IMG/VR virus record: IMGVR_UViG_3300005617_000028
Location: 62,001 to 126,000 of that record
Strand: one strand, 5' to 3'
From: a virus
Length of the DNA stretch: 64,000 nucleotides
Shown piece by piece: positions 1 through 64,000 of the stretch. The notes under the pieces are model-generated. The model did not search any database and had not been told where the DNA came from. It saw nothing but the letters and a program-made list of their open reading frames with translations. The translations under genes and the position numbers were made by a program. The first letter of the stretch is position 1. Each line of letters opens with the position of its first letter.

Positions 1-867
1 CAGCACGGTAAAGCATTCGGCTATGTCACCAGCCGGTTCGGTCGTAAGCTGCCCATCTGGGAATACAAATCAGACAAGCGTTGGATCTACCAGAAAGGCG
101 ACCGGGCCTGCGTCAACTACCCCATCCAGGGTGCCGCCACCGGGGACATGGTGAAGGCGATGATGGTCCGGGCCCGCATCGCGTTGCGCCGGGCCGGGCT
201 GCAGGACCGGGTGCACCTGGTGATGAACGTCCACGACGCGCTGGAGTTCTACGTCGACCAAACGGTGCTGCCTCAGCAGGTGATCGGGGTGCTCATGCCC
301 GCCATCACCATCGACGTACCGGGCTGGCCACCGCTGCATGCCGACTGGCACATCGCCAAACGCTGGGGCAGCCCGGTCAAGATCGAGATCACTGACGACG
401 GCCGTTACCTGGTGAAAGGCGACTCCGCGGTGCAGGAGCTGTCCCCGGCCGTGGAGGTCGACGACGACACCGGTGAGGAGGATCTGGATCTGGGCGAGAC
501 GGTCGACGCCGCCGTCATCCGCCAGGCTTTGGCCCTGGTCACCGCCAGCACCGAGGACTCCGCGGCCCGCGACGACGCTGACGGTACGGCCACCGACCAC
601 AATCCGCGGCGGGTCATCGTCGAACTACCGGAGATGCCGGTACAGGCCGCCTACGGCCAGTTCTGCGCCCTGCTGGCAGAGCGGCCCGGGCCGGATGTGC
701 TCACCCTGCGCACCCCGGAAGGGGACCTGGACATGGAACTGGAACACGGCACAGACCTGGGGCCCGCCGACGTGGGCGCGGTCGCCATCATCCTCGGCCC
801 GGTCAGTGTCTTCTACGACGCCGACACCGTCGAGCCGGCTGTGCTGGTGAAAAACCTAGTGCTGTGA
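1..867 (+). CDS. Family A DNA polymerase, C-terminal part (5' end outside window)
   Basis: The reading frame is open from base 1, so the gene begins to the left. The visible 288 residues hold the end of a polymerase I palm domain: NYPIQGAATGD at residues 39-49 and the catalytic motif C as VHDALEFYV near residue 78, where HD takes the place of the usual HDE. It should replicate the phage genome with the SSB, clamp and clamp loader found further right. After about residue 130 there is an extra tail of roughly 155 residues, with an acidic linker and then a compact domain containing FCALLAERPGPDVLTLRTPE. That tail is unusual for family A enzymes and resembles the C-terminal domain of bacterial DnaE by eye. 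The polymerase call is firm; the tail assignment is a guess. Confidence 0.93.
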   Translation, partial: QHGKAFGYVTSRFGRKLPIWEYKSDKRWIYQKGDRACVNYPIQGAATGDMVKAMMVRARIALRRAGLQDRVHLVMNVHDALEFYVDQTVLPQQVIGVLMPAITIDVPGWPPLHADWHIAKRWGSPVKIEITDDGRYLVKGDSAVQELSPAVEVDDDTGEEDLDLGETVDAAVIRQALALVTASTEDSAARDDADGTATDHNPRRVIVELPEMPVQAAYGQFCALLAERPGPDVLTLRTPEGDLDMELEHGTDLGPADVGAVAIILGPVSVFYDADTVEPAVLVKNLVL

Positions 868-906
868 CAGGCCGCAACCAGCCGCGCCGAGCAGGCAGTA
901 CATGGT

Positions 907-1203
907 GTGAGAGTGCGGCAGGGGTGGAGTGGCGAGGTTCAGCCCAACGTCTGGGCCAAGATCGATGTGGAGCTGGATGACGATGACCTGCGCCGGCTGC
1001 TGCACGCGGCCGGCCTGCCGGGCGTTGCGCCCGCTGACGTACCGACCGAGGTCGCGTTCCAGCTGCTCGACAACGAGGGCGAGCGGTTCGTGCTGGCCAA
1101 GCTGATGACCCGTTACGGCATGGCCGAGGAGCAGGGCCGGCCCCGCATGGTGGAGCTGAACGCCAGCAAGGTGCGCGCGCTCGACCGGCTGCGCTCGCCG
1201 TGA
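907..1203 (+). CDS. Small unknown protein downstream of the polymerase
   Basis: 98 residues from a GTG start. The protein is acidic and helical, with a run DVELDDDDLRRLL near residue 20 and no recognisable catalytic motif. It follows the polymerase by 39 bases and its stop overlaps the GTG of the next gene, so it is probably co-transcribed with the replication genes. No Shine-Dalgarno site is obvious before the GTG, and another GTG two codons later is possible. Function is not recognised. Confidence 0.7.
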   Translation: MRVRQGWSGEVQPNVWAKIDVELDDDDLRRLLHAAGLPGVAPADVPTEVAFQLLDNEGERFVLAKLMTRYGMAEEQGRPRMVELNASKVRALDRLRSP

Positions 1204-1691
1204 GCGCCGAGGTGATCGCCACGCTGGAGCGGTTCATGGAGGAGACCGGTCTGCTGCGCACCATGACCGAGCTGCCCCCGGTGGCGGCCACCGTCGGCGA
1301 GGTGCAGGCGTACCTGTTTGACGTACGCCGCCGCCAGGACCGGGTGGAGGAGCTGCTGCGCACCGCGATCCGGATCCGGGCCCGCGCCCACCGGGCCGCG
1401 ACCCGGCTGGACGCCTCCACCAACGACGCCTGGGACAGCGCCGCGGTCCGCGCCCGCTCCGCCGTGGTGCAGCCCGGTGACGGGTTCAGCTCCGCCCGGG
1501 AACGGGCCGCTGAAGCGAATCTGGTCGTGCTCGACCAGCGGGTGGTGGCCCGCCGAGCCGCCGAGCTGGCCCACGTGTGTGACGAGGCGGTGGAGTTTCT
1601 GCGGATTGCGTTCCGGGGTCTGGACGGGCTGCGCTACGACATCACCCAGCTGTTGCGCACGTATCTGCTGGAGACGCACCTGGAGCGGTGA
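1200..1691 (+). CDS. Helical unknown protein
   Basis: 163 residues, starting at a GTG that overlaps the stop of the preceding gene (GTGA). Almost entirely predicted helix, rich in Arg, Ala, Glu and Leu, with a likely coiled-coil core (residues about 35-75 and 105-160). No cysteine pairs, membrane segment or nucleotide-binding motif are visible. Its place between the polymerase and the SSB suggests a role in replication or its control, but this is only context. Confidence 0.72.
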   Translation: MSAEVIATLERFMEETGLLRTMTELPPVAATVGEVQAYLFDVRRRQDRVEELLRTAIRIRARAHRAATRLDASTNDAWDSAAVRARSAVVQPGDGFSSARERAAEANLVVLDQRVVARRAAELAHVCDEAVEFLRIAFRGLDGLRYDITQLLRTYLLETHLER

Positions 1692-1770
1692 GGCCCAGAC
1701 GGGAAAACCGTGTGGTGTGGACGGTAGAGATGGGTGCCGGGGGTACCGGATTTCCGGTAGGGGAGCGACC

Positions 1771-2115
1771 GTGTTGACCGACGACGACAGCTGCGAAGAC
1801 CACCAGGCCGCCGGCCGGCAGCCGCACCGGCTGTGTGTACTGCTGCGCCAGCTCCGGCACGCGGCCAAACTCAGCCTCGCCGACTTCGAAACCCAGTTCG
1901 GCATCAATGTCGGGGCGTACGAACGCGGCGACCGGATGCCACCCCTGGACCGGCTGGAGGCCGTCCTGAGCTGCTACGGCTACGGGCTGCAGGCCGTCGC
2001 TGGCAACACCTCGGCGGTACGCCTGCCCACCGACATCGTGGCCGAGCTGCGGGCCATCGCCGATCAACTGGAGACCGCCCATGATCTGCGCCAGCTGTCA
2101 CACGCAGCCCCATGA
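1771..2115 (+). CDS. XRE-family helix-turn-helix DNA-binding protein
   Basis: 114 residues from a GTG with a good ribosome site (AGGGGAG) about 8 bases upstream. Residues about 20-65 form a typical XRE helix-turn-helix: LRQLRHAAKLSLADFETQFG followed by VGAYERGDRMPPLDRLEAVLSCYG, including the ERG..P.L.rL pattern. The family binds palindromic operators as a dimer. It is the best candidate in the window for a phage regulator, for example of the palindromic operators in the accessory region, but nothing links them directly. The open frame extends much further upstream; the GTG is chosen because of the ribosome site and because the upstream part is a shadow of the previous gene. Confidence 0.82.
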   Translation: MLTDDDSCEDHQAAGRQPHRLCVLLRQLRHAAKLSLADFETQFGINVGAYERGDRMPPLDRLEAVLSCYGYGLQAVAGNTSAVRLPTDIVAELRAIADQLETAHDLRQLSHAAP

Positions 2116-2341
2116 CCCGAGCGACTGCGAACACCCGCGCACCTGCCCCTGCCAGCACCGCCCACCCCACCCAGGACAGCAGATGACCTTCCCGATGCTG
2201 GCCAAGAGCCTGGCCACATTCGGCCGGGACCTCCGCGCCCTACTACCACTGCGGTCGAGTACCGCCCGCCCCGACACCGCCGAACCGCCAGACAGCCAGC
2301 AACCGAAACATCCACGGGGGAACCACCATGCCGCAGATTGA
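2081..2341 (+). CDS. Small cysteine-rich protein
   Basis: 86 residues from an ATG inside the end of the XRE gene (35-base overlap), ending 14 bases into the SSB gene. The N-terminus has CASCHTQPHDPSDCEHPRTC, a probable zinc-binding cluster (Cys3, Cys6, Cys16, Cys22 region). The remainder is low-complexity and proline-rich. Overlaps on both sides and the absence of a clear ribosome site make this less certain than its neighbours. Confidence 0.5.
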   Translation: MICASCHTQPHDPSDCEHPRTCPCQHRPPHPGQQMTFPMLAKSLATFGRDLRALLPLRSSTARPDTAEPPDSQQPKHPRGNHHAAD

Positions 2342-3491
2342 TTTCACACCGGAAAACAAGCGTGACAACGGGATCGACTTCAACTTCTTCAAACTGAAGG
2401 CGAATGAGACCGCCCGGGTGGTCATGTTGGAACACCCCACCTACGCCTGGGTGCACACCCTGCGTGCGCCGAAGATCGTCAACGGCCAGGCCGTCAAGAT
2501 CCGCAAGGAACGCAAGAACGGTGAGTCCTATGTGGACTTCGATCTGGATTTCATCGGCCGGCCGATGTGTCTGGGGGACCTCGGCATCATCGCCGACAAG
2601 GGCGTCGACCCGGGCAACTGCCCGATCTGCAAGGCGGCCAAGGACGGCGCCGAGGTCAGCGCGCCGGAGCGCCGCTTCGCGGTCAACCTGATCCGTTACG
2701 GGCTCGACCACGGCGGCAAACCCATCATCCCGTTCGCCTGCGCGTGTGTGGTGTGGTGTTTCACCGAGGGCTACTACGACAAGCTGTACAAGATCCAGGA
2801 GGAGCACGGGGAGCTGCGCGGCCGGGACCTGCTGCTCGGCCCGTGCCAGATCCCGGAGAGCTTCCAGCGTTTCGACGTCAACCCCGGCGCCCGCAGCGTC
2901 TGGCAGCTCAACGACCAGATCAAAGAACTGGTGCTGGAGACGTACCGCAACAACCGGGCCGACAACCTGGAACGGGCCTGTGGTCGCACCGCCGAGCGCC
3001 GCTACGTGGAACGGGATCTGGAAACCCTGGACCAGCGGTGGGCGGTGGCCCGCGGTGCCCCGGTACCCGACCCCTCCGCCGCGTTGGCGGGAACCGAATT
3101 CCCCAACCTGACCCAGGGACTCGACGACCTGCTGGGGGCGACGGCAACACCGTTGCAGGCCGTACCGGCACAGTCCGCGCCCGTCCAGCCGGCGGTGACC
3201 ACCGTGACCGCTGCCGCGACACCGGCGGTGGTGGACCTGGGTGGTCTGCTGGACGGGCTCGGCACCACCCCGGCGGCACCGGTAGCGGCACCGGTGGCGG
3301 TATCCCCGCCCCCGGATCTGGCCGCCCTGTTCGCGCCCGGCCCCCAGGCGGTGGAGACGGAACCGCTGTCCTTCGGCGCGCTCGCCCCCGCCACCGCTCC
3401 AGCATCAGCACCAGCGCCTGAGCCGGTACCGGCATCCGCTGCGGCGGAGCCGGCGATCGACTTCGACCAGCTGTTGGCCAATCTGAGGTAG
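2328..3491 (+). CDS. Single-stranded DNA-binding protein, T4 gp32-like
   Basis: 387 residues from an ATG preceded by GGGGGAA. The N-terminal basic part is followed by an OB-type core with a probable zinc site (CPICKAAKDG near residue 105), as in T4 gp32-like SSBs of large phages. Residues about 265-375 are a long Ala/Pro/Val-rich linker, and the end is acidic and hydrophobic (IDFDQLLANLR), the usual tip by which SSBs recruit polymerase and recombination partners. It should coat single-stranded DNA at forks and during RecA-mediated exchange. The long linker is larger than in gp32. The strong hairpin just after the stop ends this operon. Confidence 0.85.
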   Translation: MPQIDFTPENKRDNGIDFNFFKLKANETARVVMLEHPTYAWVHTLRAPKIVNGQAVKIRKERKNGESYVDFDLDFIGRPMCLGDLGIIADKGVDPGNCPICKAAKDGAEVSAPERRFAVNLIRYGLDHGGKPIIPFACACVVWCFTEGYYDKLYKIQEEHGELRGRDLLLGPCQIPESFQRFDVNPGARSVWQLNDQIKELVLETYRNNRADNLERACGRTAERRYVERDLETLDQRWAVARGAPVPDPSAALAGTEFPNLTQGLDDLLGATATPLQAVPAQSAPVQPAVTTVTAAATPAVVDLGGLLDGLGTTPAAPVAAPVAVSPPPDLAALFAPGPQAVETEPLSFGALAPATAPASAPAPEPVPASAAAEPAIDFDQLLANLR

Positions 3492-3502
3492 AAACACCAA
3501 CG

Positions 3503-3541
3503 CCGAGCGCCGGGGAGAACCACCCGCTCCCCGGCGCTCGG
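3503..3541. terminator. Bidirectional terminator hairpin
   Basis: A perfect 15-bp GC-rich stem (3503-3517 with 3527-3541) closes a 9-base loop. It lies between the convergent SSB gene and the small minus-strand gene, so it can stop transcription from both sides. No T tract follows, as is common in high-GC genomes. Confidence 0.8.
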
Positions 3542-3554
3542 TGTGCCCGACTGA

Positions 3555-3797
3555 TCAGAGGCCGTCGATACCCGGGTCGAATTCGGGCTCGCCTTCTGCC
3601 CCTCCCGCGTCGTCGGCGGTGGGTTCGGGGCCGGACACGTTGGCCAGCAGGTCCACCGTGCCGTGGAACGTGGTGACGAGGGTCGCGGTGTAGGGACCTG
3701 CCGCGTCGGATGTCAGCGCCGCCCGCAGGTCATCGATCAGGAACTGCTCATCGTCGGCGTTTTCGGCCGTACCGGTGGCATTGAGTGACCAGGTCAT
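3555..3797 (-). CDS. Small unknown protein
   Basis: 80 residues on the minus strand. The ATG at 3797 is chosen because a strong ribosome site (CGGAGGT) lies 9-10 bases upstream; the open frame continues 34 codons further without one. The C-terminal third is acidic (EPTADDAGGAEGEPEFDPG). It is the only minus-strand gene in the left 28 kb and diverges from the endolysin gene. Function is not recognised. Confidence 0.68.
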   Translation of the reverse strand: MTWSLNATGTAENADDEQFLIDDLRAALTSDAAGPYTATLVTTFHGTVDLLANVSGPEPTADDAGGAEGEPEFDPGIDGL

Positions 3798-3928
3798 TGC
3801 AGGGGACCTCCGAAGCTGGGGAATGTACATCTTGACCGGGTATACCATGAAAAGTGGCTTCAGCCCTCGTTTCCGTGCGGTGGGCGTGCCGAGCTTCACC
3901 TCTAGCCCCAGAGAGCAGCGCGCCGCTC

Positions 3929-4945
3929 ATGGCCACCAAGACCCATTTGGACCTCCCGTTCCGCCAGGCGGCAGGGGACGGCGGCCGTCGCAGCCTCACC
4001 CAGCTGCTGGTCATCCACGCCACCGACAACCCCGGCGCCGACAACCCGAAGACCCAGATCGACGAGGCCGCCGAAAACGAGGCCGGCTACGCCACCCACC
4101 GCCACGACCGGATCTCCGCCCACGCCGTCATCGACGACGACTCGGCCATCCAGACCTTGCTGCTGGACCACGTCGCGTACGGCTGCTACCCCACCGGCAA
4201 TTCCCGCAGCATTCAGCTGGAACTGGCCGGCCGCTCCGGGCATCTGTCCCCGGCCACCATCACCCGCGCCGCCAACCTGTCCGCCATCATCTGCCATCTG
4301 TGGGCCCTGCCGATCCGCAAGGTTGTCCCCGCCGACATGCGCCGGGGTGTCAAAGGCATCTGCGGCCACGTGGATGTCACCACCAGCTGGCATACCGGCC
4401 GCGACCACGGAGCCGACCACACCGACCCGGGCAGCAACTTCCCGTGGACGTCGTTCATCGGCCAGATCCGCCAGATCACCGCCAAGCTGTACGCGCCGCA
4501 CGCGCCGGCCATCGTCCACCCCGCCGCGCCACATCTGGTCGTACCCGCGCCCGCCATCCCGCGCCCGGCGGCCCCCGCCGCGCCGGCCGTGGCGCACCCT
4601 GCCGTACCACACAGCGTTCCGCTGCCAACGGCGCCGACCTACGACACCATCACCACCATCGTCGGTGACCGTCTGGATCTGCTGGCCCGCACCTTCTACG
4701 GTGACCCGGCGAAGGCGGAGCAGATCAAGGCCGACAACCACCTGGTGTCCGACACCCTCACCCCAGGCCAGAAGCTGCGTATCCGCCAGCCCCACAAGCC
4801 GGTGTACCGCGTGGCGCCCGGCGACACCGCCTGGGGCGTGGCCAAGAAGGGTCACCTGCTGTTGTCGGTGCTGACCACGCTGAATCAGCACCGGGTACCC
4901 GACATGAGCAAGCTGCCGGTAGGTATCTGGCTGCGCACCGCCTAA
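3929..4945 (+). CDS. Endolysin: N-acetylmuramoyl-L-alanine amidase with LysM domains
   Basis: 338 residues if started at ATG 3929; a GTG at 3854 would add 25 residues that do not look like a domain. Residues about 20-190 form an amidase_2/PGRP domain: VIHATDN (His30 as a zinc ligand), SIQLELAG, and GHVDVTTSWHTGRDHGADHTDPG carrying the later zinc ligands. A Pro/Ala-rich linker leads to one clear LysM repeat (GDRLDLLARTFYGDPAKAEQI, about 240-290) and a second, degenerate one to the end (YRVAPGDTAWGVAKKG). It should cut the amide between MurNAc and the stem peptide at lysis. It has no signal peptide, so it needs a holin; no holin gene sits beside it. It lies among replication genes, far from the virion module. 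Confidence 0.9.
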   Translation: MATKTHLDLPFRQAAGDGGRRSLTQLLVIHATDNPGADNPKTQIDEAAENEAGYATHRHDRISAHAVIDDDSAIQTLLLDHVAYGCYPTGNSRSIQLELAGRSGHLSPATITRAANLSAIICHLWALPIRKVVPADMRRGVKGICGHVDVTTSWHTGRDHGADHTDPGSNFPWTSFIGQIRQITAKLYAPHAPAIVHPAAPHLVVPAPAIPRPAAPAAPAVAHPAVPHSVPLPTAPTYDTITTIVGDRLDLLARTFYGDPAKAEQIKADNHLVSDTLTPGQKLRIRQPHKPVYRVAPGDTAWGVAKKGHLLLSVLTTLNQHRVPDMSKLPVGIWLRTA

Positions 4946-4987
4946 GCCCGAACCGCAAAACAGGGCCCGCTGGCGGTAGAAGACGGC

Positions 4988-5212
4988 GTGATAGACGACG
5001 CGACATTGGACGAGTGGACCCGTTACGCCTATCAGGCGTATGGGGAGAACACCGGCTTCAAGAATTTCCAGGGCAACCCGATGCCCTCCTTCGACGACCT
5101 GACGCAAACCAATCAGGACGCCTGGCGGGCCGCGGTGGTCGGGGTGGTGGGCCTGGCGTTGGCCGCCAACCAGATGCAGCTCACGACCGAGCCCGGCCAG
5201 GACCGTTCGTGA
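4988..5212 (+). CDS. Small unknown protein
   Basis: 74 residues from a GTG. The start sits 13 bases after a GGTAG element shared with two other genes (see findings) and lacks a clear ribosome site, so it may be translated from a leaderless message. Central WTRYAYQAYGENTG and a hydrophobic helix VVGVVGLALAA near the C-terminus. The stop overlaps the next GTG. Function unknown. Confidence 0.68.
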   Translation: MIDDATLDEWTRYAYQAYGENTGFKNFQGNPMPSFDDLTQTNQDAWRAAVVGVVGLALAANQMQLTTEPGQDRS

Positions 5213-5505
5213 TCGACGACGCCGAGCAGTATTCGCCGGGCACGCTCACCGAAGCCGAACACCAGGCGATGCAGTTGACCGCGCAGCTGGCCAACGCGCT
5301 GGCGCACATCGTCGGGGATGACCTGACCCGTCTCAACGACCTGCGGGAAGTGCTCGGCCATGTGCACGCCGTTCAACACGCGGTGCTGAGCCAGGCCGCC
5401 GCGCGGGCCTACCCGCACCGTTACCGCCTCCTCGGCGGGGCGCCCATACCCGTCCTGTTCACCGAGAACCGCGAGGACAGCCCCGCCGTGGCGGGCCCTC
5501 GGTGA
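5209..5505 (+). CDS. Small unknown helical protein
   Basis: 98 residues from the GTG that overlaps the preceding stop. Helical, with AEHQAMQLTAQLANALAHIV near residue 20, and a conserved-looking ending RAYPHRYRLLGGAPIPVLF. It overlaps the resolvase start by 4 bases. A longer open frame begins at 5014 but its first part is a shadow of the previous gene. Function unknown. Confidence 0.65.
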   Translation: MIDDAEQYSPGTLTEAEHQAMQLTAQLANALAHIVGDDLTRLNDLREVLGHVHAVQHAVLSQAAARAYPHRYRLLGGAPIPVLFTENREDSPAVAGPR

Positions 5506-6071
5506 CGGTGCTCGCCGTGGACCTGGCCGCCCGGTACTCGGCGGCCTGCCGGCTGGACCTGACCGACGGAACCGTGCTGCAGCAGTGGGATTCGTGGGGC
5601 CGCACCGAAGACGACTTCATCCTGAGCCTGGTCCAGCCGTGGATGGACAGCCCGGGCCAGGCGCCGGCCGCGATGGTGGTGGAGGACCTGCCGCACCGGC
5701 TGCCGTTCGCCGCCCTGGTGAAACGGGTGTGCCGTCTGCAGGGCCGCATCCTGGACCGGATGGGTGATCAGATCGGTGAGGTGGTGTTTCTGCCGCCGGC
5801 GGTGTGGCGCCGGGCGTACGCCGGCCTCAAACGCGGCACCGGTCCCGACGCCGTCGTACCGGCAGCGGCCGAACTGGGCTACCAGGCACCCGGCCTGGCG
5901 CACCGCTGTCTGCGGGCGGGCGACAAGGCGATCGCCCGCAAGGTGGCTACCGACTACTGCGCCGCGTACCTGATCGGCACCTGGGCCGTGGCGACCTGGC
6001 AGAACACCCACACCTTCGACGCCGCCGGCACATCCCGCTACACCGACCCGACCATGAGGAGCGCCACATGA
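5502..6071 (+). CDS. RuvC-like Holliday junction resolvase
   Basis: 189 residues from a GTG overlapping the previous stop. It begins LAVDLAARYSAACRLD, the RuvC/RNase H-fold first strand with Asp7. A second acidic residue is in VVEDLPH (Glu61) and a third in KVATDYCAAYLIGTWA (Asp151), matching the order of the RuvC active site. LPPAVWRR and RAGDKAIARK lie between, as in RuvC-type proteins. The enzyme should resolve branched DNA before packaging. It overlaps the RecA-like gene directly downstream, which fits a recombination operon. Confidence 0.82.
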   Translation: MTVLAVDLAARYSAACRLDLTDGTVLQQWDSWGRTEDDFILSLVQPWMDSPGQAPAAMVVEDLPHRLPFAALVKRVCRLQGRILDRMGDQIGEVVFLPPAVWRRAYAGLKRGTGPDAVVPAAAELGYQAPGLAHRCLRAGDKAIARKVATDYCAAYLIGTWAVATWQNTHTFDAAGTSRYTDPTMRSAT

Positions 6072-7246
6072 GCATGGGCGAGGCGCTGAAAGACATCGCC
6101 AAGAAGTTCGACCTACGGGTGGGTCCGCCCTCAGTGATCGTGGAAACGGTGGGCCGGCTGTCCACCGGCAACCTGGCCATCAACCATGTCACCGGCGGTG
6201 GTCTGCCCGTCGGGCGCAGCATCGAGCTGTACGGCGTGGAATCATCCGGCAAGACGACCACCGGCTTGCAGGCCGCCGCCCAGCTGCAACCCAAACTGAT
6301 CGCCGCCGGTAGCACCGAACACATCCTGTACCTGGACTTCGAGCATTCCTTCGACCCCGACTACGCGCAGGCGCTGGGCATCGACCACGAACACCCGACG
6401 TTTCTGCTCGCCCAGCCGCACAGCATGGAGCAGGGCGCTGAAGCCGCGCTGAAACTCATCGAAACCGGCCTGGTCCGACTGTCCATCTGGGACAGTGTGG
6501 CCGCGATGGCGCCTTTGAGCCGGCTGGAAGGTGACTTCGACCAGCGCACCGCCGCGATGAACAAGGCCCGGCTGATGTCCGGACTGATGCTGCAGATGAC
6601 CCCACTGCTGACCAAGTACCGTTCGACCGCTGTCTACATCAACCACCTCATGGAATCCATCGACATGAACGCCGTGCGGTCCAACCTGCCGCCGAAGGTG
6701 ACCACACCGGGCGGTCGGGCATTGAAGTACTACGCCAGTCTGCGGCTGGAGTACCGGCAGTTAGGCAGCACCAAGATCAAGTCTCTGGATTCGCTCACCG
6801 GCGAGATGGCCAACCGCGCCATCGCCTCCGTCATCCGCGTCAAATGCGTGAAAAGCAAGGTGTCCACACCGATGCGGGAAGCCGACGTGTGCGTGCGCTA
6901 CGGCCGCGGATTCGACAACGCCTGGTCGGCGCTGCAGGTCCTCACCGCCCACGGTGTCATCCCGAAAGCCACCGGCGGTTGGTACCGGTTCAATCAACCG
7001 TTGCAACACCCGGACATGGAAACCCCCGGCCGGTCCGGACCGTCCATCCACACCGAGGCGTCGGTGCTCGCCTTCGCCGACGAGCATCCGGAGTGGTCGG
7101 CCATCCTGGTCAGCGAAGCCGAACACCTGCTCGACCAGCTGGGCGACAAGGCGGTGGCCACCACTGACGTGGCCGTGGATCCGCTGGCCGTGGTGGAGGA
7201 GGACGACCCCCTGTCCGGCCTGGCCGCCGACGGGGCCCAGCCGTGA
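6068..7246 (+). CDS. RecA-like recombinase
   Basis: 392 residues from ATG 6068, with GAGGAG 13 bases upstream. The core shows Walker A GVESSGKT (residues 56-63), the RecA-type YLDFEHSFDPDY, Walker B in LVRLSIWDSVAAM (Asp near 143) and the loop region NHLMES. The C-terminus is acidic (VVEEDDPLSGLAADG). RecA-like proteins polymerise on single-stranded DNA and carry out strand exchange. Here it would act with the gp32-like SSB upstream and the resolvase whose gene it overlaps. The open frame runs further upstream, but that part is a shadow of the resolvase gene. Confidence 0.92.
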   Translation: MSMGEALKDIAKKFDLRVGPPSVIVETVGRLSTGNLAINHVTGGGLPVGRSIELYGVESSGKTTTGLQAAAQLQPKLIAAGSTEHILYLDFEHSFDPDYAQALGIDHEHPTFLLAQPHSMEQGAEAALKLIETGLVRLSIWDSVAAMAPLSRLEGDFDQRTAAMNKARLMSGLMLQMTPLLTKYRSTAVYINHLMESIDMNAVRSNLPPKVTTPGGRALKYYASLRLEYRQLGSTKIKSLDSLTGEMANRAIASVIRVKCVKSKVSTPMREADVCVRYGRGFDNAWSALQVLTAHGVIPKATGGWYRFNQPLQHPDMETPGRSGPSIHTEASVLAFADEHPEWSAILVSEAEHLLDQLGDKAVATTDVAVDPLAVVEEDDPLSGLAADGAQP

Positions 7247-7716
7247 GTACCCGCTATGCCGAACGCACCGAGGTGTCCAGCGACCGCAGCCGGGCCGAGA
7301 TCGAGGCGACCCTGCGCCGCTACGGCGCCTGCGCGTTCGGCTACGCCTGGGAGGACGCCGCCCGCTGCGCCCTGGTCATGTTCGAGATCGACGGGCGCCG
7401 GATCAGGTTCCGGCTGCCGCTGCCCGACCGCCACGATCGGGCATTCACCCACACCGCCAGTCGGCGGCTACCCCGCGACCAGGCGGCCCAGGACGCCGAA
7501 TACGAACGCGCTGTCCGGCAACGCTGGCGGGCGCTGGCCCTGGTCATCAAAGCGAAGCTGGAGGCGGTCGCCGCCGGCATCACCACGGTCCAGGACGAGT
7601 TCCTGGCCCAGATCGTGCTACCGGCAGGGCCCACGGTGGGGGAATGGCTCACACCCCAGCTGGATTCGGCCTACGCGGGCCACCAGCTACCCGCCCTGCT
7701 ACCCGGCTCCGGCTGA
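7243..7716 (+). CDS. Conserved phage protein next to RecA
   Basis: 157 residues from a GTG overlapping the RecA stop. The arrangement 'YGACAFGYAWEDA...' then 'MFEIDGRRIRFRLPLPDR', 'ERAVRQRWRALALVIKAKLE' and 'EFLAQIVLPAGPTVGEWL' matches a protein I have seen repeatedly beside recombination genes in actinobacteriophages. No enzyme motif is visible. The strongly basic middle helix could contact DNA. Function not known. Confidence 0.78.
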   Translation: MSTRYAERTEVSSDRSRAEIEATLRRYGACAFGYAWEDAARCALVMFEIDGRRIRFRLPLPDRHDRAFTHTASRRLPRDQAAQDAEYERAVRQRWRALALVIKAKLEAVAAGITTVQDEFLAQIVLPAGPTVGEWLTPQLDSAYAGHQLPALLPGSG

Positions 7717-7931
7717 TGCGCCACCTCATCCCCGACGACGGCGCACCGCACGCACCCACCAGCGAATGCGGCTGCGGACCCACCCTGCGCATGCGCCACA
7801 ACCGCCGAGAGATGGTCCACCACCGGCAGGCCACCCGGTCACCCGGACGGGGTGGTCCGTCACCACAGCGGATCACCACGGTTGAGCAGACCGGTACGCC
7901 GCCACCGGATTCGGGAGAGGACCCGCGATGA
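7716..7931 (+). CDS. Small unknown protein with a Cys-Gly-Cys motif
   Basis: 71 residues; the ATG overlaps the previous stop (TGATG). MRHLIPDDGAPHAP is followed by SECGCGPTLRMRHN, which may bind a metal, and a low-complexity tail. Similar short 'MRHL(V/I)P' proteins with a Cys-X-Cys motif occur in other actinophages. Function unknown. Confidence 0.65.
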   Translation: MRHLIPDDGAPHAPTSECGCGPTLRMRHNRREMVHHRQATRSPGRGGPSPQRITTVEQTGTPPPDSGEDPR

Positions 7932-8101
7932 TCACCCGCCGCCGCCACGTTCAGATGTGCCTGGGATGGATGTTCGCCGGTGGGGGTGCCGCCGCCCTGC
8001 TCGCGTTCGCGGACATGCCGTTTCCCGTCTGGGTGATCGTGTTCACCGGGCTGGCCCTGGGGGTCTGCTATCTGGATGCGCTGCTGCACAAGACGACGTA
8101 A
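7928..8101 (+). CDS. Small membrane protein
   Basis: 57 residues from ATG 7928, overlapping the previous stop. A basic N-terminus (ITRRRH) is followed by two hydrophobic stretches, about residues 9-26 and 30-50, separated by a short MPFPV turn. This gives a likely hairpin of two membrane helices. It could be a small holin-like or membrane-modifying protein, but the only evidence is hydrophobicity. Confidence 0.6.
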   Translation: MITRRRHVQMCLGWMFAGGGAAALLAFADMPFPVWVIVFTGLALGVCYLDALLHKTT

Positions 8102-8176
8102 TGACGGGGTGAAACCGGCCCTGCGGTTTTCGGTATTGACGGGGGAACCGAAACTGCCAGGGAAAGCGAGCCCACC

Positions 8177-9301
8177 GTGTCGACAACTGCTGAACAGATC
8201 ACCTCGGAGAAGATGCGCGCCAAACTCCATCCGTTGTCCTACGTCCGGGAAGCGCTGGCCCGCACCGAACCGCTGGCCACCTACGCCTTTTCTGTCGGAA
8301 AAGAGGTCCGCTTCCGCATCCAGCCCGGCTGGCACCACGGGGTGGAGGCCAAAGACGGCCACGAGCTGGTGGACGCCTATCTGCGCATCGGGTCCGGCTC
8401 GGCCGGCAACGAATTTCGTCTCACCAAGGATTCGCTCCTGGAGGCCACCAGCCTGTGCGGGCTCGGCAAGGGGTACGCCTCACGGTGTCCGGCCGAGCTG
8501 GTGGAGCCCCACCTGAACTACTGGTTCCGGGAGGGTCTGGGCGGGCGCCCCATCCGCGACTTCCAACTCCTGGTGGCCGGCGACGCCGGGGCGGCCATCA
8601 CCCGGGCCAGCATCCAACCGTTTTCGAATGTCCGCCTCGTCGACCAGGCCCTGGCCGGTATCGCCGCCAAGTACGGCGAGTCGGAGGTACTGGTCGACTA
8701 CAAATTCAGCCACTCCCTGCGCCGCACCCACGTCCGGCTCATCGTGCCCGAACAGCAGCGGGTCATCCAGCGCACCGGTACCGCCGCCGACGCCTGGTCG
8801 CTGGGCATCCAACTCAACAACAGCCTGATCGGGGCGGAGAGCACCAGCATCTCCGGCTACCTGTTCCGCTGGTTCTGCACCAACGGCGCCACCGACACGA
8901 TGGCCACCTCCGGCGTCTACAGCCGCCGCGGAGCCGGCCGGGAGCAGGAAGTGTACGAGTGGGCCCGCGCCGCCGTAGACGACGTTCTGGGCGGTCTGGA
9001 GCCGGCCCTGGACAACGTACAGGCGATGGTGGACATCCCGATTGAAGGCGAAGCCAACCAGGTCCTCCGCGACGTGTTCCAGCACTACCGCACCCCGCTG
9101 CCCGAGCGGGCCCGCATCATCGAACGCATGGTGGAGGCCGGGGAACTGACCATGTACTCGGTGATGGCCGCTATCACCGAGGTCGCCAACGACCCGAGCA
9201 TGAGCCCCGCCCACGTGGACGGTCTGCTCCGGATGGGCGGCGACTTGCCGCACGCGGCCACCTCCCGGTGCACCGCATGCCGCCGGCTGCTGCCTCACTG
9301 A
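8177..9301 (+). CDS. DUF932-family protein
   Basis: 374 residues from a GTG with AGGGAAA upstream. It shows the features of the DUF932 (DUF945) family: SYVREALARTEPL at the start, VRLIVPE mid-protein and a GYLFRWFCTNGATD segment like the family's 'R.(V/I)C.NG' motif. The last 15 residues add CTACRRLLPH, a possible metal site. The role of the family is not established. A second, more diverged member lies at 21814-22836. Confidence 0.75.
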   Translation: MSTTAEQITSEKMRAKLHPLSYVREALARTEPLATYAFSVGKEVRFRIQPGWHHGVEAKDGHELVDAYLRIGSGSAGNEFRLTKDSLLEATSLCGLGKGYASRCPAELVEPHLNYWFREGLGGRPIRDFQLLVAGDAGAAITRASIQPFSNVRLVDQALAGIAAKYGESEVLVDYKFSHSLRRTHVRLIVPEQQRVIQRTGTAADAWSLGIQLNNSLIGAESTSISGYLFRWFCTNGATDTMATSGVYSRRGAGREQEVYEWARAAVDDVLGGLEPALDNVQAMVDIPIEGEANQVLRDVFQHYRTPLPERARIIERMVEAGELTMYSVMAAITEVANDPSMSPAHVDGLLRMGGDLPHAATSRCTACRRLLPH

Positions 9302-9308
9302 GCCCCCG

Positions 9309-9533
9309 GTGAGTCACCTTCTGCGGTATGACCGCGTCATCGGCGAAATCTGCGTCGGCCCGGTCAACGACCGGCCGGCCAACGTGGGCCTGATCCTGAT
9401 GACCCGCCGCCGTATCGGCGGCCTACCCATCACCAGCGGCGGCGCCTGGTTCGAACTCAACCCCACCGAGGCCCGCGAACTGGGCGCCTACCTGGTCCGG
9501 GCCGCCGACGAAGCGGAAGCGGTGCAACCATGA
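9309..9533 (+). CDS. Small unknown protein
   Basis: 74 residues from a GTG 7 bases after the DUF932 gene; its stop overlaps the next ATG. The sequence ICVGPVNDRPANVGLI and then GAWFELNPTEARELGAYLVRAA suggests a small alpha/beta fold ending in an amphipathic helix. No recognised family. Confidence 0.68.
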   Translation: MSHLLRYDRVIGEICVGPVNDRPANVGLILMTRRRIGGLPITSGGAWFELNPTEARELGAYLVRAADEAEAVQP

Positions 9534-9889
9534 TCGAAGTAAACGCCGAACAGCGCTACCGGGAACACGTAGCCGAGGTGGAACGGCACTGGGCCACCGT
9601 GTTACGGCGCAAAGCCATCCACGAAGCCACCGTGACGGCCCAGTACCGGCGCCGGCTACCCACCATCAAAGGCACCAAGCCCGAACAGGTCATTGACGGA
9701 CTGTGCGCCGGGGACACCCAGATCCGCGACGCCAAATCCGGTATCGACCGCAACCAGCGCCTGGCGCTCATGTACGGCATCGGCGCCCTACTGGATCGGC
9801 TGCCACCACTGGACAGCTACCAGCCGGGACGAGTGGGGCACCGTGTGCTCACATGGGACTCAGACGAAACGGTGCGGGACATACCGTGA
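9530..9889 (+). CDS. Unknown protein, helical
   Basis: 119 residues; the ATG overlaps the previous stop and its own stop overlaps the next GTG. The N-terminal half is a charged helix (EQRYREHVAEVERHWATVLRRK) and the rest includes GDTQIRDAKSGIDRNQRLAL. No motif identifies it. Part of a tightly overlapping run with its neighbours. Confidence 0.68.
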   Translation: MIEVNAEQRYREHVAEVERHWATVLRRKAIHEATVTAQYRRRLPTIKGTKPEQVIDGLCAGDTQIRDAKSGIDRNQRLALMYGIGALLDRLPPLDSYQPGRVGHRVLTWDSDETVRDIP

Positions 9890-10143
9890 CCGAGACCGAG
9901 ACGCTGTCGTCGTTCGAGATGTGCACCACACCGTGCCGGCGGCGCTGCCACGTGGCCCGCACCGTCAGCCTCAACCGGGCCAAGGACCGACAGGGCCGCC
10001 GTGGCTCCACCCTCTGTGGCCAGTACGCGATAGACGAAGAGTGGGCCAACTCACCACCCGGTCGACGGCTCGTTGTGGTGGTGGCGTTGCCACCGTGTCG
10101 CACGTGCATGCGTGTGGTGCGGACCCGCACCCACGCCCCCTGA
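9886..10143 (+). CDS. Small cysteine-containing protein
   Basis: 85 residues from a GTG overlapping the preceding stop. Cysteines at the N-terminus (MCTTPCRRRCH), one in the middle (STLCGQY) and a pair near the end (PPCRTC) suggest zinc binding. Very basic ending. The longer open frame upstream is a shadow of the previous gene. Function unknown. Confidence 0.58.
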   Translation: MTETETLSSFEMCTTPCRRRCHVARTVSLNRAKDRQGRRGSTLCGQYAIDEEWANSPPGRRLVVVVALPPCRTCMRVVRTRTHAP

Positions 10144-10211
10144 ACAGCGGTTGTGCTGCACCGACCGCGCGTGTCATGGTCATGGGGACAGCGACTATGG
10201 AGGTTCGAGTC

Positions 10212-10541
10212 ATGATCAGTCAACGCACGCCGCACCCCTCAGAACGCAACCCCTGGCCGGGGCACAACGTACCGGTACCCGTCCGCATCGACGGCAAACG
10301 GGTCCTCTCCGCCATCAAGCTGCTGCCCGCGCCGCGCCAGCCCGCCCACCAGTGGATGGTGGTCACCGAATTCCCCGGGGCCCTGTTCAACCTGCTGCGC
10401 GTGACCTACCGCGACGACCTGTACCAGGTTGCCGACAGCGTCGGTCCGATCGAGTCCTACTCGCAGGCGGTTGCCTGGATGATCCGGGTGGCCCAGTCCC
10501 ACGGAACACCCGCGCAGCTCACCGATTCGACCACGTCATGA
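10212..10541 (+). CDS. Small unknown protein with start-associated hairpin
   Basis: 109 residues from ATG 10212. A GGAGG ribosome site lies in the loop of a short hairpin whose arms GACT (10193-10196) and AGTC (10208-10211) end exactly at the start codon, the first example of the element described in the findings. The protein contains VPVRIDGKRVLSAIKLLPA and WMVVTEFPGALFNLLRVTYRDD, probably beta-rich. Its stop overlaps the next ATG. Function unknown. Confidence 0.68.
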   Translation: MISQRTPHPSERNPWPGHNVPVPVRIDGKRVLSAIKLLPAPRQPAHQWMVVTEFPGALFNLLRVTYRDDLYQVADSVGPIESYSQAVAWMIRVAQSHGTPAQLTDSTTS

Positions 10542-10939
10542 CCGCCACCCTGGACAGCATCGTGGTGCAACGCGGCGGCGTGTCCTACCAGGTCGACATC
10601 GTCCCCGATTCCTTCACCCACCCCCGCGACTTCGACGACCACCGCTACACCCCGGCCGATGAAGCCAACTACGGGGACGGCTGGCAGTTCGTGTCGGTGT
10701 CGGTCACCCCGGTCGGACATCACCTGTGCGCCGACTTCGATGGAATCGAATACGGGCAGAGCCTGCGCTGGCAGGTGAGTACCGCAGACCTGATCGAGCG
10801 CGCCGACGCCGAAAACTGGTTCGAGGAGGCCCATGCCAAGCTGATCACCGCTACCACCAAGAACCGGTCACGGTGGCTACAGGGCATACGCCGTCTTGTG
10901 GCGGCTGGCCGTAGGGCGCTCGTCAGTATCGTCCGCTGA
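10538..10939 (+). CDS. Unknown protein
   Basis: 133 residues from an ATG overlapping the previous stop. The N-terminal two-thirds looks beta-rich (QRGGVSYQVDIVPDSFTHP, GWQFVSVSVTPVG). The C-terminus is a basic helix (KNRSRWLQGIRRLVAAGRRALVSIV). Co-translated with the gene before it. No family recognised. Confidence 0.65.
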   Translation: MTATLDSIVVQRGGVSYQVDIVPDSFTHPRDFDDHRYTPADEANYGDGWQFVSVSVTPVGHHLCADFDGIEYGQSLRWQVSTADLIERADAENWFEEAHAKLITATTKNRSRWLQGIRRLVAAGRRALVSIVR

Positions 10940-10979
10940 GCGTGGCCACTGTCGACTGTGGACAACGGGGGAGACGACC

Positions 10980-11186
10980 ATGGCAACCAAGATCACCGTC
11001 ACCGACCGGCCGTGTCCGGACGCTGAACAGCACACCGTGGGCCCGCCCGGATACCTCGCATTCTTCGAGTGGGCCGCGCTCATGAACAAGACGCACCGCC
11101 AGTGCAAATGCTCCGGCTGCGGCTGCTGGATGATCTGGCGGCCACGGCGTGCCACCACGGAGCCACAAGACATCAATGTAAGCTGA
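10980..11186 (+). CDS. Small zinc-binding-type protein
   Basis: 68 residues from ATG 10980 with GGGGGAGA 5-12 bases upstream. A cluster HRQCKCSGCGCWMIW near residue 43, with an earlier RPCPD, could bind one zinc ion. The start further upstream in the open frame lacks a ribosome site. Function unknown. Confidence 0.62.
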   Translation: MATKITVTDRPCPDAEQHTVGPPGYLAFFEWAALMNKTHRQCKCSGCGCWMIWRPRRATTEPQDINVS

Positions 11187-11217
11187 CCTAGCCGCAACGA
11201 CTACGGGAGTTTGAGTC

Positions 11218-11571
11218 ATGACCGATTCACTGTTTCAGGAACCTGCCGCCGCCGGACCGCCCGAGCCCCCGCGTCTGCGGGGCCGTATGAAACGCCGTTT
11301 CGGGAAGGGCAACGTCTACACCGAGGTGGAGATGGCCGGTCGTCACAAGGCCCTGGAGAAGCAGGGGCGCCACTGCGACGCCAACTCCGGCCGCTGTCTG
11401 CAGGCCGCCACCAGGGCCCTGGAGGTGGTGGAGCTGGACAGCGTCACGGGTGAGCCACACGCCGAACGCGGCGAGCAGCGACGGGTACAGGTGTGCAGTC
11501 AGCACGCACCGATCTACACGCGCAGCTCCCGCTTCCGGGTGATCTCGGAGGAGCGCATCTCCGCGTCCTGA
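11218..11571 (+). CDS. Small unknown protein
   Basis: 117 residues from ATG 11218. The start is framed by the hairpin arms GACT (11199-11202) and AGTC (11214-11217), with GGGAG in the loop. Contains MKRRFGKGNVYTEVEMAGRHKALEKQGRHC and later VQVCSQHAPIYTR. Four cysteines are scattered. A hairpin terminator follows. Function unknown. Confidence 0.65.
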   Translation: MTDSLFQEPAAAGPPEPPRLRGRMKRRFGKGNVYTEVEMAGRHKALEKQGRHCDANSGRCLQAATRALEVVELDSVTGEPHAERGEQRRVQVCSQHAPIYTRSSRFRVISEERISAS

Positions 11572-11574
11572 AAA

Positions 11575-11616
11575 GTCGGCGGCCCCTCCTGGTAGACACG
11601 GGGTGGGGCCGCCGAC
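11575..11616 (+). terminator. Hairpin terminator
   Basis: A perfect 12-bp GC-rich stem (GTCGGCGGCCCC, 11575-11586, with 11605-11616) and an 18-base loop, starting 4 bases after a stop codon. It separates the replication block from the accessory genes. There is no T tract. Confidence 0.65.
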
Positions 11617-11633
11617 CTGTAGGGAGAACCGTC

Positions 11634-12191
11634 GTGACCGCAAACAACCTGTCCGTGTCCCAGGTGACGCTGGACGCCGTACAAGCCACCGCTGTGGTGG
11701 ACCGTCACGTGCATCAGATTGACATCGGCGCCCTGGCCATCCCTGAACAGATTCAGGCTCTCCGCGCGGCGTTCACCAGGGTGAGCGACGCGGGTACGGC
11801 CGGTGGTAGCAGCCAACAGTACCTACAGGCACTGCTGACTCTCGCTACGCGGGCCCTGCTGGCCGCCGAAGCCGGGGAGAACAGCGCAGCCACGGTAGAC
11901 ACGGAAGCCGCCGCACCGACTGAGATACCGCCGGACCCGTATGTCGTGAGCCACCCCGTCTTTGTCCGCAAGCTCGTCGACGCCGCGCTCCAACTGTTGC
12001 TGGCCGAACGCGCGTGCCTTTCTTCCCACCCTGATCCACAGACCGAACGTGCCACGGTGTCTCTGTGCCTGACCGCGCTGGATCTGGTCGCGGAGGTGGA
12101 CCAGCTTCCCCGCGCCGCCCAGCCTGTCGGCTGGCGCCGGTCACACGCCCGCCCGCCAGTAGATTTACGTACACCGAGGGACTTGACTTAA
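11634..12191 (+). CDS. Unknown protein, helical
   Basis: 185 residues from a GTG with AGGGAGAA 6-13 bases upstream. The upstream part of the open frame crosses a terminator and is excluded. Helical and hydrophobic stretches (YLQALLTLATRALLAAEAGE; LVDAALQLLLAERACL) suggest a helical bundle rather than membrane segments. The end of the gene contains the first recurrent class A promoter. Function unknown. Confidence 0.62.
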   Translation: MTANNLSVSQVTLDAVQATAVVDRHVHQIDIGALAIPEQIQALRAAFTRVSDAGTAGGSSQQYLQALLTLATRALLAAEAGENSAATVDTEAAAPTEIPPDPYVVSHPVFVRKLVDAALQLLLAERACLSSHPDPQTERATVSLCLTALDLVAEVDQLPRAAQPVGWRRSHARPPVDLRTPRDLT

Positions 12192-12212
12192 GTATGGTCG
12201 CCGCGTTACCAT
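12183..12212 (+). promoter_or_regulatory. Class A promoter
   Basis: TTGACT (12183-12188), 18-base spacer, TACCAT (12207-12212). It is the first of eight promoters with an 18-base spacer and conserved bases just after the -35. It should drive the gene at 12251. It overlaps the last codons of the preceding gene. Confidence 0.65.
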
Positions 12213-12250
12213 TCCCTGGCCAGGTTGGCTGAGCCGTGGAGGGAGTTCCA

Positions 12251-12703
12251 ATGACCGAGGTCCGCGTTCTTGGCCAGCAGGCAAGGAAGCTCATCGCTGA
12301 GTGCGGTGCCGAGCTGGACGACAATTCCCAGCACGCGCAGCAGCTTGTGGGGTGTGTCATCGCGCCGAGTGGAATCCGGTTCAAAGCCTCGGGCTGCCAC
12401 ACCATCGCCATGAACTACCTGACCGATCGTGCCGCCGGCTGGCGTGCGCTGCTGGCGGACCTGCGCGCGGGCGTGGAGCCATGCGACACACCAGAATGTG
12501 AAATGTGCGACGGCGTTGACCCGGGTAGCGCTGCGCTGCCGGTGGCCGGGCCGGCGAGCCCCACCCGCCGCCGCTACCGCCACGCGCGGTACCACCGGTC
12601 CCGTCCGGACACCACAGCCGTGTGTCCGGACCCAGAGAACTGCCCGCACCCCGGCGCGGTATCCGGCGACTCTTGCGAATGCTGCGGCGCGATCATCCCT
12701 TGA
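12251..12703 (+). CDS. Unknown protein with two C-terminal cysteine clusters
   Basis: 150 residues from ATG 12251 with a strong GGAGGGAG site 6-13 bases upstream. The first 80 residues are helical (FKASGCHTIAMNYLTDRAAGW). Then come CDTPECEMCDG and, at the very end, CPDPENCPHPG and DSCECCGAIIP. These cysteine groups probably bind one or two zinc ions. Between them is a basic linker. Function unknown. Confidence 0.66.
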   Translation: MTEVRVLGQQARKLIAECGAELDDNSQHAQQLVGCVIAPSGIRFKASGCHTIAMNYLTDRAAGWRALLADLRAGVEPCDTPECEMCDGVDPGSAALPVAGPASPTRRRYRHARYHRSRPDTTAVCPDPENCPHPGAVSGDSCECCGAIIP

Positions 12704-12747
12704 CTTCCGCCACCCGGACAAGGTAGGTTCTGTCTACCAGATAGACA
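12700..12747 (+). promoter_or_regulatory. Class B promoter with 17-bp palindromic operator
   Basis: TTGACT (12700-12705), 18-base spacer, TAGGTT (12724-12729), then the palindrome TGTCTACCAGATAGACA (12731-12747), which covers the expected transcription start. A regulator bound there would block initiation. It serves the gene run beginning at 12782. Confidence 0.8.
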
Positions 12748-12781
12748 CCACCGCAACGCAAGGCTTAGGAAAGGTCGGGCC

Positions 12782-13027
12782 ATGAGCGCAACACCCACCG
12801 CGGACGCTCCCAGCGAGGAGCAGACCTGGACCTTCTTCGGGTTCTGGGAGAACGACCGCATCGTCGTACAGTTCGAGACGCCCGGCGAGGTGGACGACGA
12901 CCGCGAAGACGATGGGACACACGAGCAGGGTCTGTGGGCCGCATCCGGCTCTGGCCCGACCATGGAAGAGGCACAGCGGCTCGTCGTTGCGGAGTACGAA
13001 GACGCCGAAGACGAGGACCTGTCATGA
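12782..13027 (+). CDS. Small acidic protein
   Basis: 81 residues from ATG 12782, preceded by the start-associated hairpin (GGCT 12762-12765, GGCC 12778-12781). Strongly acidic throughout (EVDDDREDDGTHE; EYEDAEDEDLS), with an aromatic start TWTFFGFWENDRIVVQFE. Such charge can mimic DNA, but there is no direct evidence. First gene of a three-gene run with ATGA overlaps. Confidence 0.65.
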   Translation: MSATPTADAPSEEQTWTFFGFWENDRIVVQFETPGEVDDDREDDGTHEQGLWAASGSGPTMEEAQRLVVAEYEDAEDEDLS

Positions 13028-13275
13028 GCGCCGCTGTCATGCATCCTTACCCAGACACGCTCGCGAAAGCACGAAAGGTAGGAGCGAGTAAGGCCAATGA
13101 TGTTGAGCTGCTGGCGCTCTACTGCGCCGATGTTCTACAGATCATTGTCGGGGCGGTGTCACCTCGACTTGTGTTTGAGGCCGCCCAGCAAAGAGGCATG
13201 ACCGCCCTCGATCTCGCAGCGCTCACACTCTCTGACCCCGCCGCCGTGTCCGAACTGCAATGGGACCTGTCATGA
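13024..13275 (+). CDS. Small unknown protein
   Basis: 83 residues; the ATG overlaps the previous stop. Helical (NDVELLALYCADVLQIIVGAVS and FEAAQQRGMTALDLAAL). Its start lies in a 21-bp sequence repeated exactly at the start of the next gene (13015-13035 and 13263-13283), so both proteins begin MSAA. Confidence 0.62.
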   Translation: MSAAVMHPYPDTLAKARKVGASKANDVELLALYCADVLQIIVGAVSPRLVFEAAQQRGMTALDLAALTLSDPAAVSELQWDLS

Positions 13276-13439
13276 GCGCCGCTAGCGACCTGCGCCGGGC
13301 CGAGGCCGTCCTGACTGAGCTGCTGGCCACCTACGCCAAGCACGGCTGCACCCCGGCCGAGACGGAGGACATGGAATCCGTTGTCAAGGCGCGCCGTAAC
13401 GTCGAATTCCTACGGGGCCGGAAGGGGGGCCGAAGGTGA
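13272..13439 (+). CDS. Very small unknown protein
   Basis: 55 residues from ATG 13272, overlapping the previous stop. A short helix-turn-helix-like layout (LRRAEAVLTELLATYAKHG, then TEDMESVVKARRNVEFLRG) ends in a basic tail. Third gene of the class B operon from 12782. Function unknown. Confidence 0.58.
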   Translation: MSAASDLRRAEAVLTELLATYAKHGCTPAETEDMESVVKARRNVEFLRGRKGGRR

Positions 13440-13470
13440 CCGCGAATGTACGCCGGGCTGCCGGGAACTC

Positions 13471-13518
13471 TTGACTTCCGTCACCGGGACAAGGTAGGTT
13501 CTGTCTACGAGATAGACA
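13471..13518 (+). promoter_or_regulatory. Class B promoter with palindromic operator
   Basis: TTGACT (13471-13476), 18-base spacer, TAGGTT (13495-13500), palindrome TGTCTACGAGATAGACA (13502-13518). Almost identical to the promoter at 12700 over the whole element. Serves the gene at 13552. Confidence 0.8.
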
Positions 13519-13551
13519 CCACCGAAATACCAGGCTAGGAAAGGTCGAGCC

Positions 13552-13944
13552 ATGAACGGAAACAGAGAACAGGTCATGACCACCGGTGCCGAATACGCTA
13601 GCTTGCCCGCAGACGAGCGCGAGGCTTTGCTGATGCGGCAACACGGCGAAGCGAGAACCGCCAGCCAGCGGTACGCCGCGCTGCTCGTGCTGGAGGCCGG
13701 GGTAAAGGCCCGCGAATTTCTGCCCTCGGTTACGAAGCTGGCTTTCCGGTTGGGTGATGGAGGGTCAGTGGTCACGCTGCTCACCGCCTACGGGGTCGGC
13801 GGGGAGGTTCTGTGGGACCTCGATGTGGATGAAGAGTGGCCCGACGAAAGCCAGGTCGCCGACAACCTGGAGGCGGCCTATGACGCGGATGTCAGGTGCT
13901 TTAAGCGTGACGGTGACCTGCATTGCATCACCGTCGACTGGTGA
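13552..13944 (+). CDS. Unknown protein
   Basis: 130 residues from ATG 13552, framed by hairpin arms GGCT (13533-13536) and AGCC (13548-13551) with AGGAAAGG in the loop. N-terminal half helical (YASLPADEREALLMRQHGE), C-terminal half acidic (LWDLDVDEEWPDESQVADNL). A later ATG (codon 9) is possible but lies further from the ribosome site. Function unknown. Confidence 0.66.
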   Translation: MNGNREQVMTTGAEYASLPADEREALLMRQHGEARTASQRYAALLVLEAGVKAREFLPSVTKLAFRLGDGGSVVTLLTAYGVGGEVLWDLDVDEEWPDESQVADNLEAAYDADVRCFKRDGDLHCITVDW

Positions 13945-13997
13945 CACCATCCCGTCACTCGTGTACGCAGTTTCTGACTAAGGAGTTTCGAGTCATC

Positions 13998-14723
13998 ATG
14001 AGTAATGTCAACCCGCCCAGCTACACCTTTGAGGAGCCGATCGGCACGATCCGTGTCGACGTGCTCACCGCCGAGGAGAACGACAGTCGTCGGCTCGCGC
14101 CGGAGCTTCAACCGCGTATCCGTGTGGACGCGACGCTGACCGTTCGCGGTGTGGCTTACCGCGTCTTCGCCAAATACCGGTGGGAGCGGACCGGTCACGC
14201 GGTCTATTCCCACGGCAATCCGACCGGCGCCCATACTTATTGGCAGGAGATCGACAGTCAGTACACCCGTGTCGACTCCGGTAAGCGGCCTGACTACAGC
14301 ACACCTACTTACCGCACTCTGTACGACACAGTGTGGCGCGTGCTCGGCCGGCTGGTCGCCGACCATCCCGAGTGGCAGCATGCCTCTCTGGTGGCCCGGC
14401 TGCGGAAGTTGGCCGCTGAGTCTGAGCAGACCGCTGCATCGGCCCGGTACCAGTGGATGGAAGCCACCACCAGGGCGGCCGCGCTGCGCGGCGAGCTGGC
14501 CACCGCCCTACTCGACCACAGTGCCGGGGTCAGCGGTGTGTGTCAGCACTGCGACCAACCAGTACGGCTGTCGGTCGACCCGTCGGTTCCCTGGGTGCAC
14601 ACGCAGACTGGTAACGGTTACTGCGACGTGTACGTACCCGTAGATGCGGTCATGTTGGCCGGCACGTCCGGCCGTACCGAGGCCAGCCCGTTGGCACAGA
14701 GCATTCAGGGAGAGCAGTCATGA
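13998..14723 (+). CDS. Unknown protein with C-terminal zinc-binding motif
   Basis: 241 residues from ATG 13998. The start is preceded by the GACT/AGTC form of the hairpin (13975-13978, 13991-13994) with AAGGAG in the loop. The first 90 residues look beta-rich (GTIRVDVLTAEEND). A helical segment (VARLRKLAAESEQTAASARY) follows. Near the end GVCQHCDQPVRLS...PWVHTQTGNGYCDV gives a CxxC...H...C pattern. Its stop overlaps the next start. Function unknown. Confidence 0.68.
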   Translation: MSNVNPPSYTFEEPIGTIRVDVLTAEENDSRRLAPELQPRIRVDATLTVRGVAYRVFAKYRWERTGHAVYSHGNPTGAHTYWQEIDSQYTRVDSGKRPDYSTPTYRTLYDTVWRVLGRLVADHPEWQHASLVARLRKLAAESEQTAASARYQWMEATTRAAALRGELATALLDHSAGVSGVCQHCDQPVRLSVDPSVPWVHTQTGNGYCDVYVPVDAVMLAGTSGRTEASPLAQSIQGEQS

Positions 14724-14863
14724 CAGTCCGAGGCGTGTTCCTGGTAGGGCTGACCGTTGCGGTCGGCGGGCTGGGCCTGGTCTTCTTCCCGCCCCTGGTC
14801 GTGGTCCTCATCGTGGCGCTCTGCCTGAGCCGGTTACGCCGGACCGCCAAGACTGGCAGTTGA
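14720..14863 (+). CDS. Small membrane protein
   Basis: 47 residues from ATG 14720, overlapping the previous stop. Almost all of residues 4-36 is hydrophobic (VFLVGLTVAVGGLGLVFFPP then LVVVLIVALCL), followed by SRLRRTAKTGS. This fits two short membrane helices with a basic tail on the inner side. Its stop codon overlaps the -35 of the next promoter. Function unknown. Confidence 0.6.
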   Translation: MTVRGVFLVGLTVAVGGLGLVFFPPLVVVLIVALCLSRLRRTAKTGS

Positions 14864-14907
14864 CAGGGCACCTGACCAGCGACTATGTTCTGTCTACGAG
14901 CTAGACA
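14860..14907 (+). promoter_or_regulatory. Class B promoter with palindromic operator
   Basis: TTGACA (14860-14865), 18-base spacer, TATGTT (14884-14889), palindrome TGTCTACGAGCTAGACA (14891-14907). The -35 begins inside the stop codon of the preceding gene. It serves the three genes 14954-15896. In the leader the GGCT/AGCC arms (from about 14922) have moved away from the start codon. Confidence 0.8.
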
Positions 14908-14953
14908 CCCCGCCGAAGGCTAAGCACCTTCCAGCCACATAAGGACGGACATC

Positions 14954-15208
14954 ATGGTAGTCATCACTGCCCGCACCGATCTCGCGCCTCTCACCGGCGT
15001 ACGGGTGCGCATCCAGAACACAGTGCGCGGTGAGCGGTTCACGCGCTACGGCGTGTTCACGGAGTTGTGGCACAGCGACGGCGCCCGGACCGGCATGGGC
15101 CCCCACGCTGGTGGCTACCTCACCGAGGAGCCGCACGGTTCCTGCCGGGGCGGCAATACGGCGTTCTGCCTGGACTACAACGACTCCACTGTGGAGGTTG
15201 CGCGATGA
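14954..15208 (+). CDS. Small unknown protein
   Basis: 84 residues from ATG 14954 with AAGGACGG upstream. Probably beta-rich (TGVRVRIQNTVRGERFTRYG, GNTAFCLDYNDSTVEVA). Its stop overlaps the next ATG. Function unknown. Confidence 0.66.
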   Translation: MVVITARTDLAPLTGVRVRIQNTVRGERFTRYGVFTELWHSDGARTGMGPHAGGYLTEEPHGSCRGGNTAFCLDYNDSTVEVAR

Positions 15209-15684
15209 GCGCGGTCGGGAGTCGGGTTCGTCTGCTCGCCTGGGGCTCGGACGAGGCACTGCGGGAAGACAGCGTGCCGCACGGCACCGAAGGCACCGTG
15301 GTCGCGGTAGAAGACGACGTCAACATGATTCACGTCCGGTGGGACACCGGCCTAGAGCTGGGGCTGATCCCCGAACACGACCGGTGGGAAGAGGTGGCAC
15401 CTTCGGTGACCGAGGTCGACCGCATCAGCAAACGCGCTCACGTGGCCGCGCTCCGGGCCGGGAACTTCTGCTACATCTACTCCGGCTCTGACCGTACCGA
15501 GGTCGCCGAGCGCGCCCGTACGGGGGAAGTGGGGATGACCGCTGCCAACCTCGATACCGAGGTGACCTGGCTACAGCCGCAACACTTCCACGAGACCTAC
15601 CAGCGGCTCTGTGACGCGGTCGGCTACCGCAACGTATACCTGATGCCCAGTACCGAGGGGAACGGCGCGGAGGCTGGTCCGTGA
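15205..15684 (+). CDS. DUF4314-like protein
   Basis: 159 residues from an ATG overlapping the previous stop. The N-terminal 60 residues fit the DUF4314 pattern: SRVRLLAW..., HGTEGTVVAVED, MIHVRWDTGLELGLIPEHDRW. This is a small SH3-like beta barrel often found in actinophage proteins. The rest (ISKRAHVAALRAGNFCYIYS...) is not recognised. The stop overlaps the next GTG. The biochemical role of the family is not established. Confidence 0.72.
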   Translation: MSAVGSRVRLLAWGSDEALREDSVPHGTEGTVVAVEDDVNMIHVRWDTGLELGLIPEHDRWEEVAPSVTEVDRISKRAHVAALRAGNFCYIYSGSDRTEVAERARTGEVGMTAANLDTEVTWLQPQHFHETYQRLCDAVGYRNVYLMPSTEGNGAEAGP

Positions 15685-15896
15685 GCCTGTTTCCTACCCC
15701 ACAGGACTACGCAGCCAACCCGCCCGGTAGCTGGACGATACAACGGCTGACACGCCGTCTGTACGCGCTCTGCGCGAGGGACGGCCGGGTGCTGGCCACC
15801 TACCCGCGCCGTGGTGACGCGGTCCGTGACGCAGACAGGATCAGAGCACAGTACGACCAGGAGAGACGCGCGACCACCGTAGACACTCGCTCTTGA
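15681..15896 (+). CDS. Small unknown basic protein
   Basis: 71 residues from a GTG overlapping the previous stop. Strongly basic (WTIQRLTRRLYALCARDGRV; RRGDAVRDADRIRAQYDQER). Its last codons lie inside the repeated promoter cassette that follows. Function unknown. Confidence 0.6.
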   Translation: MSLFPTPQDYAANPPGSWTIQRLTRRLYALCARDGRVLATYPRRGDAVRDADRIRAQYDQERRATTVDTRS

Positions 15897-15975
15897 CTTA
15901 GGTCTACCGCCCGGTGTACCTTACGTATGTAGGCAAACGAGCGACACCAGGAGGCGCCACCATGAACGATCAGGT
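15874..15975 (+). promoter_or_regulatory. Class A promoter and leader cassette, first copy
   Basis: TTGACT (15893-15898), 18-base spacer, TACCTT (15917-15922), then a leader with AGGAGG before ATG 15962. The 102 bases 15874-15975 recur at 16205-16306 with 8 differences, all transitions, and include the first five codons of the gene. Confidence 0.8.
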
Positions 15976-16192
15976 ACCCGCCAAGGAACCGACGGTAACC
16001 GTAAGTCTTCCGCGCAGTTACAGACTAGTCATCGAGTGTGGTGCGCCGGGCGAGAACATCGATGGTGCCGTGCGGCAGGCTACCGCCTGGTTGTGCGACA
16101 GCATCGACGAGAGTGGTGAGCATGACTTGACCGTAACGGTGACCGATGAAACGGGCGAGCTTGTCGCTCAGCACCAGTATCAAGCTCATTAG
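15962..16192 (+). CDS. Small unknown protein
   Basis: 76 residues from ATG 15962 with AGGAGG about 6 bases upstream. The first five residues (MNDQV) are shared with the next gene because the whole leader is duplicated; the rest differs. Contains VTVSLPRSYRLVIECGAPG and DLTVTVTDETGELVAQHQYQ, probably beta-rich. Function unknown. Confidence 0.66.
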   Translation: MNDQVPAKEPTVTVSLPRSYRLVIECGAPGENIDGAVRQATAWLCDSIDESGEHDLTVTVTDETGELVAQHQYQAH

Positions 16193-16204
16193 GGACGCGC
16201 GTGT

Positions 16205-16306
16205 CCACCGTAGACACTCGCTCTTGACTTAGGTCTACTGTTTGGTGTATCTTACGTATGTAAGCAAGCGAGCGACACCAGGAGGCGCCACCATGAACGA
16301 CCAGGT
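16205..16306 (+). promoter_or_regulatory. Class A promoter and leader cassette, second copy
   Basis: TTGACT (16224-16229), 18-base spacer, TATCTT (16248-16253), same AGGAGG leader. Near-copy of 15874-15975, offset by 331 bases. Serves the gene at 16293. Confidence 0.8.
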
Positions 16307-16565
16307 TTCCGTTACCGAGGTGGTCGACCTGTCCGACGAGCTGACCGGCGAGGCCGAACACATCCGCGATAGCGGCGTATCCACCGAGGCCGAGGTCCAC
16401 CGGTTCTGGCACCGCATCAACGGGCCGGCCGAGGAGGTCGGGTGTCCGTGGGATGCTTGTCACAATCCGCGGGATGACTACGACGGGCCGGCCTGGTGTG
16501 GCCAGTGGATCGACTCGGCCGACTACTGCTCCGGCGACCACGGCGCCGAACAACAACCGTTCTGA
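16293..16565 (+). CDS. Small cysteine-containing protein
   Basis: 90 residues from ATG 16293. After the shared MNDQV the sequence is acidic and helical (VVDLSDELTGEAEHIRD), then carries GCPWDACHNPRDDYDGPAWC and DYCSGDHG, a possible zinc site. The family is not recognised. Confidence 0.64.
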   Translation: MNDQVSVTEVVDLSDELTGEAEHIRDSGVSTEAEVHRFWHRINGPAEEVGCPWDACHNPRDDYDGPAWCGQWIDSADYCSGDHGAEQQPF

Positions 16566-16601
16566 GTCCGCACAACCGTTGAGGCTAGGGAGAATCAAGC
16601 C

Positions 16602-17225
16602 ATGAAACCGCTCACCACACTTGCCGCCGAGGTTGACCAGATCCGCGAAACGCTGTTTGGTATCGCCCGCGCGCACCGCTCGGTGATCCCACCGGCCGAG
16701 GTCGTCGCGACCGAGGCGGCAACGCTGGCCCAGCAACTGGGCGAGGTCATCTCCGCGCTCCTGGCGCCTGCGGGCCTGCTCTCCTCTGTGGAGTGGACAG
16801 CGGACCTGGCAGACGCGGAGGTCGCCACGCTCGACGACCAGAGCCGAAGGCTACTCGCCAACGCGCTACGTGAGGCGTGGAATGACAAGCAGGACTGGGC
16901 AGTCCTGGACAAGGTACGGGGCCGCATCGCTGGCAAATACCCGTTCGCGGATGCGCGCGTGGTTCTGTTCACCGCCTCGGAGTGGGACAACGGGTGGTAT
17001 CTAGATGACACTGCCGCCGTCTTCTTCGCGGACGGTACCTCGGATTCCAATGTGGATTTCGGGTGCACCACGGAGCTAACCGAGGGACACGGCAGCGTCG
17101 GGCCTGATTCAGCGCTGGCCGTCAACCTCCGCACGGGTGAGATGTTTTTCGACGATTACCGCGCCAACGTCACCGAGAAAATGTGTGAGTGGTTGGGACT
17201 TGCGGAGCTGCCGCCGAGCGCGTAA
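16602..17225 (+). CDS. Unknown protein
   Basis: 207 residues from ATG 16602, framed by GGCT (16583-16586) and AGCC (16598-16601) with AGGGAGA in the loop. No promoter is seen directly upstream, so it is probably read through from 16224. N-terminal half helical (AAEVDQIRETLFGIARAHRS; LLANALREAWNDKQDWAVL). C-terminal half beta-rich (ARVVLFTASEWDNGWYLDD), ending EKMCEWLGLAELPPSA. Function unknown. Confidence 0.68.
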   Translation: MKPLTTLAAEVDQIRETLFGIARAHRSVIPPAEVVATEAATLAQQLGEVISALLAPAGLLSSVEWTADLADAEVATLDDQSRRLLANALREAWNDKQDWAVLDKVRGRIAGKYPFADARVVLFTASEWDNGWYLDDTAAVFFADGTSDSNVDFGCTTELTEGHGSVGPDSALAVNLRTGEMFFDDYRANVTEKMCEWLGLAELPPSA

Positions 17226-17247
17226 GGTCCTGTCTATCAGCTAGACA
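17200..17247 (+). promoter_or_regulatory. Class B promoter with palindromic operator
   Basis: TTGCGG (17200-17205), 17-base spacer, TAAGGT (17223-17228), palindrome TGTCTATCAGCTAGACA (17231-17247). The promoter lies inside the end of the preceding gene. The -35 is weaker than in the other copies. Confidence 0.7.
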
Positions 17248-17277
17248 CCGCACACCGAGGCTAAGGACAATCAAGCC

Positions 17278-17661
17278 ATGACAAGCATCATCGACAGTGA
17301 GCCGACCCATATCCGGCGTGACCGGTCCATCGAGTTTCAGTGGCCGGTACGACCGGGCAAGTGTGACAGTCTCGACGGCCAGGGAACCGTGCACGCCGTT
17401 CTGTACGTGTCACACGATGGCGACGTCAAACGGTTCCGGGCCAGCACGCACCCGGCCACCATCTACCCGAACGGCGTAACCAGCATGGAGATCTCCCTGC
17501 TCGCGCAGGGCTTCCGGTTCAGTGAGTCCACGCCGCGCTACAGCGTGAAAGCGTTGGAAGCGTTCGCGCTGCGGGCCGTCGCCGCGCTGCGTACCGCGTA
17601 CGCCGCTGGCGACACTAAGGTACTGGCGCTGTTTGACACGGAGCCGGCAACGGCAGAATAG
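17278..17661 (+). CDS. Small unknown protein
   Basis: 127 residues from ATG 17278, framed by GGCT (17259-17262) and AGCC (17274-17277) with AAGGACAA in the loop. Contains HAVLYVSHDGDVKRFRASTH and a helical ending (VKALEAFALRAVAALRTAYA). Function unknown. Confidence 0.66.
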   Translation: MTSIIDSEPTHIRRDRSIEFQWPVRPGKCDSLDGQGTVHAVLYVSHDGDVKRFRASTHPATIYPNGVTSMEISLLAQGFRFSESTPRYSVKALEAFALRAVAALRTAYAAGDTKVLALFDTEPATAE

Positions 17662-17669
17662 ACAAGGGC

Positions 17670-17716
17670 TTGACACGCAGCCCCCGACCACATAGATTCT
17701 GTCTATCAGCTAGACA
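17670..17716 (+). promoter_or_regulatory. Class B promoter with palindromic operator
   Basis: TTGACA (17670-17675), 17-base spacer, TAGATT (17693-17698), palindrome TGTCTATCAGCTAGACA (17700-17716), the same 17 bases as at 17231. Serves the five-gene run 17748-19015. Confidence 0.82.
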
Positions 17717-17747
17717 CCGCACCACCGAGGCTAAGGAAAATCAAGCC

Positions 17748-18062
17748 ATGGCACAGCAAGTGGTAACCCTGCCCGACTCGTTGATCAACGCAATCCGGGT
17801 GGTCTGCGCAGACACGGACACCGATCCGGGCGCAGCGGTTGAGGCCGCGCTGCTCATCACGTACGGATACGCGCTGTACCGGGCAGCCGATTCGATCGAG
17901 CCGACCAGCATCGTGATACCCAAGGCGCAGTGGCTACAGATCGCTGAGATGCTGGTCAGTGGTCGGGGCCCGGCGGTCGACCGCGCAAACCTCGGACTGA
18001 CGTGGATGAACCTCGGGCCATCATCGGCCGACGCTTACAGAAGTGGGCAGGTTCCGGCATGA
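17748..18062 (+). CDS. Small unknown protein
   Basis: 104 residues from ATG 17748, with arms GGCT (17729-17732) and AGCC (17744-17747) and AAGGAAAA in the loop. The start VVTLPDSLINAIRVVCADTD resembles the opening strand-helix of a ribbon-helix-helix protein, but the match is weak. First gene of a five-gene operon. Function unknown. Confidence 0.66.
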   Translation: MAQQVVTLPDSLINAIRVVCADTDTDPGAAVEAALLITYGYALYRAADSIEPTSIVIPKAQWLQIAEMLVSGRGPAVDRANLGLTWMNLGPSSADAYRSGQVPA

Positions 18063-18250
18063 GTGACACACGAGTCAAGTTGGCCGCGCTGCGCAAGGCG
18101 AGCGAGGGACCGGACCCGTACGCCGAGGCGGATGCGGACCACACGCCGGTCCGCACGGTGCCGGGTGAGGATGGTTTCGAGTGTGGCCGGTGCGGGCTGG
18201 CCATCACGGCCGACGCGCGGAGGCACGGACACATCGCGGACGGGAAGTGA
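18059..18250 (+). CDS. Small zinc-ribbon-like protein
   Basis: 63 residues from ATG 18059, overlapping the previous stop. A basic helix (RVKLAALRKASE), then FECGRCGLAITADARRHGHI, a CxxC with two histidines that could complete a zinc site. Function unknown. Confidence 0.6.
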   Translation: MSDTRVKLAALRKASEGPDPYAEADADHTPVRTVPGEDGFECGRCGLAITADARRHGHIADGK

Positions 18251-18255
18251 GCACC

Positions 18256-18486
18256 ATGAGCGGAGCCACCACACAACGGTGCGTCAACGACGATCCGTCC
18301 TGCCGGGGCCCGGTGGAGCTGCGCACGGCGCTGTCAGGTACGGGTACGCCGTTCCCGCGCTGCGAGCTGCACTGGCAGAAACGGCTAGACCTGGAAGAGG
18401 GGTTGCGCGAGCGGTATCCGGTGCACCCGCCAGCGGGCTGGTCGCCGGCCGACATTGGCGAGAGCTGGAGTGAGGAGGACTACTGA
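18256..18486 (+). CDS. Conserved actinophage protein with zinc-finger-like N-terminus
   Basis: 76 residues from ATG 18256; a GTG three codons earlier overlaps the previous stop and is equally possible. CVNDDPSCRGPVELRTALSG is followed by PFPRCELHWQKRLDLEEGL and YPVHPPAGWSP. I recognise this as a family found in many actinobacteriophages, with three Cys and a His likely binding zinc. Its function is not known. Confidence 0.75.
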   Translation: MSGATTQRCVNDDPSCRGPVELRTALSGTGTPFPRCELHWQKRLDLEEGLRERYPVHPPAGWSPADIGESWSEEDY

Positions 18487-18797
18487 TGTTCTACGTGACG
18501 ATTGTTCGTGACAGTAGGCAGGTTGGGGTACTGGCCGGGCCTTTCAACTCGGCCGAAGACGCGCAGCCGTGGGTGGAGCGCACCCGCGTCGCAGCGATCG
18601 CGGTAGACCGGTGGCCACACTTCGACGCTTTCGGCGTGTCGCACATCCCCGGACGGGGCGCGCCCGGCCGTCTCAACGCTCGCCTGGGGCTGCTGCCGGC
18701 CGGCTCGGTCGGGTACCGGGTCTGGCGACAGGGACCGGTCACGCACGCTGCCTCACATGAGGCCGCCGGTACCGTGCGTTCGGTACCGTCCGTCTGA
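18486..18797 (+). CDS. Conserved unknown actinophage protein
   Basis: 103 residues from ATG 18486, overlapping the previous stop. FYVTIVRDSRQVGVLAGPF, then AEDAQPWVERTRVAAIAVDR, DAFGVSHIPGRGAPGRLNAR and a low-complexity end. Paired with the preceding gene in this operon. No catalytic motif. Confidence 0.66.
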   Translation: MFYVTIVRDSRQVGVLAGPFNSAEDAQPWVERTRVAAIAVDRWPHFDAFGVSHIPGRGAPGRLNARLGLLPAGSVGYRVWRQGPVTHAASHEAAGTVRSVPSV

Positions 18798-19015
18798 TGG
18801 ATGACGAGGAGGCCGGCCGGCTCGCGCGGGAAGACGGCTACGTGACCTGTGACGAGTGTGGGCACATGATGGAGCGCCACGACACCACGGGCTGTCAGAC
18901 GGCGATTGACGGCGGTTGCCCGTGCCAGGTACGGGTTACGCAGACGGAGATCCGCGCGATACGTGTCCGGTACGGACTGCCGGCCCGGTTCGACCGCAAC
19001 CTCTTGATGCCGTAA
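18797..19015 (+). CDS. Small zinc-binding-type protein
   Basis: 72 residues; the ATG overlaps the previous stop. VTCDECGHMMERHDTTGC and GGCPCQVR give a CxxC plus further cysteines and histidine, a likely zinc ribbon. Last gene of the operon that starts at 17748. A hairpin follows 6 bases later. Confidence 0.64.
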   Translation: MDDEEAGRLAREDGYVTCDECGHMMERHDTTGCQTAIDGGCPCQVRVTQTEIRAIRVRYGLPARFDRNLLMP

Positions 19016-19020
19016 GCCAC

Positions 19021-19042
19021 CTGTAGCGCAGACAGGCTACAG
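19021..19042 (+). terminator. Short hairpin, possible terminator
   Basis: A 7-bp stem (CTGTAGC, 19021-19027, with GCTACAG, 19036-19042) and an 8-base loop directly after the stop of the operon. No T tract, so termination is only suggested. Confidence 0.45.
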
Positions 19043-19058
19043 CGGCGCGCGACAGCGC

Positions 19059-19088
19059 TTGACGTAGGTACACCGACGGGTGTACGTT
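19059..19088 (+). promoter_or_regulatory. Class A promoter
   Basis: TTGACG (19059-19064), 18-base spacer, TACGTT (19083-19088). The spacer contains the dyad GTACACC-GAC-GGGTGTAC, which could bind a regulator. Serves the gene at 19130. Confidence 0.75.
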
Positions 19089-19129
19089 CACCACATCAGC
19101 AAAGCACGGCTACGGAAAGTTGGAGCCAC

Positions 19130-19696
19130 ATGCGCAAGACATGGAATCACGTACCGCCGGAGTCCACCCAGCCCTGTCCCGATGACAATATGAGTATGTG
19201 TGTGATCGGACAGGTCGGAGTCTGGCACGGTGACCGGCGGAAGCTCATTCACACGGAATCGGCTATGGAGATCGCCGCATGGTGGCAGGGTCCGCGCTCG
19301 CCCGGACTCACCGCGTTTGCCAGTACCGGAACCATCACGCCGGACCTGCTACTGGAAATCGCCGCCGCGCGTCGCACGGTGACCGGTGCCGACGGTGACG
19401 ACCTGGACGCGCTGGCGGCCTACGTGCGCGCCGTGGTGATCCTGACAGGCGACGACGCTGCCTACCACGGCGCAGAGGAGACGTGCGACCATTGCACCGA
19501 TTCCGGTTGCCTCTACATGGCCAGCGCGATCACGTTCACAGTCCAGGTGGAGGTAACGCGCGGTTCCGGCCCGTGGCAGGTTACGTCGGCAGTAGCCAGC
19601 GCTCTTGGTGAGGCTATCGCCAACGCGGGCGCCGGAGTTTTCTCCGTGCTGGGTTCTGAGTACTGGACCACGGGCGTACGGTCCCGCCGTGCCTGA
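19130..19696 (+). CDS. Unknown protein
   Basis: 188 residues from ATG 19130; arms GGCT (19108-19111) and AGCC (19124-19127) with CGGAAAG in the loop. Middle part helical (LDALAAYVRAVVILTGDDAA), then CDHCTDSGCLYM, a possible metal site, and a beta-rich end (ITFTVQVEVTRGSGPWQVTS). The stop lies 8 bases inside the next gene. Function unknown. Confidence 0.66.
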   Translation: MRKTWNHVPPESTQPCPDDNMSMCVIGQVGVWHGDRRKLIHTESAMEIAAWWQGPRSPGLTAFASTGTITPDLLLEIAAARRTVTGADGDDLDALAAYVRAVVILTGDDAAYHGAEETCDHCTDSGCLYMASAITFTVQVEVTRGSGPWQVTSAVASALGEAIANAGAGVFSVLGSEYWTTGVRSRRA

Positions 19697-19832
19697 TGAG
19701 GTTTGGATCAACGAGTCGCGCGCCGAGATGTGCGAGTGCGGTTGTGACACTGACCTACATGACGTAGTGGAAGTCGATGTTTTCTGTCCCAACTGCGGTG
19801 TGTGGTGCGCGGATGTGAGGGACATCGCTTGA
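19689..19832 (+). CDS. Very small zinc-ribbon-type protein
   Basis: 47 residues from a GTG overlapping the end of the previous gene. MCECGCDTDLHD and VFCPNCGVWCADV give two cysteine groups typical of a minimal zinc ribbon. Its stop overlaps the -35 of the next promoter. Function unknown. Confidence 0.6.
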   Translation: MPDEVWINESRAEMCECGCDTDLHDVVEVDVFCPNCGVWCADVRDIA

Positions 19833-19875
19833 CACTGTGAGTACGACAGGCTAGCTTGTGTCTAGCAGGTAGACA
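19829..19875 (+). promoter_or_regulatory. Class B promoter with palindromic operator
   Basis: TTGACA (19829-19834), 17-base spacer, TAGCTT (19852-19857), palindrome TGTCTAGCAGGTAGACA (19859-19875). Serves the gene at 19900. Confidence 0.8.
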
Positions 19876-19899
19876 GAACGGCTACGGAAAGTAGGAGCC

Positions 19900-20271
19900 A
19901 TGGAAATTCTCGCTTACCACAACGCACGGTCGAACGACGATCGCGATTTCGCCTTTCTCACACACAAGACGGGTGAGCCGGTAGTCCTGGTCTTCCGCAC
20001 CGAAATCCCGGATCAGGATGATCTCGCGGCGTGCGAGTGGGCTTTCCACCTGCTCAACGTTGGCCATGAGGCTTTCGGTACGCCCGATCCGGCAGCCATC
20101 GAGTACCGCGCACGCGGTAACAGGTCACTGTCGGTTGGCGACGTCGTTTCGGTTGACGGTCGGTTCTACGCGGTTGCGTCGTATAGCTGGGCGCCGATCG
20201 ACAAACCGCCGATGGTCGAAACCACTGCGCCGGGCACTACGCCGATCGCGGATACGGCTCTTGACGGGTGA
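19900..20271 (+). CDS. Small unknown protein
   Basis: 123 residues from ATG 19900; arms GGCT (19880-19883) and AGCC (19896-19899). The sequence is mixed alpha/beta (DRDFAFLTHKTGEPVVLVFR; RSLSVGDVVSVDGRFYAVAS). Base composition is less GC-rich than in the replication genes. Function unknown. Confidence 0.65.
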   Translation: MEILAYHNARSNDDRDFAFLTHKTGEPVVLVFRTEIPDQDDLAACEWAFHLLNVGHEAFGTPDPAAIEYRARGNRSLSVGDVVSVDGRFYAVASYSWAPIDKPPMVETTAPGTTPIADTALDG

Positions 20272-20305
20272 TGGGCAAGCAGGCTACTGTCTAGCTAGTT
20301 GACAG
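20261..20305 (+). promoter_or_regulatory. Class B promoter with palindromic operator
   Basis: TTGACG (20261-20266), 18-base spacer, TACTGT (20285-20290), palindrome TGTCTAGCTAGTTGACA (20289-20305), which overlaps the -10 by two bases. The -35 lies in the last codons of the preceding gene. Serves 20337 and 20672. Confidence 0.75.
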
Positions 20306-20336
20306 GCACAACCCAACGGCTAGGGAAGTAGGAGCC

Positions 20337-20672
20337 ATGGAAACTCGCAGCTACGCGGACGGTACATCGATCACAGTCAAGATGCCGTGGTCGGTGTACG
20401 TGAGCGCACGGGTACTCTGTTCGGACGGCAAGGTGCGCGCCACGGCACGGATTGCATTGACGGCCGACACCTTCTTTTCGGTGCCGTGCGCGGTTAAGGT
20501 TTCCGGCCGGACGGTTTCCGGTTACCTCACAGTGGAGACGCGCGAGGGAATGTCTACCGAAACCACGGATGATCCGGCCGTCGTTAAGTTCATCGCGTGC
20601 GGCAAGAACGCCGACGCGCTGCCGACCGGTGCCTACGTCGTACCCGCCACGGTTTCATCGGCGGTTTCCTGA
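20337..20672 (+). CDS. Small unknown protein
   Basis: 111 residues from ATG 20337; arms GGCT (20318-20321) and AGCC (20333-20336) with AGGGAAG in the loop. Largely beta-rich (TSITVKMPWSVYVSARVLCS; FSVPCAVKVSGRTVSGYLTV). Stop overlaps the next ATG. Function unknown. Confidence 0.65.
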   Translation: METRSYADGTSITVKMPWSVYVSARVLCSDGKVRATARIALTADTFFSVPCAVKVSGRTVSGYLTVETREGMSTETTDDPAVVKFIACGKNADALPTGAYVVPATVSSAVS

Positions 20673-20905
20673 TGGGCGCCACACGGCAGCGTTTCACGCC
20701 GGCCGAGCGCTCGGCCCTGCTGATCGGCGCGGACATCGAATGGCGCCACGGTTCTCGGTGGTACGCCGGAACGGTTTCCGGCCCGATTACCACGGATGAA
20801 ATCGGTGCGCAGTACGTACCGGTTACGCACACAATCAAGAGCCCAACGGTTTCACCCGGAGGGATGCGCGGTTACCCGAAACAGATTCGCGTGCTGGCGG
20901 TTTGA
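20672..20905 (+). CDS. Small unknown protein
   Basis: 77 residues; ATG 20672 overlaps the preceding stop (TGATG). Contains FTPAERSALLIGADIEWRHG and a beta-rich remainder with SRWYAGTVSGPIT. Could be a small SH3-like domain, but this is a guess. Confidence 0.62.
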   Translation: MGATRQRFTPAERSALLIGADIEWRHGSRWYAGTVSGPITTDEIGAQYVPVTHTIKSPTVSPGGMRGYPKQIRVLAV

Positions 20906-20920
20906 CACGGGTTTCAGCTC

Positions 20921-20950
20921 TTGACTTAGGTTCACTACGGTGTGTACGTT
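20921..20950 (+). promoter_or_regulatory. Class A promoter
   Basis: TTGACT (20921-20926), 18-base spacer, TACGTT (20945-20950), with the class A AGGT after the -35. Serves the gene at 20988. Confidence 0.78.
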
Positions 20951-20987
20951 CATGCCACACAACCAAACGGCTACGGAAGTAGGAGCC

Positions 20988-21428
20988 ATGTCAAGTACCC
21001 GTATCGGCGTAGCGTACGGCCCGATTCACAACGGTCGACAGAACACGTACGCGGTTTACCGCGTCAACGTGGACGCGACGGTAACCGTTGAACACACCGG
21101 TCACCGTGAGGGTACGACCATGGTCGGGCTGCCGTTGGGCGGGCCCGGGTGGCGGCCGCCGACACGGTTCGATAGCGACATCGATCACTTCGTTGAGATC
21201 ACGTTTCTCCGCCACTGTGGCGAGATGCCATCGCACATCGGCTCGCGCGCCATGGCTGGCATCGATCAGGCAACCGACAGCGACGGCGTACGGGTGCGTG
21301 AGTGCACCGGCCGGTACGGCACGCTAGACGGGCCGCACAGTACGTACGGTGCCACGGTCCGATGGGATGATGGCTCGCGGTTCTACGTGGACTCTGCGTG
21401 CCTGTGGCGGGTCCCATCGGCCCTGTAG
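20988..21428 (+). CDS. Unknown protein
   Basis: 146 residues from ATG 20988; arms GGCT (20969-20972) and AGCC (20984-20987). The C-terminal third (VRVRECTGRYGTLDG...YGATVRWDDGSRFYVDSACLW) looks like a small beta barrel of the same general type as DUF4314. The N-terminal part is beta-rich as well. A terminator hairpin follows. Function unknown. Confidence 0.65.
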   Translation: MSSTRIGVAYGPIHNGRQNTYAVYRVNVDATVTVEHTGHREGTTMVGLPLGGPGWRPPTRFDSDIDHFVEITFLRHCGEMPSHIGSRAMAGIDQATDSDGVRVRECTGRYGTLDGPHSTYGATVRWDDGSRFYVDSACLWRVPSAL

Positions 21429-21441
21429 CGTGGACACGCTA

Positions 21442-21471
21442 GGCCCGGTCGGTACGCCCGGCCGGGCCTTT
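21442..21471 (+). terminator. Rho-independent-type terminator
   Basis: Stem GGCCCGG (21442-21448) with CCGGGCC (21462-21468), extended inside by CGG/CCG, followed by TTTG. It ends the transcript of the 20988 gene just before the tandem repeats. Confidence 0.65.
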
Positions 21472-21478
21472 GCCGTCG

Positions 21479-21725
21479 CTGCCCGCTTGCACGCTGCCGC
21501 TCGCCTGTCCGCTTGCACGCTGCCGCTTGCACGCTGCCGCTCGCCTGTCCGCTCGCACGCTGCCGCTCGCCTGTCCGCTCGCACGCTGCCGCTCGCACGC
21601 TGCCGCTCGCACGCGCACGCACGCCTGTCCGCTCGCACGCCTGTCCGCTCGCACGCGCACGCACGCTGCCGCTCGCACGCTGCCGCTCGCCTGTCCGCTC
21701 GCACGCTGCCGGCTCGCCTCGCTAG
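21479..21725. repeat. Tandem repeat block of two alternating words
   Basis: About 245 bases built almost only from two short words, GCTGCCGCTCGCAC and GCCTGTCCGCTCGCAC, in irregular order, with an occasional extra GCGCACGCAC and a few T variants at the left end. It sits between a terminator and a class B promoter. Open frames through it in several frames are by-products of the repeat. No spacer-repeat regularity of the CRISPR kind. Confidence 0.85.
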
Positions 21726-21742
21726 CTAGAAATTATTGCTAC

Positions 21743-21786
21743 TTGACTCGCCAGAGACGCACAGGCTACTGTCTACCTAGTTGACA
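21743..21786 (+). promoter_or_regulatory. Class B promoter with palindromic operator
   Basis: TTGACT (21743-21748), 18-base spacer, TACTGT (21767-21772), palindrome TGTCTACCTAGTTGACA (21770-21786). Very similar to the copy at 20261. Serves the DUF932 gene. Confidence 0.75.
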
Positions 21787-21813
21787 CCACGGCTACGGAA
21801 CATGGGAGCTATC

Positions 21814-22836
21814 ATGACTGCCGAAATGACTCGATTCGCCCGATCGCTGGACAGTACGGAATTTCAGCCGTTGAACGGCAGGCGTGACCCGTTCGATCTA
21901 CTGTCCAGTGTGAGTGCCAACGTTGGCGACGCACAGACCATGATGGAAACGGCCGGCGTACTCGGTTGGTCGCCGGAAATGATTCCGCTATCCGGAATGG
22001 ATAGCGTCGGCAACATGTACGAAACTCCGGCCAGCAATTACGGAATCGTCGTACCGACCTATCCGACAGGTCCGGCCTATTTCGGTCAGGCTCACAAGGA
22101 TTTCAAATTCATCCGTCCGGAAGCGTTGCATCCGCTGATCGACGCGATTGTCGCGCACGGCAATCCGCTCACGGGGATTATTCCGGGCCCGGTTACCCGA
22201 TTCGTCTTCGATTCTAAACTGATCGACATCACGCCGTATAGCAAGGCAGCGGCTGAGAACATCGGCGAAATTATCCGTGTGCGCTGGCAACTGGACCTCG
22301 GCAACACTGGCAAGAATTCCCTTGTCATTGGCCAGAAGGGTATGCGTCTAATCTGCGCGAATGGGGTGAGTACGGCTTCGTCAATGGGTAGCGTGTCGAT
22401 CTCGCATAGCAATCTCGCGCCGGGCAAGATCGCTGCCACGGTCGATCGGATCATGAGTCAGGGAAACATCGGACTCGATAAGTGGATTACGGACGCTCGC
22501 CAGACGATCAACGCTCGCTTGACACTGGACGGAGCACTCGCACTGTGGGCGGATCTGTTCTCATGGACTGACGACAAGGACGGGCGCGCGCTCACCACAC
22601 AAGACTCGCAGCGTGCGACGCTTACCCAGCTCTGGCGGTCCCCTACCCAGACGATCACGTACCCGGAAACAGCGTGGGCGTTTTTCGGCGCGACAACCGA
22701 ATACCTCGACCATGAGGCGACCGTCCGATTTGGTGGCGACACTCGTGAGCGTGCGCTCGCACGTCGGGTAGTCGAGTCCGCTCCGGCCGTCGAGTCCGTC
22801 AAGAATCGCGCATGGGAGATGGCGCTAGCCGTCTAG
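21814..22836 (+). CDS. DUF932-family protein, second copy
   Basis: 340 residues from ATG 21814; arms GGCT (21791-21794) and AGCT (21807-21810, one G-U pair). Family features: TAGVLGWSPEMIPL near residue 50, a beta-rich core (ITRF-type VTRFVFDSKLIDITPY) and KGMRLICANGVSTASSMGSV, the typical 'R.(V/I)C.NG' motif. The C-terminal half is helical and ends SVKNRAWEMALAV. The codons are clearly less GC-biased than those of the other copy at 8177, which suggests a different origin. The family's biochemical role is not established. Confidence 0.78.
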   Translation: MTAEMTRFARSLDSTEFQPLNGRRDPFDLLSSVSANVGDAQTMMETAGVLGWSPEMIPLSGMDSVGNMYETPASNYGIVVPTYPTGPAYFGQAHKDFKFIRPEALHPLIDAIVAHGNPLTGIIPGPVTRFVFDSKLIDITPYSKAAAENIGEIIRVRWQLDLGNTGKNSLVIGQKGMRLICANGVSTASSMGSVSISHSNLAPGKIAATVDRIMSQGNIGLDKWITDARQTINARLTLDGALALWADLFSWTDDKDGRALTTQDSQRATLTQLWRSPTQTITYPETAWAFFGATTEYLDHEATVRFGGDTRERALARRVVESAPAVESVKNRAWEMALAV

Positions 22837-22851
22837 GCAACGCGCACGGGT

Positions 22852-22885
22852 GAGGCGAGGGGACAGTCCCCTCGCCTCGCTCTTG
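22852..22885 (+). terminator. Rho-independent terminator
   Basis: A perfect 12-bp stem (22852-22863 with 22867-22878), 3-base loop, then a T-rich stretch (GCTCTTGTTTG). Ends the DUF932 transcript. Confidence 0.85.
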
Positions 22886-22908
22886 TTTGTCATACGTACG
22901 TTGTTCGT

Positions 22909-22938
22909 TTGACTTAGGTACAGCACGGATGCTAGTTT
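22909..22938 (+). promoter_or_regulatory. Class A promoter
   Basis: TTGACT (22909-22914), 18-base spacer, TAGTTT (22933-22938). Serves the gene at 22995. In its leader the arms GGCC (22955-22958) and GGCC (22970-22973) lie 22 bases before the start. Confidence 0.7.
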
Positions 22939-22994
22939 GACATCTCAACCAAACGGCCACGGATAATCGGGCCCAGAGCAAAGGATCAGCCATC

Positions 22995-23327
22995 ATGGAT
23001 GTCAACGCTACGTGGTCAGAAATTCTCGCCATCCTGTCGCAGCCGATGACATCGGAAAACGCAGACCGGCTCGAAGAGCTTGCCTACGCGCTTGACGGTT
23101 GGCTTGCGCGTGGCGGTTACGCTCCCGGTACTTGGCCGGTAGGCACACTCGGGTACTACCGCCACGCATGCGCTTACGGTGAGTCGGTAGGCATGTCCGA
23201 TGGCGAGTGCGTCACGTACGCCGCATGGTTCGTGGCGGAATGGGCAACCGACATCGACACAGACACGGATCACACTCGCGAGGTAGTGCGCTTCCGTCGG
23301 ATCATGAGCGTCGCCACGGTCGTCTAG
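22995..23327 (+). CDS. Unknown protein, paralogue of 23754-24155
   Basis: 110 residues from ATG 22995. The C-terminal half (YYRHACAYGESVGMSDGECV then TYAAWFVAEW) matches the same part of the gene at 23754 (WRHAYYYAEVVHHMYADECE then AYAEWF), so the two are related copies. Both have the same promoter class and near-identical terminators. Acidic, helical, no known motif. Confidence 0.68.
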   Translation: MDVNATWSEILAILSQPMTSENADRLEELAYALDGWLARGGYAPGTWPVGTLGYYRHACAYGESVGMSDGECVTYAAWFVAEWATDIDTDTDHTREVVRFRRIMSVATVV

Positions 23328-23346
23328 CCCGTACGCCGCAACGCGG

Positions 23347-23380
23347 AACCGCGCCACCCAAACCATGGGTGGCGCGGTTT
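23347..23380 (+). terminator. Rho-independent terminator, copy 1
   Basis: A 13-bp stem (23347-23359 with 23367-23379), 7-base loop, ending TTT. The roughly 50 bases around it recur almost unchanged at 24160-24208. Confidence 0.85.
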
Positions 23381-23408
23381 CTGTATCTGCCCTACATCTG
23401 TAGTCTGT

Positions 23409-23438
23409 TTGACTTAGGTACCCTCGCCACGGTACCGT
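23409..23438 (+). promoter_or_regulatory. Class A promoter, possibly leaderless
   Basis: TTGACT (23409-23414), 18-base spacer, TACCGT (23433-23438). The ATG at 23445 lies only 6 bases after the -10, so the transcript should begin at or next to the start codon. Confidence 0.65.
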
Positions 23439-23444
23439 GCGCCT

Positions 23445-23654
23445 ATGAGTCGTGATACCGCAGAGAACCGCGCCGCGTACGTCCGTGGTTGGGCTGCGTC
23501 CGTTCGCCACGCAGAAGGCGCCTTAGAACGCGCCGATGATCGTGGCGAAATCGGCGCATGGTACGACGGATATCTCGACTACGCAGCCGATCGGCCGAAG
23601 TGGCACACGCTGCGTTGCCTAAGCGATAACCACGACACGTGCGACACGCCTTAA
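23445..23654 (+). CDS. Small unknown protein
   Basis: 69 residues from ATG 23445, apparently on a leaderless message. Helical and charged (RAAYVRGWAASVRHAEGALE), then GAWYDGYLDYAADRPKWHTL and a Cys/His/Asp-rich end (RCLSDNHDTCDTP). Function unknown. Confidence 0.62.
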   Translation: MSRDTAENRAAYVRGWAASVRHAEGALERADDRGEIGAWYDGYLDYAADRPKWHTLRCLSDNHDTCDTP

Positions 23655-23667
23655 ATCTGTACCTCGT

Positions 23668-23697
23668 TTGACTTAGGTACTCTCGCCACGGTACGTT
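23668..23697 (+). promoter_or_regulatory. Class A promoter
   Basis: TTGACT (23668-23673), 18-base spacer, TACGTT (23692-23697). The leader repeats that at 22909, including GGCC arms at 23714-23717 and 23728-23731. Serves the gene at 23754. Confidence 0.75.
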
Positions 23698-23753
23698 GAC
23701 ATCTCAACCAAACGGCCACGCATAATCGGCCACGCGCTACGGAGGTTCCACCC

Positions 23754-24155
23754 ATGGTCAGCTACTCCACAGATGAGATGATCAACATTCTGCGTTCCGG
23801 CCACGGCTACTCGCCAGACGACGTTACGTCGGTCCTAGATCAACTCATCTCGGCCGGACTGGACACTGTGACCGAGAATGAGGCTAGCGGCTACACGTTC
23901 ACTGTCGATGAATTGCGTACCGCGTTGCTGCAGCTCATCGCACGGGTACCTATGGCGCTGCAGTCGTGGCTTTGGCGCCACGCATACTACTACGCCGAGG
24001 TAGTTCATCACATGTACGCCGATGAGTGTGAGGCGTACGCGGAGTGGTTCACGCTGCGATACGCCGACCCGTTGACACTGACCACGGCTATCTGTCACTC
24101 ACGCGAGGTTCCGGTATGGCGCGCCACGGTACCGACCATGGTCACGCTCGGCTAG
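23754..24155 (+). CDS. Unknown protein, paralogue of 22995-23327
   Basis: 133 residues from ATG 23754 with ACGGAGG upstream. The N-terminal part is helical (DVTSVLDQLISAGLDTVTEN). The C-terminal part (WRHAYYYAEVVHHMYADECE, AYAEWF) matches the gene at 22995. Flanked by a matching promoter and terminator. No functional motif. Confidence 0.66.
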   Translation: MVSYSTDEMINILRSGHGYSPDDVTSVLDQLISAGLDTVTENEASGYTFTVDELRTALLQLIARVPMALQSWLWRHAYYYAEVVHHMYADECEAYAEWFTLRYADPLTLTTAICHSREVPVWRATVPTMVTLG

Positions 24156-24177
24156 CCGCTTACGCCGCAACGCGGAA

Positions 24178-24208
24178 CGCGCCACCCAACCATGGGTGGC
24201 GCGGTTTT
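24178..24208 (+). terminator. Rho-independent terminator, copy 2
   Basis: A 10-bp stem (24178-24187 with 24194-24203), 6-base loop, ending TTTT. Near-copy of the terminator at 23347. Confidence 0.85.
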
Positions 24209-25235
24209 CGTATGTCCGGCCGACGTGACCACAGAAACAGCGCTTTCCGCCGACTTCCCGATTCTCCCAGAAAAGCCAAGAGGCCCGTAGAGCCGATCGC
24301 TACCCGTTGTCTGTCGGGATGGTAAGCCCATCCCTGCCTACCCTGCCCGATCGCTGCCCTACGGACACCACAGAGGCTCTGGCGACCCATCCTCCGGACC
24401 ATGGGTCCCCAACCGATGATGTGACCTCTGTACCGTCCGGCTACTCGTGGCCAACTCGGCCAATCATCAGGGAACCGCGTGCGCTCACGTACCCGTACCG
24501 CGTAGCCGGCTAACCGTCGGGACCGCTTACGTACCCGTGCGACTGTGAACCGCTAGCCGGTACCCGTACGGTCAGCACACGTGGCAGTCACCTTCAGTTG
24601 GGGCTTACTGTCAGAATCGCTGGCCACGCTCATTCGCACGCTGATCGATCCGAGCATGTCCGGCTAGTCCGAGCCTGACTGTATCGCGTCCCAGAGTCCA
24701 TTTCTGCCAGATCGACGCTACCGGCTCAGAACGGCTACAGGGTCCACGGGTACCAACTTGGCATGCTGGACCGCGTATGGGCCTCTGTGGCTGTCGCAAG
24801 CCCTACCGTGGCGCGGTTCGTACCCTGCCAATCGGGAGCGTGGCTTGCCATTCTGAACATGGGTGACCGATCGGTCGGGTACGTGACCTAGCGTCCGATA
24901 TTGTCGGCAATCCCTTACGCCGCAACGGATGTAGCCTCGCCACGACGCTTGCGCTCCATAAAGGACGTTGAGTGGATCATGCGAAAACGCTAGTTGATCT
25001 TTCCTACCCGATCCAGCACCAGACAAGATCAACCCATGCCCGAAAGCCCGATCACGCTGATCCGTGGGCACCTATGATCGGGCAGGCTTTCGGGCAGGGT
25101 CGGAACAGGACCTATCGGCTGCTAGAGCGACGCTTGCCATGGGTGCCCAGAGGTACGCTTTTGGGCATGGCTATCTGTGCGCAATTCCTGTAGCGTCACG
25201 GGTAGCGCGCACCCATCGGAACGCGCACCGGTCAC
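24209..25235. other. Gene-free stretch with several hairpins
   Basis: About 1 kb in which no open frame has plausible codon use or a ribosome site. I looked for tRNAs on both strands and found no T-loop. Hairpins seen: 24316-24322 with 24328-24334 (7 bp); 24371-24376 with 24425-24430, enclosing a perfect 7-bp stem 24384-24390/24401-24407; 24993-25000 with 25026-25033 (8 bp); and a large one, 25037-25054 with 25075-25096 (18 bp, one 4-base bulge). It could encode a structured RNA or be a control or packaging region. Confidence 0.55.
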
Positions 25236-25249
25236 GGAAGTAGGGACCC

Positions 25250-25399
25250 ATGGACGAACAATGCGAGTACGGGGACTGTGTCTCAGAGGACGGCTACGGC
25301 ACGTGCGAGGGATGCGGCCACCCGATGTCGGTTGATCACTCGCCTGTGAGCGTGCGCAGCACGTGCGAAGACGCTCCCTGTTGCGGATGTTGCTCATGA
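25250..25399 (+). CDS. Very small cysteine-rich protein
   Basis: 49 residues from ATG 25250. The start is framed by arms GGTC (25230-25233) and GACC (25245-25248) with CGGAAG in the loop, a covarying form of the accessory-gene hairpin. Cysteines at CEYGDC, GTCEGCGHPM and APCCGCC could bind two metal ions. Its stop overlaps the next ATG. Confidence 0.66.
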   Translation: MDEQCEYGDCVSEDGYGTCEGCGHPMSVDHSPVSVRSTCEDAPCCGCCS

Positions 25400-25590
25400 G
25401 CGCGACACGGCACAGTTGCGGCGGGCCCGTGTTCGGTCGCCTCACCGATGGTTGCCCGCGTTGCGACGAACTGAGGGATGGCGCCACGCCCATCAAGGTC
25501 ACGTGGTACGACGCGCCACGCTACAGCGGCGGGCCCGTGCACCGGTGCTCGGGTACCTGCCCTAGGACGTGCACCGGTGGTGACTGGTGA
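25396..25590 (+). CDS. Small zinc-binding-type protein
   Basis: 64 residues from ATG 25396, overlapping the previous stop. RHSCGGPVFGRLTDGCPRCDEL and HRCSGTCPRTC give a likely zinc site. The family pattern (histidine-Cys, then CPRCDEL) is common in small actinobacterial proteins. A palindromic terminator follows. Function unknown. Confidence 0.66.
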   Translation: MSATRHSCGGPVFGRLTDGCPRCDELRDGATPIKVTWYDAPRYSGGPVHRCSGTCPRTCTGGDW

Positions 25591-25610
25591 GCCGCTAGCG
25601 CGTACGCGCA

Positions 25611-25643
25611 CGGGCCCGAGGAGCGCTCCTCGGGCCCGTTCGT
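25611..25643. terminator. Palindromic terminator
   Basis: A perfect 28-base palindrome (25611-25638), giving a stem of at least 12 bp with a tiny loop, then TTCGT. It closes the accessory region. Confidence 0.8.
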
Positions 25644-25807
25644 GCGTCCGGACCATCGGCTGATCGGTCGGCAAATTCTGACCGCTCGGCCTATTGACTT
25701 TCCGCATATGGGGGTATTCGGACATGGCTCCGGCCGGGTCAAATTTTTTCCGCCTGGCTACGTAGCCCAAGAATTTTCTGGAATTTCTACGGATTTCCCA
25801 GAACCAT

Positions 25808-26035
25808 CAAGATCCACTAAAGACCGGCTAACAAGATCCACTAAAGACAGCGTGCGGTGAGGCTTCCCCGTACGGAGCCCGCGGTGAGCCCCGCCGGTGA
25901 GAGCCTCGGTACGAACACCAGACGGCGCCGGCGAGCTAACAAGATCCACTATCGGTAGCAACACGGGGATTTTGCGCGCAATCAAGATCATCTGGATCCT
26001 GGCTCCGCGGGCTGGCAGAAACTCGGATCAAGATC
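25808..26035 (+). repeat. Iteron-like direct repeats
   Basis: CAAGATCCACTAAAGAC occurs exactly at 25808-25824 and 25832-25848 (24-base period). CTAACAAGATCCACTA recurs at 25936-25951, and the core ATCAAGATC at 25981-25989 and 26027-26035. All are in the same orientation. They lie in a gene-free, locally AT-richer stretch (25644-26236), otherwise without visible genes. Such arrays serve as replication origins, partition sites or arm sites for recombinases; which applies is not shown. Confidence 0.7.
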
Positions 26036-26236
26036 GTTTTTCAGGATTCCGCTACGGGGTACCAGCGCCGACACTTTGACGGGGGAAAGGGGCCCCGCGG
26101 AGGTCTACCGGGAGGGGTCCCGGTAATGTGGGGGCGAAGCCGGGCAAGATACCGCGAAACGACACCGTAAAACGGCCTGAGATGGCCGTAGAGCCACGAA
26201 AACGGCTCCGGGGTGGTGACGGGAAGGGTGTGGGGC

Positions 26237-26602
26237 ATGGCGGAGGTGCGCGCTTTGGTGGCGGTGCCCGGCCAGGAGGTGAAGATGGCCCGCTTCGTGC
26301 CGTCACCGGGGGAGTTTCTGAACATCGTCGGCGGGGAGGTCCACCGGATCGGCCCGGAGGTGTCCCAGGCCCTTTCCGGCTGGCACGGCTACGTCAACGC
26401 CCGTGGCGGTTCGGAGAACGCCCGCTTCAACGTGGTGGCGACCGCGCTGGCCCGGGCCGCCGGCGGCTGGCCCGACGACGTGTTTCTGGGCACGGCGGTG
26501 TTTCTGGGGGACACCCCGAGCCACCCGGAGGCGGACATCCCGGAGCGGCTGCTGGCGTTGGGCCTGCGGATGGGGCTGTGGCGCTCCCGGGAGGCCAGGT
26601 GA
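26237..26602 (+). CDS. Unknown protein, first of a GC-rich four-gene run
   Basis: 121 residues from ATG 26237, chosen because GGAAGGG lies 9 bases upstream; a GTG at 26213 is possible. Helical regions around GPEVSQALSGWHGYVNARGG and DIPERLLALGLRMGLW. Third codon positions are almost all G or C, sharply different from the preceding accessory genes. Its stop overlaps the next GTG. Function unknown. Confidence 0.66.
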   Translation: MAEVRALVAVPGQEVKMARFVPSPGEFLNIVGGEVHRIGPEVSQALSGWHGYVNARGGSENARFNVVATALARAAGGWPDDVFLGTAVFLGDTPSHPEADIPERLLALGLRMGLWRSREAR

Positions 26603-26814
26603 GGCCCGCGGACGGCCCGACGGCGGCGGGTCCCGAGCCCCACGGCGCGTTCGTGTGCCCGCTGTGCGGCCGGAGTTCAGCCAATCCGCGGGACCTGGCG
26701 GAGCGGTACTGCGGCGGGTGCCACCGCTTCGTCGACGACGGCGTCCCGGACGACCCCGTGGCCGGCCCGCCAGGGCCGCTGACAGCCCCGCAGCCGGCCC
26801 GGGAGGCGACGTGA
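26599..26814 (+). CDS. Small zinc-ribbon protein
   Basis: 71 residues from a GTG overlapping the previous stop. FVCPLCGRSSANPRDLAERY then CGGCHRFVDD is a classic CxxC...CxxC(H) zinc ribbon of a type common in actinobacterial phages and mobile elements. The tail is proline-rich. The stop overlaps the next GTG. Confidence 0.72.
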   Translation: MRPADGPTAAGPEPHGAFVCPLCGRSSANPRDLAERYCGGCHRFVDDGVPDDPVAGPPGPLTAPQPAREAT

Positions 26815-27107
26815 GCCCCCCGCTGTCCCGCGACGGTGACGACGCGCTGGTGGCGTCCACGGGGCCGCTTCGGCGGGCGGTGGCGGCGAAGCTGTCCGCC
26901 TCGATGACCAGGACGCTGGCCGGCTGGACCAGCTGGGCCCTGGACGCGGCGCTGAGCGGGGTTCACGGCTGGCTGCTCAGCGACGACGTGGTGGCGGTGG
27001 TGACGTCCGCGCTGGACCGGGCCGAGGGTGAGAACGAGTCCGTCACCAACACCCAGCGGGCCGGCTACGTGGTGGCGGCGCTGGCCCGCTGTCTGGCCCG
27101 CCGGTGA
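26811..27107 (+). CDS. Unknown helical protein
   Basis: 98 residues from a GTG overlapping the previous stop. Ala/Val-rich helices (VAAKLSASMTRTLAGWTSWA; GYVVAALARCLARR) with no clear membrane segment. Part of the GC-rich run. Function unknown. Confidence 0.64.
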   Translation: MSPPLSRDGDDALVASTGPLRRAVAAKLSASMTRTLAGWTSWALDAALSGVHGWLLSDDVVAVVTSALDRAEGENESVTNTQRAGYVVAALARCLARR

Positions 27108-27487
27108 GCCCCCAGCCGGACCCGGCGACCGCCCAGGAGGCCCGGCTACGGGCCCAGCTCGGCGACGCGCTGTGCCGGATCCAGCGGGCCCACCTGGCCG
27201 TGGCGGGGCGCCGCTGGGTGTCGGTGGCCAGGCTGCTGGCGGCGCTGGACGGCCCGGTGGCGACGCCGGTCCCCGCGGACCCGCCCGCGCCGGGGCTGAG
27301 CCTGAGCGCCGCGTACGAGGAGACGCCGTGGTGGGCCCACCGGGAGGGTGTTCCGGTCGGTGAGGTGGTGCTGCGGCTCAACGCGGCGGAGGTCTGCCGC
27401 TGGCCGTCGGCACCGCCCGGCCCGGGCGACGACCTGGCCGTGTTCATCGGCGAGAAGCTGGGCCGGATCCTCGCCGCGGACGGCTAA
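27104..27487 (+). CDS. Unknown protein, last of the GC-rich run
   Basis: 127 residues from a GTG overlapping the previous stop. N-terminal helix (EARLRAQLGDALCRIQRAHL), middle Pro-rich, C-terminal helix (DDLAVFIGEKLGRILAADG). A hairpin lies at its stop codon. Function unknown. Confidence 0.64.
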   Translation: MSPQPDPATAQEARLRAQLGDALCRIQRAHLAVAGRRWVSVARLLAALDGPVATPVPADPPAPGLSLSAAYEETPWWAHREGVPVGEVVLRLNAAEVCRWPSAPPGPGDDLAVFIGEKLGRILAADG

Positions 27488-27959
27488 TCGACGGCTAGTG
27501 ACGGCAAAATTAGCCGTCCCGGACGCGGAAACGTGCGGTCGGCCCGGGTTTTGCCGCCAAACCGCCCACAGTCGCCGAACCGGCCCGCTAATCTGGACCG
27601 CGAGGCGCCGTCCTACGGCCCGCCTACCGTGTCGAGCACCGACACCCGCCAGTACCGCTGCACCAACCGCAGGGCGGTCCGCCGCCCACCCGCCAGGACC
27701 GCGGAAGCCGACAGAGCTAACCTCCGTCACCCGCAACCCCAACCCACCGCAACATGACCGGTCTTTGCGACGGCAGCCACAGCCCCTCAGCAGGGTGAGG
27801 TATCAGTCCGACAAACACGCACCAAGGCCGGCGTCGAGCACCGCAGCGGGACCGGGTCGAACGGAGCCACACAGCACGGCACGCCTTCGGGTGTGTGGCC
27901 CGGCGTGGATTCTTCATAGCGGGCCCGGCACGACAACGCAGCGTCCTACGGGAGACCGG
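27488..27959 (+). other. Gene-free stretch with a hairpin near its left end
   Basis: No convincing gene in about 470 bases. At the left end GACGGCTA (27490-27497) pairs with TAGCCGTC (27511-27518), and a third copy of the left arm (27479-27486) could pair instead, so it may be a terminator. The rest shows no clear promoter or repeat. ACGGGAGA directly before 27960 is the ribosome site of the next gene. Confidence 0.45.
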
Positions 27960-28187
27960 ATGAGCGTGGCACCGCCCGACGGCGGAACCCCGCCGACCGA
28001 GCCCCCACCGAAGGTGGAGACGACCCTCACCGTCAACGAGGCGCTGGCCAATGCGGCCCGGTTGTTGCGGGCGGCGGAAATGGAAACGAATCTGGCCCTC
28101 ATGGAGCGGCTGGAAAAGCTCGCCGACTCGTGGACCTCCATCGCCGGCATGCTCATCTCGGCCGCCGAGCTGGGGGAGCCGGATTGA
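27960..28187 (+). CDS. Small coiled-coil protein
   Basis: 75 residues from ATG 27960 with ACGGGAGA upstream. A Pro-rich start (PPDGGTPPTEPPPKVE) leads to a long helix (NEALANAARLLRAAEMETNL to SIAGMLISAAELG). Probably a small oligomer. The longer open frame upstream lacks a ribosome site. Function unknown. Confidence 0.6.
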   Translation: MSVAPPDGGTPPTEPPPKVETTLTVNEALANAARLLRAAEMETNLALMERLEKLADSWTSIAGMLISAAELGEPD

Positions 28188-28426
28188 CGTTGGCGACCCA
28201 CCGTTTCGTCAGGTAGGCCGAAAACGGCCGACAAGTTGGCGCCGGTCTCCAAAACGGCGCTGAATAGCGTTGTCAGGTCGCGTTCAGACCTGTGGCGAGG
28301 CCTCGAATTCGGTTTTCACCGTAACCGGGGCCAGGAATACCGCGCCCATGTCGAATGACATGGGCCAATAGTGTGCGGCCCCCGGTGAGTCGGGCGTCGA
28401 ATGTGACGCCGTCGTCGTCCGCTCAA

Positions 28427-28699
28427 TCAGGATGGCGGCGCCGGGCGCGCCCGCCACAGTTCCGCCGGGTCGACCTCTTGCGCGGTGGCGTCCTCGTCGG
28501 CCAGTGACTTGACGACCCCCGGCTCGGACAGGATGTCCAGCGTCTCCTGCAGTGCGGCCAGGGCTTCCACGGCGAGGATCACCACGGTCGGTACGCCGTC
28601 CTGGGTAATCGCCACCCGGTCCTCGGTGCCGGCCACGTCGGCGACCAACGAGGACAGCTGTTCGCCGGCCTGGGTGAGGGACACGGTTGCCACAATCAT
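28427..28699 (-). CDS. Phd/YefM-type antitoxin, no toxin beside it
   Basis: 90 residues on the minus strand. TVSLTQAGEQLSSLVADVAG then DRVAITQDGVPTVVILAVEAL is the N-terminal DNA-binding fold of Phd/YefM antitoxins; EALAALQETLDILSEPGVV begins the toxin-binding tail. Family members repress their operon and neutralise RelE/Doc-type toxins. No toxin gene lies before or after it. It may be a remnant, a regulator, or a phage antitoxin aimed at host toxins. Confidence 0.78.
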   Translation of the reverse strand: MIVATVSLTQAGEQLSSLVADVAGTEDRVAITQDGVPTVVILAVEALAALQETLDILSEPGVVKSLADEDATAQEVDPAELWRARPAPPS

Positions 28700-28797
28700 G
28701 CGTGAACCCTAGCTGCTAGGCGACCCAGGTCTACACGTGTTTCCTGGACCCTTCGGCAATCCCGGGTGACGGGTCCCGGGGCGTCTACGCTGGCGGG

Positions 28798-29166
28798 ATG
28801 ACGCTGCGACACGAGGCCGAGGCCGCGGTGGGTTTGGAAGACACGGTCAAGGCGGAAGACGGCACCGTCCACCACATCCGCTTGATCTCCAATGTGGAGG
28901 CCGGATGGCGCTACGAGGTGTTCTCCGCCGATGAGCGGCTGATCGGGTTCCTGTTCCTGCACCGCTGCGACGTCCCCGGCGCGCAGTGGCGCCTGGCTGT
29001 GCTGGACGTCGACAACGAGACGGTGTGGAACCCTCCGGGGGTGGAAGGCCAGCCGAGACTGTCGGTACCGGGGTGGGCCGCGTCTGCTGGCTGTCAGGCT
29101 AGCGCGTTCGAAGCGCTGATCGAGCTGCGGCTCTGGATGAGCCGGCCGGTGGCGATTCCGACATAA
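28798..29166 (+). CDS. Unknown protein
   Basis: 122 residues from ATG 28798. Beta-rich (VEAGWRYEVFSADERLIGFL; QWRLAVLDVDNETVWNPPG), ending in a helix FEALIELRLWMSRPVAIPT. No clear ribosome site, which leaves the start uncertain. Function unknown. Confidence 0.6.
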   Translation: MTLRHEAEAAVGLEDTVKAEDGTVHHIRLISNVEAGWRYEVFSADERLIGFLFLHRCDVPGAQWRLAVLDVDNETVWNPPGVEGQPRLSVPGWAASAGCQASAFEALIELRLWMSRPVAIPT

Positions 29167-29236
29167 CACCCGGGGTGGCGTTGGGTCGGTTGGCCTGGTC
29201 GGGCCTATTCTGACGTTTCGGGGAGGGAGGTGCGTT

Positions 29237-29797
29237 GTGACGATGACTGAGGTTGGCCGCCTGGCGGTGCCCGCTCGGCCCCTGTCCGTGGAGGACTGGC
29301 TTGACCTGGACGTGGACGGCGAGCTGGCCAAGCGCGTCGAGCTTCAGGGCGGGGGCCTGATCATCATGGCGCCTCCGGTGAGCGGCCACGCGATGGTGAT
29401 CAGCCGGTTGATGGGCTGGCTGCTGCGGGCCGGCCTCGAACCCAACCGGGTGCTGGCCGGTGTCGGCCTGATCACCGGTCCCGCCACCGCCCGGATCCCC
29501 GATCTCGTGGTGTTACGGCGGGCGCCCAGTGCGCGGGTCCGGGCGTTCCAGCCCGGTGACGTGGTCCTGGCGGTGGAGGTGGTCAGTCCCAGCACCGCGG
29601 CGCAGGACCGCCAGGTGAAGCCCGACGAGTACGCGGCCGCCGGCGTGGAGTGGTTCTGGCGGGTGGAGGGCGCCCACAGCCCGGATACCGCGATGGTGCA
29701 TCCGGCGCACCGCATGCGGGTCGGTCTGGATCCGCTGGACCCGCTGCCGCTGGCTGCTGTTCTGGTGGACGACCCGACCCGGCTGTTCGGTGGCTGA
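29237..29797 (+). CDS. Uma2-family restriction-endonuclease-like protein
   Basis: 186 residues from a GTG with GGGAGGGAGG upstream. The sequence follows the Uma2 (DUF820) fold of the PD-(D/E)XK superfamily: AKRVELQGGGLIIMAPP at the start, RIPDLVVLRRA (catalytic Asp), VVLAVEVVSPSTAAQDRQVK (Glu and Lys) and YAAAGVEWFWRVE. Uma2 genes are very numerous in actinobacterial and cyanobacterial chromosomes; their target is not firmly known. A copy in a phage suggests acquisition from a host. Confidence 0.85.
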   Translation: MTMTEVGRLAVPARPLSVEDWLDLDVDGELAKRVELQGGGLIIMAPPVSGHAMVISRLMGWLLRAGLEPNRVLAGVGLITGPATARIPDLVVLRRAPSARVRAFQPGDVVLAVEVVSPSTAAQDRQVKPDEYAAAGVEWFWRVEGAHSPDTAMVHPAHRMRVGLDPLDPLPLAAVLVDDPTRLFGG

Positions 29798-29971
29798 CGC
29801 GCCGACGCAGCGGGCGATACGAGCGGACGACCGGCTGCGGTGCGACGTTGTACGTAGGTAATGGGTTGGCGCAGCTGCTCGCGGCCGGCTGGACGTGGCA
29901 GGACGGTCCGGGCGACCTTGTGGCCGGAAAGCGGATCAGGTACCTGCGGGCGCCCCACGTACGCTGCTGAA

Positions 29972-30223
29972 ATGGATCACGTAGCGCCCATCGGGCAGGT
30001 CCGGCGCAGGCTGGCTGGTGTCGTGGAACGCGCCACGCGACATGAGTCCACCATCATTACTCGGAACGGTGTTGAGGTCGCCGCGGTGGTGCCCGTTTCG
30101 TTGTTGCGGGAGTGGCGTTTGTGGGAAGAGCAGCACGTTTTGGCCACGGCCGCTGAGCGGGCGGGTGAGTCGACGTATTCCTTGAATCAGGTTCTCGCTG
30201 AGGTGGCAGGTACTGAGACGTGA
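29972..30223 (+). CDS. Phd/YefM-type antitoxin, no toxin beside it
   Basis: 83 residues from ATG 29972. IGQVRRRLAGVVERATRHES then TIITRNGVEVAAVVPVSLLR is a clear Phd/YefM DNA-binding domain. The tail (LWEEQHVLATAAERAGESTY) is a likely toxin-binding helix. The next gene overlaps but encodes a zinc-ribbon protein, not a toxin. It is the second lone antitoxin of this family within 1.6 kb. Confidence 0.78.
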   Translation: MDHVAPIGQVRRRLAGVVERATRHESTIITRNGVEVAAVVPVSLLREWRLWEEQHVLATAAERAGESTYSLNQVLAEVAGTET

Positions 30224-30465
30224 AGGCACCCACGTGCGCGCAGTGTGGCGCGGCTGATCAGGAGCTGCGACCGTACGGCCCGGGCGGCTCGATGACCTGT
30301 TTCGACTGTGCGATGGCCAGCCCGGAGCGCATGGAGGCCACTGGGGCCGCGTTCGGCGCGCTGCTGGCGGCGGCCGAGGCGGTCAGTCCGGTCGGTGTCG
30401 CTGTCGTCGGCCAGGAGTCCGGGCCCGCGCCGTACGAGCCGGAGGCCACCCAGACCTGCGGCTAG
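30220..30465 (+). CDS. Small zinc-ribbon protein
   Basis: 81 residues from a GTG overlapping the previous stop. TCAQCGAADQELRPYGPGG and MTCFDCAMASPE form a CxxC...CxxC zinc ribbon; the rest is low-complexity. Convergent with, and overlapping by 4 bases, the minus-strand gene that follows. Function unknown. Confidence 0.66.
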   Translation: MKAPTCAQCGAADQELRPYGPGGSMTCFDCAMASPERMEATGAAFGALLAAAEAVSPVGVAVVGQESGPAPYEPEATQTCG

Positions 30466-30737
30466 TCGGTCGCGACACCATCCGCCGTTGTACTCGCGTC
30501 AATAACCGCCCTCGTCCGGATTGCTAGGAGCTGGCCGACGCGAGCGCGGCTCATACCCATCACGGCGGCGATCTGGGCATGGGTCATGCCGGCGGTGACC
30601 ATGTCGTTCATCGCCTCGCGCCGCAGTGCTGACAGCTCACCGATGACTGTCTGGTGGTAGTCGATCAGTGTGCTGGCGCGTACGGCCCGTTCGGCCGGGT
30701 CGATGAGGCCGCTGAGCGTGTCGAGTGGGTCGTCCAC
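30462..30737 (-). CDS. Small helix-turn-helix protein
   Basis: 91 residues on the minus strand. N-terminal helices (IDYHQTVIGELSALRREAMN) precede a helix-turn-helix MTHAQIAAVMGMSRARVGQL near residues 51-70, of the type seen in sigma-70 region 4 and small regulators. Probably a DNA-binding regulator of unknown target. Divergent from the next operon. Confidence 0.72.
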   Translation of the reverse strand: MDDPLDTLSGLIDPAERAVRASTLIDYHQTVIGELSALRREAMNDMVTAGMTHAQIAAVMGMSRARVGQLLAIRTRAVIDASTTADGVATD

Positions 30738-30956
30738 GGGGCCAGGCTAGTCCCGGATTCGAGGTCCGGCCAAGGGGGGTTGCGTGCTGTCTGGCGCCAA
30801 CTCCCGGGCCGGTTCCGTGGTCGCCACCACGTGTCGCGCCAACGTGGTCTTGCCACCATCGGTGGTGTGGCGTCCGCCGTCAACGCCAGACACGGTATTA
30901 GGCTGTTGACCTGCGTAAACAAGAGCTGTTCGGCCGCTGTCGCGGGCCGGGGGTCG

Positions 30957-30976
30957 TGTAATACGCTCGTATTATG
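30957..30976 (+). promoter_or_regulatory. Palindromic operator at a leaderless start
   Basis: AATACGCTCGTATT (30960-30973) is a 14-bp palindrome that ends exactly before ATG 30974, and TAATAC could be part of the -10. With no space for a ribosome site the message is probably leaderless. Since the gene encodes a ribbon-helix-helix protein, self-repression is likely. Confidence 0.6.
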
Positions 30977-31279
30977 ACCAATGATCGTCGCCCCGCTGGT
31001 GTACCGGAGCCGCTGGGCCTGTCCGGCCTGTTGGCCCTGGATCGTGAGGGCTTTCTGGAGTATTACCGGGCTGGCGGGGACATGAGCGCGTTGACTCCGT
31101 TCACCGCTGCGTGGCGGGACACCGCGGACGACACGATGCGAGTCATCACGGTGCGCCTGCCTCGCATCCTGCTGGGCCGCTTGGACAAGCTGGTCGGCGC
31201 CCGCAACCGGGAGGGCCGCTCCGGGCTGATCCGGACTGCGATTGAGGAGTACCTGCACCGACTGGAGTCAGGCCTGTGA
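30974..31279 (+). CDS. Ribbon-helix-helix (CopG-type) DNA-binding protein
   Basis: 101 residues from ATG 30974. The C-terminal half, MRVITVRLPRILLGRLDKLV then GRSGLIRTAIEEYLHRLE, is a typical ribbon-helix-helix fold that dimerises to bind short palindromes in DNA. The N-terminal 50 residues (LGLSGLLALDREGFLEYYRA) are of unknown role. It precedes and overlaps a small gene and the serine recombinase, so it may control that module. Confidence 0.8.
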   Translation: MTNDRRPAGVPEPLGLSGLLALDREGFLEYYRAGGDMSALTPFTAAWRDTADDTMRVITVRLPRILLGRLDKLVGARNREGRSGLIRTAIEEYLHRLESGL

Positions 31280-31527
31280 CCAGCCCACAGCGTGAAGACC
31301 TGGTGCGTCAGGCGCGCGAGCTGCGTCGCCGCATTGACCGCCTGAACGCCGACTTGGTGGCCGCGTACGCCGAGCGGCGCGAACTGATGCTCACGATGGA
31401 CCAGGTGATGACCCGACGCGCTTCTGCTGCCGTCTGGGGCCTGTCCAATGTGGCTGTCACCCACACCGTCAACCGTGACCGGTTCGGTCGCGCATCCGCT
31501 AGCCCACCCACCGAAGGAGAATCCTGA
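31276..31527 (+). CDS. Small coiled-coil protein
   Basis: 83 residues from a GTG overlapping the previous stop. A long basic helix (REDLVRQARELRRRIDRLNA) leads to ASAAVWGLSNVAVTHTVNRD, which may be a helix-turn-helix. It is followed directly by the serine recombinase (1-base overlap). Could be an accessory or regulatory protein of the recombinase. Confidence 0.6.
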   Translation: MTSPQREDLVRQARELRRRIDRLNADLVAAYAERRELMLTMDQVMTRRASAAVWGLSNVAVTHTVNRDRFGRASASPPTEGES

Positions 31528-32117
31528 TGGCTGAGAAGGTGGGCTATGCCCGGGTCAGCACCAAAGACCAGAACCTCGCCCGCCAGCTGAGCGCGCTCAC
31601 CGCGGAAGGCTGCACCCGCATCTTCCAGGAGAAGAGGAGCGGTAAGCGCGGGACCGAACGGCCCCAGCTGGAGGCCGCCCTGGACTACCTGCGGGAGGGT
31701 GACACCCTCGTGGTCACCGAGCTGGCCCGGCTGGGCCGTTCGACAAAGCACCTGATCGAGCTGCTGCTCACCTTCGGCATGCGGGGCATCAACCTGCGCT
31801 CGCTCAACGGCGCCATCGACACGACCACCGCGATGGGCCGTCTGGTGTTTCACATCGCGGCCGCGTTCGCCGAGTTCGAGCGGGACATCATCGCCGAACG
31901 TGCCGATGAGGGCCGGGCCGCGGCGAAGGAGCGCGGCGAAACCGGTGGCCGGCCGCTGGCGGACCCGCGCAAACTGGAGGCCGCGCGGCTGCTGGTGGAG
32001 GGTGGGATGTCGCAGAAGCAGGCTGCGTACCAGGTCGGTATCGGCCGGACCACGCTGGCCCGGCACGGCATCCGCACCCCGGTCGTTGGCGCACCGGATA
32101 GCGAAGCCGCCGCCTGA
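31527..32117 (+). CDS. Small serine recombinase (resolvase/invertase family)
   Basis: 196 residues from ATG 31527 with GAAGGAGAA upstream. The catalytic domain is complete: VGYARVSTKDQ with nucleophile Ser11, then TELARLGRSTKHLIELL with the conserved arginines, and AMGRLVFHIAAAFAEFERDI. A C-terminal helix-turn-helix (MSQKQAAYQVGIGRTTLARH) binds the recombination site. Length fits the resolvase/invertase group rather than the large serine integrases, so it more likely inverts or deletes a segment, or resolves multimers, than integrates the phage. No paired recombination sites were identified. Confidence 0.9.
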   Translation: MAEKVGYARVSTKDQNLARQLSALTAEGCTRIFQEKRSGKRGTERPQLEAALDYLREGDTLVVTELARLGRSTKHLIELLLTFGMRGINLRSLNGAIDTTTAMGRLVFHIAAAFAEFERDIIAERADEGRAAAKERGETGGRPLADPRKLEAARLLVEGGMSQKQAAYQVGIGRTTLARHGIRTPVVGAPDSEAAA

Positions 32118-32491
32118 TGGTTCCGCCGGACGGGTGGGACCGGTACGCGGCGGCGTTGGCGGAGCGGTGCCCGGAGTGCGGCGCCGCTCGCGGTGAGCCG
32201 TGCGTCTACATGCCGGTGAAGGGCGTCGACTCCGCGTTCGTCCACTACCTGTCGGCCGCGCGGCAGGCCCAGGTCGCCCGGGTGGGCACGCCCACCAAGC
32301 GCCCGCACAACGCCCGGCTCAACCGGGCCAGCGATCGCGTCTACCGGGCCGCCCGACGACACCAACGCAATACGGTCACCCAGGCCAGCGCCGTCCGGCG
32401 CGCCGCCGCCCGGGCCGAGGTCGAGTTCGACCGCCGCGAACACCAGCGGCTGCGGGCCTGGCTCGTGCGTAACGCTGGGCTGTTCCGATAG
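32117..32491 (+). CDS. Zinc-ribbon protein with helical tail
   Basis: 124 residues; the ATG overlaps the recombinase stop. ERCPECGAARGEPCVYMPVK is a zinc ribbon of a type common in actinophages, followed by YLSAARQAQ and a basic helical tail rich in Arg and Ala. Function unknown; it probably binds nucleic acid. Confidence 0.7.
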   Translation: MVPPDGWDRYAAALAERCPECGAARGEPCVYMPVKGVDSAFVHYLSAARQAQVARVGTPTKRPHNARLNRASDRVYRAARRHQRNTVTQASAVRRAAARAEVEFDRREHQRLRAWLVRNAGLFR

Positions 32492-32522
32492 CAAGACACA
32501 CCTGCGGGTGCTGTTTAGCGAT

Positions 32523-32551
32523 TTGACAGTTGACCTGTGTAGCCGCTAAAC
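32523..32551 (+). promoter_or_regulatory. Putative promoter of the HicB-like gene
   Basis: TTGACA (32523-32528), a 17-base spacer and CTAAAC (32546-32551), with ATG 32558 only 6 bases later, so the message would be leaderless. The -10 match is moderate. Confidence 0.5.
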
Positions 32552-32557
32552 ATCATC

Positions 32558-32953
32558 ATGAGCTACGGACCCCATCTTGTGCGCGTCTGGCGCGAAGACG
32601 AAGGCGGCTGGTCGGCCGCTGCGGTCGACGTCGATGGCGCCTTCACCGCCGGCGACAGTTTGGCCGAGGTGGAACGCCAGATCCGGGAGTCCATCGCGGC
32701 ACGATTGGATCTTCCGCGCGGCGCGGAAGCTGATATGACCGTCACGTTCGAGGTCAGCATCGACAACGGTGGTCCTGTTGACCAACTGGTCAGCACCGCC
32801 CGCGCCGCCCGCGAAGCCGCCACCCGGGCCGCCGCAGCCACCGAGGCCGCGGTGACCGAGCTACGCGGGCGTGGTGTGTCTGTGCGGGACGTCAGTCGCC
32901 TCGTTGGAGTGACCCCTGGGCGTGTTTCCCAGCTGGGGAGAGGCGCGGCGTGA
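32558..32953 (+). CDS. HicB-like antitoxin with helix-turn-helix, no HicA seen
   Basis: 131 residues from ATG 32558. The N-terminus (VRVWREDEGGWSAAAVDVDG then AFTAGDSLAEVERQIRESIA) has the partial RNase H-like fold of HicB. A helical linker leads to a C-terminal helix-turn-helix (VSVRDVSRLVGVTPGRVSQL). HicB proteins bind the HicA mRNase and their own operator. No HicA-sized gene is next to it. It could regulate phage genes or counter a host HicA. Confidence 0.75.
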   Translation: MSYGPHLVRVWREDEGGWSAAAVDVDGAFTAGDSLAEVERQIRESIAARLDLPRGAEADMTVTFEVSIDNGGPVDQLVSTARAAREAATRAAAATEAAVTELRGRGVSVRDVSRLVGVTPGRVSQLGRGAA

Positions 32954-33198
32954 GGCTCGGCACCGCGCGCCAGACCAAGGTGTGCGCGTCCAACGGTGAC
33001 CGGCTGTGGCGTACCGCGATCGTCGGGGCGGTCGCCATGGGGGTCACCTGCGACTGGTGCGGCAGCGCGGGTGGCCTCTGCCGGCTCTACGCCTACAACT
33101 GGGGTCACCGGGTGAATTCGTTCTACGCCAGCAAGAGCAATGGCTGGTTCTGCTCGTTGCACTGTTGGGGCCAACGACACGGCTTCACTGACTTGTAA
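32950..33198 (+). CDS. Small cysteine-containing protein
   Basis: 82 residues from a GTG overlapping the previous stop. TCDWCGSAGGLCRLYAYNWG and GWFCSLHCWGQRHG give a treble-clef-like arrangement of cysteines. Function unknown. Confidence 0.62.
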   Translation: MRLGTARQTKVCASNGDRLWRTAIVGAVAMGVTCDWCGSAGGLCRLYAYNWGHRVNSFYASKSNGWFCSLHCWGQRHGFTDL

Positions 33199-33227
33199 CG
33201 TGCAGACAGCACACGGAGAAGTAGCTA

Positions 33228-33482
33228 ATGGTGAATGAGCCGCGTAGTAGGTTTCACGTTGTCGCCTTCGTTACCACAAGGTTCGAGATTGACGTGGACG
33301 CCAGAGACAGCGCTGACGCGGCCGTGGCGCTGGGCGACATGATTCGCAGCGGCGAGCTGTGGCCAGCTGTGGACCGAACCGAACTCGGTATCACCGATCT
33401 TCGGGTGCAGCGGTGTGATGATGAGGCTGACGGCGTTACCCAAATGGACGCCCAGCTGTTGGACAAACAGCCCCCGCCGTGA
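33228..33482 (+). CDS. Small unknown protein
   Basis: 84 residues from ATG 33228 with GGAGAAG upstream. RFHVVAFVTTRFEIDVDARD then ADAAVALGDMI resembles a small ferredoxin-like alpha/beta fold. Function unknown. Confidence 0.65.
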   Translation: MVNEPRSRFHVVAFVTTRFEIDVDARDSADAAVALGDMIRSGELWPAVDRTELGITDLRVQRCDDEADGVTQMDAQLLDKQPPP

Positions 33483-33506
33483 GTAGCAACCATAGGGCAG
33501 CAGACA

Positions 33507-34031
33507 TTGCGCACCTTCCAGTTTGCCGAGAGACACCCACCGGGTGACGGGCCGTGGCGGGATGAACCCGACAAGGCCCAGTGGGTCGACGAGAAGACCG
33601 GGCTGGACTGCCTGATCGTCCGCGGGCCATTCGGCGCGTTGTGTGGCTATGTCGGCCTGCCGCCGGAACATCCGTGGCACGGCGCCGGGCATAAGATGAA
33701 GCTGCTCGCGAAGGTGAGGGTGCACGGCGGCCTCACCTTCGCGTCGTACTGCCAGGAGGGTGCGGAGGACGGGCCGGGCGTATGTCATGTGCCTGAGCCG
33801 GGGCGTCCTGAACACCCCTGGTGGATCGGGTTCGACTGCTGTCATCCCTATGACCACCAGCCTGGTCTGCACTCCGTGCTGGCTTTGGTGGGCATTCAAA
33901 CGGCGTTGGCGAAGATGCAGACCTACCGCACCTTCCACTACGTCCAGGTGCAGGTGACTCGCCTCGCGGCTCAGGCCGCTGCCGCAAAGCCTCGACGGGG
34001 CGCGGCGACCCCGCGCGTTGACTGTAGGTGA
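33507..34031 (+). CDS. Conserved actinobacterial/actinophage protein
   Basis: 174 residues from a TTG, the only start near the beginning of the conserved part. The layout PPGDGPWRDEPDKAQWVDEK, TGLDCLIVRGPFGALCGYVG, VHGGLTFASYC and WWIGFDCCHPYDHQPG matches a protein family common in actinobacterial phages and some chromosomes. Conserved Cys, His and Asp residues hint at a metal site. Function is not known. Confidence 0.75.
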   Translation: MRTFQFAERHPPGDGPWRDEPDKAQWVDEKTGLDCLIVRGPFGALCGYVGLPPEHPWHGAGHKMKLLAKVRVHGGLTFASYCQEGAEDGPGVCHVPEPGRPEHPWWIGFDCCHPYDHQPGLHSVLALVGIQTALAKMQTYRTFHYVQVQVTRLAAQAAAAKPRRGAATPRVDCR

Positions 34032-34058
34032 TCTCTCCGTTGCACTACGCTGCGCACC

Positions 34059-34358
34059 GTGGAAGTCGTCCTGGAGATGCTGCGGTTGGACCAGTGGCGA
34101 CGCCTTGGTGGGGTGGGGGAGGCCGAGCCGCCGGGCTCGCTGTCGTGGACGGTCGCCGGCCACCGCGACGTCTACATGTTCGGCTTCTACGAGGGTGTTG
34201 CCGGCGTGTGGCGCAGTACCGGGGGCATCGACACGGCGAACGCCGTGGTTCGGGACATCATCAGTGAAGGGGTGGAGAAGCTGTCCGATCTGGCCCAGCC
34301 GTTTGTGCTGCCCAGCGACGACCGCGGTATCCGGGTCAGGATGCGGCTGATCAGCTGA
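34059..34358 (+). CDS. Small unknown protein
   Basis: 99 residues from a GTG. VVLEMLRLDQWRRLGGVGE then WTVAGHRDVYMFGFYEGVAG. Mixed alpha/beta, ending in arginine-rich GIRVRMRLIS. Convergent with and overlapping the next minus-strand gene by 8 bases. Function unknown. Confidence 0.64.
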   Translation: MEVVLEMLRLDQWRRLGGVGEAEPPGSLSWTVAGHRDVYMFGFYEGVAGVWRSTGGIDTANAVVRDIISEGVEKLSDLAQPFVLPSDDRGIRVRMRLIS

Positions 34359-34731
34359 CCTGCGCGGCCTGTGCTTCGCAGTCCCAGCCCGGTTCCGGGT
34401 CGATGACCCGGTCGCCGCAGTTCGGGATCTTGCAGCTGTACACGACGTGGCCGCCGCAGGAACAGATGATCCAGGTGATGATTGCCCGGGTGGCTGACCC
34501 GCCACTGAGGGAATGGCCGTGGCGGCACCGCTCGGGCACGGACCCGACCATCTCCCGCACCGAGGTGTAGCGCAGCGTCGTGACCAGCGGGTCGGCGCGG
34601 GCTTTCTCCACCAGGTGGCGCAGCTGGGCCGCCGTGTCGACGCGGACCTGGTGTGTGCGGCCACCGGTGGGTGAGTCGGCGGCCCGGTCCCAGCCGATGG
34701 TGACCTCCCACCGGCGCGTCCATTCGTGCAC
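34351..34731 (-). CDS. Unknown protein with cysteine/histidine motif
   Basis: 126 residues on the minus strand. An N-terminal basic region (RRWEVTIGWDRAAD), a helix (QLRHLVEKARADPLVTTL), then CRHGHS..., ICSCGGHVVYSCKIPNCG, and C further on, which likely bind zinc. Function unknown. Confidence 0.62.
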   Translation of the reverse strand: MHEWTRRWEVTIGWDRAADSPTGGRTHQVRVDTAAQLRHLVEKARADPLVTTLRYTSVREMVGSVPERCRHGHSLSGGSATRAIITWIICSCGGHVVYSCKIPNCGDRVIDPEPGWDCEAQAAQVS

Positions 34732-34869
34732 CCCGGTTACGGTAGTCGAACGTGCGTGCGAATCTCAACCGGCACGCCGATCTGACCGGATATACCACTC
34801 CGCATCCTTAATCTCACGTAACGTGGCTTCTGCAGAGTCGGGCCGGGAGATGTGTGAGGAGCGAAACCT

Positions 34870-35379
34870 GTGGCGAAAACCGCTGCCGCCGTTGCCGAAG
34901 TACCTGTTGTGCCTGCCCAGTCGACCGGGCCGGCCTCGGCCGGTGGCCCTGTTGTCGACGACGGTGACGGGTCTGCCCCGCCGGTACGGCACCGCGTGAC
35001 GAAGGTCCGTAAGACGGTCCTGGCCAACGGCTCCGAGGCCTACGGCTGCGCGGCCTGCTCGTACACCGACGCCACCCGCGACCGGGTGCGCACTCACTTC
35101 CAGAGGGCGCACGGGGACACCGTCACGCCGGCCCCACCCGCGGCCGCCGCCCCACCCCGCCGGCTGAGCATCACCGCCGACGCCGCTGCCGTCACCCTCG
35201 CCGAGCTGATGCAGCTGGCCAGCAGCGCCAACCAGTGGGCGGTTCTGCTCGAACAGATGCGAGAGCAGCGCGACCAGTACCGGGACCGGGCCCTCACCGC
35301 GGAGGCGGAACTACGTCGGATGCGGGTCGGGATGGAACGCCTCGGATTCGTCGTCAAGACCGATGACGATGATGACTGA
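34870..35379 (+). CDS. C2H2-type zinc-finger and coiled-coil protein
   Basis: 169 residues from a GTG. A low-complexity start is followed by YGCAACSYTDATRDRVRTHF then QRAHGD, a good match to a C2H2 finger (CxxC...HxxxxH). A helix of about 60 residues (LLEQMREQRDQYRDRALTAE, continuing) gives a coiled coil, and the end is acidic (KTDDDDD). C2H2 fingers of this kind occur in several actinophage proteins and suggest DNA binding. The stop overlaps the next ATG. Confidence 0.72.
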   Translation: MAKTAAAVAEVPVVPAQSTGPASAGGPVVDDGDGSAPPVRHRVTKVRKTVLANGSEAYGCAACSYTDATRDRVRTHFQRAHGDTVTPAPPAAAAPPRRLSITADAAAVTLAELMQLASSANQWAVLLEQMREQRDQYRDRALTAEAELRRMRVGMERLGFVVKTDDDDD

Positions 35380-35729
35380 TGGCACGCGCGAAGCGGCTCA
35401 AGCTGGAAGTCGACAGTCGTACCGGTGCGATGTCCACCTCGGTGTTGATGTGCCGGTTCAACAATCATGCGTGGGAGTACATCCCGCTCACGCCGGCGCG
35501 GCGCCAAGAACTGAAGCGGCTTGGTATGACCGAGTTCCTGTTTGTGTGTATGCGCTGCACCAGTTCAAAGTCGGAACTGTGTGATCTCGACGGCACGGTC
35601 CTCTCCCGTGCCGGCAGCAAATACTGCGACGGGTACCTGGTGGCGGATAAAGGTACCGGCCGGCTGCGTCGGGTGGACGCGCGCAAAGCGTTCTATGTGC
35701 GTGTCGAACCCGACCTGGTTGACGGCTAG
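35379..35729 (+). CDS. Unknown protein with a CxxC motif
   Basis: 116 residues; the ATG overlaps the previous stop. Contains MCRFNNHAWEYIPLTPARRQ and FLFVCMRCTSSKSEL, then YCDGYLVADKGTGRLRR. One CxxC pair with two other cysteines may bind zinc. Function unknown. Confidence 0.68.
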   Translation: MARAKRLKLEVDSRTGAMSTSVLMCRFNNHAWEYIPLTPARRQELKRLGMTEFLFVCMRCTSSKSELCDLDGTVLSRAGSKYCDGYLVADKGTGRLRRVDARKAFYVRVEPDLVDG

Positions 35730-35736
35730 GTCAGCG

Positions 35737-36054
35737 ATGCCTTCCCATCAGGTCGGTGACCCGGTTACCCGCAAGGTGCGGCTATTGTCACGGCCATGTC
35801 CGTCATGCGTGATGTTCCCCGATGACCGGGTGCATCTGGGACAACAGCGACGGCGGGCCTTCATCCAGGCGGCTCTGGACAAGGACTCCTACGTGGTCTG
35901 CCACGAGACCCTGGTAGCCGGAGTTCTGCCTGCTGTGTGCCGCGGATTCTTCAATGTCCACCGGCGTGACACCTTTCCACTTCGTCTGATGGTGGTGCTC
36001 GACCTGTGCGCGGAGGTGGACCCGCCGGAACACCCCCGTTCGGATCTCGCCTGA
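35737..36054 (+). CDS. Conserved small protein with Cys/His motif
   Basis: 105 residues from ATG 35737. RPCPSCVMFPDDRVHLGQQR, then SYVVCHETLVAG and VCRGFF form the conserved core of a family I know from actinobacterial phages and chromosomes (CxxC, CH, CRGF). Its function is not known; the spacing suggests metal binding. The start could be a little further in. Confidence 0.72.
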   Translation: MPSHQVGDPVTRKVRLLSRPCPSCVMFPDDRVHLGQQRRRAFIQAALDKDSYVVCHETLVAGVLPAVCRGFFNVHRRDTFPLRLMVVLDLCAEVDPPEHPRSDLA

Positions 36055-36108
36055 GCCCCTGACCTGCGTGTACTGTCGCCAGCTGTAGAGGAATGGGGGT
36101 GGCGACCT

Positions 36109-37578
36109 GTGGCGGCATGGGAGAACAAAAACCGGATGATGTGCGGCCGGTGCCAGCTACTCCTGAACACCTACGTGCACCCGGACGGCTCCACCGAATA
36201 CGAGCACACCCGTATCTGGGAAGAACACGACCACGAGCCCGTCCCGGTGCCCGCCACCGGCCGGTTGGACAGTCTCAGCTGCGATTTCTGCGGCCAGCGC
36301 GGCCCCAAATACTTCTATGTCGCTGACAGTGACATTGAAGCGCGGTTCGGCAATAAGGTCATCGAATACGGGCGGATATGGTCGGCCTGTGTGGACTGTG
36401 ATGTGTTTCTGCGCCGAGGCGATCTGGTCGGCCTAGGCCAGCATTGTCGTGGCATTCACCGCTCCGACCAACTGATCATTAAGGCTATTGAGCGTGAGCG
36501 TGGACGCCCCGTCACCCCGCAGGAGATGGCCAGCGTTGCCGCTGACCGCGACCGGGTCCACGCGCTGTTCTTGTCGGCCAACCCCCGTCGCAGCCTGATC
36601 CCGCCACCCCCGCCGCCGCCCAGACCGTTGACACCGTCACGGCTGCCCCGGGTCCAGGACCGGCTGGTGCAGTACTGGAGTGGCGACGTGGTCCGCAGCG
36701 TTCTCGACACGCCCAAACTGCCGGAGTCGGTACTCATACCAGGAGAGGACCTGGACAGCGCCCGCTTCTGCCACCTGCTCGACCGGGTGTCCACCCAGGC
36801 CGCGAACCGATTCTGTGACCGGATGGTCCACGCCACCACCGAAGCCGGGCTGTACTGGAGCAGCAGCGAATTCACCGCTCTGGCCGTTGGAGCGGGCGCC
36901 AAACTGCCCGACCTGTCGGTCACCGCTGACGAGATGCCCGAACCCCACGGCCTGATCGTCTACGCCGATCCCGTCGCTGCCATCAAAGGCGACAAGCTCG
37001 TCGTCGCGCTTGGCTGGACTACCGTCCCCGGCGGGGTGTGGTGCGTCCTGTACGGCCAACCTGAGCAGGTCTTCCCCGACATCGACCGGGGCAAGCTGCG
37101 CGCGGATATGGGCTTCCTCAGCGCGATGAGCCTCGGTGGCGGCCTGCAGTTCGGGCTGCACCTGCGCCCCGACGAGGACGCCAGCGGCAAGGTCCGGGCC
37201 GGGGTTGAGGTGTGGGCGACGTTGCTGGCCACCTGGTTTCTGATGCGTCAGCCCGGCGTCGCCGCCGTCACCGACCATGTCCTGGAGAAGAAGGAGACGG
37301 CCCGGTACCGCCGCGCTGGGCGCCCCACGCCCCGGGTCCGGCTGGTGGACCTGCGCCGCCAACCCAGCCGCGAGCAGGCCGGCGGCGACCCGACCGGGCG
37401 GACCTTCCACTACAGCGTCCGGTTCCTGGTCGGCGGTAAGACCGGCGGGTTCTGGCGCGACCAGGCCTACGGCCCCGGCCGCTCCCTGCGCTATCGGCGC
37501 TGGATTGCGCCGTTCCTGAAAGGTCCCCAGGACGCGCCGCTGCAGCCGACGCCGCCGGTGGTCAACATCCTGCGATGA
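36109..37578 (+). CDS. Large conserved unknown protein with zinc-ribbon N-terminus
   Basis: 489 residues from a GTG. N-terminal CGRCQLLLN and CDFCGQRGPKYFY, then CVDCDV...H, probably two zinc sites. A proline-rich linker (IPPPPPPPRP) leads to a globular middle. The C-terminus (RPTPRVRLVDLRRQ..., FHYSVRFLVGGKTGGFWRDQ, YRRWIAPFLKGPQDAPL) matches a widespread family in actinobacterial chromosomes and phages. No function is known. It may be two fused domains of separate origin. Confidence 0.75.
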   Translation: MAAWENKNRMMCGRCQLLLNTYVHPDGSTEYEHTRIWEEHDHEPVPVPATGRLDSLSCDFCGQRGPKYFYVADSDIEARFGNKVIEYGRIWSACVDCDVFLRRGDLVGLGQHCRGIHRSDQLIIKAIERERGRPVTPQEMASVAADRDRVHALFLSANPRRSLIPPPPPPPRPLTPSRLPRVQDRLVQYWSGDVVRSVLDTPKLPESVLIPGEDLDSARFCHLLDRVSTQAANRFCDRMVHATTEAGLYWSSSEFTALAVGAGAKLPDLSVTADEMPEPHGLIVYADPVAAIKGDKLVVALGWTTVPGGVWCVLYGQPEQVFPDIDRGKLRADMGFLSAMSLGGGLQFGLHLRPDEDASGKVRAGVEVWATLLATWFLMRQPGVAAVTDHVLEKKETARYRRAGRPTPRVRLVDLRRQPSREQAGGDPTGRTFHYSVRFLVGGKTGGFWRDQAYGPGRSLRYRRWIAPFLKGPQDAPLQPTPPVVNILR

Positions 37579-37585
37579 TTCTGCT

Positions 37586-37843
37586 GTGGCCGCCTTCGAA
37601 CTACTCGTACAGCTGGTGTACAGCATCAACCGCCACGTGGCCCGCACCATGCTGGTGGCCGTTCCCCGCGGCCTGCGCAGCCGGTATGCCCGCTACCGGA
37701 TCCGCGAACTGCTCGCATTCCACACCGCGCTGGCCGGAGCCCGCGCCGGCTCCGACACCCCGCCGACACCAGCCCTGCGATACCTCGACGCGCAGATCGC
37801 ATCGTGGGTGGCGTTTCTCATCGACAGCGAGCGGCAGCGCTGA
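37586..37843 (+). CDS. Small unknown protein
   Basis: 85 residues from a GTG 8 bases after the previous stop. Helical and basic (LLVQLVYSINRHVARTMLVA; RYARYRIRELLAFHTALAGA). Could contact membranes or nucleic acid, but no motif supports either. Function unknown. Confidence 0.62.
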   Translation: MAAFELLVQLVYSINRHVARTMLVAVPRGLRSRYARYRIRELLAFHTALAGARAGSDTPPTPALRYLDAQIASWVAFLIDSERQR

Positions 37844-37873
37844 AAACAGGCCACCGCGCCGGTAGTAGACGGC
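37843..37873 (+). promoter_or_regulatory. Putative leaderless promoter before the Rad50-like gene
   Basis: AAAACAGG (37843-37850), 10 bases, then GGTAGTAGACGGC up to GTG 37874. The same two blocks with the same spacing lie before the gene at 4988 (4957-4987), and GGTAGTAGAC again 13 bases before the terminase GTG at 56073. A start at the GTG would place TAGTAG as the -10. Confidence 0.45.
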
Positions 37874-38830
37874 GTGATCACGTTTGTCTCGGCACGCAAC
37901 TGGCAGAGCCTGCGCTCGGTGGATCTGAGCCTGGGCCGGTTCACCGTCATTGTCGGCCCGTCCAACAGCGGAAAGAGCGCTCTGGTGCGCGCCCTGCGCG
38001 CGGTGGCCAGCAACGTCCGCGGCGGCGGCAACGTCACCCGTGGCGCCCGGGCCGCCGCGGTGGCCGTCACCACCAGCGCCGGGCACATCGTCACCCTTGA
38101 ACGCTCCGCCACCGCCGGCAGCTACCGCATCGTCAACCCCGACGGCACGGAAGACACCTACACCAGCCTCGCCGGCGCCGTCCCGGAGGCAGTCACTCGG
38201 GCGCTGGGCATCCAACCCATCCCCGCCGGCGGTACCTCCATCAACGTGGCTGGCCAGCTCGACCCGCCCTACCTGCTCGCCGACACCGGCGCCACCGTCG
38301 CCCGGGAGCTGGGGGAGCTGACCAACGTCACCACCATCTTCGCCGCCGTCCGCGAAGGCGCCCGCCGCCGCACAGCGCTGGCCGGCCTGCTCAAAACTCG
38401 GGAAGCGGACCTGGTCACCGTCAGCGCCTCCGCGCAGGCCTTCGCCGCCCTACCCACCAGAATGGTCGGCTGCGCCGCCGCGGAGGAGGCCCTGCAACGC
38501 GCGCAGGCCGCCGCCAGCAAAGTGGCCCGGCTGCGCGCCGCCACCCAGAGCCTGGTCATCGCCGAAGAGGTCCTGGCCCGCACCGCCGTCCCCGACGTAC
38601 CGTCTTTCGACGCTGTGCACGCCGCCCACACCCGGCTGGTTCGGTTCCGGGCCGTCATCACCGCGGCCACCACCGCCCACAACGCCGTGTGGACCACCAC
38701 CGCGGCCGCCGACCAGGCCCACGCCGACGAAGCGGCCACCGACCAGCAGCTGCATGACGCACTGGTCGCCCTGGGCACCTGCCCCACCTGCCGCCAGCCC
38801 ATCCGGAAACCGTCGCCGGTACGCCGGTAG
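37874..38830 (+). CDS. Rad50/SbcC-like ATPase, N-terminal half with zinc hook
   Basis: 318 residues from a GTG. It starts like SbcC/Rad50/RecF ATPases (FVSARNWQSLRSVDLSLGRF) with Walker A GPSNSGKS at residues 28-35. A helical region follows from about residue 160, rich in Ala and Arg as in a coiled coil, and the end is GTCPTCRQPIRK with the zinc-hook CPxC at 303-306. It has no Walker B, signature or H-loop. Those occur in a separate gene at 43202-43855. The obvious reading is that the two halves of one Rad50-type ATPase are encoded apart and join through hook and coiled coil. The next gene encodes the nuclease partner. Confidence 0.85.
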   Translation: MITFVSARNWQSLRSVDLSLGRFTVIVGPSNSGKSALVRALRAVASNVRGGGNVTRGARAAAVAVTTSAGHIVTLERSATAGSYRIVNPDGTEDTYTSLAGAVPEAVTRALGIQPIPAGGTSINVAGQLDPPYLLADTGATVARELGELTNVTTIFAAVREGARRRTALAGLLKTREADLVTVSASAQAFAALPTRMVGCAAAEEALQRAQAAASKVARLRAATQSLVIAEEVLARTAVPDVPSFDAVHAAHTRLVRFRAVITAATTAHNAVWTTTAAADQAHADEAATDQQLHDALVALGTCPTCRQPIRKPSPVRR

Positions 38831-38874
38831 AGGTCACTGTGAGGTCCACCTCACCCAAGACGGGAGGCGCACCG

Positions 38875-39849
38875 GTGACTGGAGTCCTACTGGTCAACGA
38901 CATCCACCTGGCTGACCGGCCCCCGTCGGCGTGCACCGACACCTACACCGAAGACCTGTTCGCCCTGCTGACCAACATCGCGGACCTGGCCCGCACCACC
39001 CACGCCACCGCGGTCGTCTGGGCCGGCGACGTGTTCCACTCCAAGATCCCCGCCCGCACCTCCCACGCCACCGTACGGGCCCTCATCGAAGTCGCCCGCG
39101 CCCACCCGTGCCCGGTCCTGGTGGTGCCCGGCAACCACGACCTCACCCACGACCGGCTCGACTCCCTCGACCACGCCCAGCCCCTCGGCGTGCTGTTTGC
39201 CAGCGGCGCGGTCACCATGCTGGACCGCTGGTCAGCGGTGGAGCAGCACGCGGTCAACCTGCCCATCTACGGCGTGCCCTGGCTGAAAACCTTCACCGAC
39301 GACACCGTCGGGGACGCCCTGGCCGACTGGCGCAGCCGGGTGTCCGCCGCGACGGTGGGCCTGGTCGTCACCCACGCCCCGCTGTACCCGCCCGGGCAGG
39401 AACTGCCGTACGAGAACTACCCGGCCGCCCAGTGGGCCAAGGCGATGGACAACCACGGCACCGTCCACTACGGACACGTCCACGAGCCCCACGGCATCTA
39501 CACCGTGGACGGAGTCACCTTCTCCAACCCCGGCGCGCTGTCCCGGGGCAGCCTGCACGAACACAACCTGAGCCGTCCGGTGGCCATCGCCGCCTGGGAC
39601 CCGAAAACCGGGGCCGTCACCCACCACACCCTGCCGTCCCGGCCGGCGGATGAGGTGTTCCGCCTGGCCGAGATCAGCCAGTCCACCGCCAGCCAGCAAC
39701 GCCTCGACGACTTCCTCGACACCATCGGACAGACCCGCATCGAAGTGACCTCCATCGAAGCGGTGGTGGCCCACATCCGCGGCATGGAGCTGGGCGGCGA
39801 CCTGGAAGCCCTCATCGCGGAACTGCTCGCCGAAGGCGCCCACCGGTGA
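38875..39849 (+). CDS. Mre11/SbcD-like nuclease
   Basis: 324 residues from GTG 38875, chosen because GGGAGG lies 7 bases upstream; a GTG at 38839 would add 12 residues. All calcineurin-like phosphoesterase motifs are present: VNDIHLAD (Asp9, His11), VVWAGDVFHSK (Asp52), PGNHDLTHDR (Asn87, His88), VVTHAPLY and YGHVHEPHG. Mre11/SbcD nucleases open and trim DNA ends and hairpins under control of a Rad50/SbcC ATPase, whose N-terminal half is encoded just before. It overlaps the next gene. Confidence 0.9.
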   Translation: MTGVLLVNDIHLADRPPSACTDTYTEDLFALLTNIADLARTTHATAVVWAGDVFHSKIPARTSHATVRALIEVARAHPCPVLVVPGNHDLTHDRLDSLDHAQPLGVLFASGAVTMLDRWSAVEQHAVNLPIYGVPWLKTFTDDTVGDALADWRSRVSAATVGLVVTHAPLYPPGQELPYENYPAAQWAKAMDNHGTVHYGHVHEPHGIYTVDGVTFSNPGALSRGSLHEHNLSRPVAIAAWDPKTGAVTHHTLPSRPADEVFRLAEISQSTASQQRLDDFLDTIGQTRIEVTSIEAVVAHIRGMELGGDLEALIAELLAEGAHR

Positions 39850-40331
39850 GCGTCGTTGAGCCGGCCCAGGTGGTGTGCGTCGACCTGGACTCCACCCTCA
39901 CTGACACCCGCCACCGCCGCGACCTGTGCCCCACCGTCAATCCCGACTGCAGCTGGGACGACTACCACGCCGCCTGCGCCGGCGACGCCCCGGTGACCGG
40001 GGTGGTCACCCTGGTCCGGATGCTCGTCACCGCCGGATATGGCATCCACATCGTCACCAACCGCTCCGCCCGCTTCTACGAGAAAACCGTGGCCTGGCTT
40101 ACGCAGCACAACGTTCCACATCACCACCTGGCCATGCGGCCGGGGGACATTGCGTTGGAGGACACCAACCGGTGGAAGCTGCAGTACCTGGCCTACCTGG
40201 ACCGGGTCGAAGGCTACGAGGTGCGGCTGTTCATCGAAGACTGGCCGGAAACCGCCAATGCCATCGAAGCCGCCGGCGTACCGGTGCTGTGCATCAACCC
40301 CCGCTACGCCACCGCCCCGGTACCGGCGTGA
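39846..40331 (+). CDS. HAD-family phosphatase, polynucleotide phosphatase-like
   Basis: 161 residues from a GTG overlapping the previous stop. VVCVDLDSTLTDTRHRRDL is HAD motif I (nucleophile in DLDST), IHIVTNRSARFYEKT motif II, and LFIEDWPETANAIEAAG motif IV. The pattern resembles the phosphatase half of phage polynucleotide kinase-phosphatases and 5'-nucleotidases. Between a nuclease gene and another nuclease gene, DNA end repair is a likely use. Substrate is not shown. Confidence 0.82.
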   Translation: MSVVEPAQVVCVDLDSTLTDTRHRRDLCPTVNPDCSWDDYHAACAGDAPVTGVVTLVRMLVTAGYGIHIVTNRSARFYEKTVAWLTQHNVPHHHLAMRPGDIALEDTNRWKLQYLAYLDRVEGYEVRLFIEDWPETANAIEAAGVPVLCINPRYATAPVPA

Positions 40332-41137
40332 GCCCCGACATCGACATCCGGATCAGCTGGTCCGGCATCCGCAATCACGAGGAGTGCCGACAACGCTCGT
40401 CGCTGCTGCGCGCCGGCAAACGCAACCCGCTGGGCAACCTGCGCTCCTACTTCCACGGCATGGTCGTCGACCGGGCCTGCCGGGACTGGCTGGCCGACCC
40501 CGCCCGCGTCGACGGCGGCATGCTCGCCATGATCGACTCACTGATCGACACCGAAGCCACCCGCGCCCGGGAAAGCGGCGACGGCATCGTCAAATGGAAA
40601 AGCCCCGGCGACCGCGGCGAGCTGCGCGCCTTCTGCGCCGAATTGGTGCAGCGCCTGGAGCCGATGCTCTACGAACACGTGCTGCCCTATCCGTTCCAGG
40701 CGGGGCTGCGTTTCGCGGTACCGGTGAGCGTGCCCTACCTGGATGGCACCCCCACCACCATCCACCTGGTCGGGGAGATGGACATCCTCGTCGACCACGA
40801 CGGGTACCGGCCGCTGGACCTCAAAGGCACCAAGGACGGCTCGTACTGGCGCAAGGTGGTGGGGCAGCTGGTCTTCTACGACCTGGCCGTCATGCTGCTG
40901 CACCAGCGCCGCTGCCACTCCGCCGCACTGATCCAACCCATGTGCACCCAGCCGTACCTGCAGTTCGTGTTCACCGACGACGACCGGCGTGCGATGTGGG
41001 CCCGCATCATCGCGATGGCCTCCGACATCTGGCGGGGCGAGGCCAGCTGCACCACCGACGTCAACCACTGCACGTTCTGCTCGGTACGCCACGCCTGCGC
41101 CCGGTTCACACCCGCCGCACCGTTCGCCCGCGCCTGA
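40328..41137 (+). CDS. Cas4/RecB-type PD-(D/E)XK nuclease with iron-sulfur cluster
   Basis: 269 residues from a GTG overlapping the previous stop. The nuclease core has His43, GEMDILVDHDG (Asp152), RPLDLKGTKDGSYW (Asp164, Lys166) and GQLVFYDLAVML (Gln180, Tyr184). Cys20 in the N-terminus and NHCTFCSVRHAC (Cys248, 251, 257) are placed to hold a 4Fe-4S cluster, as in Cas4, AddB and phage exonucleases. It should degrade or resect DNA ends, giving single strands for the RecA-like protein. No CRISPR genes are present, so a Cas role is not suggested. Confidence 0.88.
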   Translation: MSPDIDIRISWSGIRNHEECRQRSSLLRAGKRNPLGNLRSYFHGMVVDRACRDWLADPARVDGGMLAMIDSLIDTEATRARESGDGIVKWKSPGDRGELRAFCAELVQRLEPMLYEHVLPYPFQAGLRFAVPVSVPYLDGTPTTIHLVGEMDILVDHDGYRPLDLKGTKDGSYWRKVVGQLVFYDLAVMLLHQRRCHSAALIQPMCTQPYLQFVFTDDDRRAMWARIIAMASDIWRGEASCTTDVNHCTFCSVRHACARFTPAAPFARA

Positions 41138-41149
41138 AAGGAGCCCGTG

Positions 41150-41410
41150 ATGAGCCAGACCGTCGTCAGCGCCGAGGGCCAGATCCGTGCCCTGCAGGAC
41201 CGCCTGGCCACTGCCCAACGGGCCCGGGTACGCGCCGAACACGAACGCGACACCGCCGCCGCCAGCGCCCGCACCGCCGCCGACGCGCTGCGTGAAGAAT
41301 TCGGCGTATCCACTGTGGAGGAAGCCAAGGACCTGCTCGCCACCCTGGAGCAGGACCTGGCCGCGCAGCTGGCCACGGTCACCGGACGACTCGACCAGCT
41401 GGGCCAGTAA
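41150..41410 (+). CDS. Small coiled-coil protein
   Basis: 86 residues from ATG 41150, chosen because AAAGGAG lies 6 bases upstream (GTG 41147 is too close). Nearly all coiled coil (QIRALQDRLATAQRARVRAE to REEFGVSTVEEAKDLLATLE). Proteins with this 'EEFGVST.EEA..LL..LE' pattern recur in actinophages. Lying between the nuclease and the clamp, in the same operon as the split ATPase, it could be a partner of that ATPase; this is inference. Confidence 0.7.
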   Translation: MSQTVVSAEGQIRALQDRLATAQRARVRAEHERDTAAASARTAADALREEFGVSTVEEAKDLLATLEQDLAAQLATVTGRLDQLGQ

Positions 41411-41418
41411 GCCACCGC

Positions 41419-42615
41419 ATGCGCAGCCTCGTCGACACCCACGCCTTCATCGGTGCGCTGCTCGCGCCGGAGCCGGCCGAGGCGGATACCCGCACCGAGG
41501 CGACCCCGATCACATTCACCGCCCAGTACCCGGTCTTCGCCACCGCCCTGGAACGCGCCGCCGTGGTCCTGCCGGCCGGGGACACCATGCCGGTACTGCG
41601 CAACTTCCAGATCCACGTCGGCACCGACCGGCTACGGATCATCGCCACCGACACGCAGCTGTCGATGCTGGTCAGCGCCCACACCCTCACCTCCCGGCCC
41701 GGGGTTTTCGTCCTGCCCGCCAAACGCGGCCTGGAGATCATCAAAGAGGCCGCCGGGGACACCGTCGAACTGGCGGTGCGGTCCTCGGTGGCCAGCATCA
41801 CCATCGGGCGGACCACCTGGAACCTGCGGCTGCCCGGCGGCGCGGACTATCCGCCGATGCCCGACCTGACCGAGGTCACCCTCACCCCGGTGGGCCGGGC
41901 CGCCCTCGCCGCCGCGTTGGCGACGGTGCGGTACGCCGCCGGCCGCGACGCGGGCAAGCCCGCCCTGATGCAGGTCGACGTCAGCCGGGGCCGGTTCACC
42001 GCCTCCGACGGGATCCGCTTCCAACAGGCCACCCTCAGCACCGAACTGGGCGACTACGCCGTACCGGTCACCGCCGTCGACGACCTGCTCAAACTGCTCC
42101 GTGGCAGCGACGCGGCGGAGATCACCATCGGGGAAACCGCCCGGCACCTAGTGTTCGGCTTCGGCGCCGACATCCTCATCGTCACCCGGCTCACCGCCGC
42201 ATTCCCCGACATGGCCTCGCTGCTGCTCCGCCCCGCGCTGGAAAACACCCGCCCGCTCACAGTGGCCCGCGCCGAGCTGCTGGCCGCCGTCAAACGGGTC
42301 CGGATCACCGCCGACCCGCAGACCCTCGCCGTCGGGCTCACCCTCGCCGACGGGGCACTGACCGTGCGGGCCCGCGACGAACACGGCAACGACGCCACCG
42401 AAACCCTCACCGCCGGCTGGGCCGGCACCGCCCACACCGTGGTCCTCAACCACACCTACCTCACCGACATGATCGCCGCCTGCCCGCAGGACACCCTGCA
42501 CTTCCGCCTCGGCGAAGACAGCGTCACCCGCAAGGCGCCGCTGCTGCTCACCCACACCGACACCGGTGCCGTCGGTGTCGTCCAGCAGATGCACATCGAT
42601 TGGAGCCATCGCTGA
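41419..42615 (+). CDS. dnaN: DNA polymerase III beta-type sliding clamp
   Basis: 398 residues from ATG 41419. Three clamp-like domains are evident: FATALERAAVVLPAGDTMPV with VLRNFQIHV in the first, GDYAVPVTAVDDLLKLLRGS in the second, and HTVVLNHTYLTDMIAACPQD near the C-terminus. The start FTAQYPVFATAL resembles the first helix of DnaN. The clamp tethers the polymerase to DNA. A gamma/tau loader is encoded at 43973. A bacterial-type clamp with a family A polymerase is notable; the C-terminal addition on that polymerase may serve this link. Confidence 0.88.
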   Translation: MRSLVDTHAFIGALLAPEPAEADTRTEATPITFTAQYPVFATALERAAVVLPAGDTMPVLRNFQIHVGTDRLRIIATDTQLSMLVSAHTLTSRPGVFVLPAKRGLEIIKEAAGDTVELAVRSSVASITIGRTTWNLRLPGGADYPPMPDLTEVTLTPVGRAALAAALATVRYAAGRDAGKPALMQVDVSRGRFTASDGIRFQQATLSTELGDYAVPVTAVDDLLKLLRGSDAAEITIGETARHLVFGFGADILIVTRLTAAFPDMASLLLRPALENTRPLTVARAELLAAVKRVRITADPQTLAVGLTLADGALTVRARDEHGNDATETLTAGWAGTAHTVVLNHTYLTDMIAACPQDTLHFRLGEDSVTRKAPLLLTHTDTGAVGVVQQMHIDWSHR

Positions 42616-42630
42616 TGAGTCCGTGTGTGG

Positions 42631-42927
42631 TCAAAGATCCAGGTAGGTGCGCAGACCGGCATCGACGCTGCGCAGCGCTGTGGCCGTCAGGGCGCCAAGA
42701 CGGGTCTGTACTGCCGTCGGATCCACCGGGCGCAGCCGCACCAGGTCCACCACACCGGTTACGGGATGGTCAACGGCGACCGCGACAGTGCTGGGCAACG
42801 GCTGATCTGTTGAACCGCGGACAACGACGAAGGTCGCCCGGGTCGCACCGTACCGAGTGGCCGACACGATCACGATGCGCGCCCGCTGACTGCCCACCAC
42901 GTACTCATAGACCTCACCGCGCTTCAC
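42631..42927 (-). CDS. mazF: MazF/PemK-like toxin
   Basis: 98 residues on the minus strand from a GTG overlapping the antitoxin stop. KRGEVYEYVVGSQRARIVIV then SATRYGATRATFVVV matches the start of MazF-type RNases, and VDLVRLRPVDPTAVQTRLGA the later core. MazF enzymes cut mRNA at short sequences. It faces the clamp gene, ending 16 bases after it. With the antitoxin gene it splits the replication operon. Whether it acts as abortive infection, host shut-off or stabilisation of the prophage is unknown. Confidence 0.8.
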   Translation of the reverse strand: MKRGEVYEYVVGSQRARIVIVSATRYGATRATFVVVRGSTDQPLPSTVAVAVDHPVTGVVDLVRLRPVDPTAVQTRLGALTATALRSVDAGLRTYLDL

Positions 42928-43151
42928 GGCCGGGCCCCACGGTCAACCGCCTCCAAGGCGGCCTCGATAGCCTTGTCCTCCTCGCTCCACGACTGTCGCC
43001 ACCGCTCGTAGACACCCAGGTCCTCCGCCGCGGCCAGCTCCCGGATGGCCCGCTCCACCCATGCGGACAGCTCGACGCCGGCCGCGGTGGCATGCCGGCG
43101 GGCAGTATCGGCGGCCACATCATCAAGACTCAGAGACGTTTTCACCTTCAT
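42924..43151 (-). CDS. mazE: MazE-like ribbon-helix-helix antitoxin
   Basis: 75 residues on the minus strand. MKVKTSLSLDDVAADTARRH then VELSAWVERAIRELAAAED is a ribbon-helix-helix N-terminus. The tail VYERWRQSWSEEDKAIEAAL is the likely toxin-binding part. It overlaps the toxin gene by 4 bases in the usual antitoxin-first order. The start lies in a palindrome that is probably its own operator. Confidence 0.8.
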   Translation of the reverse strand: MKVKTSLSLDDVAADTARRHATAAGVELSAWVERAIRELAAAEDLGVYERWRQSWSEEDKAIEAALEAVDRGARP

Positions 43152-43180
43152 ACCGCCGATCTTACTGCCAAACGGCGGTA
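43151..43180 (-). promoter_or_regulatory. Operator and promoter of the MazEF-like pair
   Basis: TACCGCCG (43151-43158) and CGGCGGTA (43173-43180) form an inverted repeat with a 14-base centre. On the minus strand the centre contains TAAGAT, a good -10, 7 bases before the ATG, whose first bases belong to the repeat. A leaderless, self-repressed transcript is likely. Confidence 0.65.
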
Positions 43181-43201
43181 CACCCGTGGTGGGTGGTCGG
43201 G

Positions 43202-43855
43202 ATGAGCATCGACGCGCTGCCCGCCCTGCACCAACGCTGCCGCCTGATCCGGCGCACCCTGGACCAGCAGGTCGGCGAGGCCCGCGGCCTGGCCGTGGCC
43301 GGCAAGCGCCTCACCGAGGAAACCGCCGGGCTGCGCCGCCAGATCGAGCTGCTGGACCGGGCCACCGGCGTGCTCACCACCATTGGCGAAGAGCGTCAGG
43401 CCACCGCCCAGACGCAGATTGAAGCCCTCGTCACCCGCGGCCTGGTGACCATCTTCGGTACCGACCTGTCCTTCCACCTGGTCGCCGTGGTGCGTGGCAA
43501 ACGCCCCGAAGTCGACTTCGTGGTCCGCTCCCGGCTGGGCGACACCGTCGTGGACACCGACGTCATCGACGCCCGCGGCGGTGGCCTGGCCGCCACCGTC
43601 GGGTTCCTGCTGCGCCTGGTCGTGCTGCTGCTGTCGGCGAAACCCGGCACCGACAGCGTGCTCATCCTCGACGAGACGTTCGCCCACGTCAGCGCCGAAT
43701 ACGAACCTGGTCTGGCCGAATTCCTGGCCGAGCTGGTCGCCCGCACCGGGGTGCAGATCATCATGGTGACCCACTCCGACGTGTACTCCGAACACGCCGA
43801 CGCCCGGTACCGGTTCACCCTCAAAGACGGCGTCACCACGGTCGCCGCGGTGTAG
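43202..43855 (+). CDS. Rad50/SbcC-like ATPase, C-terminal half
   Basis: 217 residues from ATG 43202. The first 75 residues are coiled coil (QQVGEARGLAVAGKRLTEET, continuing). Then come the ABC-type signature region VIDARGGGLAATVGFLLRLV (121-140), Walker B SVLILDETFAHVS (152-164; Asp157, Glu158) and the H-loop IIMVTHSDV (His191). No Walker A is present. It therefore complements the protein at 37874, which has Walker A and the zinc hook but none of these. Together they would make a complete Rad50-type head. The MazEF-like pair lies directly upstream on the other strand. Confidence 0.85.
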   Translation: MSIDALPALHQRCRLIRRTLDQQVGEARGLAVAGKRLTEETAGLRRQIELLDRATGVLTTIGEERQATAQTQIEALVTRGLVTIFGTDLSFHLVAVVRGKRPEVDFVVRSRLGDTVVDTDVIDARGGGLAATVGFLLRLVVLLLSAKPGTDSVLILDETFAHVSAEYEPGLAEFLAELVARTGVQIIMVTHSDVYSEHADARYRFTLKDGVTTVAAV

Positions 43856-43972
43856 CGCCGGCAACCCCGGCCCGCGCCGATGTAGAAGAGGGTGGGAGCC
43901 CGCCACACCCGATGAGGGCGCGTCGGCCCACCGTCCGAGGTCTGCTCATTCCCACTGAAAGGGCCGCCGCCC

Positions 43973-45100
43973 GTGGAAACGCTTGCCTTGACGCACCGGC
44001 CCACCTGTTTCGAAGACCTGATCGGGCAGCGCCCCATCACCGGAGTGCTCCGACAGATGGTCAACACCAACCGGGTGCCCACCGCGTTGCTGTTCAAAGG
44101 CAGCCACGGTACCGGCAAGACCTCCACCGCCCGCATCCTGGCCGCCGCCCTCAACTGCGAAAGCCCGCCGGCGCCGTGCCGGCACTGCGTGTCCTGCAAA
44201 TCCGTGTTCAACGCCACCAGCCTGGATCTGATGGAAATCGACGCCGCCAGCAACGGCCGGGTCGAAGACATCCGCGAGCTGCGCCAGCAGGTCCTCTACG
44301 CCGTCGGCGGCCGTTGCCGGGTGGTCGTCCTGGACGAGGCCCAGTCGATGTCGGCGGCGGCGTTCAACGCGCTGCTGAAGACGCTGGAGGAGCCCCCGCC
44401 GGGCGCGGTGTTCATCCTGGCTACCACCGAGGCGTCCCGCATTCCCGACACCGTCACCAGCCGTTGCATGCCGTTCGCGTTCCGGCGCATCAGCGTCGCC
44501 GACATCGCCGCCCGGCTGGCCCACATCTGCCAGCAGGAGAACATCCCCGCTGACCCGGCCCTGCTCACCGCCCTCGCCGACAGCGCCGACGGCGCGATGC
44601 GCGACGCGATCATGAGCCTGGACCAGCTGCGCCGAGCTGACATCCTCACCCTGGCCGCCTACCGGGGCCTCACCGGCGACCTGGACTACGGCCCCGACCT
44701 GCTCACCGCCATCGTCGCTGGCGACACCGCGCACACCTTCGCCGTCCTCGACGACATCCTCACCCGCGCCGGTGACGCCCGGGCGGTGGCCGTAGATCTG
44801 TCCGCCACCCTGCGCGACGTGCTCATCATCCAGGCCGGCGGGCACCTCACCGCCCAGGGTCACGCCCTGCACAGCCGCACCGAGCTGGCCCGGCGCATCA
44901 GTACCCAGCAGGCCTTTTCCGCTCTCAAAGTGCTGTGGGAGCTGGCTGCGCGGATCTGTGGCAACCAGACCGCACGGCCCGTCCTGGACCTGGCCGTCCT
45001 GATGATCGCCGAACGGTGCGCCATCCCCACCGCGGCTCCACCGCCGGCGCCGGCGGCCACCGCCCGGCTCACCCTGGCACAGATGGCGGCCGCCCGGTGA
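43973..45100 (+). CDS. dnaX: DNA polymerase III gamma/tau-like clamp loader
   Basis: 375 residues from a GTG with AAAGGG upstream. It opens like DnaX (LTHRPTCFEDLIGQ), with Walker A GSHGTGKT (43-50), zinc site CESPPAPCRHCVSC (Cys62, 69, 72, 75), Walker B VVVLDEAQSM (Asp121, Glu122), FNALLKTLEEPPPGAVFILA and the sensor/arginine-finger TVTSRC. The protein stops soon after domain III, so it is gamma-like without a tau tail. It loads the clamp encoded at 41419. No separate delta subunit is seen in the window; host delta may take part. Confidence 0.93.
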   Translation: METLALTHRPTCFEDLIGQRPITGVLRQMVNTNRVPTALLFKGSHGTGKTSTARILAAALNCESPPAPCRHCVSCKSVFNATSLDLMEIDAASNGRVEDIRELRQQVLYAVGGRCRVVVLDEAQSMSAAAFNALLKTLEEPPPGAVFILATTEASRIPDTVTSRCMPFAFRRISVADIAARLAHICQQENIPADPALLTALADSADGAMRDAIMSLDQLRRADILTLAAYRGLTGDLDYGPDLLTAIVAGDTAHTFAVLDDILTRAGDARAVAVDLSATLRDVLIIQAGGHLTAQGHALHSRTELARRISTQQAFSALKVLWELAARICGNQTARPVLDLAVLMIAERCAIPTAAPPPAPAATARLTLAQMAAAR

Positions 45101-45810
45101 CCGACCTGATCGTGCTGGTTCCGACCCGCCAGCGACCCCACACCGTGGTCCAGATGTGCGCCGCGTTCGCCGACACCTGCACCGCCGACACCGGCCTGGT
45201 GTTCTGCGTGGACGGCTGCACGCAGGTGGAGCAGTACTGGCAGGCCCACCGCGACGCCCAGGCCATCTTTCCCCGCCAGTCCATGTTCGCTGGGCCTCGC
45301 CGTCGCCTGGTCGGCACGCTCAACCACTACGCCACCATCCTGGCCGAGGCTGAACACGCGCCCACCGTCATCGCCTACCTGGGCGATGACCACCGCCCGC
45401 TCACCCCAGGCTGGGACCGGGCGTACCTGAAAGCACTGCGCGCCGCCGGCACCGGCATCGTCTACGGCGACGACACCGTGCAGGGGGAAAACCTGCCCAC
45501 CCAGGTCGCCATCACCACCGACATCGTGCGCGCCCTGGGCTTCTACGCCCCGCCCGTGCTGACCCACATGTACTGCGACAACTTCTGGCTCGACCTCGGC
45601 CGCGGAGCCGACTGCCTCACCTACCTGCCCGACGTGGTCGTCGCCCACCGCCACCCCGGCACCGGCGCCGTCGGGTGGGACGAGTCGTACCGCGAATCCA
45701 ATTCCGCCGCCAGCTACCTCACCGACCGCGACGCCTACCACGCCTACGTCCGGGACGGGCTTGCGCCGGCCATCGCGGCAGTGGCCGCGCTGAAAGCAGC
45801 ACACCCATGA
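45097..45810 (+). CDS. Glycosyltransferase-like protein (GT-A type)
   Basis: 237 residues from a GTG overlapping the clamp-loader stop. DLIVLVPTRQRPHTVVQMCA is a GT-A opening, IAYLGDDHRPLTPGWD supplies a DxD-like metal/nucleotide-sugar motif, and YGDDTVQGENLPTQVAITTD a later acidic region. The family transfers sugars from nucleotide sugars. Target may be a virion protein, the cell wall or modified DNA bases. It forms an operon with the next two genes. Confidence 0.78.
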   Translation: MTDLIVLVPTRQRPHTVVQMCAAFADTCTADTGLVFCVDGCTQVEQYWQAHRDAQAIFPRQSMFAGPRRRLVGTLNHYATILAEAEHAPTVIAYLGDDHRPLTPGWDRAYLKALRAAGTGIVYGDDTVQGENLPTQVAITTDIVRALGFYAPPVLTHMYCDNFWLDLGRGADCLTYLPDVVVAHRHPGTGAVGWDESYRESNSAASYLTDRDAYHAYVRDGLAPAIAAVAALKAAHP

Positions 45811-46421
45811 CCCAGATCCACCTGGCGCCCGCCCAGGCCTGGACCTTCGCCCGGCTCAACGGGTTGATCACCGGCCTGGGCATCCAGCCGTGGGTGGTCA
45901 CCCACATTGGCGCCCACCACGGTGAAGAGGTACCCGTCTACCGCCAGTGCGGCTTTCACCACATCCGCCTGGTCGAACCCGATCCCCGGTCGGTGCAGAT
46001 CCTGCGGGAAAACCTGGGAGCCGCCCCCGATGTCACCATCATCGCTGCGGCCGCCGCGGAGAAGCCCGGCACGGTACGCCTGCACTACGCCGAACGCACC
46101 GTCTGGAGTGGTCTCACCCCCCACCCCAGCGCCGACGGTGACGGGGTGGCGGTCACCGCTATGACCATGGCTGAACTTCAGGGCGAAGCCAACGTCCTGG
46201 TCCTGGACACCCAGGGCTCCGAACTGGACCTGCTGCGCCACGCCGTGTTCACCATGCTCGACGTCGTCATCGTGGAAACCACCCGCCGCCCCGGTGATGG
46301 GGCCGCGTACTTCGACGAGGCCGTCGCCTACATGGACAGCCACAACTGGGTAGCGGCGGAGGAGTGGATCCATGACGGCAGCGGCTACACCGACACCGTC
46401 TTCACCCGACGCCCCCGGTGA
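45807..46421 (+). CDS. FkbM-family methyltransferase
   Basis: 204 residues; the ATG overlaps the previous stop. VVTHIGAHHGEEVPVYRQCG then HHIRLVEPDPRSVQILREN gives motifs I and II of a SAM-dependent fold, and NVLVLDTQGSELDLLRHAVF is the hallmark FkbM segment. FkbM enzymes O-methylate sugars and polyketides. Flanked by glycosyltransferase-like genes, it probably methylates a sugar in the same pathway. Confidence 0.85.
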   Translation: MTQIHLAPAQAWTFARLNGLITGLGIQPWVVTHIGAHHGEEVPVYRQCGFHHIRLVEPDPRSVQILRENLGAAPDVTIIAAAAAEKPGTVRLHYAERTVWSGLTPHPSADGDGVAVTAMTMAELQGEANVLVLDTQGSELDLLRHAVFTMLDVVIVETTRRPGDGAAYFDEAVAYMDSHNWVAAEEWIHDGSGYTDTVFTRRPR

Positions 46422-47143
46422 CCGCCATGAACCATCGGCTGGTGTTCACCGCCTACAGCCGGCCCCGCTACTTCATCGAGGTCCTGCAGGCTTGGGAGAA
46501 CGTGCGTGGATATCCGCGGTGGCGGCCCCACGCCTTCATCGAGCCCAGTCCACACGAGCATGTGATGACCTTCGCGGCCGCCACCTTCGGCGCCGGTGTC
46601 ACCGTCAACCCGCACCGCCGTGGTGTGCTCTCCAACCCCTGGCACGCCTTGGAAACCGCGTTCACCGACGGCGCCGACTTCACCGTCCTCGCCGAAGAGG
46701 ACGTGCTGCCCAGCACTGACGTGCTGGAGCTGTTCACCGACGCCGCGCACCGGTTCCGCGACCAGCACATCCTGGCCGTCTGCGCCGCGTCATTCGCACC
46801 CACCTGCCCAGCCGACCAGGTCCAGCAACTCACCGCGCACCAGGCCTTCAGCCCGCTGATCTGGGGCACCTGGCGGGACCGGTGGACCGGTGTCCTGCGC
46901 GACACCTGGGACCACCACTACGACACCGGCACCCCCGAGCACCCCGAGTCCGGTTGGGACTGGAACATCAACCTGCGGATCATGAAGGACTGGCGGGTGA
47001 TCTCACCCATCGCCAGCCGGTCGGTACACATCGGCGCTGACGGCGGTACCCACACCACCGCGCAGAGCTTCCCGGCCAGCGTTGCCCCCACCTTCACCGC
47101 CGACCGGGCGCCGGGAGCCTTCCTGGCCCCGACCGATATGTAA
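46418..47143 (+). CDS. Glycosyltransferase-like protein
   Basis: 241 residues from GTG 46418 overlapping the previous stop; ATG 46427 is an alternative. HRLVFTAYSRPRYFIEVLQA, AFTDGADFTVLAEEDVLPST (an EED in place of DxD) and WGTWRDRWTGVLRD, GWDWNINLRIMKDW fit a GT-A type enzyme acting in the same pathway as its two neighbours. The gene ends just before the structural module. Confidence 0.75.
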   Translation: MTAMNHRLVFTAYSRPRYFIEVLQAWENVRGYPRWRPHAFIEPSPHEHVMTFAAATFGAGVTVNPHRRGVLSNPWHALETAFTDGADFTVLAEEDVLPSTDVLELFTDAAHRFRDQHILAVCAASFAPTCPADQVQQLTAHQAFSPLIWGTWRDRWTGVLRDTWDHHYDTGTPEHPESGWDWNINLRIMKDWRVISPIASRSVHIGADGGTHTTAQSFPASVAPTFTADRAPGAFLAPTDM

Positions 47144-47146
47144 GGC

Positions 47147-47590
47147 ATGGCGAACCCGCTGGACGACCTGGACACCGCCTTCGAGCTGCCCAGCATCGTC
47201 AAAGACGCAAAGCTGCGTGCCCTCTACGAAGTGCTCGTGTACCGCATGCGGCAGGAAGCCCGACACCTGCCGATGAACACCGTCCAGCAGCTGCTCATCG
47301 AACGCATCGCCACCAACTACATCGTGCTGCGCTCCAAGGAACGCGGTGACCTCGGCGGCTTCGCCCACGCCGGCGTGCAGAAGGACTACAACACCTTCTG
47401 GCTCGCCATGACCAGCGAATTCAACCGGCTGCTGGCCAAGTCGGACGCGGGCAGCGACCGGGTCGGCGTGCTCAAGGAAATGCACTCGATCATCGTCAAC
47501 ACCCTGACCACCACGGTGCCCGATCCCCGGCTGCGTAGCGCGGTGCTGGAAAAGATGGCGCTCGCCTTCGAAAACGCCGGAGTAGCCTGA
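47147..47590 (+). CDS. Conserved phage protein at the head of the structural module
   Basis: 147 residues from ATG 47147. Helical (SIVKDAKLRALYEVLVYRMR; PMNTVQQLLIERIATNYIVL) with DYNTFWLAMTSEFNRLLAKS. Helical DNA-binding-like composition and position before virion genes would suit a terminase small subunit or DNA packaging accessory protein, but no motif proves this. Confidence 0.62.
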   Translation: MANPLDDLDTAFELPSIVKDAKLRALYEVLVYRMRQEARHLPMNTVQQLLIERIATNYIVLRSKERGDLGGFAHAGVQKDYNTFWLAMTSEFNRLLAKSDAGSDRVGVLKEMHSIIVNTLTTTVPDPRLRSAVLEKMALAFENAGVA

Positions 47591-47605
47591 ACAGGAGCAC
47601 CAGCC

Positions 47606-48439
47606 GTGGCCACCACCGCCGCCCCACCTGTCGTCATCTTCAGCCGTGCTGACCTCGACCTGATCGTCGCCTTCGCCGGCTGCTCCCTGGATGAAAAGCC
47701 CGGCAGCAACTGGGTCCAAGACGCCGGCGGCCTGCCCGACTACATCTGCCGCATCGCCCGCGCCATCAAACGCAAGGGCCACACCACCGGACAGGCCATC
47801 TCCATCGCCGTGTCCCGCGTCAAAAAGTGGTCCACCGGAGCCGGTGTCAACGCCGACACCCAGGCCAAGGCCACCACCGCGGTCGCTGAATGGGAGAAGC
47901 TGAAGGCCAAGGCGCACACCAAGAGCGCCAGTACCGTCGCCGCCTCCGCCGCCGCCCGCCACGACCTGCTGTATCTGGCCAACACCACTGTCGAGTACAA
48001 CGTCGACATCGTCCGGTCAGCCTTCGAACAACGGGCCCGCGACGCACGCCACGCCTGGCGCGCCGCCAACCCCGGCGCCGCCTACGACGACTGCCCGGTG
48101 CCCTACACCTGGGTGAAGGAACAGTGGACAAGTTTCATCATCGTCCAGTCCGACTACGGCAAGAACCCTGAGCTGTACAAGGTGTCCTACCAGGTCGATT
48201 CTGCCAACAACGTGACCTTCGGCGAGCCGGTGGAAGTGAAGACCGAATACGTCGTCGTGGCAGAGTCCGACATGGTGGGCGCCGACCTCACCGACGCCGA
48301 CCTGCAGGCCCTGCTCGCCATGACACCCAACGCGGTCGACAACCCGGTCAACAAGCTGCTCTCCCTCACCCCGGCGCAGAGCCCACTCCAGCGCATCCTC
48401 AGCCAGGCGGGCGCCAGCGTCAACGCCGAAGGGTCCTAG
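47606..48439 (+). CDS. Probable virion-associated protein
   Basis: 277 residues from a GTG with AGGAG upstream. N-terminal part GLPDYICRIARAIKRKGHTT, GQAISIAVSRVKKWSTG is a recurrent actinophage segment. The later KNPELYKVSYQVDSANNVTF with GEPVEVKTEYVVV is the 'YKV.Y.VD..N.VTFG.P..V' motif common to actinophage head-associated and protease-linked proteins. Its exact place in the virion is not clear. Confidence 0.68.
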   Translation: MATTAAPPVVIFSRADLDLIVAFAGCSLDEKPGSNWVQDAGGLPDYICRIARAIKRKGHTTGQAISIAVSRVKKWSTGAGVNADTQAKATTAVAEWEKLKAKAHTKSASTVAASAAARHDLLYLANTTVEYNVDIVRSAFEQRARDARHAWRAANPGAAYDDCPVPYTWVKEQWTSFIIVQSDYGKNPELYKVSYQVDSANNVTFGEPVEVKTEYVVVAESDMVGADLTDADLQALLAMTPNAVDNPVNKLLSLTPAQSPLQRILSQAGASVNAEGS

Positions 48440-48443
48440 TCCC

Positions 48444-48830
48444 ATGGCGGCCGGGAACCTGCCAATCCAGGTGGACCTGGTCATCTACGCCGCCACCACG
48501 TTTCACCGGGAATTCCGCTGGCTACCCGACGGCGCCATCCCACAGGACTTCACCGGCTGGACCGCGGTGATGTTGATCGGCCCCCAACATGGCGTCGCCT
48601 TGCAACAACTGACTAGCCCTACCGGCGGTCTCACCCTGGGCACCGACGGCATGGTCACCATCACCCTCACCCCGGCTGCCACCGAGGCATTGGCCGCCGT
48701 TGACGGGCTCGCCTACCAGCTCGACCTGACCGAGCCCGCCGCACCCGACCCCACCGCGCCCGCCCCCACCGTCACCCGTTTTCTCCGCGGCCGCTGCAAC
48801 GTCGTCCGCGATGTGGAGCCCGCGCCATGA
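48444..48830 (+). CDS. Tail-fibre-associated protein (LtfC-like)
   Basis: 128 residues from ATG 48444. It begins [20 protein letters not shown], then [29 protein letters not shown] and [14 protein letters not shown], the arrangement of LtfC-like minor tail proteins that precede fibre genes. Beta-sandwich folds of this kind usually connect fibres to the tail. It overlaps the fibre gene by 4 bases. Confidence 0.72.
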
Positions 48831-51800
48831 CCGACTCCATCCTGGTCGTCAAAAGCAGCACCCCGTCGGTGGTGGAAGTCGTCACCTCCGGCCCCGCCGG
48901 CCCCGCGGGAGCCGACTCCACCGTCCCCGGGCCGGCCGGAGCTGATGGACTGGACGGGGCTGACGGCGCGGACGGTACCGACGGCGCCGACTCCACCACG
49001 CCCGGCCCCATCGGACCCACCGGAGCCGACGGCCCCGCCGGCCCGCCCGGAGCCGACGGAGCAGACGGAGTCGATGGCGCCGACGGCGCTGACGGACTAC
49101 CCGGGCCAGCCGGAGCAGACTCCACAGTGCCCGGGCCGATCGGGCCCATGGGGCCCGCCGGCGCTGACGGCCTGGATGGACTGCCCGGAGCCGACTCCAC
49201 CGTGCCAGGACCCACCGGGGCTGATGGTCCCACCGGCCCCGCCGGCGCTGACGGCATTGACGGCATTGACGGTATTGACGGCGCAACCGGCCCAGCCGGA
49301 GCGGACTCCATCATCCCCGGCCCCACCGGCCCGACTGGAGCAGACGGTCCCATGGGGCCCGCTGGAGCGGACTCCACCGTCCCCGGGCCCGTCGGACCCG
49401 ACGGAGCAGTAGGGCCAGCCGGCGCGGACGGTCTGGCCGGCATTGATGGCGCTGTCGGTCCCATCGGCCCCACCGGTGCGGACGGCCCGATCGGGGCTGA
49501 CGGCCCAGCCGGACCCATCGGCGCGGACGGACCAGCGGGACCGGTCGGCCCTGCCGGCCTCGACGGGGCCGACGGCGCAGATTCCACCGTGCCAGGACCC
49601 GTCGGGCCCGCCGGCCCCGCTGGCATAGATGGCATCGACGGAGCTACCGGCGCGACCGGGCCAGCAGGGGTGGATGGCGTCGATGGCGCAATCGGACCGG
49701 TTGGACCCATCGGCGCAGACGGCCTCGCCGGACCCATCGGACCCGTAGGTCCTGCCGGCGCGGACGGACTGGACGGCGCCGACTCGGTTGTCCCCGGACC
49801 GACTGGTCCGACCGGCGCAACCGGCCCGTCGGGTGCTGATGGTGCTGATGGTGTTGATGGAGCCACCGGCCCCGCTGGCAATGACGGTGTCGATGGCGCA
49901 GTGGGCGCTGATGGACCGATCGGGCTCACCGGACCGATCGGGCTCACCGGACCGATCGGGCTCACCGGACCGATCGGGCTCACCGGCGCGACTGGGGCAG
50001 CCGGCCCAGCCGGTATAGATGGGCTTGACGGTGCTACCGGCGCAACCGGTCCGGCCGGCGCTGACGGCGTCGACGGCGCAACGGGTCCCGCTGGACTTGA
50101 CGGTGCTGACGGAGCTACCGGCCCAGCAGGCGCAGACGGACCGATGGGGCTTACCGGCCCCGTTGGCCTCACTGGACCGACCGGGCTCACTGGACCGATC
50201 GGGGCCGACGGCGCAGACGGTCTTGACGGAGCGACGGGGCCCGCTGGTGCGGACGGTCTTGATGGAGCAGTAGGACCGACCGGGTTGACAGGGCCGACCG
50301 GGCTCACCGGTCCGATTGGCCTGACCGGCGTAGACGGGCCCGCTGGCGCTGACGGTCTTGACGGAGCGGACGGGGCTACCGGACCAGCGGGTGCGGATGG
50401 CGCCGACGGCCTGCCCGGAATTGACGGAGCGCCCGGCCCTGCCGGCGCGGATGGTCTCGACGGCGCTGATTCAACTGTTCCCGGACCGGTAGGTCCGATC
50501 GGCCCGACCGGGCTCATGGGACCCGCGGGCACCGACGGCGCTACCGGTCCAGTTGGGCCCATGGGCGTAATTGGGCCCACCGGTGCTGTCGGCCCCATCG
50601 GACCGGCTGGTATTGACGGCGCTGACGGAGCGATTGGACCCGCCGGCGCTGACGGAGCCGATGGCGCCACTGGACCCGCCGGCATTGACGGCATAGATGG
50701 CGCCGACGGTGCTGACGGCGCAATCGGACCAACAGGACCCACCGGCGCGACCGGGGCTGCTGGCATGGACGGTGCTGACGGCCTGACCGGACCCGCCGGT
50801 GCCGATGGAGCAATTGGTCCAGCAGGCGCCGACGGCGTAGACGGCGTCGACGGAGCCACCGGTCCCGCTGGCTCCGTCGGGCCAACCGGCCCGATTGGAC
50901 TGACCGGAGCAACCGGTTCGACAGGTCTGACTGGCCCAGCTGGCATTGACGGCCCAACCGGCCCCGCAGGTATTGACGGAACCGACGGCGCGACAGGCCC
51001 GGCCGGCGCCGATGGAATTGATGGAGCGGACGGTGCCACCGGCGCTACCGGACCCGTAGGACCAACCGGGACGACGGGACTTACCGGTCCGACAGGTCCA
51101 ATCGGGCTTACCGGTCCAGCAGGAACCGACGGAGCAGACGGAGCCGACGGAGCTATAGGCCCCGCAGGAGTCGATGGCGCGACAGGCCCAGCCGGCGCGG
51201 ATGGGGCCGATGGTGCTGTCGGGCCCGCGGGCGTGGACGGAGCCGATGGCGCTATCGGCCCGGCCGGACCTACTGGTGCCACCGGCGCGACTGGTTCCAC
51301 CGGCGCGACTGGGCTGACCGGTGCGATTGGTCCGATCGGCCCAGCAGGGATCGATGGAGTCGATGGAGCAGTCGGGCCCGCGGGCACCGACGGGGCCGAT
51401 GGTGCTACCGGACCTGCTGGCCCAACAGGCCCAGCCGGTGCTGACGGCATCGATGGAGCGGTTGGCCCAGCCGGGGCGGACTCCACCGTGCCCGGACCGG
51501 CTGGTGCGGGTGGGATCGACGGAGCGGACTCCACCGTCCCCGGGCCTGTAGGCCCGGCTGGTGCCACGGGTCTGACAGGTGCCACCGGCTCCATCGGGCT
51601 CACCGGGGCCACCGGTCCGATCGGGCTCACCGGGGCCGTTGGCCCGGCTGGAGCAGACGGGATAGATGGAGCCACCGGCCCCGCCGGTGCCGACGGTGCC
51701 GACGGTGCCGATGGCCTGCCCGGGGCTGACTCCACGGTGCCAGGGCCGGCCGGGGCGGATGGGGCCGATTCGACTGTGCCAGGCCCGGCGGGACCCACCG

Positions 51801-54800
51801 GCGCAACCGGACCCACCGGCGCTACGGGGCCAGCTGGAGCAGACGGCGCTGACTCCACCGTCGCAGGACCCACCGGCGCCACTGGCTTGACTGGCCCCAC
51901 CGGTGCTACCGGCTTGACCGGTGCCACCGGCGCTATCGGTCCTGCGGGCGCTGTTGGCCTAACAGGCCCCGCCGGCGCGGACGGCGTTGACGGGATTGAC
52001 GGGGCAACGGGACCGGCTGGCGCGGACGGCCTGGACGGAGTTGACGGCCCGATCGGGCTCACAGGAGCGACGGGACCGGCTGGCGCCGACGGGGCAGATG
52101 GCGCGGACGGCGCCGACTCGACGGTTCCTGGCCCCGCAGGAGCAACTGGAGCGACCGGCCCGACCGGAGCGACCGGCCCGACCGGAGCGACCGGCCCAGC
52201 CGGCGCGGATGGCGTAGACGGCCTTGATGGAGCCGACTCGACCGTGCCTGGGCCCACCGGGCCCGCCGGGCCTACAGGTCCAACAGGAGCGACCGGGGCA
52301 ACCGGTCCGACTGGCGCTACCGGAGCGACCGGTTCTACCGGGGCAACAGGCGACCCGGCGACCAACCTGGTGACCTCGGTCGCCGGACGCCAGGGCGTGG
52401 TGGTCCTGGTCAAAGGCGATGTCGGTCTGTCCAGTGTGGACAATACCGCGGACGCCGACAAGCCCGTGTCGACCGCGCAGGCGACCGCCAACACCGCTGA
52501 CCGGATGCGCGCAAATCACACCGGTACACAGCTTGCGGTGACGATCTCCGACTTCGCGGCGGCCGCGGATGCCCGCATCAGTGCTGACGTCACCGTCAAA
52601 CAGCCCCTCGATGCTGACCTGACCGCCATCGCCGCACTTGCACCGCCCAATGACAGCGTGCTGCAGCGCAAGGGCAGTGTCTGGGTCGCGAGCACACCAG
52701 CCACCATCAAGGCAGACCTACTGCTCGTCAAGGCGGATGTCGGTTTGTCCAACGTGGACAACACGGCAGACGTCGACAAGCCTGTCAGCACCGCGCAGGC
52801 GGCCGCCAACACGAGCGACCGGGCTCGCGCAAACCACACCGGTACCCAACTCGCTGTTACCGTCTCCGACTTCTCGGCTGCCGTAGACGCCCGTATCGGT
52901 GCCGACTCCACGGTGAAGCAGCCGCTGGACTCGGACCTGACCGCGATCGCCGCGCTGGCGCCTGCGAATGACACCGTCCTTCAGCGCAAGGGCGACGTTT
53001 GGGTCGCGAGCACCCCGGCCACCGTTAAGACAGATCTGGTCCTCGTCAAGGCGGACGTGGGACTGTCCAACGTGGACAACACGTCCGACACAAACAAGCC
53101 GGTGTCCACCGCACAGTCCGCGGCGGACGCCCTGCGGGTACTGAAGACCGGCGACACGATGACCGGCCTGTTGACCGTGACGTCCGGCGGCGCTATCGGC
53201 GTGCAGCTGAACGGTGGGGTGCTGCGCACCCTGGACGCCACGCTGCGCTACCGCAACGACATTCAGGTCAACTCGTCGGGCCTGAGCTTCATCCCGTGGG
53301 ACAACACGGGCGGCGTAGGTATGCCGATCACGTTGAACGGCATCAGCGTCCTGGTCAACAGTTCGTTGCAGACAACCGGAACGCTGACATTCGGTTCCGC
53401 GGGCGACACCAACCTGTACCGTTCCGCGGCCGACACACTGAAGACCGACGATTCCCTGATCGTGGCCGGTAACCTCACGGTCACTGGTACAACCACAGGT
53501 ACGTTCGTCGACGCCTCGAAGCTTCCACTGGCCGGCGGCACCATGACGGGCCAGCTCGACGTCAACGTCAACACCGGGATCAAGGTACGGGCGGGCACCT
53601 CGGGCTTCACCCTTCAAGAGAACAACACCAATATCTGGCAGTTCGCCCCGGTCACCGCCACCGCTGCAGCGCTGCGGGTCGTGTCGGCGGACTTCGTCAT
53701 CGCCTCGGACGGGGTTTTCAAGCTGCTGTTCGGCTCCACATCGGACACCAACCTGTACCGGTCCGCGGCTGACCAACTCAAGACCGATGACGCTTTCGTC
53801 GTCGCGGGCATCTCGTACTCCCTGGCGGAGAACCGTTCACAGGTGGCCACCTCCGGCGACGTGGCGTACGGAGTACTGTCCGCTGGTGCGGGTGTGCGCC
53901 AGCTCGCCATCATGGGCGACGGCTCGATGCGGTGGAGTTCCGGAGCAGCGGCATACGACACCACCCTGTACCGCTCTGCGGTCGGCACGCTGACCACCGA
54001 CGGTCAGCTGACTGCCGGCGGCAGCCTCATCTCCACTGGCGGGACGGTCACTGCCTCCAGCACCAACGTCGGTAACTTCGTAGCCAACCAGGCCGTGGCC
54101 TCGGGCGGTAGCGCCGGTCTCTACCTGCAGGTCGCCACCGTCAGCAAGTGGTCGCTCTACATGGCGGGCGCCAACGACCAGCACCTCTACCTACGGGACG
54201 TCGCCAATTCCCGGATGATGGTGACGTTCACGCCGGGCGCACCCGGTTCGATGGTGGTGGACGGCTCGTTGCAGACGACCGGCGCGATCACCGCCGGGGG
54301 GGTACTGCTGACCGGCGGTGCGACGTTGGCCGCCAATACCGGGGCTGCACTCTACCTCACCACTAACGGCATCGCCGGGTCCAACGCCGCGCCCCTGTAC
54401 CCGCTGTTGGAGTTCCGCGGGTACGCCAACGCTGCCAAGGCCCGTATCCGCGCCTCGGAGCAGACCGCGGACACCAACGGCTCGATCCTGTCGTTCTGGG
54501 CCAACGACAACGTGGGAACCGGCGGCACGATCACCGAGCGCATCCGCATGTCGTACACGGGTGCCGCGCTCACCCCGAACCCCGCGCCGGGTGGCGTGGA
54601 GATCCTAACCAGCCTGGCCGTCGACGGCACCGTCTACTTCGGTACGGCGGCCGACACCAACCTGTACCGGTCCGCCGCCGACACACTCAAGACCGACGAT
54701 ACGTTGATCGTGGCCGGCACGGTGCTGGCCCTGGATCACGCCTCGGCGCCCCGCCTGCAGTTGATGGTCGCCGGCACGGAGCGTGCCTACATCACGACCA

Positions 54801-55855
54801 CCTCGGGTGGCATAACGCGCTTCGATTCAGACGCCAGCCTGACGTTCGCGACGAACAACCTCGTCGCACTGGTGATCTCCACCACCGGGGTGTTGCAGCT
54901 CGGGACCGCCAGCGACACCAACCTCTACCGCCTGAGTGCGAACGCGCTGAAGACGGATGGCAGCCTGACCGTCGTCGGTGCTATGGGCGTCAACGGCGCC
55001 ACGGCGGGCGCGGTCGCCAAGTTCGAGGTGGCCACGACCGGTGGTGACGGTGTCAAGATCACCAGCACTGCGCAGAACAACTGGCCGTTGAACATCTCAT
55101 CGATCAACGCGACCACGTCCAACGGCATCTATCTGGATATCCGGGGGCAGGCGGACTCCAACTACGCGATCCTGGTGCGCAACAACGCCACCGATTTGTT
55201 CCGGGTGACGTCGCTGTCCGGCAACGTGTACGCGCTGGGGACCATCACCACCCCGTCGACCGTGTCGGCCGCCACGGTGGCGACCGCCAACCTGACCGCC
55301 ACCTCCGACATCCGGGTGACCCGCGCCGCCGCCAACTCGGCGTACCTGACGTACGTGGGCACCGACTCGGCGCACAGCTTCCGGATCGACACGGGTGGTC
55401 TGCACCAGTGGGGGCCGGGCGGCGCCGCGGCGATCGACACCAACCTGTACCGGGCGAGTGCTGCATCGCTGCGCACCGACGGGGAGATGGTCGCCAACAC
55501 CTTCTGGGCGATGACCGGCATCACGGCGTACGGGACGGTGACGGTCAACGACTCGTTCAGTATGCGTGGCTCGCAGTTCGTGATGGCCCCGGTGGCCAAG
55601 ACGGTGGACACGACCCTGGCCTTCGCGACGGACCGGTACGCCGTGGCGAATAAGACGACCGGCATCATGACCCTGCCGGCCGCGTCGTCGTGTACCGGGG
55701 CACTGATAGCGGTGAAGAACATCAACATCTCGTCGTGTCAGGTGAAAGCCGTCAGCGGCACCATCGACGGTGCCGCTGCGTCGGTCGGGATCGCGCTGGC
55801 CCAGTGGGCGGTGAAGACGTTCCTGTCCGACGGCACCAACTGGCTGACTGTCTAA
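48827..55855 (+). CDS. Giant collagen-like tail fibre protein
   Basis: 2342 residues from ATG 48827, the largest gene in the window. A short head ([20 protein letters not shown]) attaches to a collagen-like region of unbroken Gly-X-Y triplets from about residue 22 to 1176, some 385 triplets, interrupted by GADSTVPGP-like modules. Then come two copies of a fibre repeat ([20 protein letters not shown] type) and about nine repeats of an [17 protein letters not shown]-type unit, probably beta-stranded. It should be a trimeric fibre reaching from the tail to the host surface. No S74-type self-cleaving chaperone is seen at the C-terminus. Confidence 0.9.
49913..49984 (+). repeat. Four exact 18-bp tandem repeats in the fibre gene
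   Basis: GGACCGATCGGGCTCACC occurs four times in a row with no change and encodes GPIGLT four times. Since the period is a multiple of nine bases the frame and Gly-X-Y phase are kept if copies are gained or lost. Confidence 0.92.
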
Positions 55856-55872
55856 AAAGGATGGAGCATGAA

Positions 55873-56064
55873 ATGCCGCAACAAATCGAGGTCGCCGCAG
55901 AAGAGCTGATCACGGCATTCCAGAAGGAGTGGCCGTTGCAGTACGAGGTGACCGCGCTGCGACTGGTCAACGCCAAGCAGGCCGCCCAGCTGTCGGCGAT
56001 CAACAGCGCCACCACTGAGCCGGCCCGGCTCGGCCCAGCGGAAGACTTGCCTGCCGGCAGGTAG
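55873..56064 (+). CDS. Small unknown protein before the terminase
   Basis: 63 residues from ATG 55873, chosen because GGAG lies 6-7 bases upstream; ATG 55861 has no room for a ribosome site. Helical (QIEVAAEELITAFQKEWPLQ; LRLVNAKQAAQLSAINSATT). Possibly a chaperone or accessory of the fibre or terminase. Function unknown. Confidence 0.62.
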   Translation: MPQQIEVAAEELITAFQKEWPLQYEVTALRLVNAKQAAQLSAINSATTEPARLGPAEDLPAGR

Positions 56065-56072
56065 TAGACCTT

Positions 56073-57977
56073 GTGAGTTACGACTTCGCGGACATGCTCC
56101 GCCAGACCGCCCAGAGCAGCACCGCCGGGGCGGCCGGGGCGGTGTTCAGCGAAGAACCGGTGAGCCTGACCACCTTTGTGCAGGACCGCAGGTTCCTGGG
56201 CAATCCGCCACTGTCGGATGTGCAGTTCGCCGCGGTCCGCCACACCGAACGCATCTTCTACCCGCACACGTACCCGCTGCTGGCCGCTGAGTTCGAGGCT
56301 GCCAAGCAAGAGGGCCGCTTGCATGTCGGCCCAGCTACGGCGTGGCGGGAGCAGAAGTACTGGTCCGAGCCGGTGCAGCTGGTCAACTTCATTACCCTGC
56401 AATGGGGTAAGGGTGGCGGCAAGGACCACGTCTGCCGGGTGGCGTCCCTGCGGGTGGCGTACCTGCTGCTGTGCCTGCGTAGCCCACAGGGGTACTACGG
56501 CCTCCCAGCGCAGGACACCATCCACCTGCTCAACGTCGCCTCCAGCTCCGGTCAGGCCCAGCAGGCGTTCTTTATCCCCATCACCCGGGTGGTGCGCGAC
56601 AGCAGCTGGTTCGCTGACCGGTGTGACCCGAAGCAGAACACCATCAGCTTCGACAAGAACGTCGAGTCGATGTCGGGGCACTCCGACGCCGAGACGCAGG
56701 AAGGGCTCAACCTGCTGCTCGGCATCGCTGACGAGATCGACGCCTTCAAGTCCCGAAAGGAGATGGCGGGCCGCCGCGGTGTTACCGCCCGTGAACCCAC
56801 CAAGAGCGCTGAGGGCATCCTCAACATGCTGCGTACCTCCGGATCCACCCGGTTCCCGGAGGTCTTCAAGAACATGCGGATCAGTTACCCGCGGTTCCTC
56901 GGATCCACCATCCAGCGGCTCACCGCGGAAGCACGCGCCGACGTGATCGCCCGCGGTGTGGACACCCGCCACTACGTGTCCGGGCCACTGGCGACGTGGG
57001 AAGTGAACCCACGGGTGAAAGACAAGGACGTCTTCGCCGCCGACTACATCGAAGACCCCGTGATGGCCCGCAGCAAGTACGAGTGCAAGCCGGCCCGCGC
57101 GGTCAACCCGTACTTCCGCAACCACCAGGCCATCGACGCCTGCTTCGTGCCGACCCCCGTCATGCCCCTCGAAGTCGACTACCGGGTGGAGCAGGGCGCC
57201 GGATCCGGGGCGTGGATACCGGTCTACACCTTTGGCGGTCAGCTCTACCCGATCCGCGGCGCCCGCTACGCGATGCACGCCGACCTGGCTGTCACCGGCG
57301 ACCGGGCCGGCGTCACCATGGCACACGTGGTCCGTTACAGCGAGCACGAGACCATCGCCGAAGACGGCGACGGCGCGCCGCACCCGATCCGGGAGATCCG
57401 CCCCCACGTCAAAGTCGATTTCGTAATCTCCTACGAGGCCTCCGCGTCGACCCGACCACCCCGCGAGATCCAGATCCGCTGGGCCCGTCAACTCGCCTTC
57501 GAACTGATCCGTCGGGGCTTCAATATAGTGAGATACACCTTCGACTCGTTCCAGTCGCGCGATTCTATGCAGATCCTGGACAGTCGGGGGATTGAGTGTT
57601 CCCGGGTGTCCACCGACACCTCCGAGGACCCGTGGCGTACCTTGCGGGACCTGTCCTACGAGGGCCGGCTCATCATCCCCTGCCCCGTTGGTTTCGATGA
57701 GCCTGATGCCGCGCCGTTTCTGTTGCGCGATGAGCTGTTCAGCCTCACCCGGATGCCCAACGGCCGGGTCGACCACCCCTCCGACGGGTCGAAGGACACA
57801 GCTGATTCGTTGGCGTGTGCGGTCTTCGGGGCCGTCAACATCGGTGGCAAGGAGATGGAGGACGGCCAACGCGCGCACTACGGCACCTCTGTCATCAGCG
57901 TCGGTGGGACCTTCCAGATGCCGTTGGGGGTCAACCTCGCCAACGTGTTCGGCGCCTCCCTGCCCGGGGTCGACTGA
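56073..57977 (+). CDS. terL: Terminase large subunit
   Basis: 634 residues from a GTG. The ATPase part has Walker A WGKGGGKD (111-118), Walker B LNLLLGIADEID (Asp220, Glu221) and a downstream coupling region. The nuclease part has acidic residues in YAMHADLAVTGDRAG, YTFDSFQSRD and HPSDGSKDTADSLA, which fits the RNase H-fold terminase nuclease. The enzyme cuts concatemers and pumps DNA into the prohead through the portal encoded next. A GGTAGTAGAC motif 13 bases before the GTG may be a leaderless promoter. Confidence 0.9.
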   Translation: MSYDFADMLRQTAQSSTAGAAGAVFSEEPVSLTTFVQDRRFLGNPPLSDVQFAAVRHTERIFYPHTYPLLAAEFEAAKQEGRLHVGPATAWREQKYWSEPVQLVNFITLQWGKGGGKDHVCRVASLRVAYLLLCLRSPQGYYGLPAQDTIHLLNVASSSGQAQQAFFIPITRVVRDSSWFADRCDPKQNTISFDKNVESMSGHSDAETQEGLNLLLGIADEIDAFKSRKEMAGRRGVTAREPTKSAEGILNMLRTSGSTRFPEVFKNMRISYPRFLGSTIQRLTAEARADVIARGVDTRHYVSGPLATWEVNPRVKDKDVFAADYIEDPVMARSKYECKPARAVNPYFRNHQAIDACFVPTPVMPLEVDYRVEQGAGSGAWIPVYTFGGQLYPIRGARYAMHADLAVTGDRAGVTMAHVVRYSEHETIAEDGDGAPHPIREIRPHVKVDFVISYEASASTRPPREIQIRWARQLAFELIRRGFNIVRYTFDSFQSRDSMQILDSRGIECSRVSTDTSEDPWRTLRDLSYEGRLIIPCPVGFDEPDAAPFLLRDELFSLTRMPNGRVDHPSDGSKDTADSLACAVFGAVNIGGKEMEDGQRAHYGTSVISVGGTFQMPLGVNLANVFGASLPGVD

Positions 57978-58034
57978 CCCGGCGCCGATATGGCACAGGG
58001 AGACACCCGGTGGTTCGAAGGACGGTGGTAGGCG

Positions 58035-59945
58035 ATGTCCCGGCCGATAGACCAGCTCCGTAAAGGTGTGACGCCGAAGCCGCCACAGACCTCCGAGGTG
58101 GGCGTGTCGGCCCACCTGCCGTTCATGGTGTCCTACCGCAACGCCTGGGAAACCCTGCGCAGCGAAGAGGTCACCGTCGCCCAGCTGGTGGCGATGCGCA
58201 AGACCGACGGGCAGGCCCGCGCCCTGTACCGGCTGATCACCCTGCCGATACGGGCCGCCCTCAAAGCGGCCACGTTTGTGCCGGAAACCAATGTGGAGGG
58301 CGGGGAGGAGGAGGCTGCGTTCATCGAGCAGATGTTCACCCTGCCCACTGAGGCCGGGGGGATGTCGGTACCGTTCGGCCGGGTCATCGCCCAGTTCCTG
58401 ATGGCCGTCTTCGACGGGTTCTCCGCCTTCGAAATGGTCTACTGGGCGCCACGTAGCGGCCCGCTGAAAGACAAGTGGACGTTGAAGAAGCTCGCTCAGC
58501 GGCCGTCGGAGTCGGTGACCTTCCTGCTGGACAACCACAGCGAGTGGGTCGGGCTACGCCAGCGGACCATGTACCAGAACCGCAACATCGACGTCACCAT
58601 CAAGGCGGAGGACTGCGTCTACTACGCCGCCAACGAGGAGGAGCGCGCCTTCTACGGGCAGAGCTACTTCCAGGCCGCGTTCTACCACTGGGACAAGAAG
58701 TTCCGCCTGTACGTCATCGCCCACATCGCCTGCCAGCGCGCCGCGGTGGGCACCCGCGTCGGCACCGTACCGGCCAGCCCGGACACCACCGAAGAGGCCA
58801 GCTTCAAAAAGGCCCTCGCCGACCTGGGCGTCGCCCAGTACATGACCATCCCCGACGGGTACAAGGTCGACTCGCTGCGGGAAGGCACCAACTTCGACTT
58901 CCTCGCCTACATCAACCACCACAACTCCCAGATGTCGAAGAGTGTGCTCGCCCCGTTCTTCGACGACAACCAGGGCTCCGGCGGCGACACCACACTGGTC
59001 GACTTCGGCCGGCAGTCCGACGCGCTGTTCCTGCTGATGCTGGAAACGATCATGGGGGAGCTGGAGGAGGTCATCAACCAGCAGGTCATTCCGCGGTTCA
59101 TCAACTGGAATTTCGGGACCGGCAAGTACCCCAAGTTCCAGTTCGGCTCCCTCAGCCAGGAGCAGAAGGCGGCCCTGCTGGACATGTTCAAGACCCTGTC
59201 CACCGCCGGGCAGGCCCTGACCATCAGCCCCGAATTCGTGCACGAGCTAGAAAAGCAGGTCGCCGAACAGTTCGGCCTGGAAATCGACTACGACAGCATC
59301 GAAGCCCAGATGGCCGAGGAGGCCCAAGCGGCCGCCGACCAGCTCGCCGCCGGCGTGGCCCCGGGGCAGGAGGGCGCCGCCGTGTCGGTCGCCGCCGTCG
59401 ACCCGTCGCTGGTGCCCACCGGGTTTGTGCTCAGCCACCCCGACTCCGGGGTTGAACTGACCCGCGGCGTACCCACCACCGGCGGGCCGAAGGTCGTCCG
59501 AACCCCGGCCGGCGCCCGCGCCTACGGCGAGCCGATCGGCACCCCGATCAGCCGGGACATGGCCCAGCGCACCGCCAAGGAGGGTGTGAAGGGCAAGCCC
59601 TACGGCGGGCAGCGAGGCAAGCCCGGCCAGAGCGGACACCAGGTCTACGGCGGTGGCCCCGGCGCGCAGGCCCAGAACCCGGGTGGGGTGGTCACGGTGG
59701 CTGATGCGCACACCACGCCCAAGCGGGTTCTCACCAATACCGCTTCGCCCGGCGCGCAGCTGCTCGACTTCGGCGACGGGACTGTGGCCATCCGCGATGC
59801 GCAGGGCCACCTTTCCGCCCGACAGCATTTCGACATCAAGGCGTTCATCAAACTCGGCTGGGCGGTGCAGGCTTCGCCGACCAAGGCGCCGCCGGCAGTG
59901 CGCGGGGCCGGCCGGGCTGCGGCGAAACCGTTGCCGGCCCGCTGA
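58035..59945 (+). CDS. Portal protein (DUF935-like)
   Basis: 636 residues from ATG 58035. AQLVAMRKTDGQARALYRLI then TLPIRAALKAATFVPE, FLMAVFDGFSAFEMVYW, NRNIDVTIKAEDCVYYAANE, GQSYFQAAFYHWDKKFRLYV and NHHNSQMSKSVLAPFF are typical of portal proteins of the DUF935 type. It forms the ring through which DNA enters. The last 170 residues, after about 460, are a low-complexity Gly/Pro/Ala tail ending DIKAFIKLGWAVQ..., longer than in usual portals and possibly a separate domain. Confidence 0.87.
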   Translation: MSRPIDQLRKGVTPKPPQTSEVGVSAHLPFMVSYRNAWETLRSEEVTVAQLVAMRKTDGQARALYRLITLPIRAALKAATFVPETNVEGGEEEAAFIEQMFTLPTEAGGMSVPFGRVIAQFLMAVFDGFSAFEMVYWAPRSGPLKDKWTLKKLAQRPSESVTFLLDNHSEWVGLRQRTMYQNRNIDVTIKAEDCVYYAANEEERAFYGQSYFQAAFYHWDKKFRLYVIAHIACQRAAVGTRVGTVPASPDTTEEASFKKALADLGVAQYMTIPDGYKVDSLREGTNFDFLAYINHHNSQMSKSVLAPFFDDNQGSGGDTTLVDFGRQSDALFLLMLETIMGELEEVINQQVIPRFINWNFGTGKYPKFQFGSLSQEQKAALLDMFKTLSTAGQALTISPEFVHELEKQVAEQFGLEIDYDSIEAQMAEEAQAAADQLAAGVAPGQEGAAVSVAAVDPSLVPTGFVLSHPDSGVELTRGVPTTGGPKVVRTPAGARAYGEPIGTPISRDMAQRTAKEGVKGKPYGGQRGKPGQSGHQVYGGGPGAQAQNPGGVVTVADAHTTPKRVLTNTASPGAQLLDFGDGTVAIRDAQGHLSARQHFDIKAFIKLGWAVQASPTKAPPAVRGAGRAAAKPLPAR

Positions 59946-59960
59946 GCCGATTAGAAGGGT

Positions 59961-61142
59961 ATGCCTGACGAGCTTGTGATCGTGCCGTGCAGCGGTGATG
60001 AGGGCTACATCGAGCTGGCCCGCACCAAGACCGGCCGGCTGTTCAAGAAGCACATCCTCACCATGGGCGACCTGCGGCACCCGGTCACCGGCGAGACGAT
60101 CAAGGTGGATGACACGTTCACCAAGGCGCTCGCCAAGAATTTCCGTGACGGGGCCTGTGACATCGTCCAGGTCCCGCTGGCCAACGACAAGAACGAGCAC
60201 ACCGAAGACCCCGAACGCAACATCGGTGAGGTCATCGACGTGCAGGTCCAGGACAAGAAGATCTACGCCGTCCTCGACGTCCGCGACGACAAGCACGCCG
60301 ACAAGATGGGCAAGACCTATCTGGGCGTGTCGGCCATGTTGAACCTCGACTACACCGACACCAAGACCGGCACCAAAGTCGGTCCGACCCTCCTGCACAC
60401 GTGCGTGACCAACCGGCCATACGTGACCGGGCTGGAGCCCTATCAGGAGATCGTCGCGGCAACGTCCGATACATCACAGGGAGCGGTCCTGCTCAGTACC
60501 GACGTGATTGCTCCTGGCGCCACCGAGGTCGATCCGGGAACCGCCACTGCGCACGAATCCAAGGAGACGGACATGGCAGAAACGGCCACCATCGACACAC
60601 CGCCGGCCAAGCTGTCCCTGGAGGACATGCTCGCGGCGCTGAAGACCGAGCACGGTATCGATGTGCCGTCGCTGCAGACCCAGGCCGGTGCCGCCGACCA
60701 GGCCGCCGCGCAGGCCGCCACCCTGTCCGCGTCGCTGACGAAGGCCCTCACCGACGCCGGCGTCATCTCGCTGACCGCCGGTACCGACACCACGCAGGTG
60801 TCCACCGAGGACGTGGTGCACGCGGTGGCCGAGCTGGCCACCAACAACGTCACGCTCACCGACCGGGTGCACAAGCTGGAGCGCACCGAGGCGGAGACCC
60901 TGGTCTCCACCCTGATCGGTGAAGGTCGGGTCCTGCCGGCGCAGAAGAACGCCCTCGTCGAACTGCGCCTGACCAACCCGACCATGTTCGGTCAGCTCAT
61001 CCCGGCCGAGCCGATCGTGAAGCTCAACAACGAGTCCGGGGTCACTCCGGCCGACGACACGGCCCACACGCAGAACGTGGACGCGGAAATCGCGCGCCTG
61101 TCCAACCTGATGAACGACAACGCCGGCAAGTCGAAGAAGTAA
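59961..61142 (+). CDS. Capsid maturation protease with scaffold domain (Mu I-like)
   Basis: 393 residues from ATG 59961 with GAAGG upstream. The first 170 residues (RLFKKHILTMGDLRHP, DDTFTKALAKNFRDGACDIV, VPLANDKNEHTEDPERNIGE, YLGVSAMLNLDYTD, LHTCVTNRPYVTGLEPYQEI) match Mu gpI-like proteases, with His and Ser as probable catalytic residues. The rest is helical (PAKLSLEDMLAALKTEHG; DRVHKLERTEAETLV) and would act as scaffold. The protease cleaves the scaffold after prohead assembly. Confidence 0.83.
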   Translation: MPDELVIVPCSGDEGYIELARTKTGRLFKKHILTMGDLRHPVTGETIKVDDTFTKALAKNFRDGACDIVQVPLANDKNEHTEDPERNIGEVIDVQVQDKKIYAVLDVRDDKHADKMGKTYLGVSAMLNLDYTDTKTGTKVGPTLLHTCVTNRPYVTGLEPYQEIVAATSDTSQGAVLLSTDVIAPGATEVDPGTATAHESKETDMAETATIDTPPAKLSLEDMLAALKTEHGIDVPSLQTQAGAADQAAAQAATLSASLTKALTDAGVISLTAGTDTTQVSTEDVVHAVAELATNNVTLTDRVHKLERTEAETLVSTLIGEGRVLPAQKNALVELRLTNPTMFGQLIPAEPIVKLNNESGVTPADDTAHTQNVDAEIARLSNLMNDNAGKSKK

Positions 61143-61196
61143 CCCGGGCAGGTTGTCGGGGTCCACGGGGAACAACCAGCCGAGGGAGAGGCCAAC

Positions 61197-61598
61197 ATGG
61201 CCACCACTGCTTACGAGAAACTTCCGGTCCCTGGAGTCGTGTCGCCGACGGGTACATTCGTCGACCCGGAGATCCTGTACTCCACGGCCGGGCACACCCA
61301 GAAGGGTGTCACCCTCGCCGGCGGGCAGGGCATCCTCCCGGCCGGCTGTGTCCTGGCCCGCAAGACCAGCGACAAGAAGTACTACGCCTACAACAACGCC
61401 GGGGCGGGTGGCCTGGAGGTCGCCCGTGGCGTCCTACGCCGCGGCGCCGACACCGGGGGAGCCGGTTCACCCGACCAGCTCGGCAACATCGTCATCGCCG
61501 GCATCCTGCGGCTGTCCGCACTGTCCGGCGCGGACTCCGCCGCCCTCGTGGATCTGGGCGCGGTCACCAACACCGTGATGGACACCTTCAAGTTCTGA
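61197..61598 (+). CDS. Head decoration protein
   Basis: 133 residues from ATG 61197 with GAGGGAGAGG upstream. Small beta-rich protein (GVTLAGGQGILPAGCVLARK; YYAYNNAGAGGLEVARGVLR; IVIAGILRLSALSGAD), the layout and position between scaffold and major capsid genes typical of lambda gpD-like decoration proteins. It would trim the capsid after expansion. Confidence 0.8.
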   Translation: MATTAYEKLPVPGVVSPTGTFVDPEILYSTAGHTQKGVTLAGGQGILPAGCVLARKTSDKKYYAYNNAGAGGLEVARGVLRRGADTGGAGSPDQLGNIVIAGILRLSALSGADSAALVDLGAVTNTVMDTFKF

Positions 61599-61737
61599 GC
61601 TTGACCTATCAGGCCAGCTGGATGATCCCGACTTCGGGAAGCGCAGGCCGGGCTCGACCAGAGCCGCAGACGTCAGGTGCTGGTCGGTACTCACCGCAGC
61701 GGGTCGTCCGTTGACGCGGTGCCCTGTTTAGGAGAAG

Positions 61738-62763
61738 GTGAGTAGTTTGCCCGACATTAGCCTTTTGGAGCCGATGGTCCTCCGCGGCGTGGTGGAGAAA
61801 TTCCTGGCACCGGAGAACCTGCCGATGCTCAGCCGTCTCGACCAGACTCCGTGGCCATTCCCGTCAGCGGCGTGGGATGTTATCCGGGGCAGCCGGATGG
61901 TGGCCAAGCCGAACGTGCCCAACAGCGAGGCGCACATCGTTCCGCGGCTGGGCCGGTCGCAGGAAAGCGCCGCGTTCGTCTACCTGCGCGAGAAGAAGGT
62001 CTTCGAACCGACCACCCTGCACTGGCTGCGCACCCCCGGGCAGATCGCGGCGACCAACGCTGAGAAGGCCGTGCTGCGTGAGGTCGCCGACCTCAACCAG
62101 CGTTTCGACAACTTTGCCGAGTTCTGCATCTGGGGTGCGATGAAGGGCCAGCTGGTGCTGGACTTCCCGGACGTGCAGGCCAACATCGACTACAAGATGC
62201 CGGCCACCCACAAGCCTTTCCCCGGTACCGGCTGGGACACCGCCACACCGGCGCAGATCGTCGGCGACGTGCGCGCCTGGAAGCGGGTCATCGCCCGCGA
62301 CGGCCGCGTGCCGGCCAAGGAGGCGTTCGCCACCGAACTCACCCTGGCCTACATCTTCGATGCGTTCGCCACCACCGGCAACGGCACCTCCTTCTTCGGC
62401 GGCACACTGCTGTCGGACCGGATGAAGGACCAGTACTACACCCAGGGCATGCTGCCCGGATTCATGGGTCTGGACTGGAAGACGGTGGAGACCATCTACG
62501 ACGACGAGAGTGGCGTGGCCACCCTGTTCGTCCCGGACAACGCCCTGTTCATGGGCAACTACACCGACCAGCGGCCGATGGAGCTGCTGATCGGCCCGAC
62601 CGCCGATGACGAGGCCCCGGACAACTTCACGGGCAAGTTCGCCAAGACGTGGAAGGACAAGGACCCGTCGGCGCGGCAGTACCTGCTGGAGTGGAATCTC
62701 CTGCCGGTGGTCACCCGGCCCGAGCAGATGGTCTACGTGGCCGACGTGACGTCTACTTCCTGA
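61738..62763 (+). CDS. Major capsid protein
   Basis: 341 residues from GTG 61738 with AGGAGAA just upstream; TTG 61747 is an alternative. LLEPMVLRGVVEKFLAPENL then MLSRLDQTPWPFPSAAWDVI, VVLREVADLNQRFDNFAEFC-type helices, GNYTDQRPMELLIGPTADDE and LEWNLLPVVTRPEQMVYVAD fit the lambda gpE-like family of HK97-fold capsid proteins. Last gene of the head cluster visible here and followed by a strong hairpin. Confidence 0.88.
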   Translation: MSSLPDISLLEPMVLRGVVEKFLAPENLPMLSRLDQTPWPFPSAAWDVIRGSRMVAKPNVPNSEAHIVPRLGRSQESAAFVYLREKKVFEPTTLHWLRTPGQIAATNAEKAVLREVADLNQRFDNFAEFCIWGAMKGQLVLDFPDVQANIDYKMPATHKPFPGTGWDTATPAQIVGDVRAWKRVIARDGRVPAKEAFATELTLAYIFDAFATTGNGTSFFGGTLLSDRMKDQYYTQGMLPGFMGLDWKTVETIYDDESGVATLFVPDNALFMGNYTDQRPMELLIGPTADDEAPDNFTGKFAKTWKDKDPSARQYLLEWNLLPVVTRPEQMVYVADVTSTS

Positions 62764-62797
62764 TCCCTTTCAGGTCGGCACCAGGGGATCAGGTCAT

Positions 62798-62831
62798 CGA
62801 GGGGGCACCGGGAACGCACCGGGCCCCCTCG
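62798..62831 (+). terminator. Terminator after the capsid gene
   Basis: A 9-bp stem CGAGGGGGC (62798-62806) with GCCCCCTCG (62823-62831), with inner pairing of the 16-base loop. Another stem, GATCCC (62762-62767) with GGGATC (62785-62790), precedes it. It would reduce transcription past the capsid gene. Confidence 0.75.
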
Positions 62832-62904
62832 CTGGCGTATATCGCACCCCCCGTACCGGTAGCGATAGGTGTGGGACGCCAATGAGCCGACTTGTTGAGG
62901 GTAC

Positions 62905-63258
62905 GTGAATGCCCTGGACACACTCCTCCCGACAGGCGGGGTTGGCGCCTGCCTGGCGGCGGTCATCTTCTATCTCCTCGCCTCCAACCGCACCGACCGC
63001 AAGGAATACCAGGAAGCCATCGACCGGGAGCAGGACCGCGCCGACTCCGCCGGTGCCCGCGCAGTGGTGGCGGAACTGGGGCTGGATGAGGCCCGGGCTG
63101 CCCGGCGCCTCGCCGAAGACGCGGCAGCTCACATCAACCGCGAGGTGGTCGCCGATCTGCGGGTCCAGATCCGGGACCTGGAACGTCAGGTGGCCACCCT
63201 GCGCCACACCGTTGTCGCCAAGAGCGGCACCATCCTCGAACGGCCGGGACCCCAATGA
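62905..63258 (+). CDS. Membrane-anchored coiled-coil protein
   Basis: 117 residues from a GTG. Residues about 8-25 ([20 protein letters not shown]) form one membrane helix. The rest is a charged coiled coil ([40 protein letters not shown]). This shape is seen in phage holins and spanin-like or tail-associated membrane proteins. It overlaps the collagen-like gene that follows. Function not certain. Confidence 0.65.
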
Positions 63259-64000
63259 CCGAAGATGAGCAACCGACCATAGCCATGGCGGCGGTACCCG
63301 ACGAGGAACCCCAGCCTGGCCTCAGCGAGGTACGCCACCAGCTCACCGCGCTGCGTGAACGCCAACTCCGCCGCCGCGTCATCGGCGTGGTCATGGTGGT
63401 GGCACTGCTGTTCGCGGTACTCGGCTGGATCACCGCGTCGGTCACCTCCAAGGCGCAGACCGAGAACCGCCGCGCCAACAACGCCGTGGTGGGCGCGCAG
63501 CAGCTCTGCGACCAGGTCCAGGCCCTCGGCGGGCGATGTGTGGTGGACCCGGGTCAACTTCAGGGCCAGACCGGCGCCCAGGGCCCACCCGGCCCACCCG
63601 GACTGGACGGTGTGGACGGTCTGGAAGGCGCGCCCGGCCCGCAAGGCGCCGACGGTGATCCCGGGCCGTCCGGCCAAGACGGGCAGAACGGCGCCGACGG
63701 CGCTACCGGGCCGGCGGGAGCGGACGGAGCGGACGGTGCCGCCGGACCAGCCGGAGGTCCTGGACCTGATGGACCACCCGGGCCGCAGGGCGAGCCCGGG
63801 CCGCCCGGACCGCAGGGTGACCCCGGACCGCGTGGAGATCCCGGCCCGACCGGCTCGCCCGGCCCGGCTGGTGCGGTCTGCCCACCTGGCACCCATCTGG
63901 CCACCGTCGAGCTGGAAAACCCCGACGGCACTCCCGTCACCGTGCTGGGCTGCCAGCCCGACCACCCGACACCCACCCCCAGTGACACACCACCCAGCGA
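63255..64000 (+). CDS. Membrane-anchored collagen-like protein, 3' end outside window
   Basis: At least 248 residues from ATG 63255, overlapping the previous stop, and open to the window edge. A cytoplasmic-like basic start is followed by one membrane helix near residues 42-62 ([20 protein letters not shown]), a short charged region with two cysteines, then about 95 residues of Gly-X-Y triplets ([20 protein letters not shown] and onward), and a Cys-containing region ([14 protein letters not shown]...). It is a type II membrane protein with an external collagen-like stalk. It could be a tail-associated or host-surface protein. Confidence 0.8.

Follow-up and report, generated by a model that had tools for sequence, protein, structure and literature searches.

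The window analysed here is a stretch of 64,000 nt (positions 62,001 to 126,000 of the 129-kb virus record IMGVR_UViG_3300005617_000028), and its source is a large phage whose host is probably actinobacterial. The accessory region of this window carries, on the + strand and always in the sense of the gene that follows, 14 small hairpins at start codons and three displaced copies of the same element (14918, 22955 and 23714), which lie 17–22 nt 5' of the ATG. The genes behind the hairpins mostly lack a match in family searches, and one of them encodes a DUF932 protein.

In ten copies the second arm of the stem ends at the start codon, as the initial annotation had stated for the whole set: GACT-atggaggttcg-AGTC (10193..10211, ATG 10212), GACT-acgggagtttg-AGTC (11199..11217, ATG 11218), GGCT-taggaaaggtcg-GGCC (12762..12781, ATG 12782; 12-nt loop and one U-G pair), GGCT-aggaaaggtcg-AGCC (13533..13551, ATG 13552), GGCT-agggagaatca-AGCC (16583..16601, ATG 16602), GGCT-aaggacaatca-AGCC (17259..17277, ATG 17278), GGCT-aaggaaaatca-AGCC (17729..17747, ATG 17748), GGCT-acggaaagtagg-AGCC (19880..19899, ATG 19900; 12-nt loop), GGCT-agggaagtagg-AGCC (20318..20336, ATG 20337) and GGCT-acggaagtagg-AGCC (20969..20987, ATG 20988). 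In the remaining four the arm stops short of the ATG, by 1 nt in GGTC-acggaagtagg-GACC (25230..25248, ATG 25250), which has the loop of 20969 with both inner pairs exchanged, by 2 nt in GGCT-acggaaagttgg-AGCC (19108..19127, ATG 19130; 12-nt loop), and by 3 nt both in GACT-aaggagtttcg-AGTC (13976..13994, ATG 13998) and in GGCT-acggaacatggg-AGCT (21791..21810, one G-U pair), whose ATG at 21814 opens the DUF932 gene. The displaced copies are GGCT-aagcaccttcc-AGCC (14918..14936, ATG 14954, 17 nt downstream), with an intact stem and a loop that lacks GGA; GGCC-acggataatcg-GGCC (22955..22973, ATG 22995, 21 nt downstream); and GGCC-acgcataatc-GGCC (23714..23731, ATG 23754, 22 nt downstream), with a 10-nt loop that also lacks GGA. 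All 14 sites listed in the initial annotation are therefore present, with arm starts 15–16 nt apart as described, although the GACT arm that had been placed at 13975 starts at 13976; the 4-bp stem stands as well, while the loop with the ribosome site, given as 11 bases, is 11–12 nt long in the start copies and 10–12 nt across all copies.

The loop begins with A-N-G-G-A in most copies and holds a Shine-Dalgarno core. Its conserved positions are A1 (16/17), G3 (17/17), G4 (14/17) and A5 (16/17), and in the start copies the GGA core lies approximately 8–13 nt from the AUG; GGA is missing from two of the displaced copies (14918 and 23714), which keep the stem. A terminator or an RNase III site was considered and rejected, since no T-run follows the hairpin and a stem of 4 bp is too short.

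Among the 108 candidate ATGs on the + strand of the accessory region (those open for at least 35 codons), the arrangement of a 4-bp stem, an 11-nt loop and no gap before the ATG occurs nine times, against an average of about 0.55 for the other 83 combinations of loop and gap. The rest of the genome has no such excess: the same arrangement is found in 9 of 760 cases, and neighbouring combinations of loop and gap in 2–12. When the whole genome was searched by loop sequence with the arms ignored, every exact match was found to sit in an intact hairpin, with no broken-stem copy among them.

All 17 stems pair: the 68 of 68 base-pair cells comprise 66 Watson-Crick pairs and two G-U wobbles, a U-G at the loop end of 12762 and a G-U at the stem base of 21791. 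In the 12 copies that align without gaps, all 48 cells are paired and three of the four pairs show double changes, with six double-change cells compared with a mean of 1.1 after shuffling, and a covariation score of 0.439 compared with 0.216 in shuffled and at most 0.265 in slid alignments. The consensus structure given by RNAalifold is the same stem. The proposal that the arms change together, and that this is evidence of pairing, thus holds within this genome, where GACT/AGTC, GGTC/GACC and GGCC/GGCC, coupled changes that represent three or more lineages of copies, exceed both the shuffled and the slid controls, and where both departures from Watson-Crick pairing are G-U. The 14 start copies nevertheless have weak stems, at -0.6 to -2.7 kcal/mol, and the predicted stem probability has a median of 0.67 for the leader alone and of 0.17 when ten codons are added; thermodynamics alone therefore does not require the stem.

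Many of these genes appear to have promoters of their own. Judged by consensus match and position, a putative sigma-70-like promoter, TTGACT-18-TAGGTT, serves the cassette at 12782 (12700..12729, + strand), and similar candidates start at 13471, 14860, 17670, 19059, 19829, 20261, 20921, 21743, 22909 and 23668; no clear promoter was found at 10193, 11199, 13976, 16583 or 25230. Directly 3' of the -10 box of the first promoter lies an operator-like palindrome, TGTCTA-N5-TAGACA (12731..12747, + strand), and further copies start at 13502, 14891, 17231, 17700 and 19859. The leaders of the start copies, whose 5' ends are predictions, would measure approximately 30–46 nt. Within them the hairpin keeps a distance of 0–3 nt from the AUG in 14 copies, while the -10 box lies some 16–32 nt upstream at a variable distance, and this combination of a fixed distance to the start codon and a variable distance to the -10 box assigns the element to translation.

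The initial annotation had likened the hairpin to the start-associated sequences (SAS) of cluster K mycobacteriophages, which have been known since 2011 and to which, to our knowledge, no function has been assigned. SAS form a repeated motif, in one orientation, where many non-structural genes start, with GC-rich outer bases symmetrical about GGA, and about half of the copies are preceded by the ESAS, a 17-bp imperfect inverted repeat with a SigA-like promoter (PMC3203893, PMC11373665); the authors of the SAS work recorded the outer symmetry GGGNNNNNNNCCC and proposed no hairpin (PMC3203893). The likeness is borne out in position and layout: both elements lie next to starts, flank a GGA site with GC-rich arms and are confined, in one orientation, to non-structural genes; here the 14 start copies lie 0–3 nt 5' of the ATG, all on the + strand and all in the accessory region. 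Promoters with palindromes precede many of the hairpins, but the palindrome has the sequence TGTCTA-N5-TAGACA or another one and is located 3' of the -10 box. The likeness does not extend to sequence or to covariation: no hairpin site matches the SAS consensus GGGATAGGAGCCC with up to two mismatches, and the nearest sites, 20969 and 20318, contain TAGGAGCC, GAAGTAGGAGCCA having four mismatches to the consensus on direct reading. Whereas SAS have a 3-nt symmetry around a 7-nt centre and end 3–9 nt before the start, the present element has a 4-bp stem and an 11–12-nt loop, and whereas the arms covary here, SAS are nearly invariant, with GGG/CCC in 69 of 86 loop-exact copies from five cluster K genomes and full pairing in only three of the 17 departures.

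The hairpin recurs, its stem covaries, and both the AUG and accessory genes are its constant neighbours; from this we infer a shared translation-initiation element, and its presence at about 14 unrelated accessory genes, with a stem that changes and keeps its pairing, points to common control of translation. The best explanation, with a probability of about 0.7, is a structured ribosome-binding site or translational operator common to the accessory gene cassettes. Each accessory gene concerned would be transcribed separately, with a short 5' leader whose RNA folds into the hairpin: the 4-bp stem closes an 11–12-nt loop holding the Shine-Dalgarno core, and the second arm takes up the spacer as far as the AUG. 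In the loop the Shine-Dalgarno sequence would be offered to the 30S subunit, or else to a competing RNA-binding protein, and the spacer, kept in a weak local stem, would be freed as the start codon enters the ribosome. A cassette made of a promoter with an operator-like palindrome, the hairpin and an orphan gene may then show equal translational behaviour whatever its coding sequence.

Apparent pairing could also arise by common descent and small numbers, if the cassettes had been duplicated with their leaders and the hairpin were only a copied ribosome-site motif. The leaders 17259/17729 and 22955/23714 are clearly duplicates; the copies being related by duplication, the independent double changes may number only three, and the copies were initially chosen by pairing, a bias that the loop-only searches remove only in part. 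Moreover, since most arms have the same sequence, 11.5 of the 17 copies still pair after whole-arm shuffles, but 17 of 17 is never reached. Together with the lack of broken stems among exact loop matches, a single comparison makes this explanation very unlikely: 25230 and 20969 share the 11-nt loop ACGGAAGTAGG and carry the arms GGTC/GACC and GGCT/AGCC, which differ at four positions, all compensated. A dimeric DNA-binding protein that reads inverted half-sites near the gene start has in its favour the frequent operator-like palindromes of the same leaders and the fact that the ESAS inverted repeats of cluster K are held to be DNA sites (PMC3203893), but it is scarcely to be expected that such a site would keep its spacing to the AUG and not to the promoter, depart from symmetry only by G-U wobbles, vary its half-site spacing by up to 2 bp and carry asymmetric loops always in gene sense, and nothing would make one DNA half-site follow the changes of the other when an 11-nt loop between them stays identical.

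If the element is read as RNA, the ribosome may be its sole partner, the stem being a passive structured site or insulator that keeps the spacer from pairing with the coding sequence. This is a real possibility, although we lean against it. The location at the AUG, the GGA in the loop and the absence of a protein candidate in the record agree with it, and phage T4 offers a precedent in the split translation initiation regions of genes 25 and 38, where RNA structure between the Shine-Dalgarno sequence and the AUG improves initiation (PMC3014915). However, the T4 helix lies wholly between the two, shortens a long spacer and concerns single genes, whereas here the Shine-Dalgarno core is in the loop, only about 8–13 nt separate it from the AUG, and many genes are involved; in addition, adding coding sequence often lets other predicted pairings win over the stem, which would make it a poor insulator. 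Recognition by a trans-acting factor is slightly preferred, because the first loop base, which adjoins the stem and is not explained by anti-Shine-Dalgarno pairing, is A in 16 of the 17 copies and because two displaced copies lost GGA and kept the stem. Such a factor is hypothetical, since domain searches of the record found no CsrA, RegA, cold-shock or S1 domain in the phage. A search for a small regulatory RNA able to pair with the loops gave one near match only, antisense and within the structural region. A site of the CsrA/RsmE kind, with a protein that recognises A-N-G-G-A in a short hairpin's loop and rivals the ribosome for the start sites of the whole set, is unlikely. Stems of up to 4 pairs with ANGGA in the loop at the Shine-Dalgarno sequence are hallmarks of CsrA sites (PMC7652899, PMC7366521), and the hairpins here share the short stem, the overlap with the Shine-Dalgarno sequence and loops that mostly begin with ANGGA; but these loops have 11–12 nt instead of the ANGGAN hexaloop, longer than in known sites, GGA is also the plain Shine-Dalgarno core, and the virus record has no match to PF02599 and thus no CsrA gene. 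The T4 proteins RegA and RegB illustrate how one phage factor can target the ribosome sites of numerous early mRNAs, in the case of RegB by cutting the GGAG of the Shine-Dalgarno sequence (PMC3014915), a scheme like the one considered here, although RegA sites lack structure and the record has no PF01818 match. Searches against Rfam gave two sub-threshold matches only in 10000–25600, none of them at the hairpin sites.

The hairpin family was not found by pattern and model searches in relatives, phages, plasmids or reference genomes. The covariance model search that had been proposed at the outset succeeded in the genome itself, where a model built from 11-nt-loop copies recovered the 12-nt-loop copies 19108 and 19880, both outside the training set, and yielded nothing convincing (model R1) in four related large phages, the Microbacterium phage Magritte or cluster K genomes. 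Hairpin patterns, both exact and degenerate, gave only chance matches in viral contigs and reference genomes, with neither promoter nor repeats; plasmids had no match to the hairpin, and a search with the operator pattern revealed no related regulon. Two relatives carry other hairpin types at the same place. In one of them, G006, there is a start hairpin of which one copy is compensated. The other, Magritte, the closest cultured relative found, has a repeated, strongly covarying hairpin in the leaders of separately promoted accessory genes, but with a 6-bp stem and a 7-nt loop, 5' of the Shine-Dalgarno sequence and near the predicted 5' end; since stem, loop and placement differ, it is another element. 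The Ro-like RNA-binding protein of Magritte has no homologue in the virus record.

Start-associated repeats themselves were already known, and what is new with respect to SAS is a start-associated family whose arms covary. Such a family turns a hairpin with the ribosome site in its loop into a concrete, testable idea, for which the naturally compensated variants provide a ready test set. The observations suggest that, in large phages of this kind, structured leader RNAs serve as a control layer shared by many orphan genes. A bolder and rather doubtful proposal is that of a phage-wide translational regulon, in which a single RNA-binding protein, encoded by phage or host, or else a specialised state of the ribosome, would read the covarying hairpin at about 14 accessory-gene starts and switch their translation jointly, related phages having swapped in private hairpin types. 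If this were true, accessory cassettes would bear their leader hairpins as an identity tag that evolves fast.

The window spans bases 62001-126000 of a virus record of 129,139 bases, which its genes for a terminase, a portal, an endolysin and a RecA-like protein identify as a tailed phage. Among cultured phages, the closest relative found is Magritte, a phage of Microbacterium, with 50% identity in the portal and 36% in a second conserved gene; this likeness suggests an actinobacterial host. All hairpin positions fall in the accessory region (10-25.3 kb), preceding short genes that nearly all lack a family match. The window also holds an open frame of 2342 aa (48827-55855), probably a fibre, that has collagen-like G-P/A-X repeats, and a low-complexity run of CTCGCACGCTGCCG and CTCGCCTGTCCG units between accessory genes (21500-21715).

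The fourteen start-codon hairpins of the initial annotation were all found in the sequence, with one position corrected by a single base (13976, not 13975) and a G-U pair in two of the stems. Three further copies (14918, 22955 and 23714, named by first-arm position) are displaced and precede their start codons by 17-22 nt. The geometry of four pairs, an 11-nt loop and no gap to the ATG occurs 9 times among the 108 candidate ATGs of the accessory region, against a mean of about 0.55 for the 83 alternative loop-gap combinations at the same ATGs, and the remainder of the genome has no comparable peak. A covariance model trained on the twelve copies with an 11-nt loop recovers its own sites and the 12-nt-loop copies 19108 and 19880, both outside the training set; its further matches in the genome, the diverged copy 23714 included, score at chance level. 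Another possible hairpin with a ribosome site in its loop, TGGA-gggagt-TCCA (12237-12250), abuts ATG 12251 in a different geometry and may be due to chance. Two near-identical promoter-leader units (AGCGACACCAGGAGGCGCCACCATG; 15893-15963 and 16224-16295) have no hairpin, and the genes behind them both begin MNDQV.

The proposal that the arms change together is borne out within this genome. The stems of all 17 copies are paired at four of four positions (66 Watson-Crick and 2 G-U among 68 cells). In the twelve ungapped copies, two-sided changes affect three of the four pairs, double-change cells number 6 (1.1 in shuffles), and the covariation score is 0.439, compared with 0.216 for shuffled and 0.265 for the best slid control. 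Since shuffles ignore the relatedness of the copies, lineages were counted in place of cells: three copies carry GACT/AGTC, two GGCC/GGCC and one GGTC/GACC, which makes at least three paired exchanges that are independent of one another. The comparison of 25230 with 20969 shows this best: the two have the same 11-nt loop and differ at four arm positions, every one compensated. Because the sites had first been noticed through pairing, the genome was also searched by loop sequence alone; exact matches are confined to hairpin sites, each paired, and the top ranks of a loop-only weight matrix are mainly paired starts. Its lower ranks include several unpaired matches, by chance or within genes; the match at 23739, ahead of ATG 23754, resembles the loop and has unpaired arms.

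Such repeats could act as RNA or as DNA sites. Fourteen copies have their hairpin 0-3 nt from the AUG, whereas recognisable predicted -10 boxes lie a variable 16-32 nt upstream; both imperfect stems are wobble pairs, and loop length ranges from 10 to 12. For these reasons we favour an element acting as RNA. Better candidates for DNA operators would be the palindromes TGTCTA-N5-TAGACA, found directly after the -10 box of several of the predicted promoters (TTGAC-17/18-TA...T) ahead of the leaders. Amid the hairpin cassettes, in the stretch 23409-23447, a predicted promoter TTGACT-18-TACCGT stands six bases before ATG 23445, and the gene there is probably leaderless.

Four large viral contigs have one conserved gene in common with this phage (37-49% identity). 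The hairpin family of the window was not found in these contigs or in Magritte, whose complete sequence was read, and no homologous copies were found among relatives, other phages, plasmids and reference genomes. Several of the relatives have repeated leaders of their own. In Magritte (OR553905), eight leader hairpins with a 6-bp stem (40136-40154, 40811-40829, 42204-42222, 45108-45126, 45861-45879, 46297-46315, 47337-47355 and 47784-47802) lie upstream of the Shine-Dalgarno. Their stems covary strongly, with 95% of cells paired and a score of 0.905 (0.331 when shuffled), and enclose a 7-nt loop conserved as CAAGAGA, CACAAGA or CAACAGA; after the hairpin come CCCACGAAGGG and then the start codon. 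The related contig G006 has GCC-caNNaaacgga-GGC before 14 starts, behind predicted TTGACACGTGTC promoters (G006:C1, about 22-68 kb, both strands); in one further copy the arms read GGC/GCC, which amounts to one compensated pair. In a second contig, G004, the repeated leader CAAGACGAGCTAGGGAG has no second arm. On the minus strand of G004:C1, the arms of a private 7-8 bp inverted repeat enclose the -35 box of the predicted promoter (ATGs 38062, 39002, 42158 and 42475 in the reverse complement of bases 1-76298), and its sequence differs between genes, as in GTGGGAAG/CTTCCCAC and TGCCAGG/CCTGGCA. In a third, G005:C1, many start codons are immediately preceded by a repeated AACAAGAAT; other starts, possibly leaderless, have a palindrome GAGTTGACA-N2-TGACAACTC nearby.

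The suggested likeness to the start-associated sequences (SASs) of cluster K mycobacteriophages holds for position and layout but not for the consensus. In five K genomes, SAS arms are GGG/CCC in 69 of 86 loop-exact copies, and 3 of the 17 departures are fully paired. The discoverers of the SAS noted its outer symmetry and the conservation of outer bases that do not pair with 16S, and put forward no hairpin (PMC3203893); later papers call its role unclear (PMC11373665; PMC12699233). In the phage Aminay, CCCCGCAG-ataggag-CTGCGGGG (7144-7166) forms a strong hairpin with the cluster K SAS centre as its loop, directly upstream of a normal SAS. No prior report of a hairpin family like the present one was found in the open-access literature, a result that does not prove that none exists.

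The loop begins with A-N-G-G-A (A1 in 16/17 copies, G3 in 17/17, G4 in 14/17, A5 in 16/17), which contains the Shine-Dalgarno core. The computed free energy is -0.6 to -2.7 kcal/mol for the fourteen start copies and -2.5 to -5.0 for the displaced ones, and the predicted stem probability, 0.67 at the median for the leader, drops to 0.17 once ten codons are included. A stem that is weak yet covaries suggests transient use in initiation, or protein binding. In T4 genes 25 and 38, structure between the Shine-Dalgarno and the AUG is able to increase initiation (PMC3014915). Like these hairpins, CsrA sites have a short stem and ANGGA (PMC7652899); domain searches of the phage record found no CsrA, RegA, cold-shock or S1 domains. 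Two displaced copies that are no longer ribosome sites have lost GGA from the loop (GCA in both) and retain the stem, a hint, from two cases, that the structure may have a role beyond presenting the Shine-Dalgarno. We read the hairpin as a shared translation-initiation element, common to the accessory cassettes, on which a trans-acting factor would be somewhat more likely to act than the site would be to work purely passively.

Follow-up and report, generated by a model that had tools for sequence, protein, structure and literature searches.

Does a Rad50/SbcC-type ATPase have to be one chain, or can a phage supply its two lobes from separate genes? The question is raised by a 64,000-nt stretch of viral DNA, hereafter the window, which is a portion of a 129-kb viral record. 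A first-pass annotation had reported one reading frame with a Walker A motif and a terminal CPTC zinc hook, a second with a signature-like segment, Walker B and H-loop, and a Mre11-type nuclease gene following the first, and had proposed that the two ATPase fragments (here the N-half and C-half) assemble into one head as a natural two-chain Rad50. Both reading frames were confirmed at their coordinates, the N-half lacking Walker B and signature, and the C-half, in which DARGGGL, LILDET (residues 154-159) and VTHS are present, lacking Walker A. The features of the locus, including a third component that we call COIL, are as follows.

37874..38830, + strand: Rad50 N-half, 318 aa; N-lobe, coil helices 152-189, 193-236 and 246-300, terminal zinc-hook motif
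37955..37978, + strand: Walker A, GPSNSGKS, N-half residues 28-35; G28, G33 and K34 in 113/113 aligned N-halves
38255..38257, + strand: Q-loop Gln of the N-half, Q128; 113/113 aligned
38780..38791, + strand: CPTC hook motif, N-half residues 303-306; the C-terminus is 12 residues on
38839..39849, + strand: Mre11/SbcD-type nuclease, 336 aa; Pfam Metallophos 3.5e-11; five motifs read in the sequence
41147..41410, + strand: COIL, third component, 87 aa; two helices joined by an EFGVSTVEEA turn; unannotated family
43202..43855, + strand: Rad50 C-half, 217 aa; 81-residue helix, then C-lobe
43574..43585, + strand: signature-like RGGG, C-half residues 125-128 (DARGGGL, 123-129); Gly at the canonical Ser position
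43658..43675, + strand: Walker B and catalytic Glu, VLILDE, C-half residues 153-158; D157 in 87/87, E158 in 86/87
43772..43774, + strand: H-loop His191 of the C-half, 83/87; VTHS is residues 189-192

The nuclease gene was confirmed as well: DIH, GDVFH, GNHD, TH and GHVH were read in its sequence as all five calcineurin-like phosphoesterase motifs, and its product matches the NCBIfam Mre11 and SbcD models at about 1e-9, under the cut-offs of those models. The halves do flank this gene as first described, but not this gene alone: a PNKP-like HAD phosphatase, a PD-(D/E)XK nuclease, COIL and a sliding clamp are encoded between it and the C-half, and a MazF-type toxin-antitoxin pair occupies the minus strand of that interval. 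A clamp loader gene lies 3' of the C-half.

Each half falls in an existing phage protein family, the N-half matching phrog_16465 ('exonuclease') at 1.3e-29 and the C-half phrog_15167 ('ATPase') at 5e-31, values at which the resemblance is not due to chance; Pfam returned weak, generic AAA matches for both. Rad50 ranks first for each half in profile searches of the PDB, and the top matches of the C-half are the separate C-terminal Rad50 chains 3qkr_B, 1ii8_B and 1f2t_B, with the single-chain 3qku_A ranking before 1f2t_B. As judged by alignment, the catalytic motifs are split cleanly between the halves and are nearly invariant: Walker A and the Q-loop lie in the N-terminal lobe in 113 of 113 N-halves, and Walker B, the D-loop and the H-loop in the C-terminal lobe (D157 in 87/87 C-halves, E158 in 86/87, S164 in 79/87 and H191 in 83/87). 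The signature-like segment retains its GG, but alignment to 3qkr_B shows it to be atypical, with Gly at the Ser position in 73 of 87 C-halves, that of the window included; the ATP-bound state and ATP-driven dimerisation may for this reason differ from those of canonical Rad50. A CxxC motif stands at or near the C-terminus in 194 of 198 N-halves, nearly always 2-16 residues from the end, and in none of the collected COIL or C-half proteins, which places the cut in the chain directly after the hook cysteines. The N-halves of Microbacterium phage Magritte and two relatives have lost the hook and share a different, mutually similar end sequence; the N-half of G001 has a further hookless end. Sequence family and motifs are established by these computations.

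The predicted fold of each half is established likewise. AlphaFold models of the window halves, built from alignments of 113 (N) and 87 (C) sequences, reached pLDDT values of 92 and 95, respectively. The N-half is modelled as a lobe followed by helices 152-189, 193-236 and 246-300, with model and sequence both placing CPTC past the last of these, and the C-half as a single 81-residue helix (5-85) followed by a lobe. The very short coiled coil suggested in the first-pass annotation is refuted by these models, in which the coil is of medium length, with an N-side arm of about 150 residues and a C-side arm of 81. Foldseek matched the N-half to heads of Rad50 and SMC proteins, chains A and C of 1f2u among them, at low TM-scores (0.2-0.4 by query length) that are expected if the free coil is half of the model; for the C-half it returned 1f2u (chains B and D), 1ii8_B and 3qkr_B. 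The entries 1f2t, 1f2u, 1ii8 and 3qkr are recombinant Pyrococcus Rad50 in which N and C segments were expressed separately by crystallographers, and on the models each half corresponds to the matching chain of that two-polypeptide head.

Scanned against viral contigs, the C-half returned 37 loci, which iterated profiles and further scans extended to 225, a set that includes the window and annotated phages, and to which some contigs contribute overlapping loci. Searching the viral contigs with the window N-half alone gave no matches, this half being too divergent. In distant relatives the iterated profiles uncovered a compact four-gene set of N-half, Mre11, small coil protein and C-half. The order N-Mre11-COIL-C on one strand holds in 155 of the 157 loci that have all four parts (112 distinct N/C pairs); 127 ordered cassettes span less than 4 kb, and gene overlaps are frequent (median spacing -22 nt for N/Mre11 and -17 nt for COIL/C). 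No open reading frame in the 225 viral loci carries more than one part, and the two lobes never share a polypeptide there. The parts are dispersed in the window's own group, and in Magritte they occupy four separate places, the N-half being gene 155, Mre11 gene 228, COIL gene 245 and the C-half gene 2.

Whether relatives keep either half alone, a check proposed with the original reading, was examined in both directions, and the answer favours a pair. Among the 32 records behind the C-half loci, 23 contain an N-half; those without it are all shorter, the largest being 95 kb, and every C-half-fetched record of about 100 kb or more has one. Of 26 long records, fetched for the most part by the N-half, 25 contain both halves, with the two genes sometimes tens of kb apart. 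The N-half is the sole AAA_23 protein in 22 of 22 records, and these therefore hold no full Rad50 that would make the pair redundant. N, C and Mre11 show correlated evolutionary distances (r about 0.8), which in part reflects shared inheritance of one operon. N-half length (290-424 aa) follows neither C-half length (r = 0.08) nor COIL length (r = -0.16), so that the lengths across loci lend no support to, and argue against, a simple coil whose two arms are equally long. Gene conservation and co-occurrence, established here by computation, show the split to be old and widespread, in many phages and some plasmids, usually with a small coil protein and Mre11.

COIL is a conserved component that the first-pass annotation overlooked, as is easily done where the parts are dispersed, as in the window's own group. 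It was found in 28 of the 32 records with a C-half, and matched 186 times in the 225 loci, never twice in one locus. The reading of a natural two-chain Rad50 is consequently upheld as to the split and amended as to the number of chains, since COIL (41147-41410) is probably a third.

The plasmid systems bear on both points. In four plasmids, of Paenibacillus, Brevibacillus, Geobacillus and Aneurinibacillus, one open reading frame of about 800-940 aa encodes Mre11 and then the N-half, ending in a terminal CPxC, and is followed by a gene of about 90 aa and then by a separate C-half gene; in Alkaliphilus, Mre11, N-half, small gene and C-half are all separate. Variovorax plasmids carry a 97-aa gene, then a 656-aa open reading frame, then Mre11, and the 656-aa chain is permuted, with the C-half (residues 40-190) before the N-half (232-454) and CPLC at its end. 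This is the only C-N fusion seen, and a search of viral sequences found no viral relatives of it. The fusions are computationally established, and the permuted chain argues strongly for a joint function of N and C; we infer that its parts were fused after an earlier separation. In the plasmid systems examined, the Variovorax fusion included, a small coil gene stands ahead of the C-half; its products match the COIL profile weakly, so that their equivalence to COIL is judged chiefly from size, position and sequence pattern. Two other candidates were set aside: coliphage IME392 encodes a single-chain 922-aa Mre11-Rad50 fusion, and the one match in a scan of genome contigs is an OLD-family ATPase with a Toprim domain and hence no relative.

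We consider it very probable that Rad50 is split in this phage, and that the two or three chains composing it act together with Mre11 to process DNA ends. That the two halves would form one head, as originally proposed, is backed by their co-occurrence, by the Variovorax C-N fusion, and by models of the single halves that match the corresponding chains of the two-chain Pyrococcus Rad50 head. For the assembly, its activity, the coil pairing and the role of the third chain, we infer the following. The N-half would supply Walker A, the Q-loop, one coil arm and, at its very end, the zinc-hook cysteines; the C-half would supply the returning coil helix, Walker B, the D-loop and the H-loop. The lobes would join in trans into one ABC head bearing Mre11, with the coil helices paired, and two such units would dimerise via ATP and, in most members, via a zinc hook formed by the N-half tips. 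The 81-residue C helix would pair with the stretch of about 85 residues formed by N helices 152-236, leaving N helix 246-300 and the hook to project past it, where the COIL hairpin is the natural candidate to pack. COIL is thus most likely a third structural chain, packing on the N-half coil out of reach of the C-half helix. On balance we favour, for these mobile elements, a three-chain Rad50 machine of N-half, COIL and C-half, in which head and rod would be made from separate subunits, the rod would lack covalent continuity from head to hook to head, and some lineages would have re-fused the parts in new orders (Mre11-N and permuted C-N). T4 gp46/gp47 trim DNA ends for recombination and replication, and the phage complex probably does likewise: the L036 cassette lies downstream of clamp loader, SSB, UvsX-like recombinase, exonuclease and RusA genes, which suggests a gp46/gp47-like role in recombination-dependent replication.

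A competing account concerns the position of COIL. Even if the halves do form a split Rad50, COIL may be an accessory or regulatory subunit on Mre11, on the head or on another replication protein, outside the rod. Its length is nearly constant where the N coil varies, it diverges more than the other three proteins do (distance r of 0.54-0.62 with them beyond 30% divergence), it has a helix-turn-helix hairpin pattern of its own, and it was not detected in record LR745208. Against this, its gene usually lies directly 5' of the C-half in phage cassettes, often overlapping it, a small coil gene holds the same position in plasmids, even ahead of the permuted Variovorax chain, and COIL is present even in records where the genes are dispersed; we therefore regard a place outside the rod as possible, if somewhat doubtful. 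A different question is what the complex is for. Its occurrence on large plasmids as well would suit a split Rad50-Mre11 whose main role is not recombination but defence, counter-defence or the maintenance of plasmid and phage genomes, but this seems unlikely given that the L036 cassette follows a recombination and replication operon, and that the parts are located with clamp and clamp loader in the window and its relatives.

Readings that deny the halves a common head fare worse. The distance of tens of kb between the genes, in Magritte and several records, might indicate that the halves serve separate ATPases with different partners, an arrangement made highly improbable by their consistent co-occurrence, their exactly complementary motifs, the lack of a second AAA_23 protein in the records, and the natural C-N fusion in Variovorax. 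Homing endonucleases frequently interrupt phage genes, and in vB_BboS-125 an AP2-domain gene separates N from COIL, so that a rad50 gene broken into remnants, or an artefact of assembly, might be suspected. The same split and conserved active sites nevertheless recur in 112 distinct N/C pairs, in isolated phages and in sequenced plasmids, usually with an intact Mre11 gene between the halves, a degree of conservation that refutes this account and reduces its probability almost to nothing. Fission by a homing endonuclease in vB_BboS-125 was itself considered and rejected, as it leaves the common N-Mre11-COIL-C order unexplained.

The split Rad50 is a variant of Mre11-Rad50 that is more general than the first-pass annotation supposed and has a third conserved gene besides. 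It shares with Rad50/SbcC (and T4 gp46), the source of its best PDB matches, an ABC-type head whose N-lobe bears Walker A and whose C-lobe bears Walker B, a coil, a CxxC hook and a Mre11 partner, but its lobes are on separate genes, its N-half stops at the hook, COIL is additional, and the signature Ser is mostly Gly. In recombinant two-chain Pyrococcus Rad50, N and C polypeptides likewise form one head, and each phage half matches the corresponding chain; that division is artificial, whereas the phage proteins are divided by nature and come with a hook, a coil and a third gene of their own. Yoshida et al. (2011; PMC3175470) described Mre11-Rad50 fusions from plasmids and viruses, and did not see one P-loop NTPase segment in those of Anaerostipes and Bacillus phage 0305phi8-36. 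The portions of that paper covered here do not give the missing segment as a separate gene, whereas the four plasmids above pair a Mre11-N fusion with a separate C-half gene; such a gene would explain the absent segment in those fusions. Archaea-specific SMC-related proteins (ASRP; PMC9389158) are also short, Rad50-like and hook-bearing, and NF045487 matches one phage N-half over its residues 10-334 (2.8e-13, under the family cut-off), but they are archaeal and formed of one chain. We found no description of a natural split Rad50 in the open-access literature, subscription papers being mostly outside the scope of the search. The families phrog_16465 and phrog_15167, which are those of the N-half and C-half, were annotated independently, and no annotation links them as halves of Rad50.

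Models of Rad50/SMC proteins presuppose one chain running from N-lobe to hook to C-lobe, with signals passing along a continuous rod. A natural and widely conserved split would show that chain continuity is not needed in machines of this type. The split Rad50 is also a small system, with components that lend themselves to mixing and to separate mutation; being divided at a hook that some relatives have lost, it gives a direct test of hook and coil function. It would, finally, explain two phage protein families that have been annotated as unrelated.

Rad50, encoded as separate N-terminal and C-terminal proteins (the N-half and C-half) in the window, was also found in the following single chains (L numbers denote loci, with local coordinates):

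L260, 5830-7800: permuted C-N Rad50 chain, 656 aa, Variovorax plasmid
L266, 6224-8989: Mre11-Rad50 fusion in a single chain, 922 aa, coliphage IME392

The C-half match of the permuted chain occurs repeatedly, on four Variovorax plasmids, and the IME392 fusion is annotated in its record as a hypothetical protein.

Three further features concern the neighboring replication and toxin genes:

L006, 696-1970: sliding-clamp gene, two ORFs in the same frame
L017, 10641-12812: clamp-loader ORF, 723 aa
window, 42631-43151 (minus strand): MazF/PemK-like toxin gene with an antitoxin-like gene upstream, between sliding clamp and C-half

A single stop separates the two clamp ORFs in L006; the L017 clamp-loader ORF, about twice the usual length, is possibly a fusion. 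The toxin pair is an opposite-strand insertion separating sliding clamp from C-half, and none was found in the loci of the window's relatives.

Two further entries concern an Mre11-like gene and the N-half:

L001, 10247-11227 (NC_048735.1, about 22423-23403): Mre11-like gene, Bacillus phage vB_BboS-125
L002, 8001-9053, and likewise in L063, L250 and L251: N-half lacking the CxxC zinc hook

The vB_BboS-125 gene sits where NC_048735.1 has no annotated gene. In the 485-kb phage LR745208 (L004), N-half, Mre11 and C-half were all found, and COIL, the small helical-hairpin protein, was undetectable. The hookless N-halves carry an alternative tail (..AARLAAEYVE..), alike among themselves, as if the hook had been swapped for this shared tail; Magritte nevertheless retains COIL, as do the records to which L063 and L250 belong.
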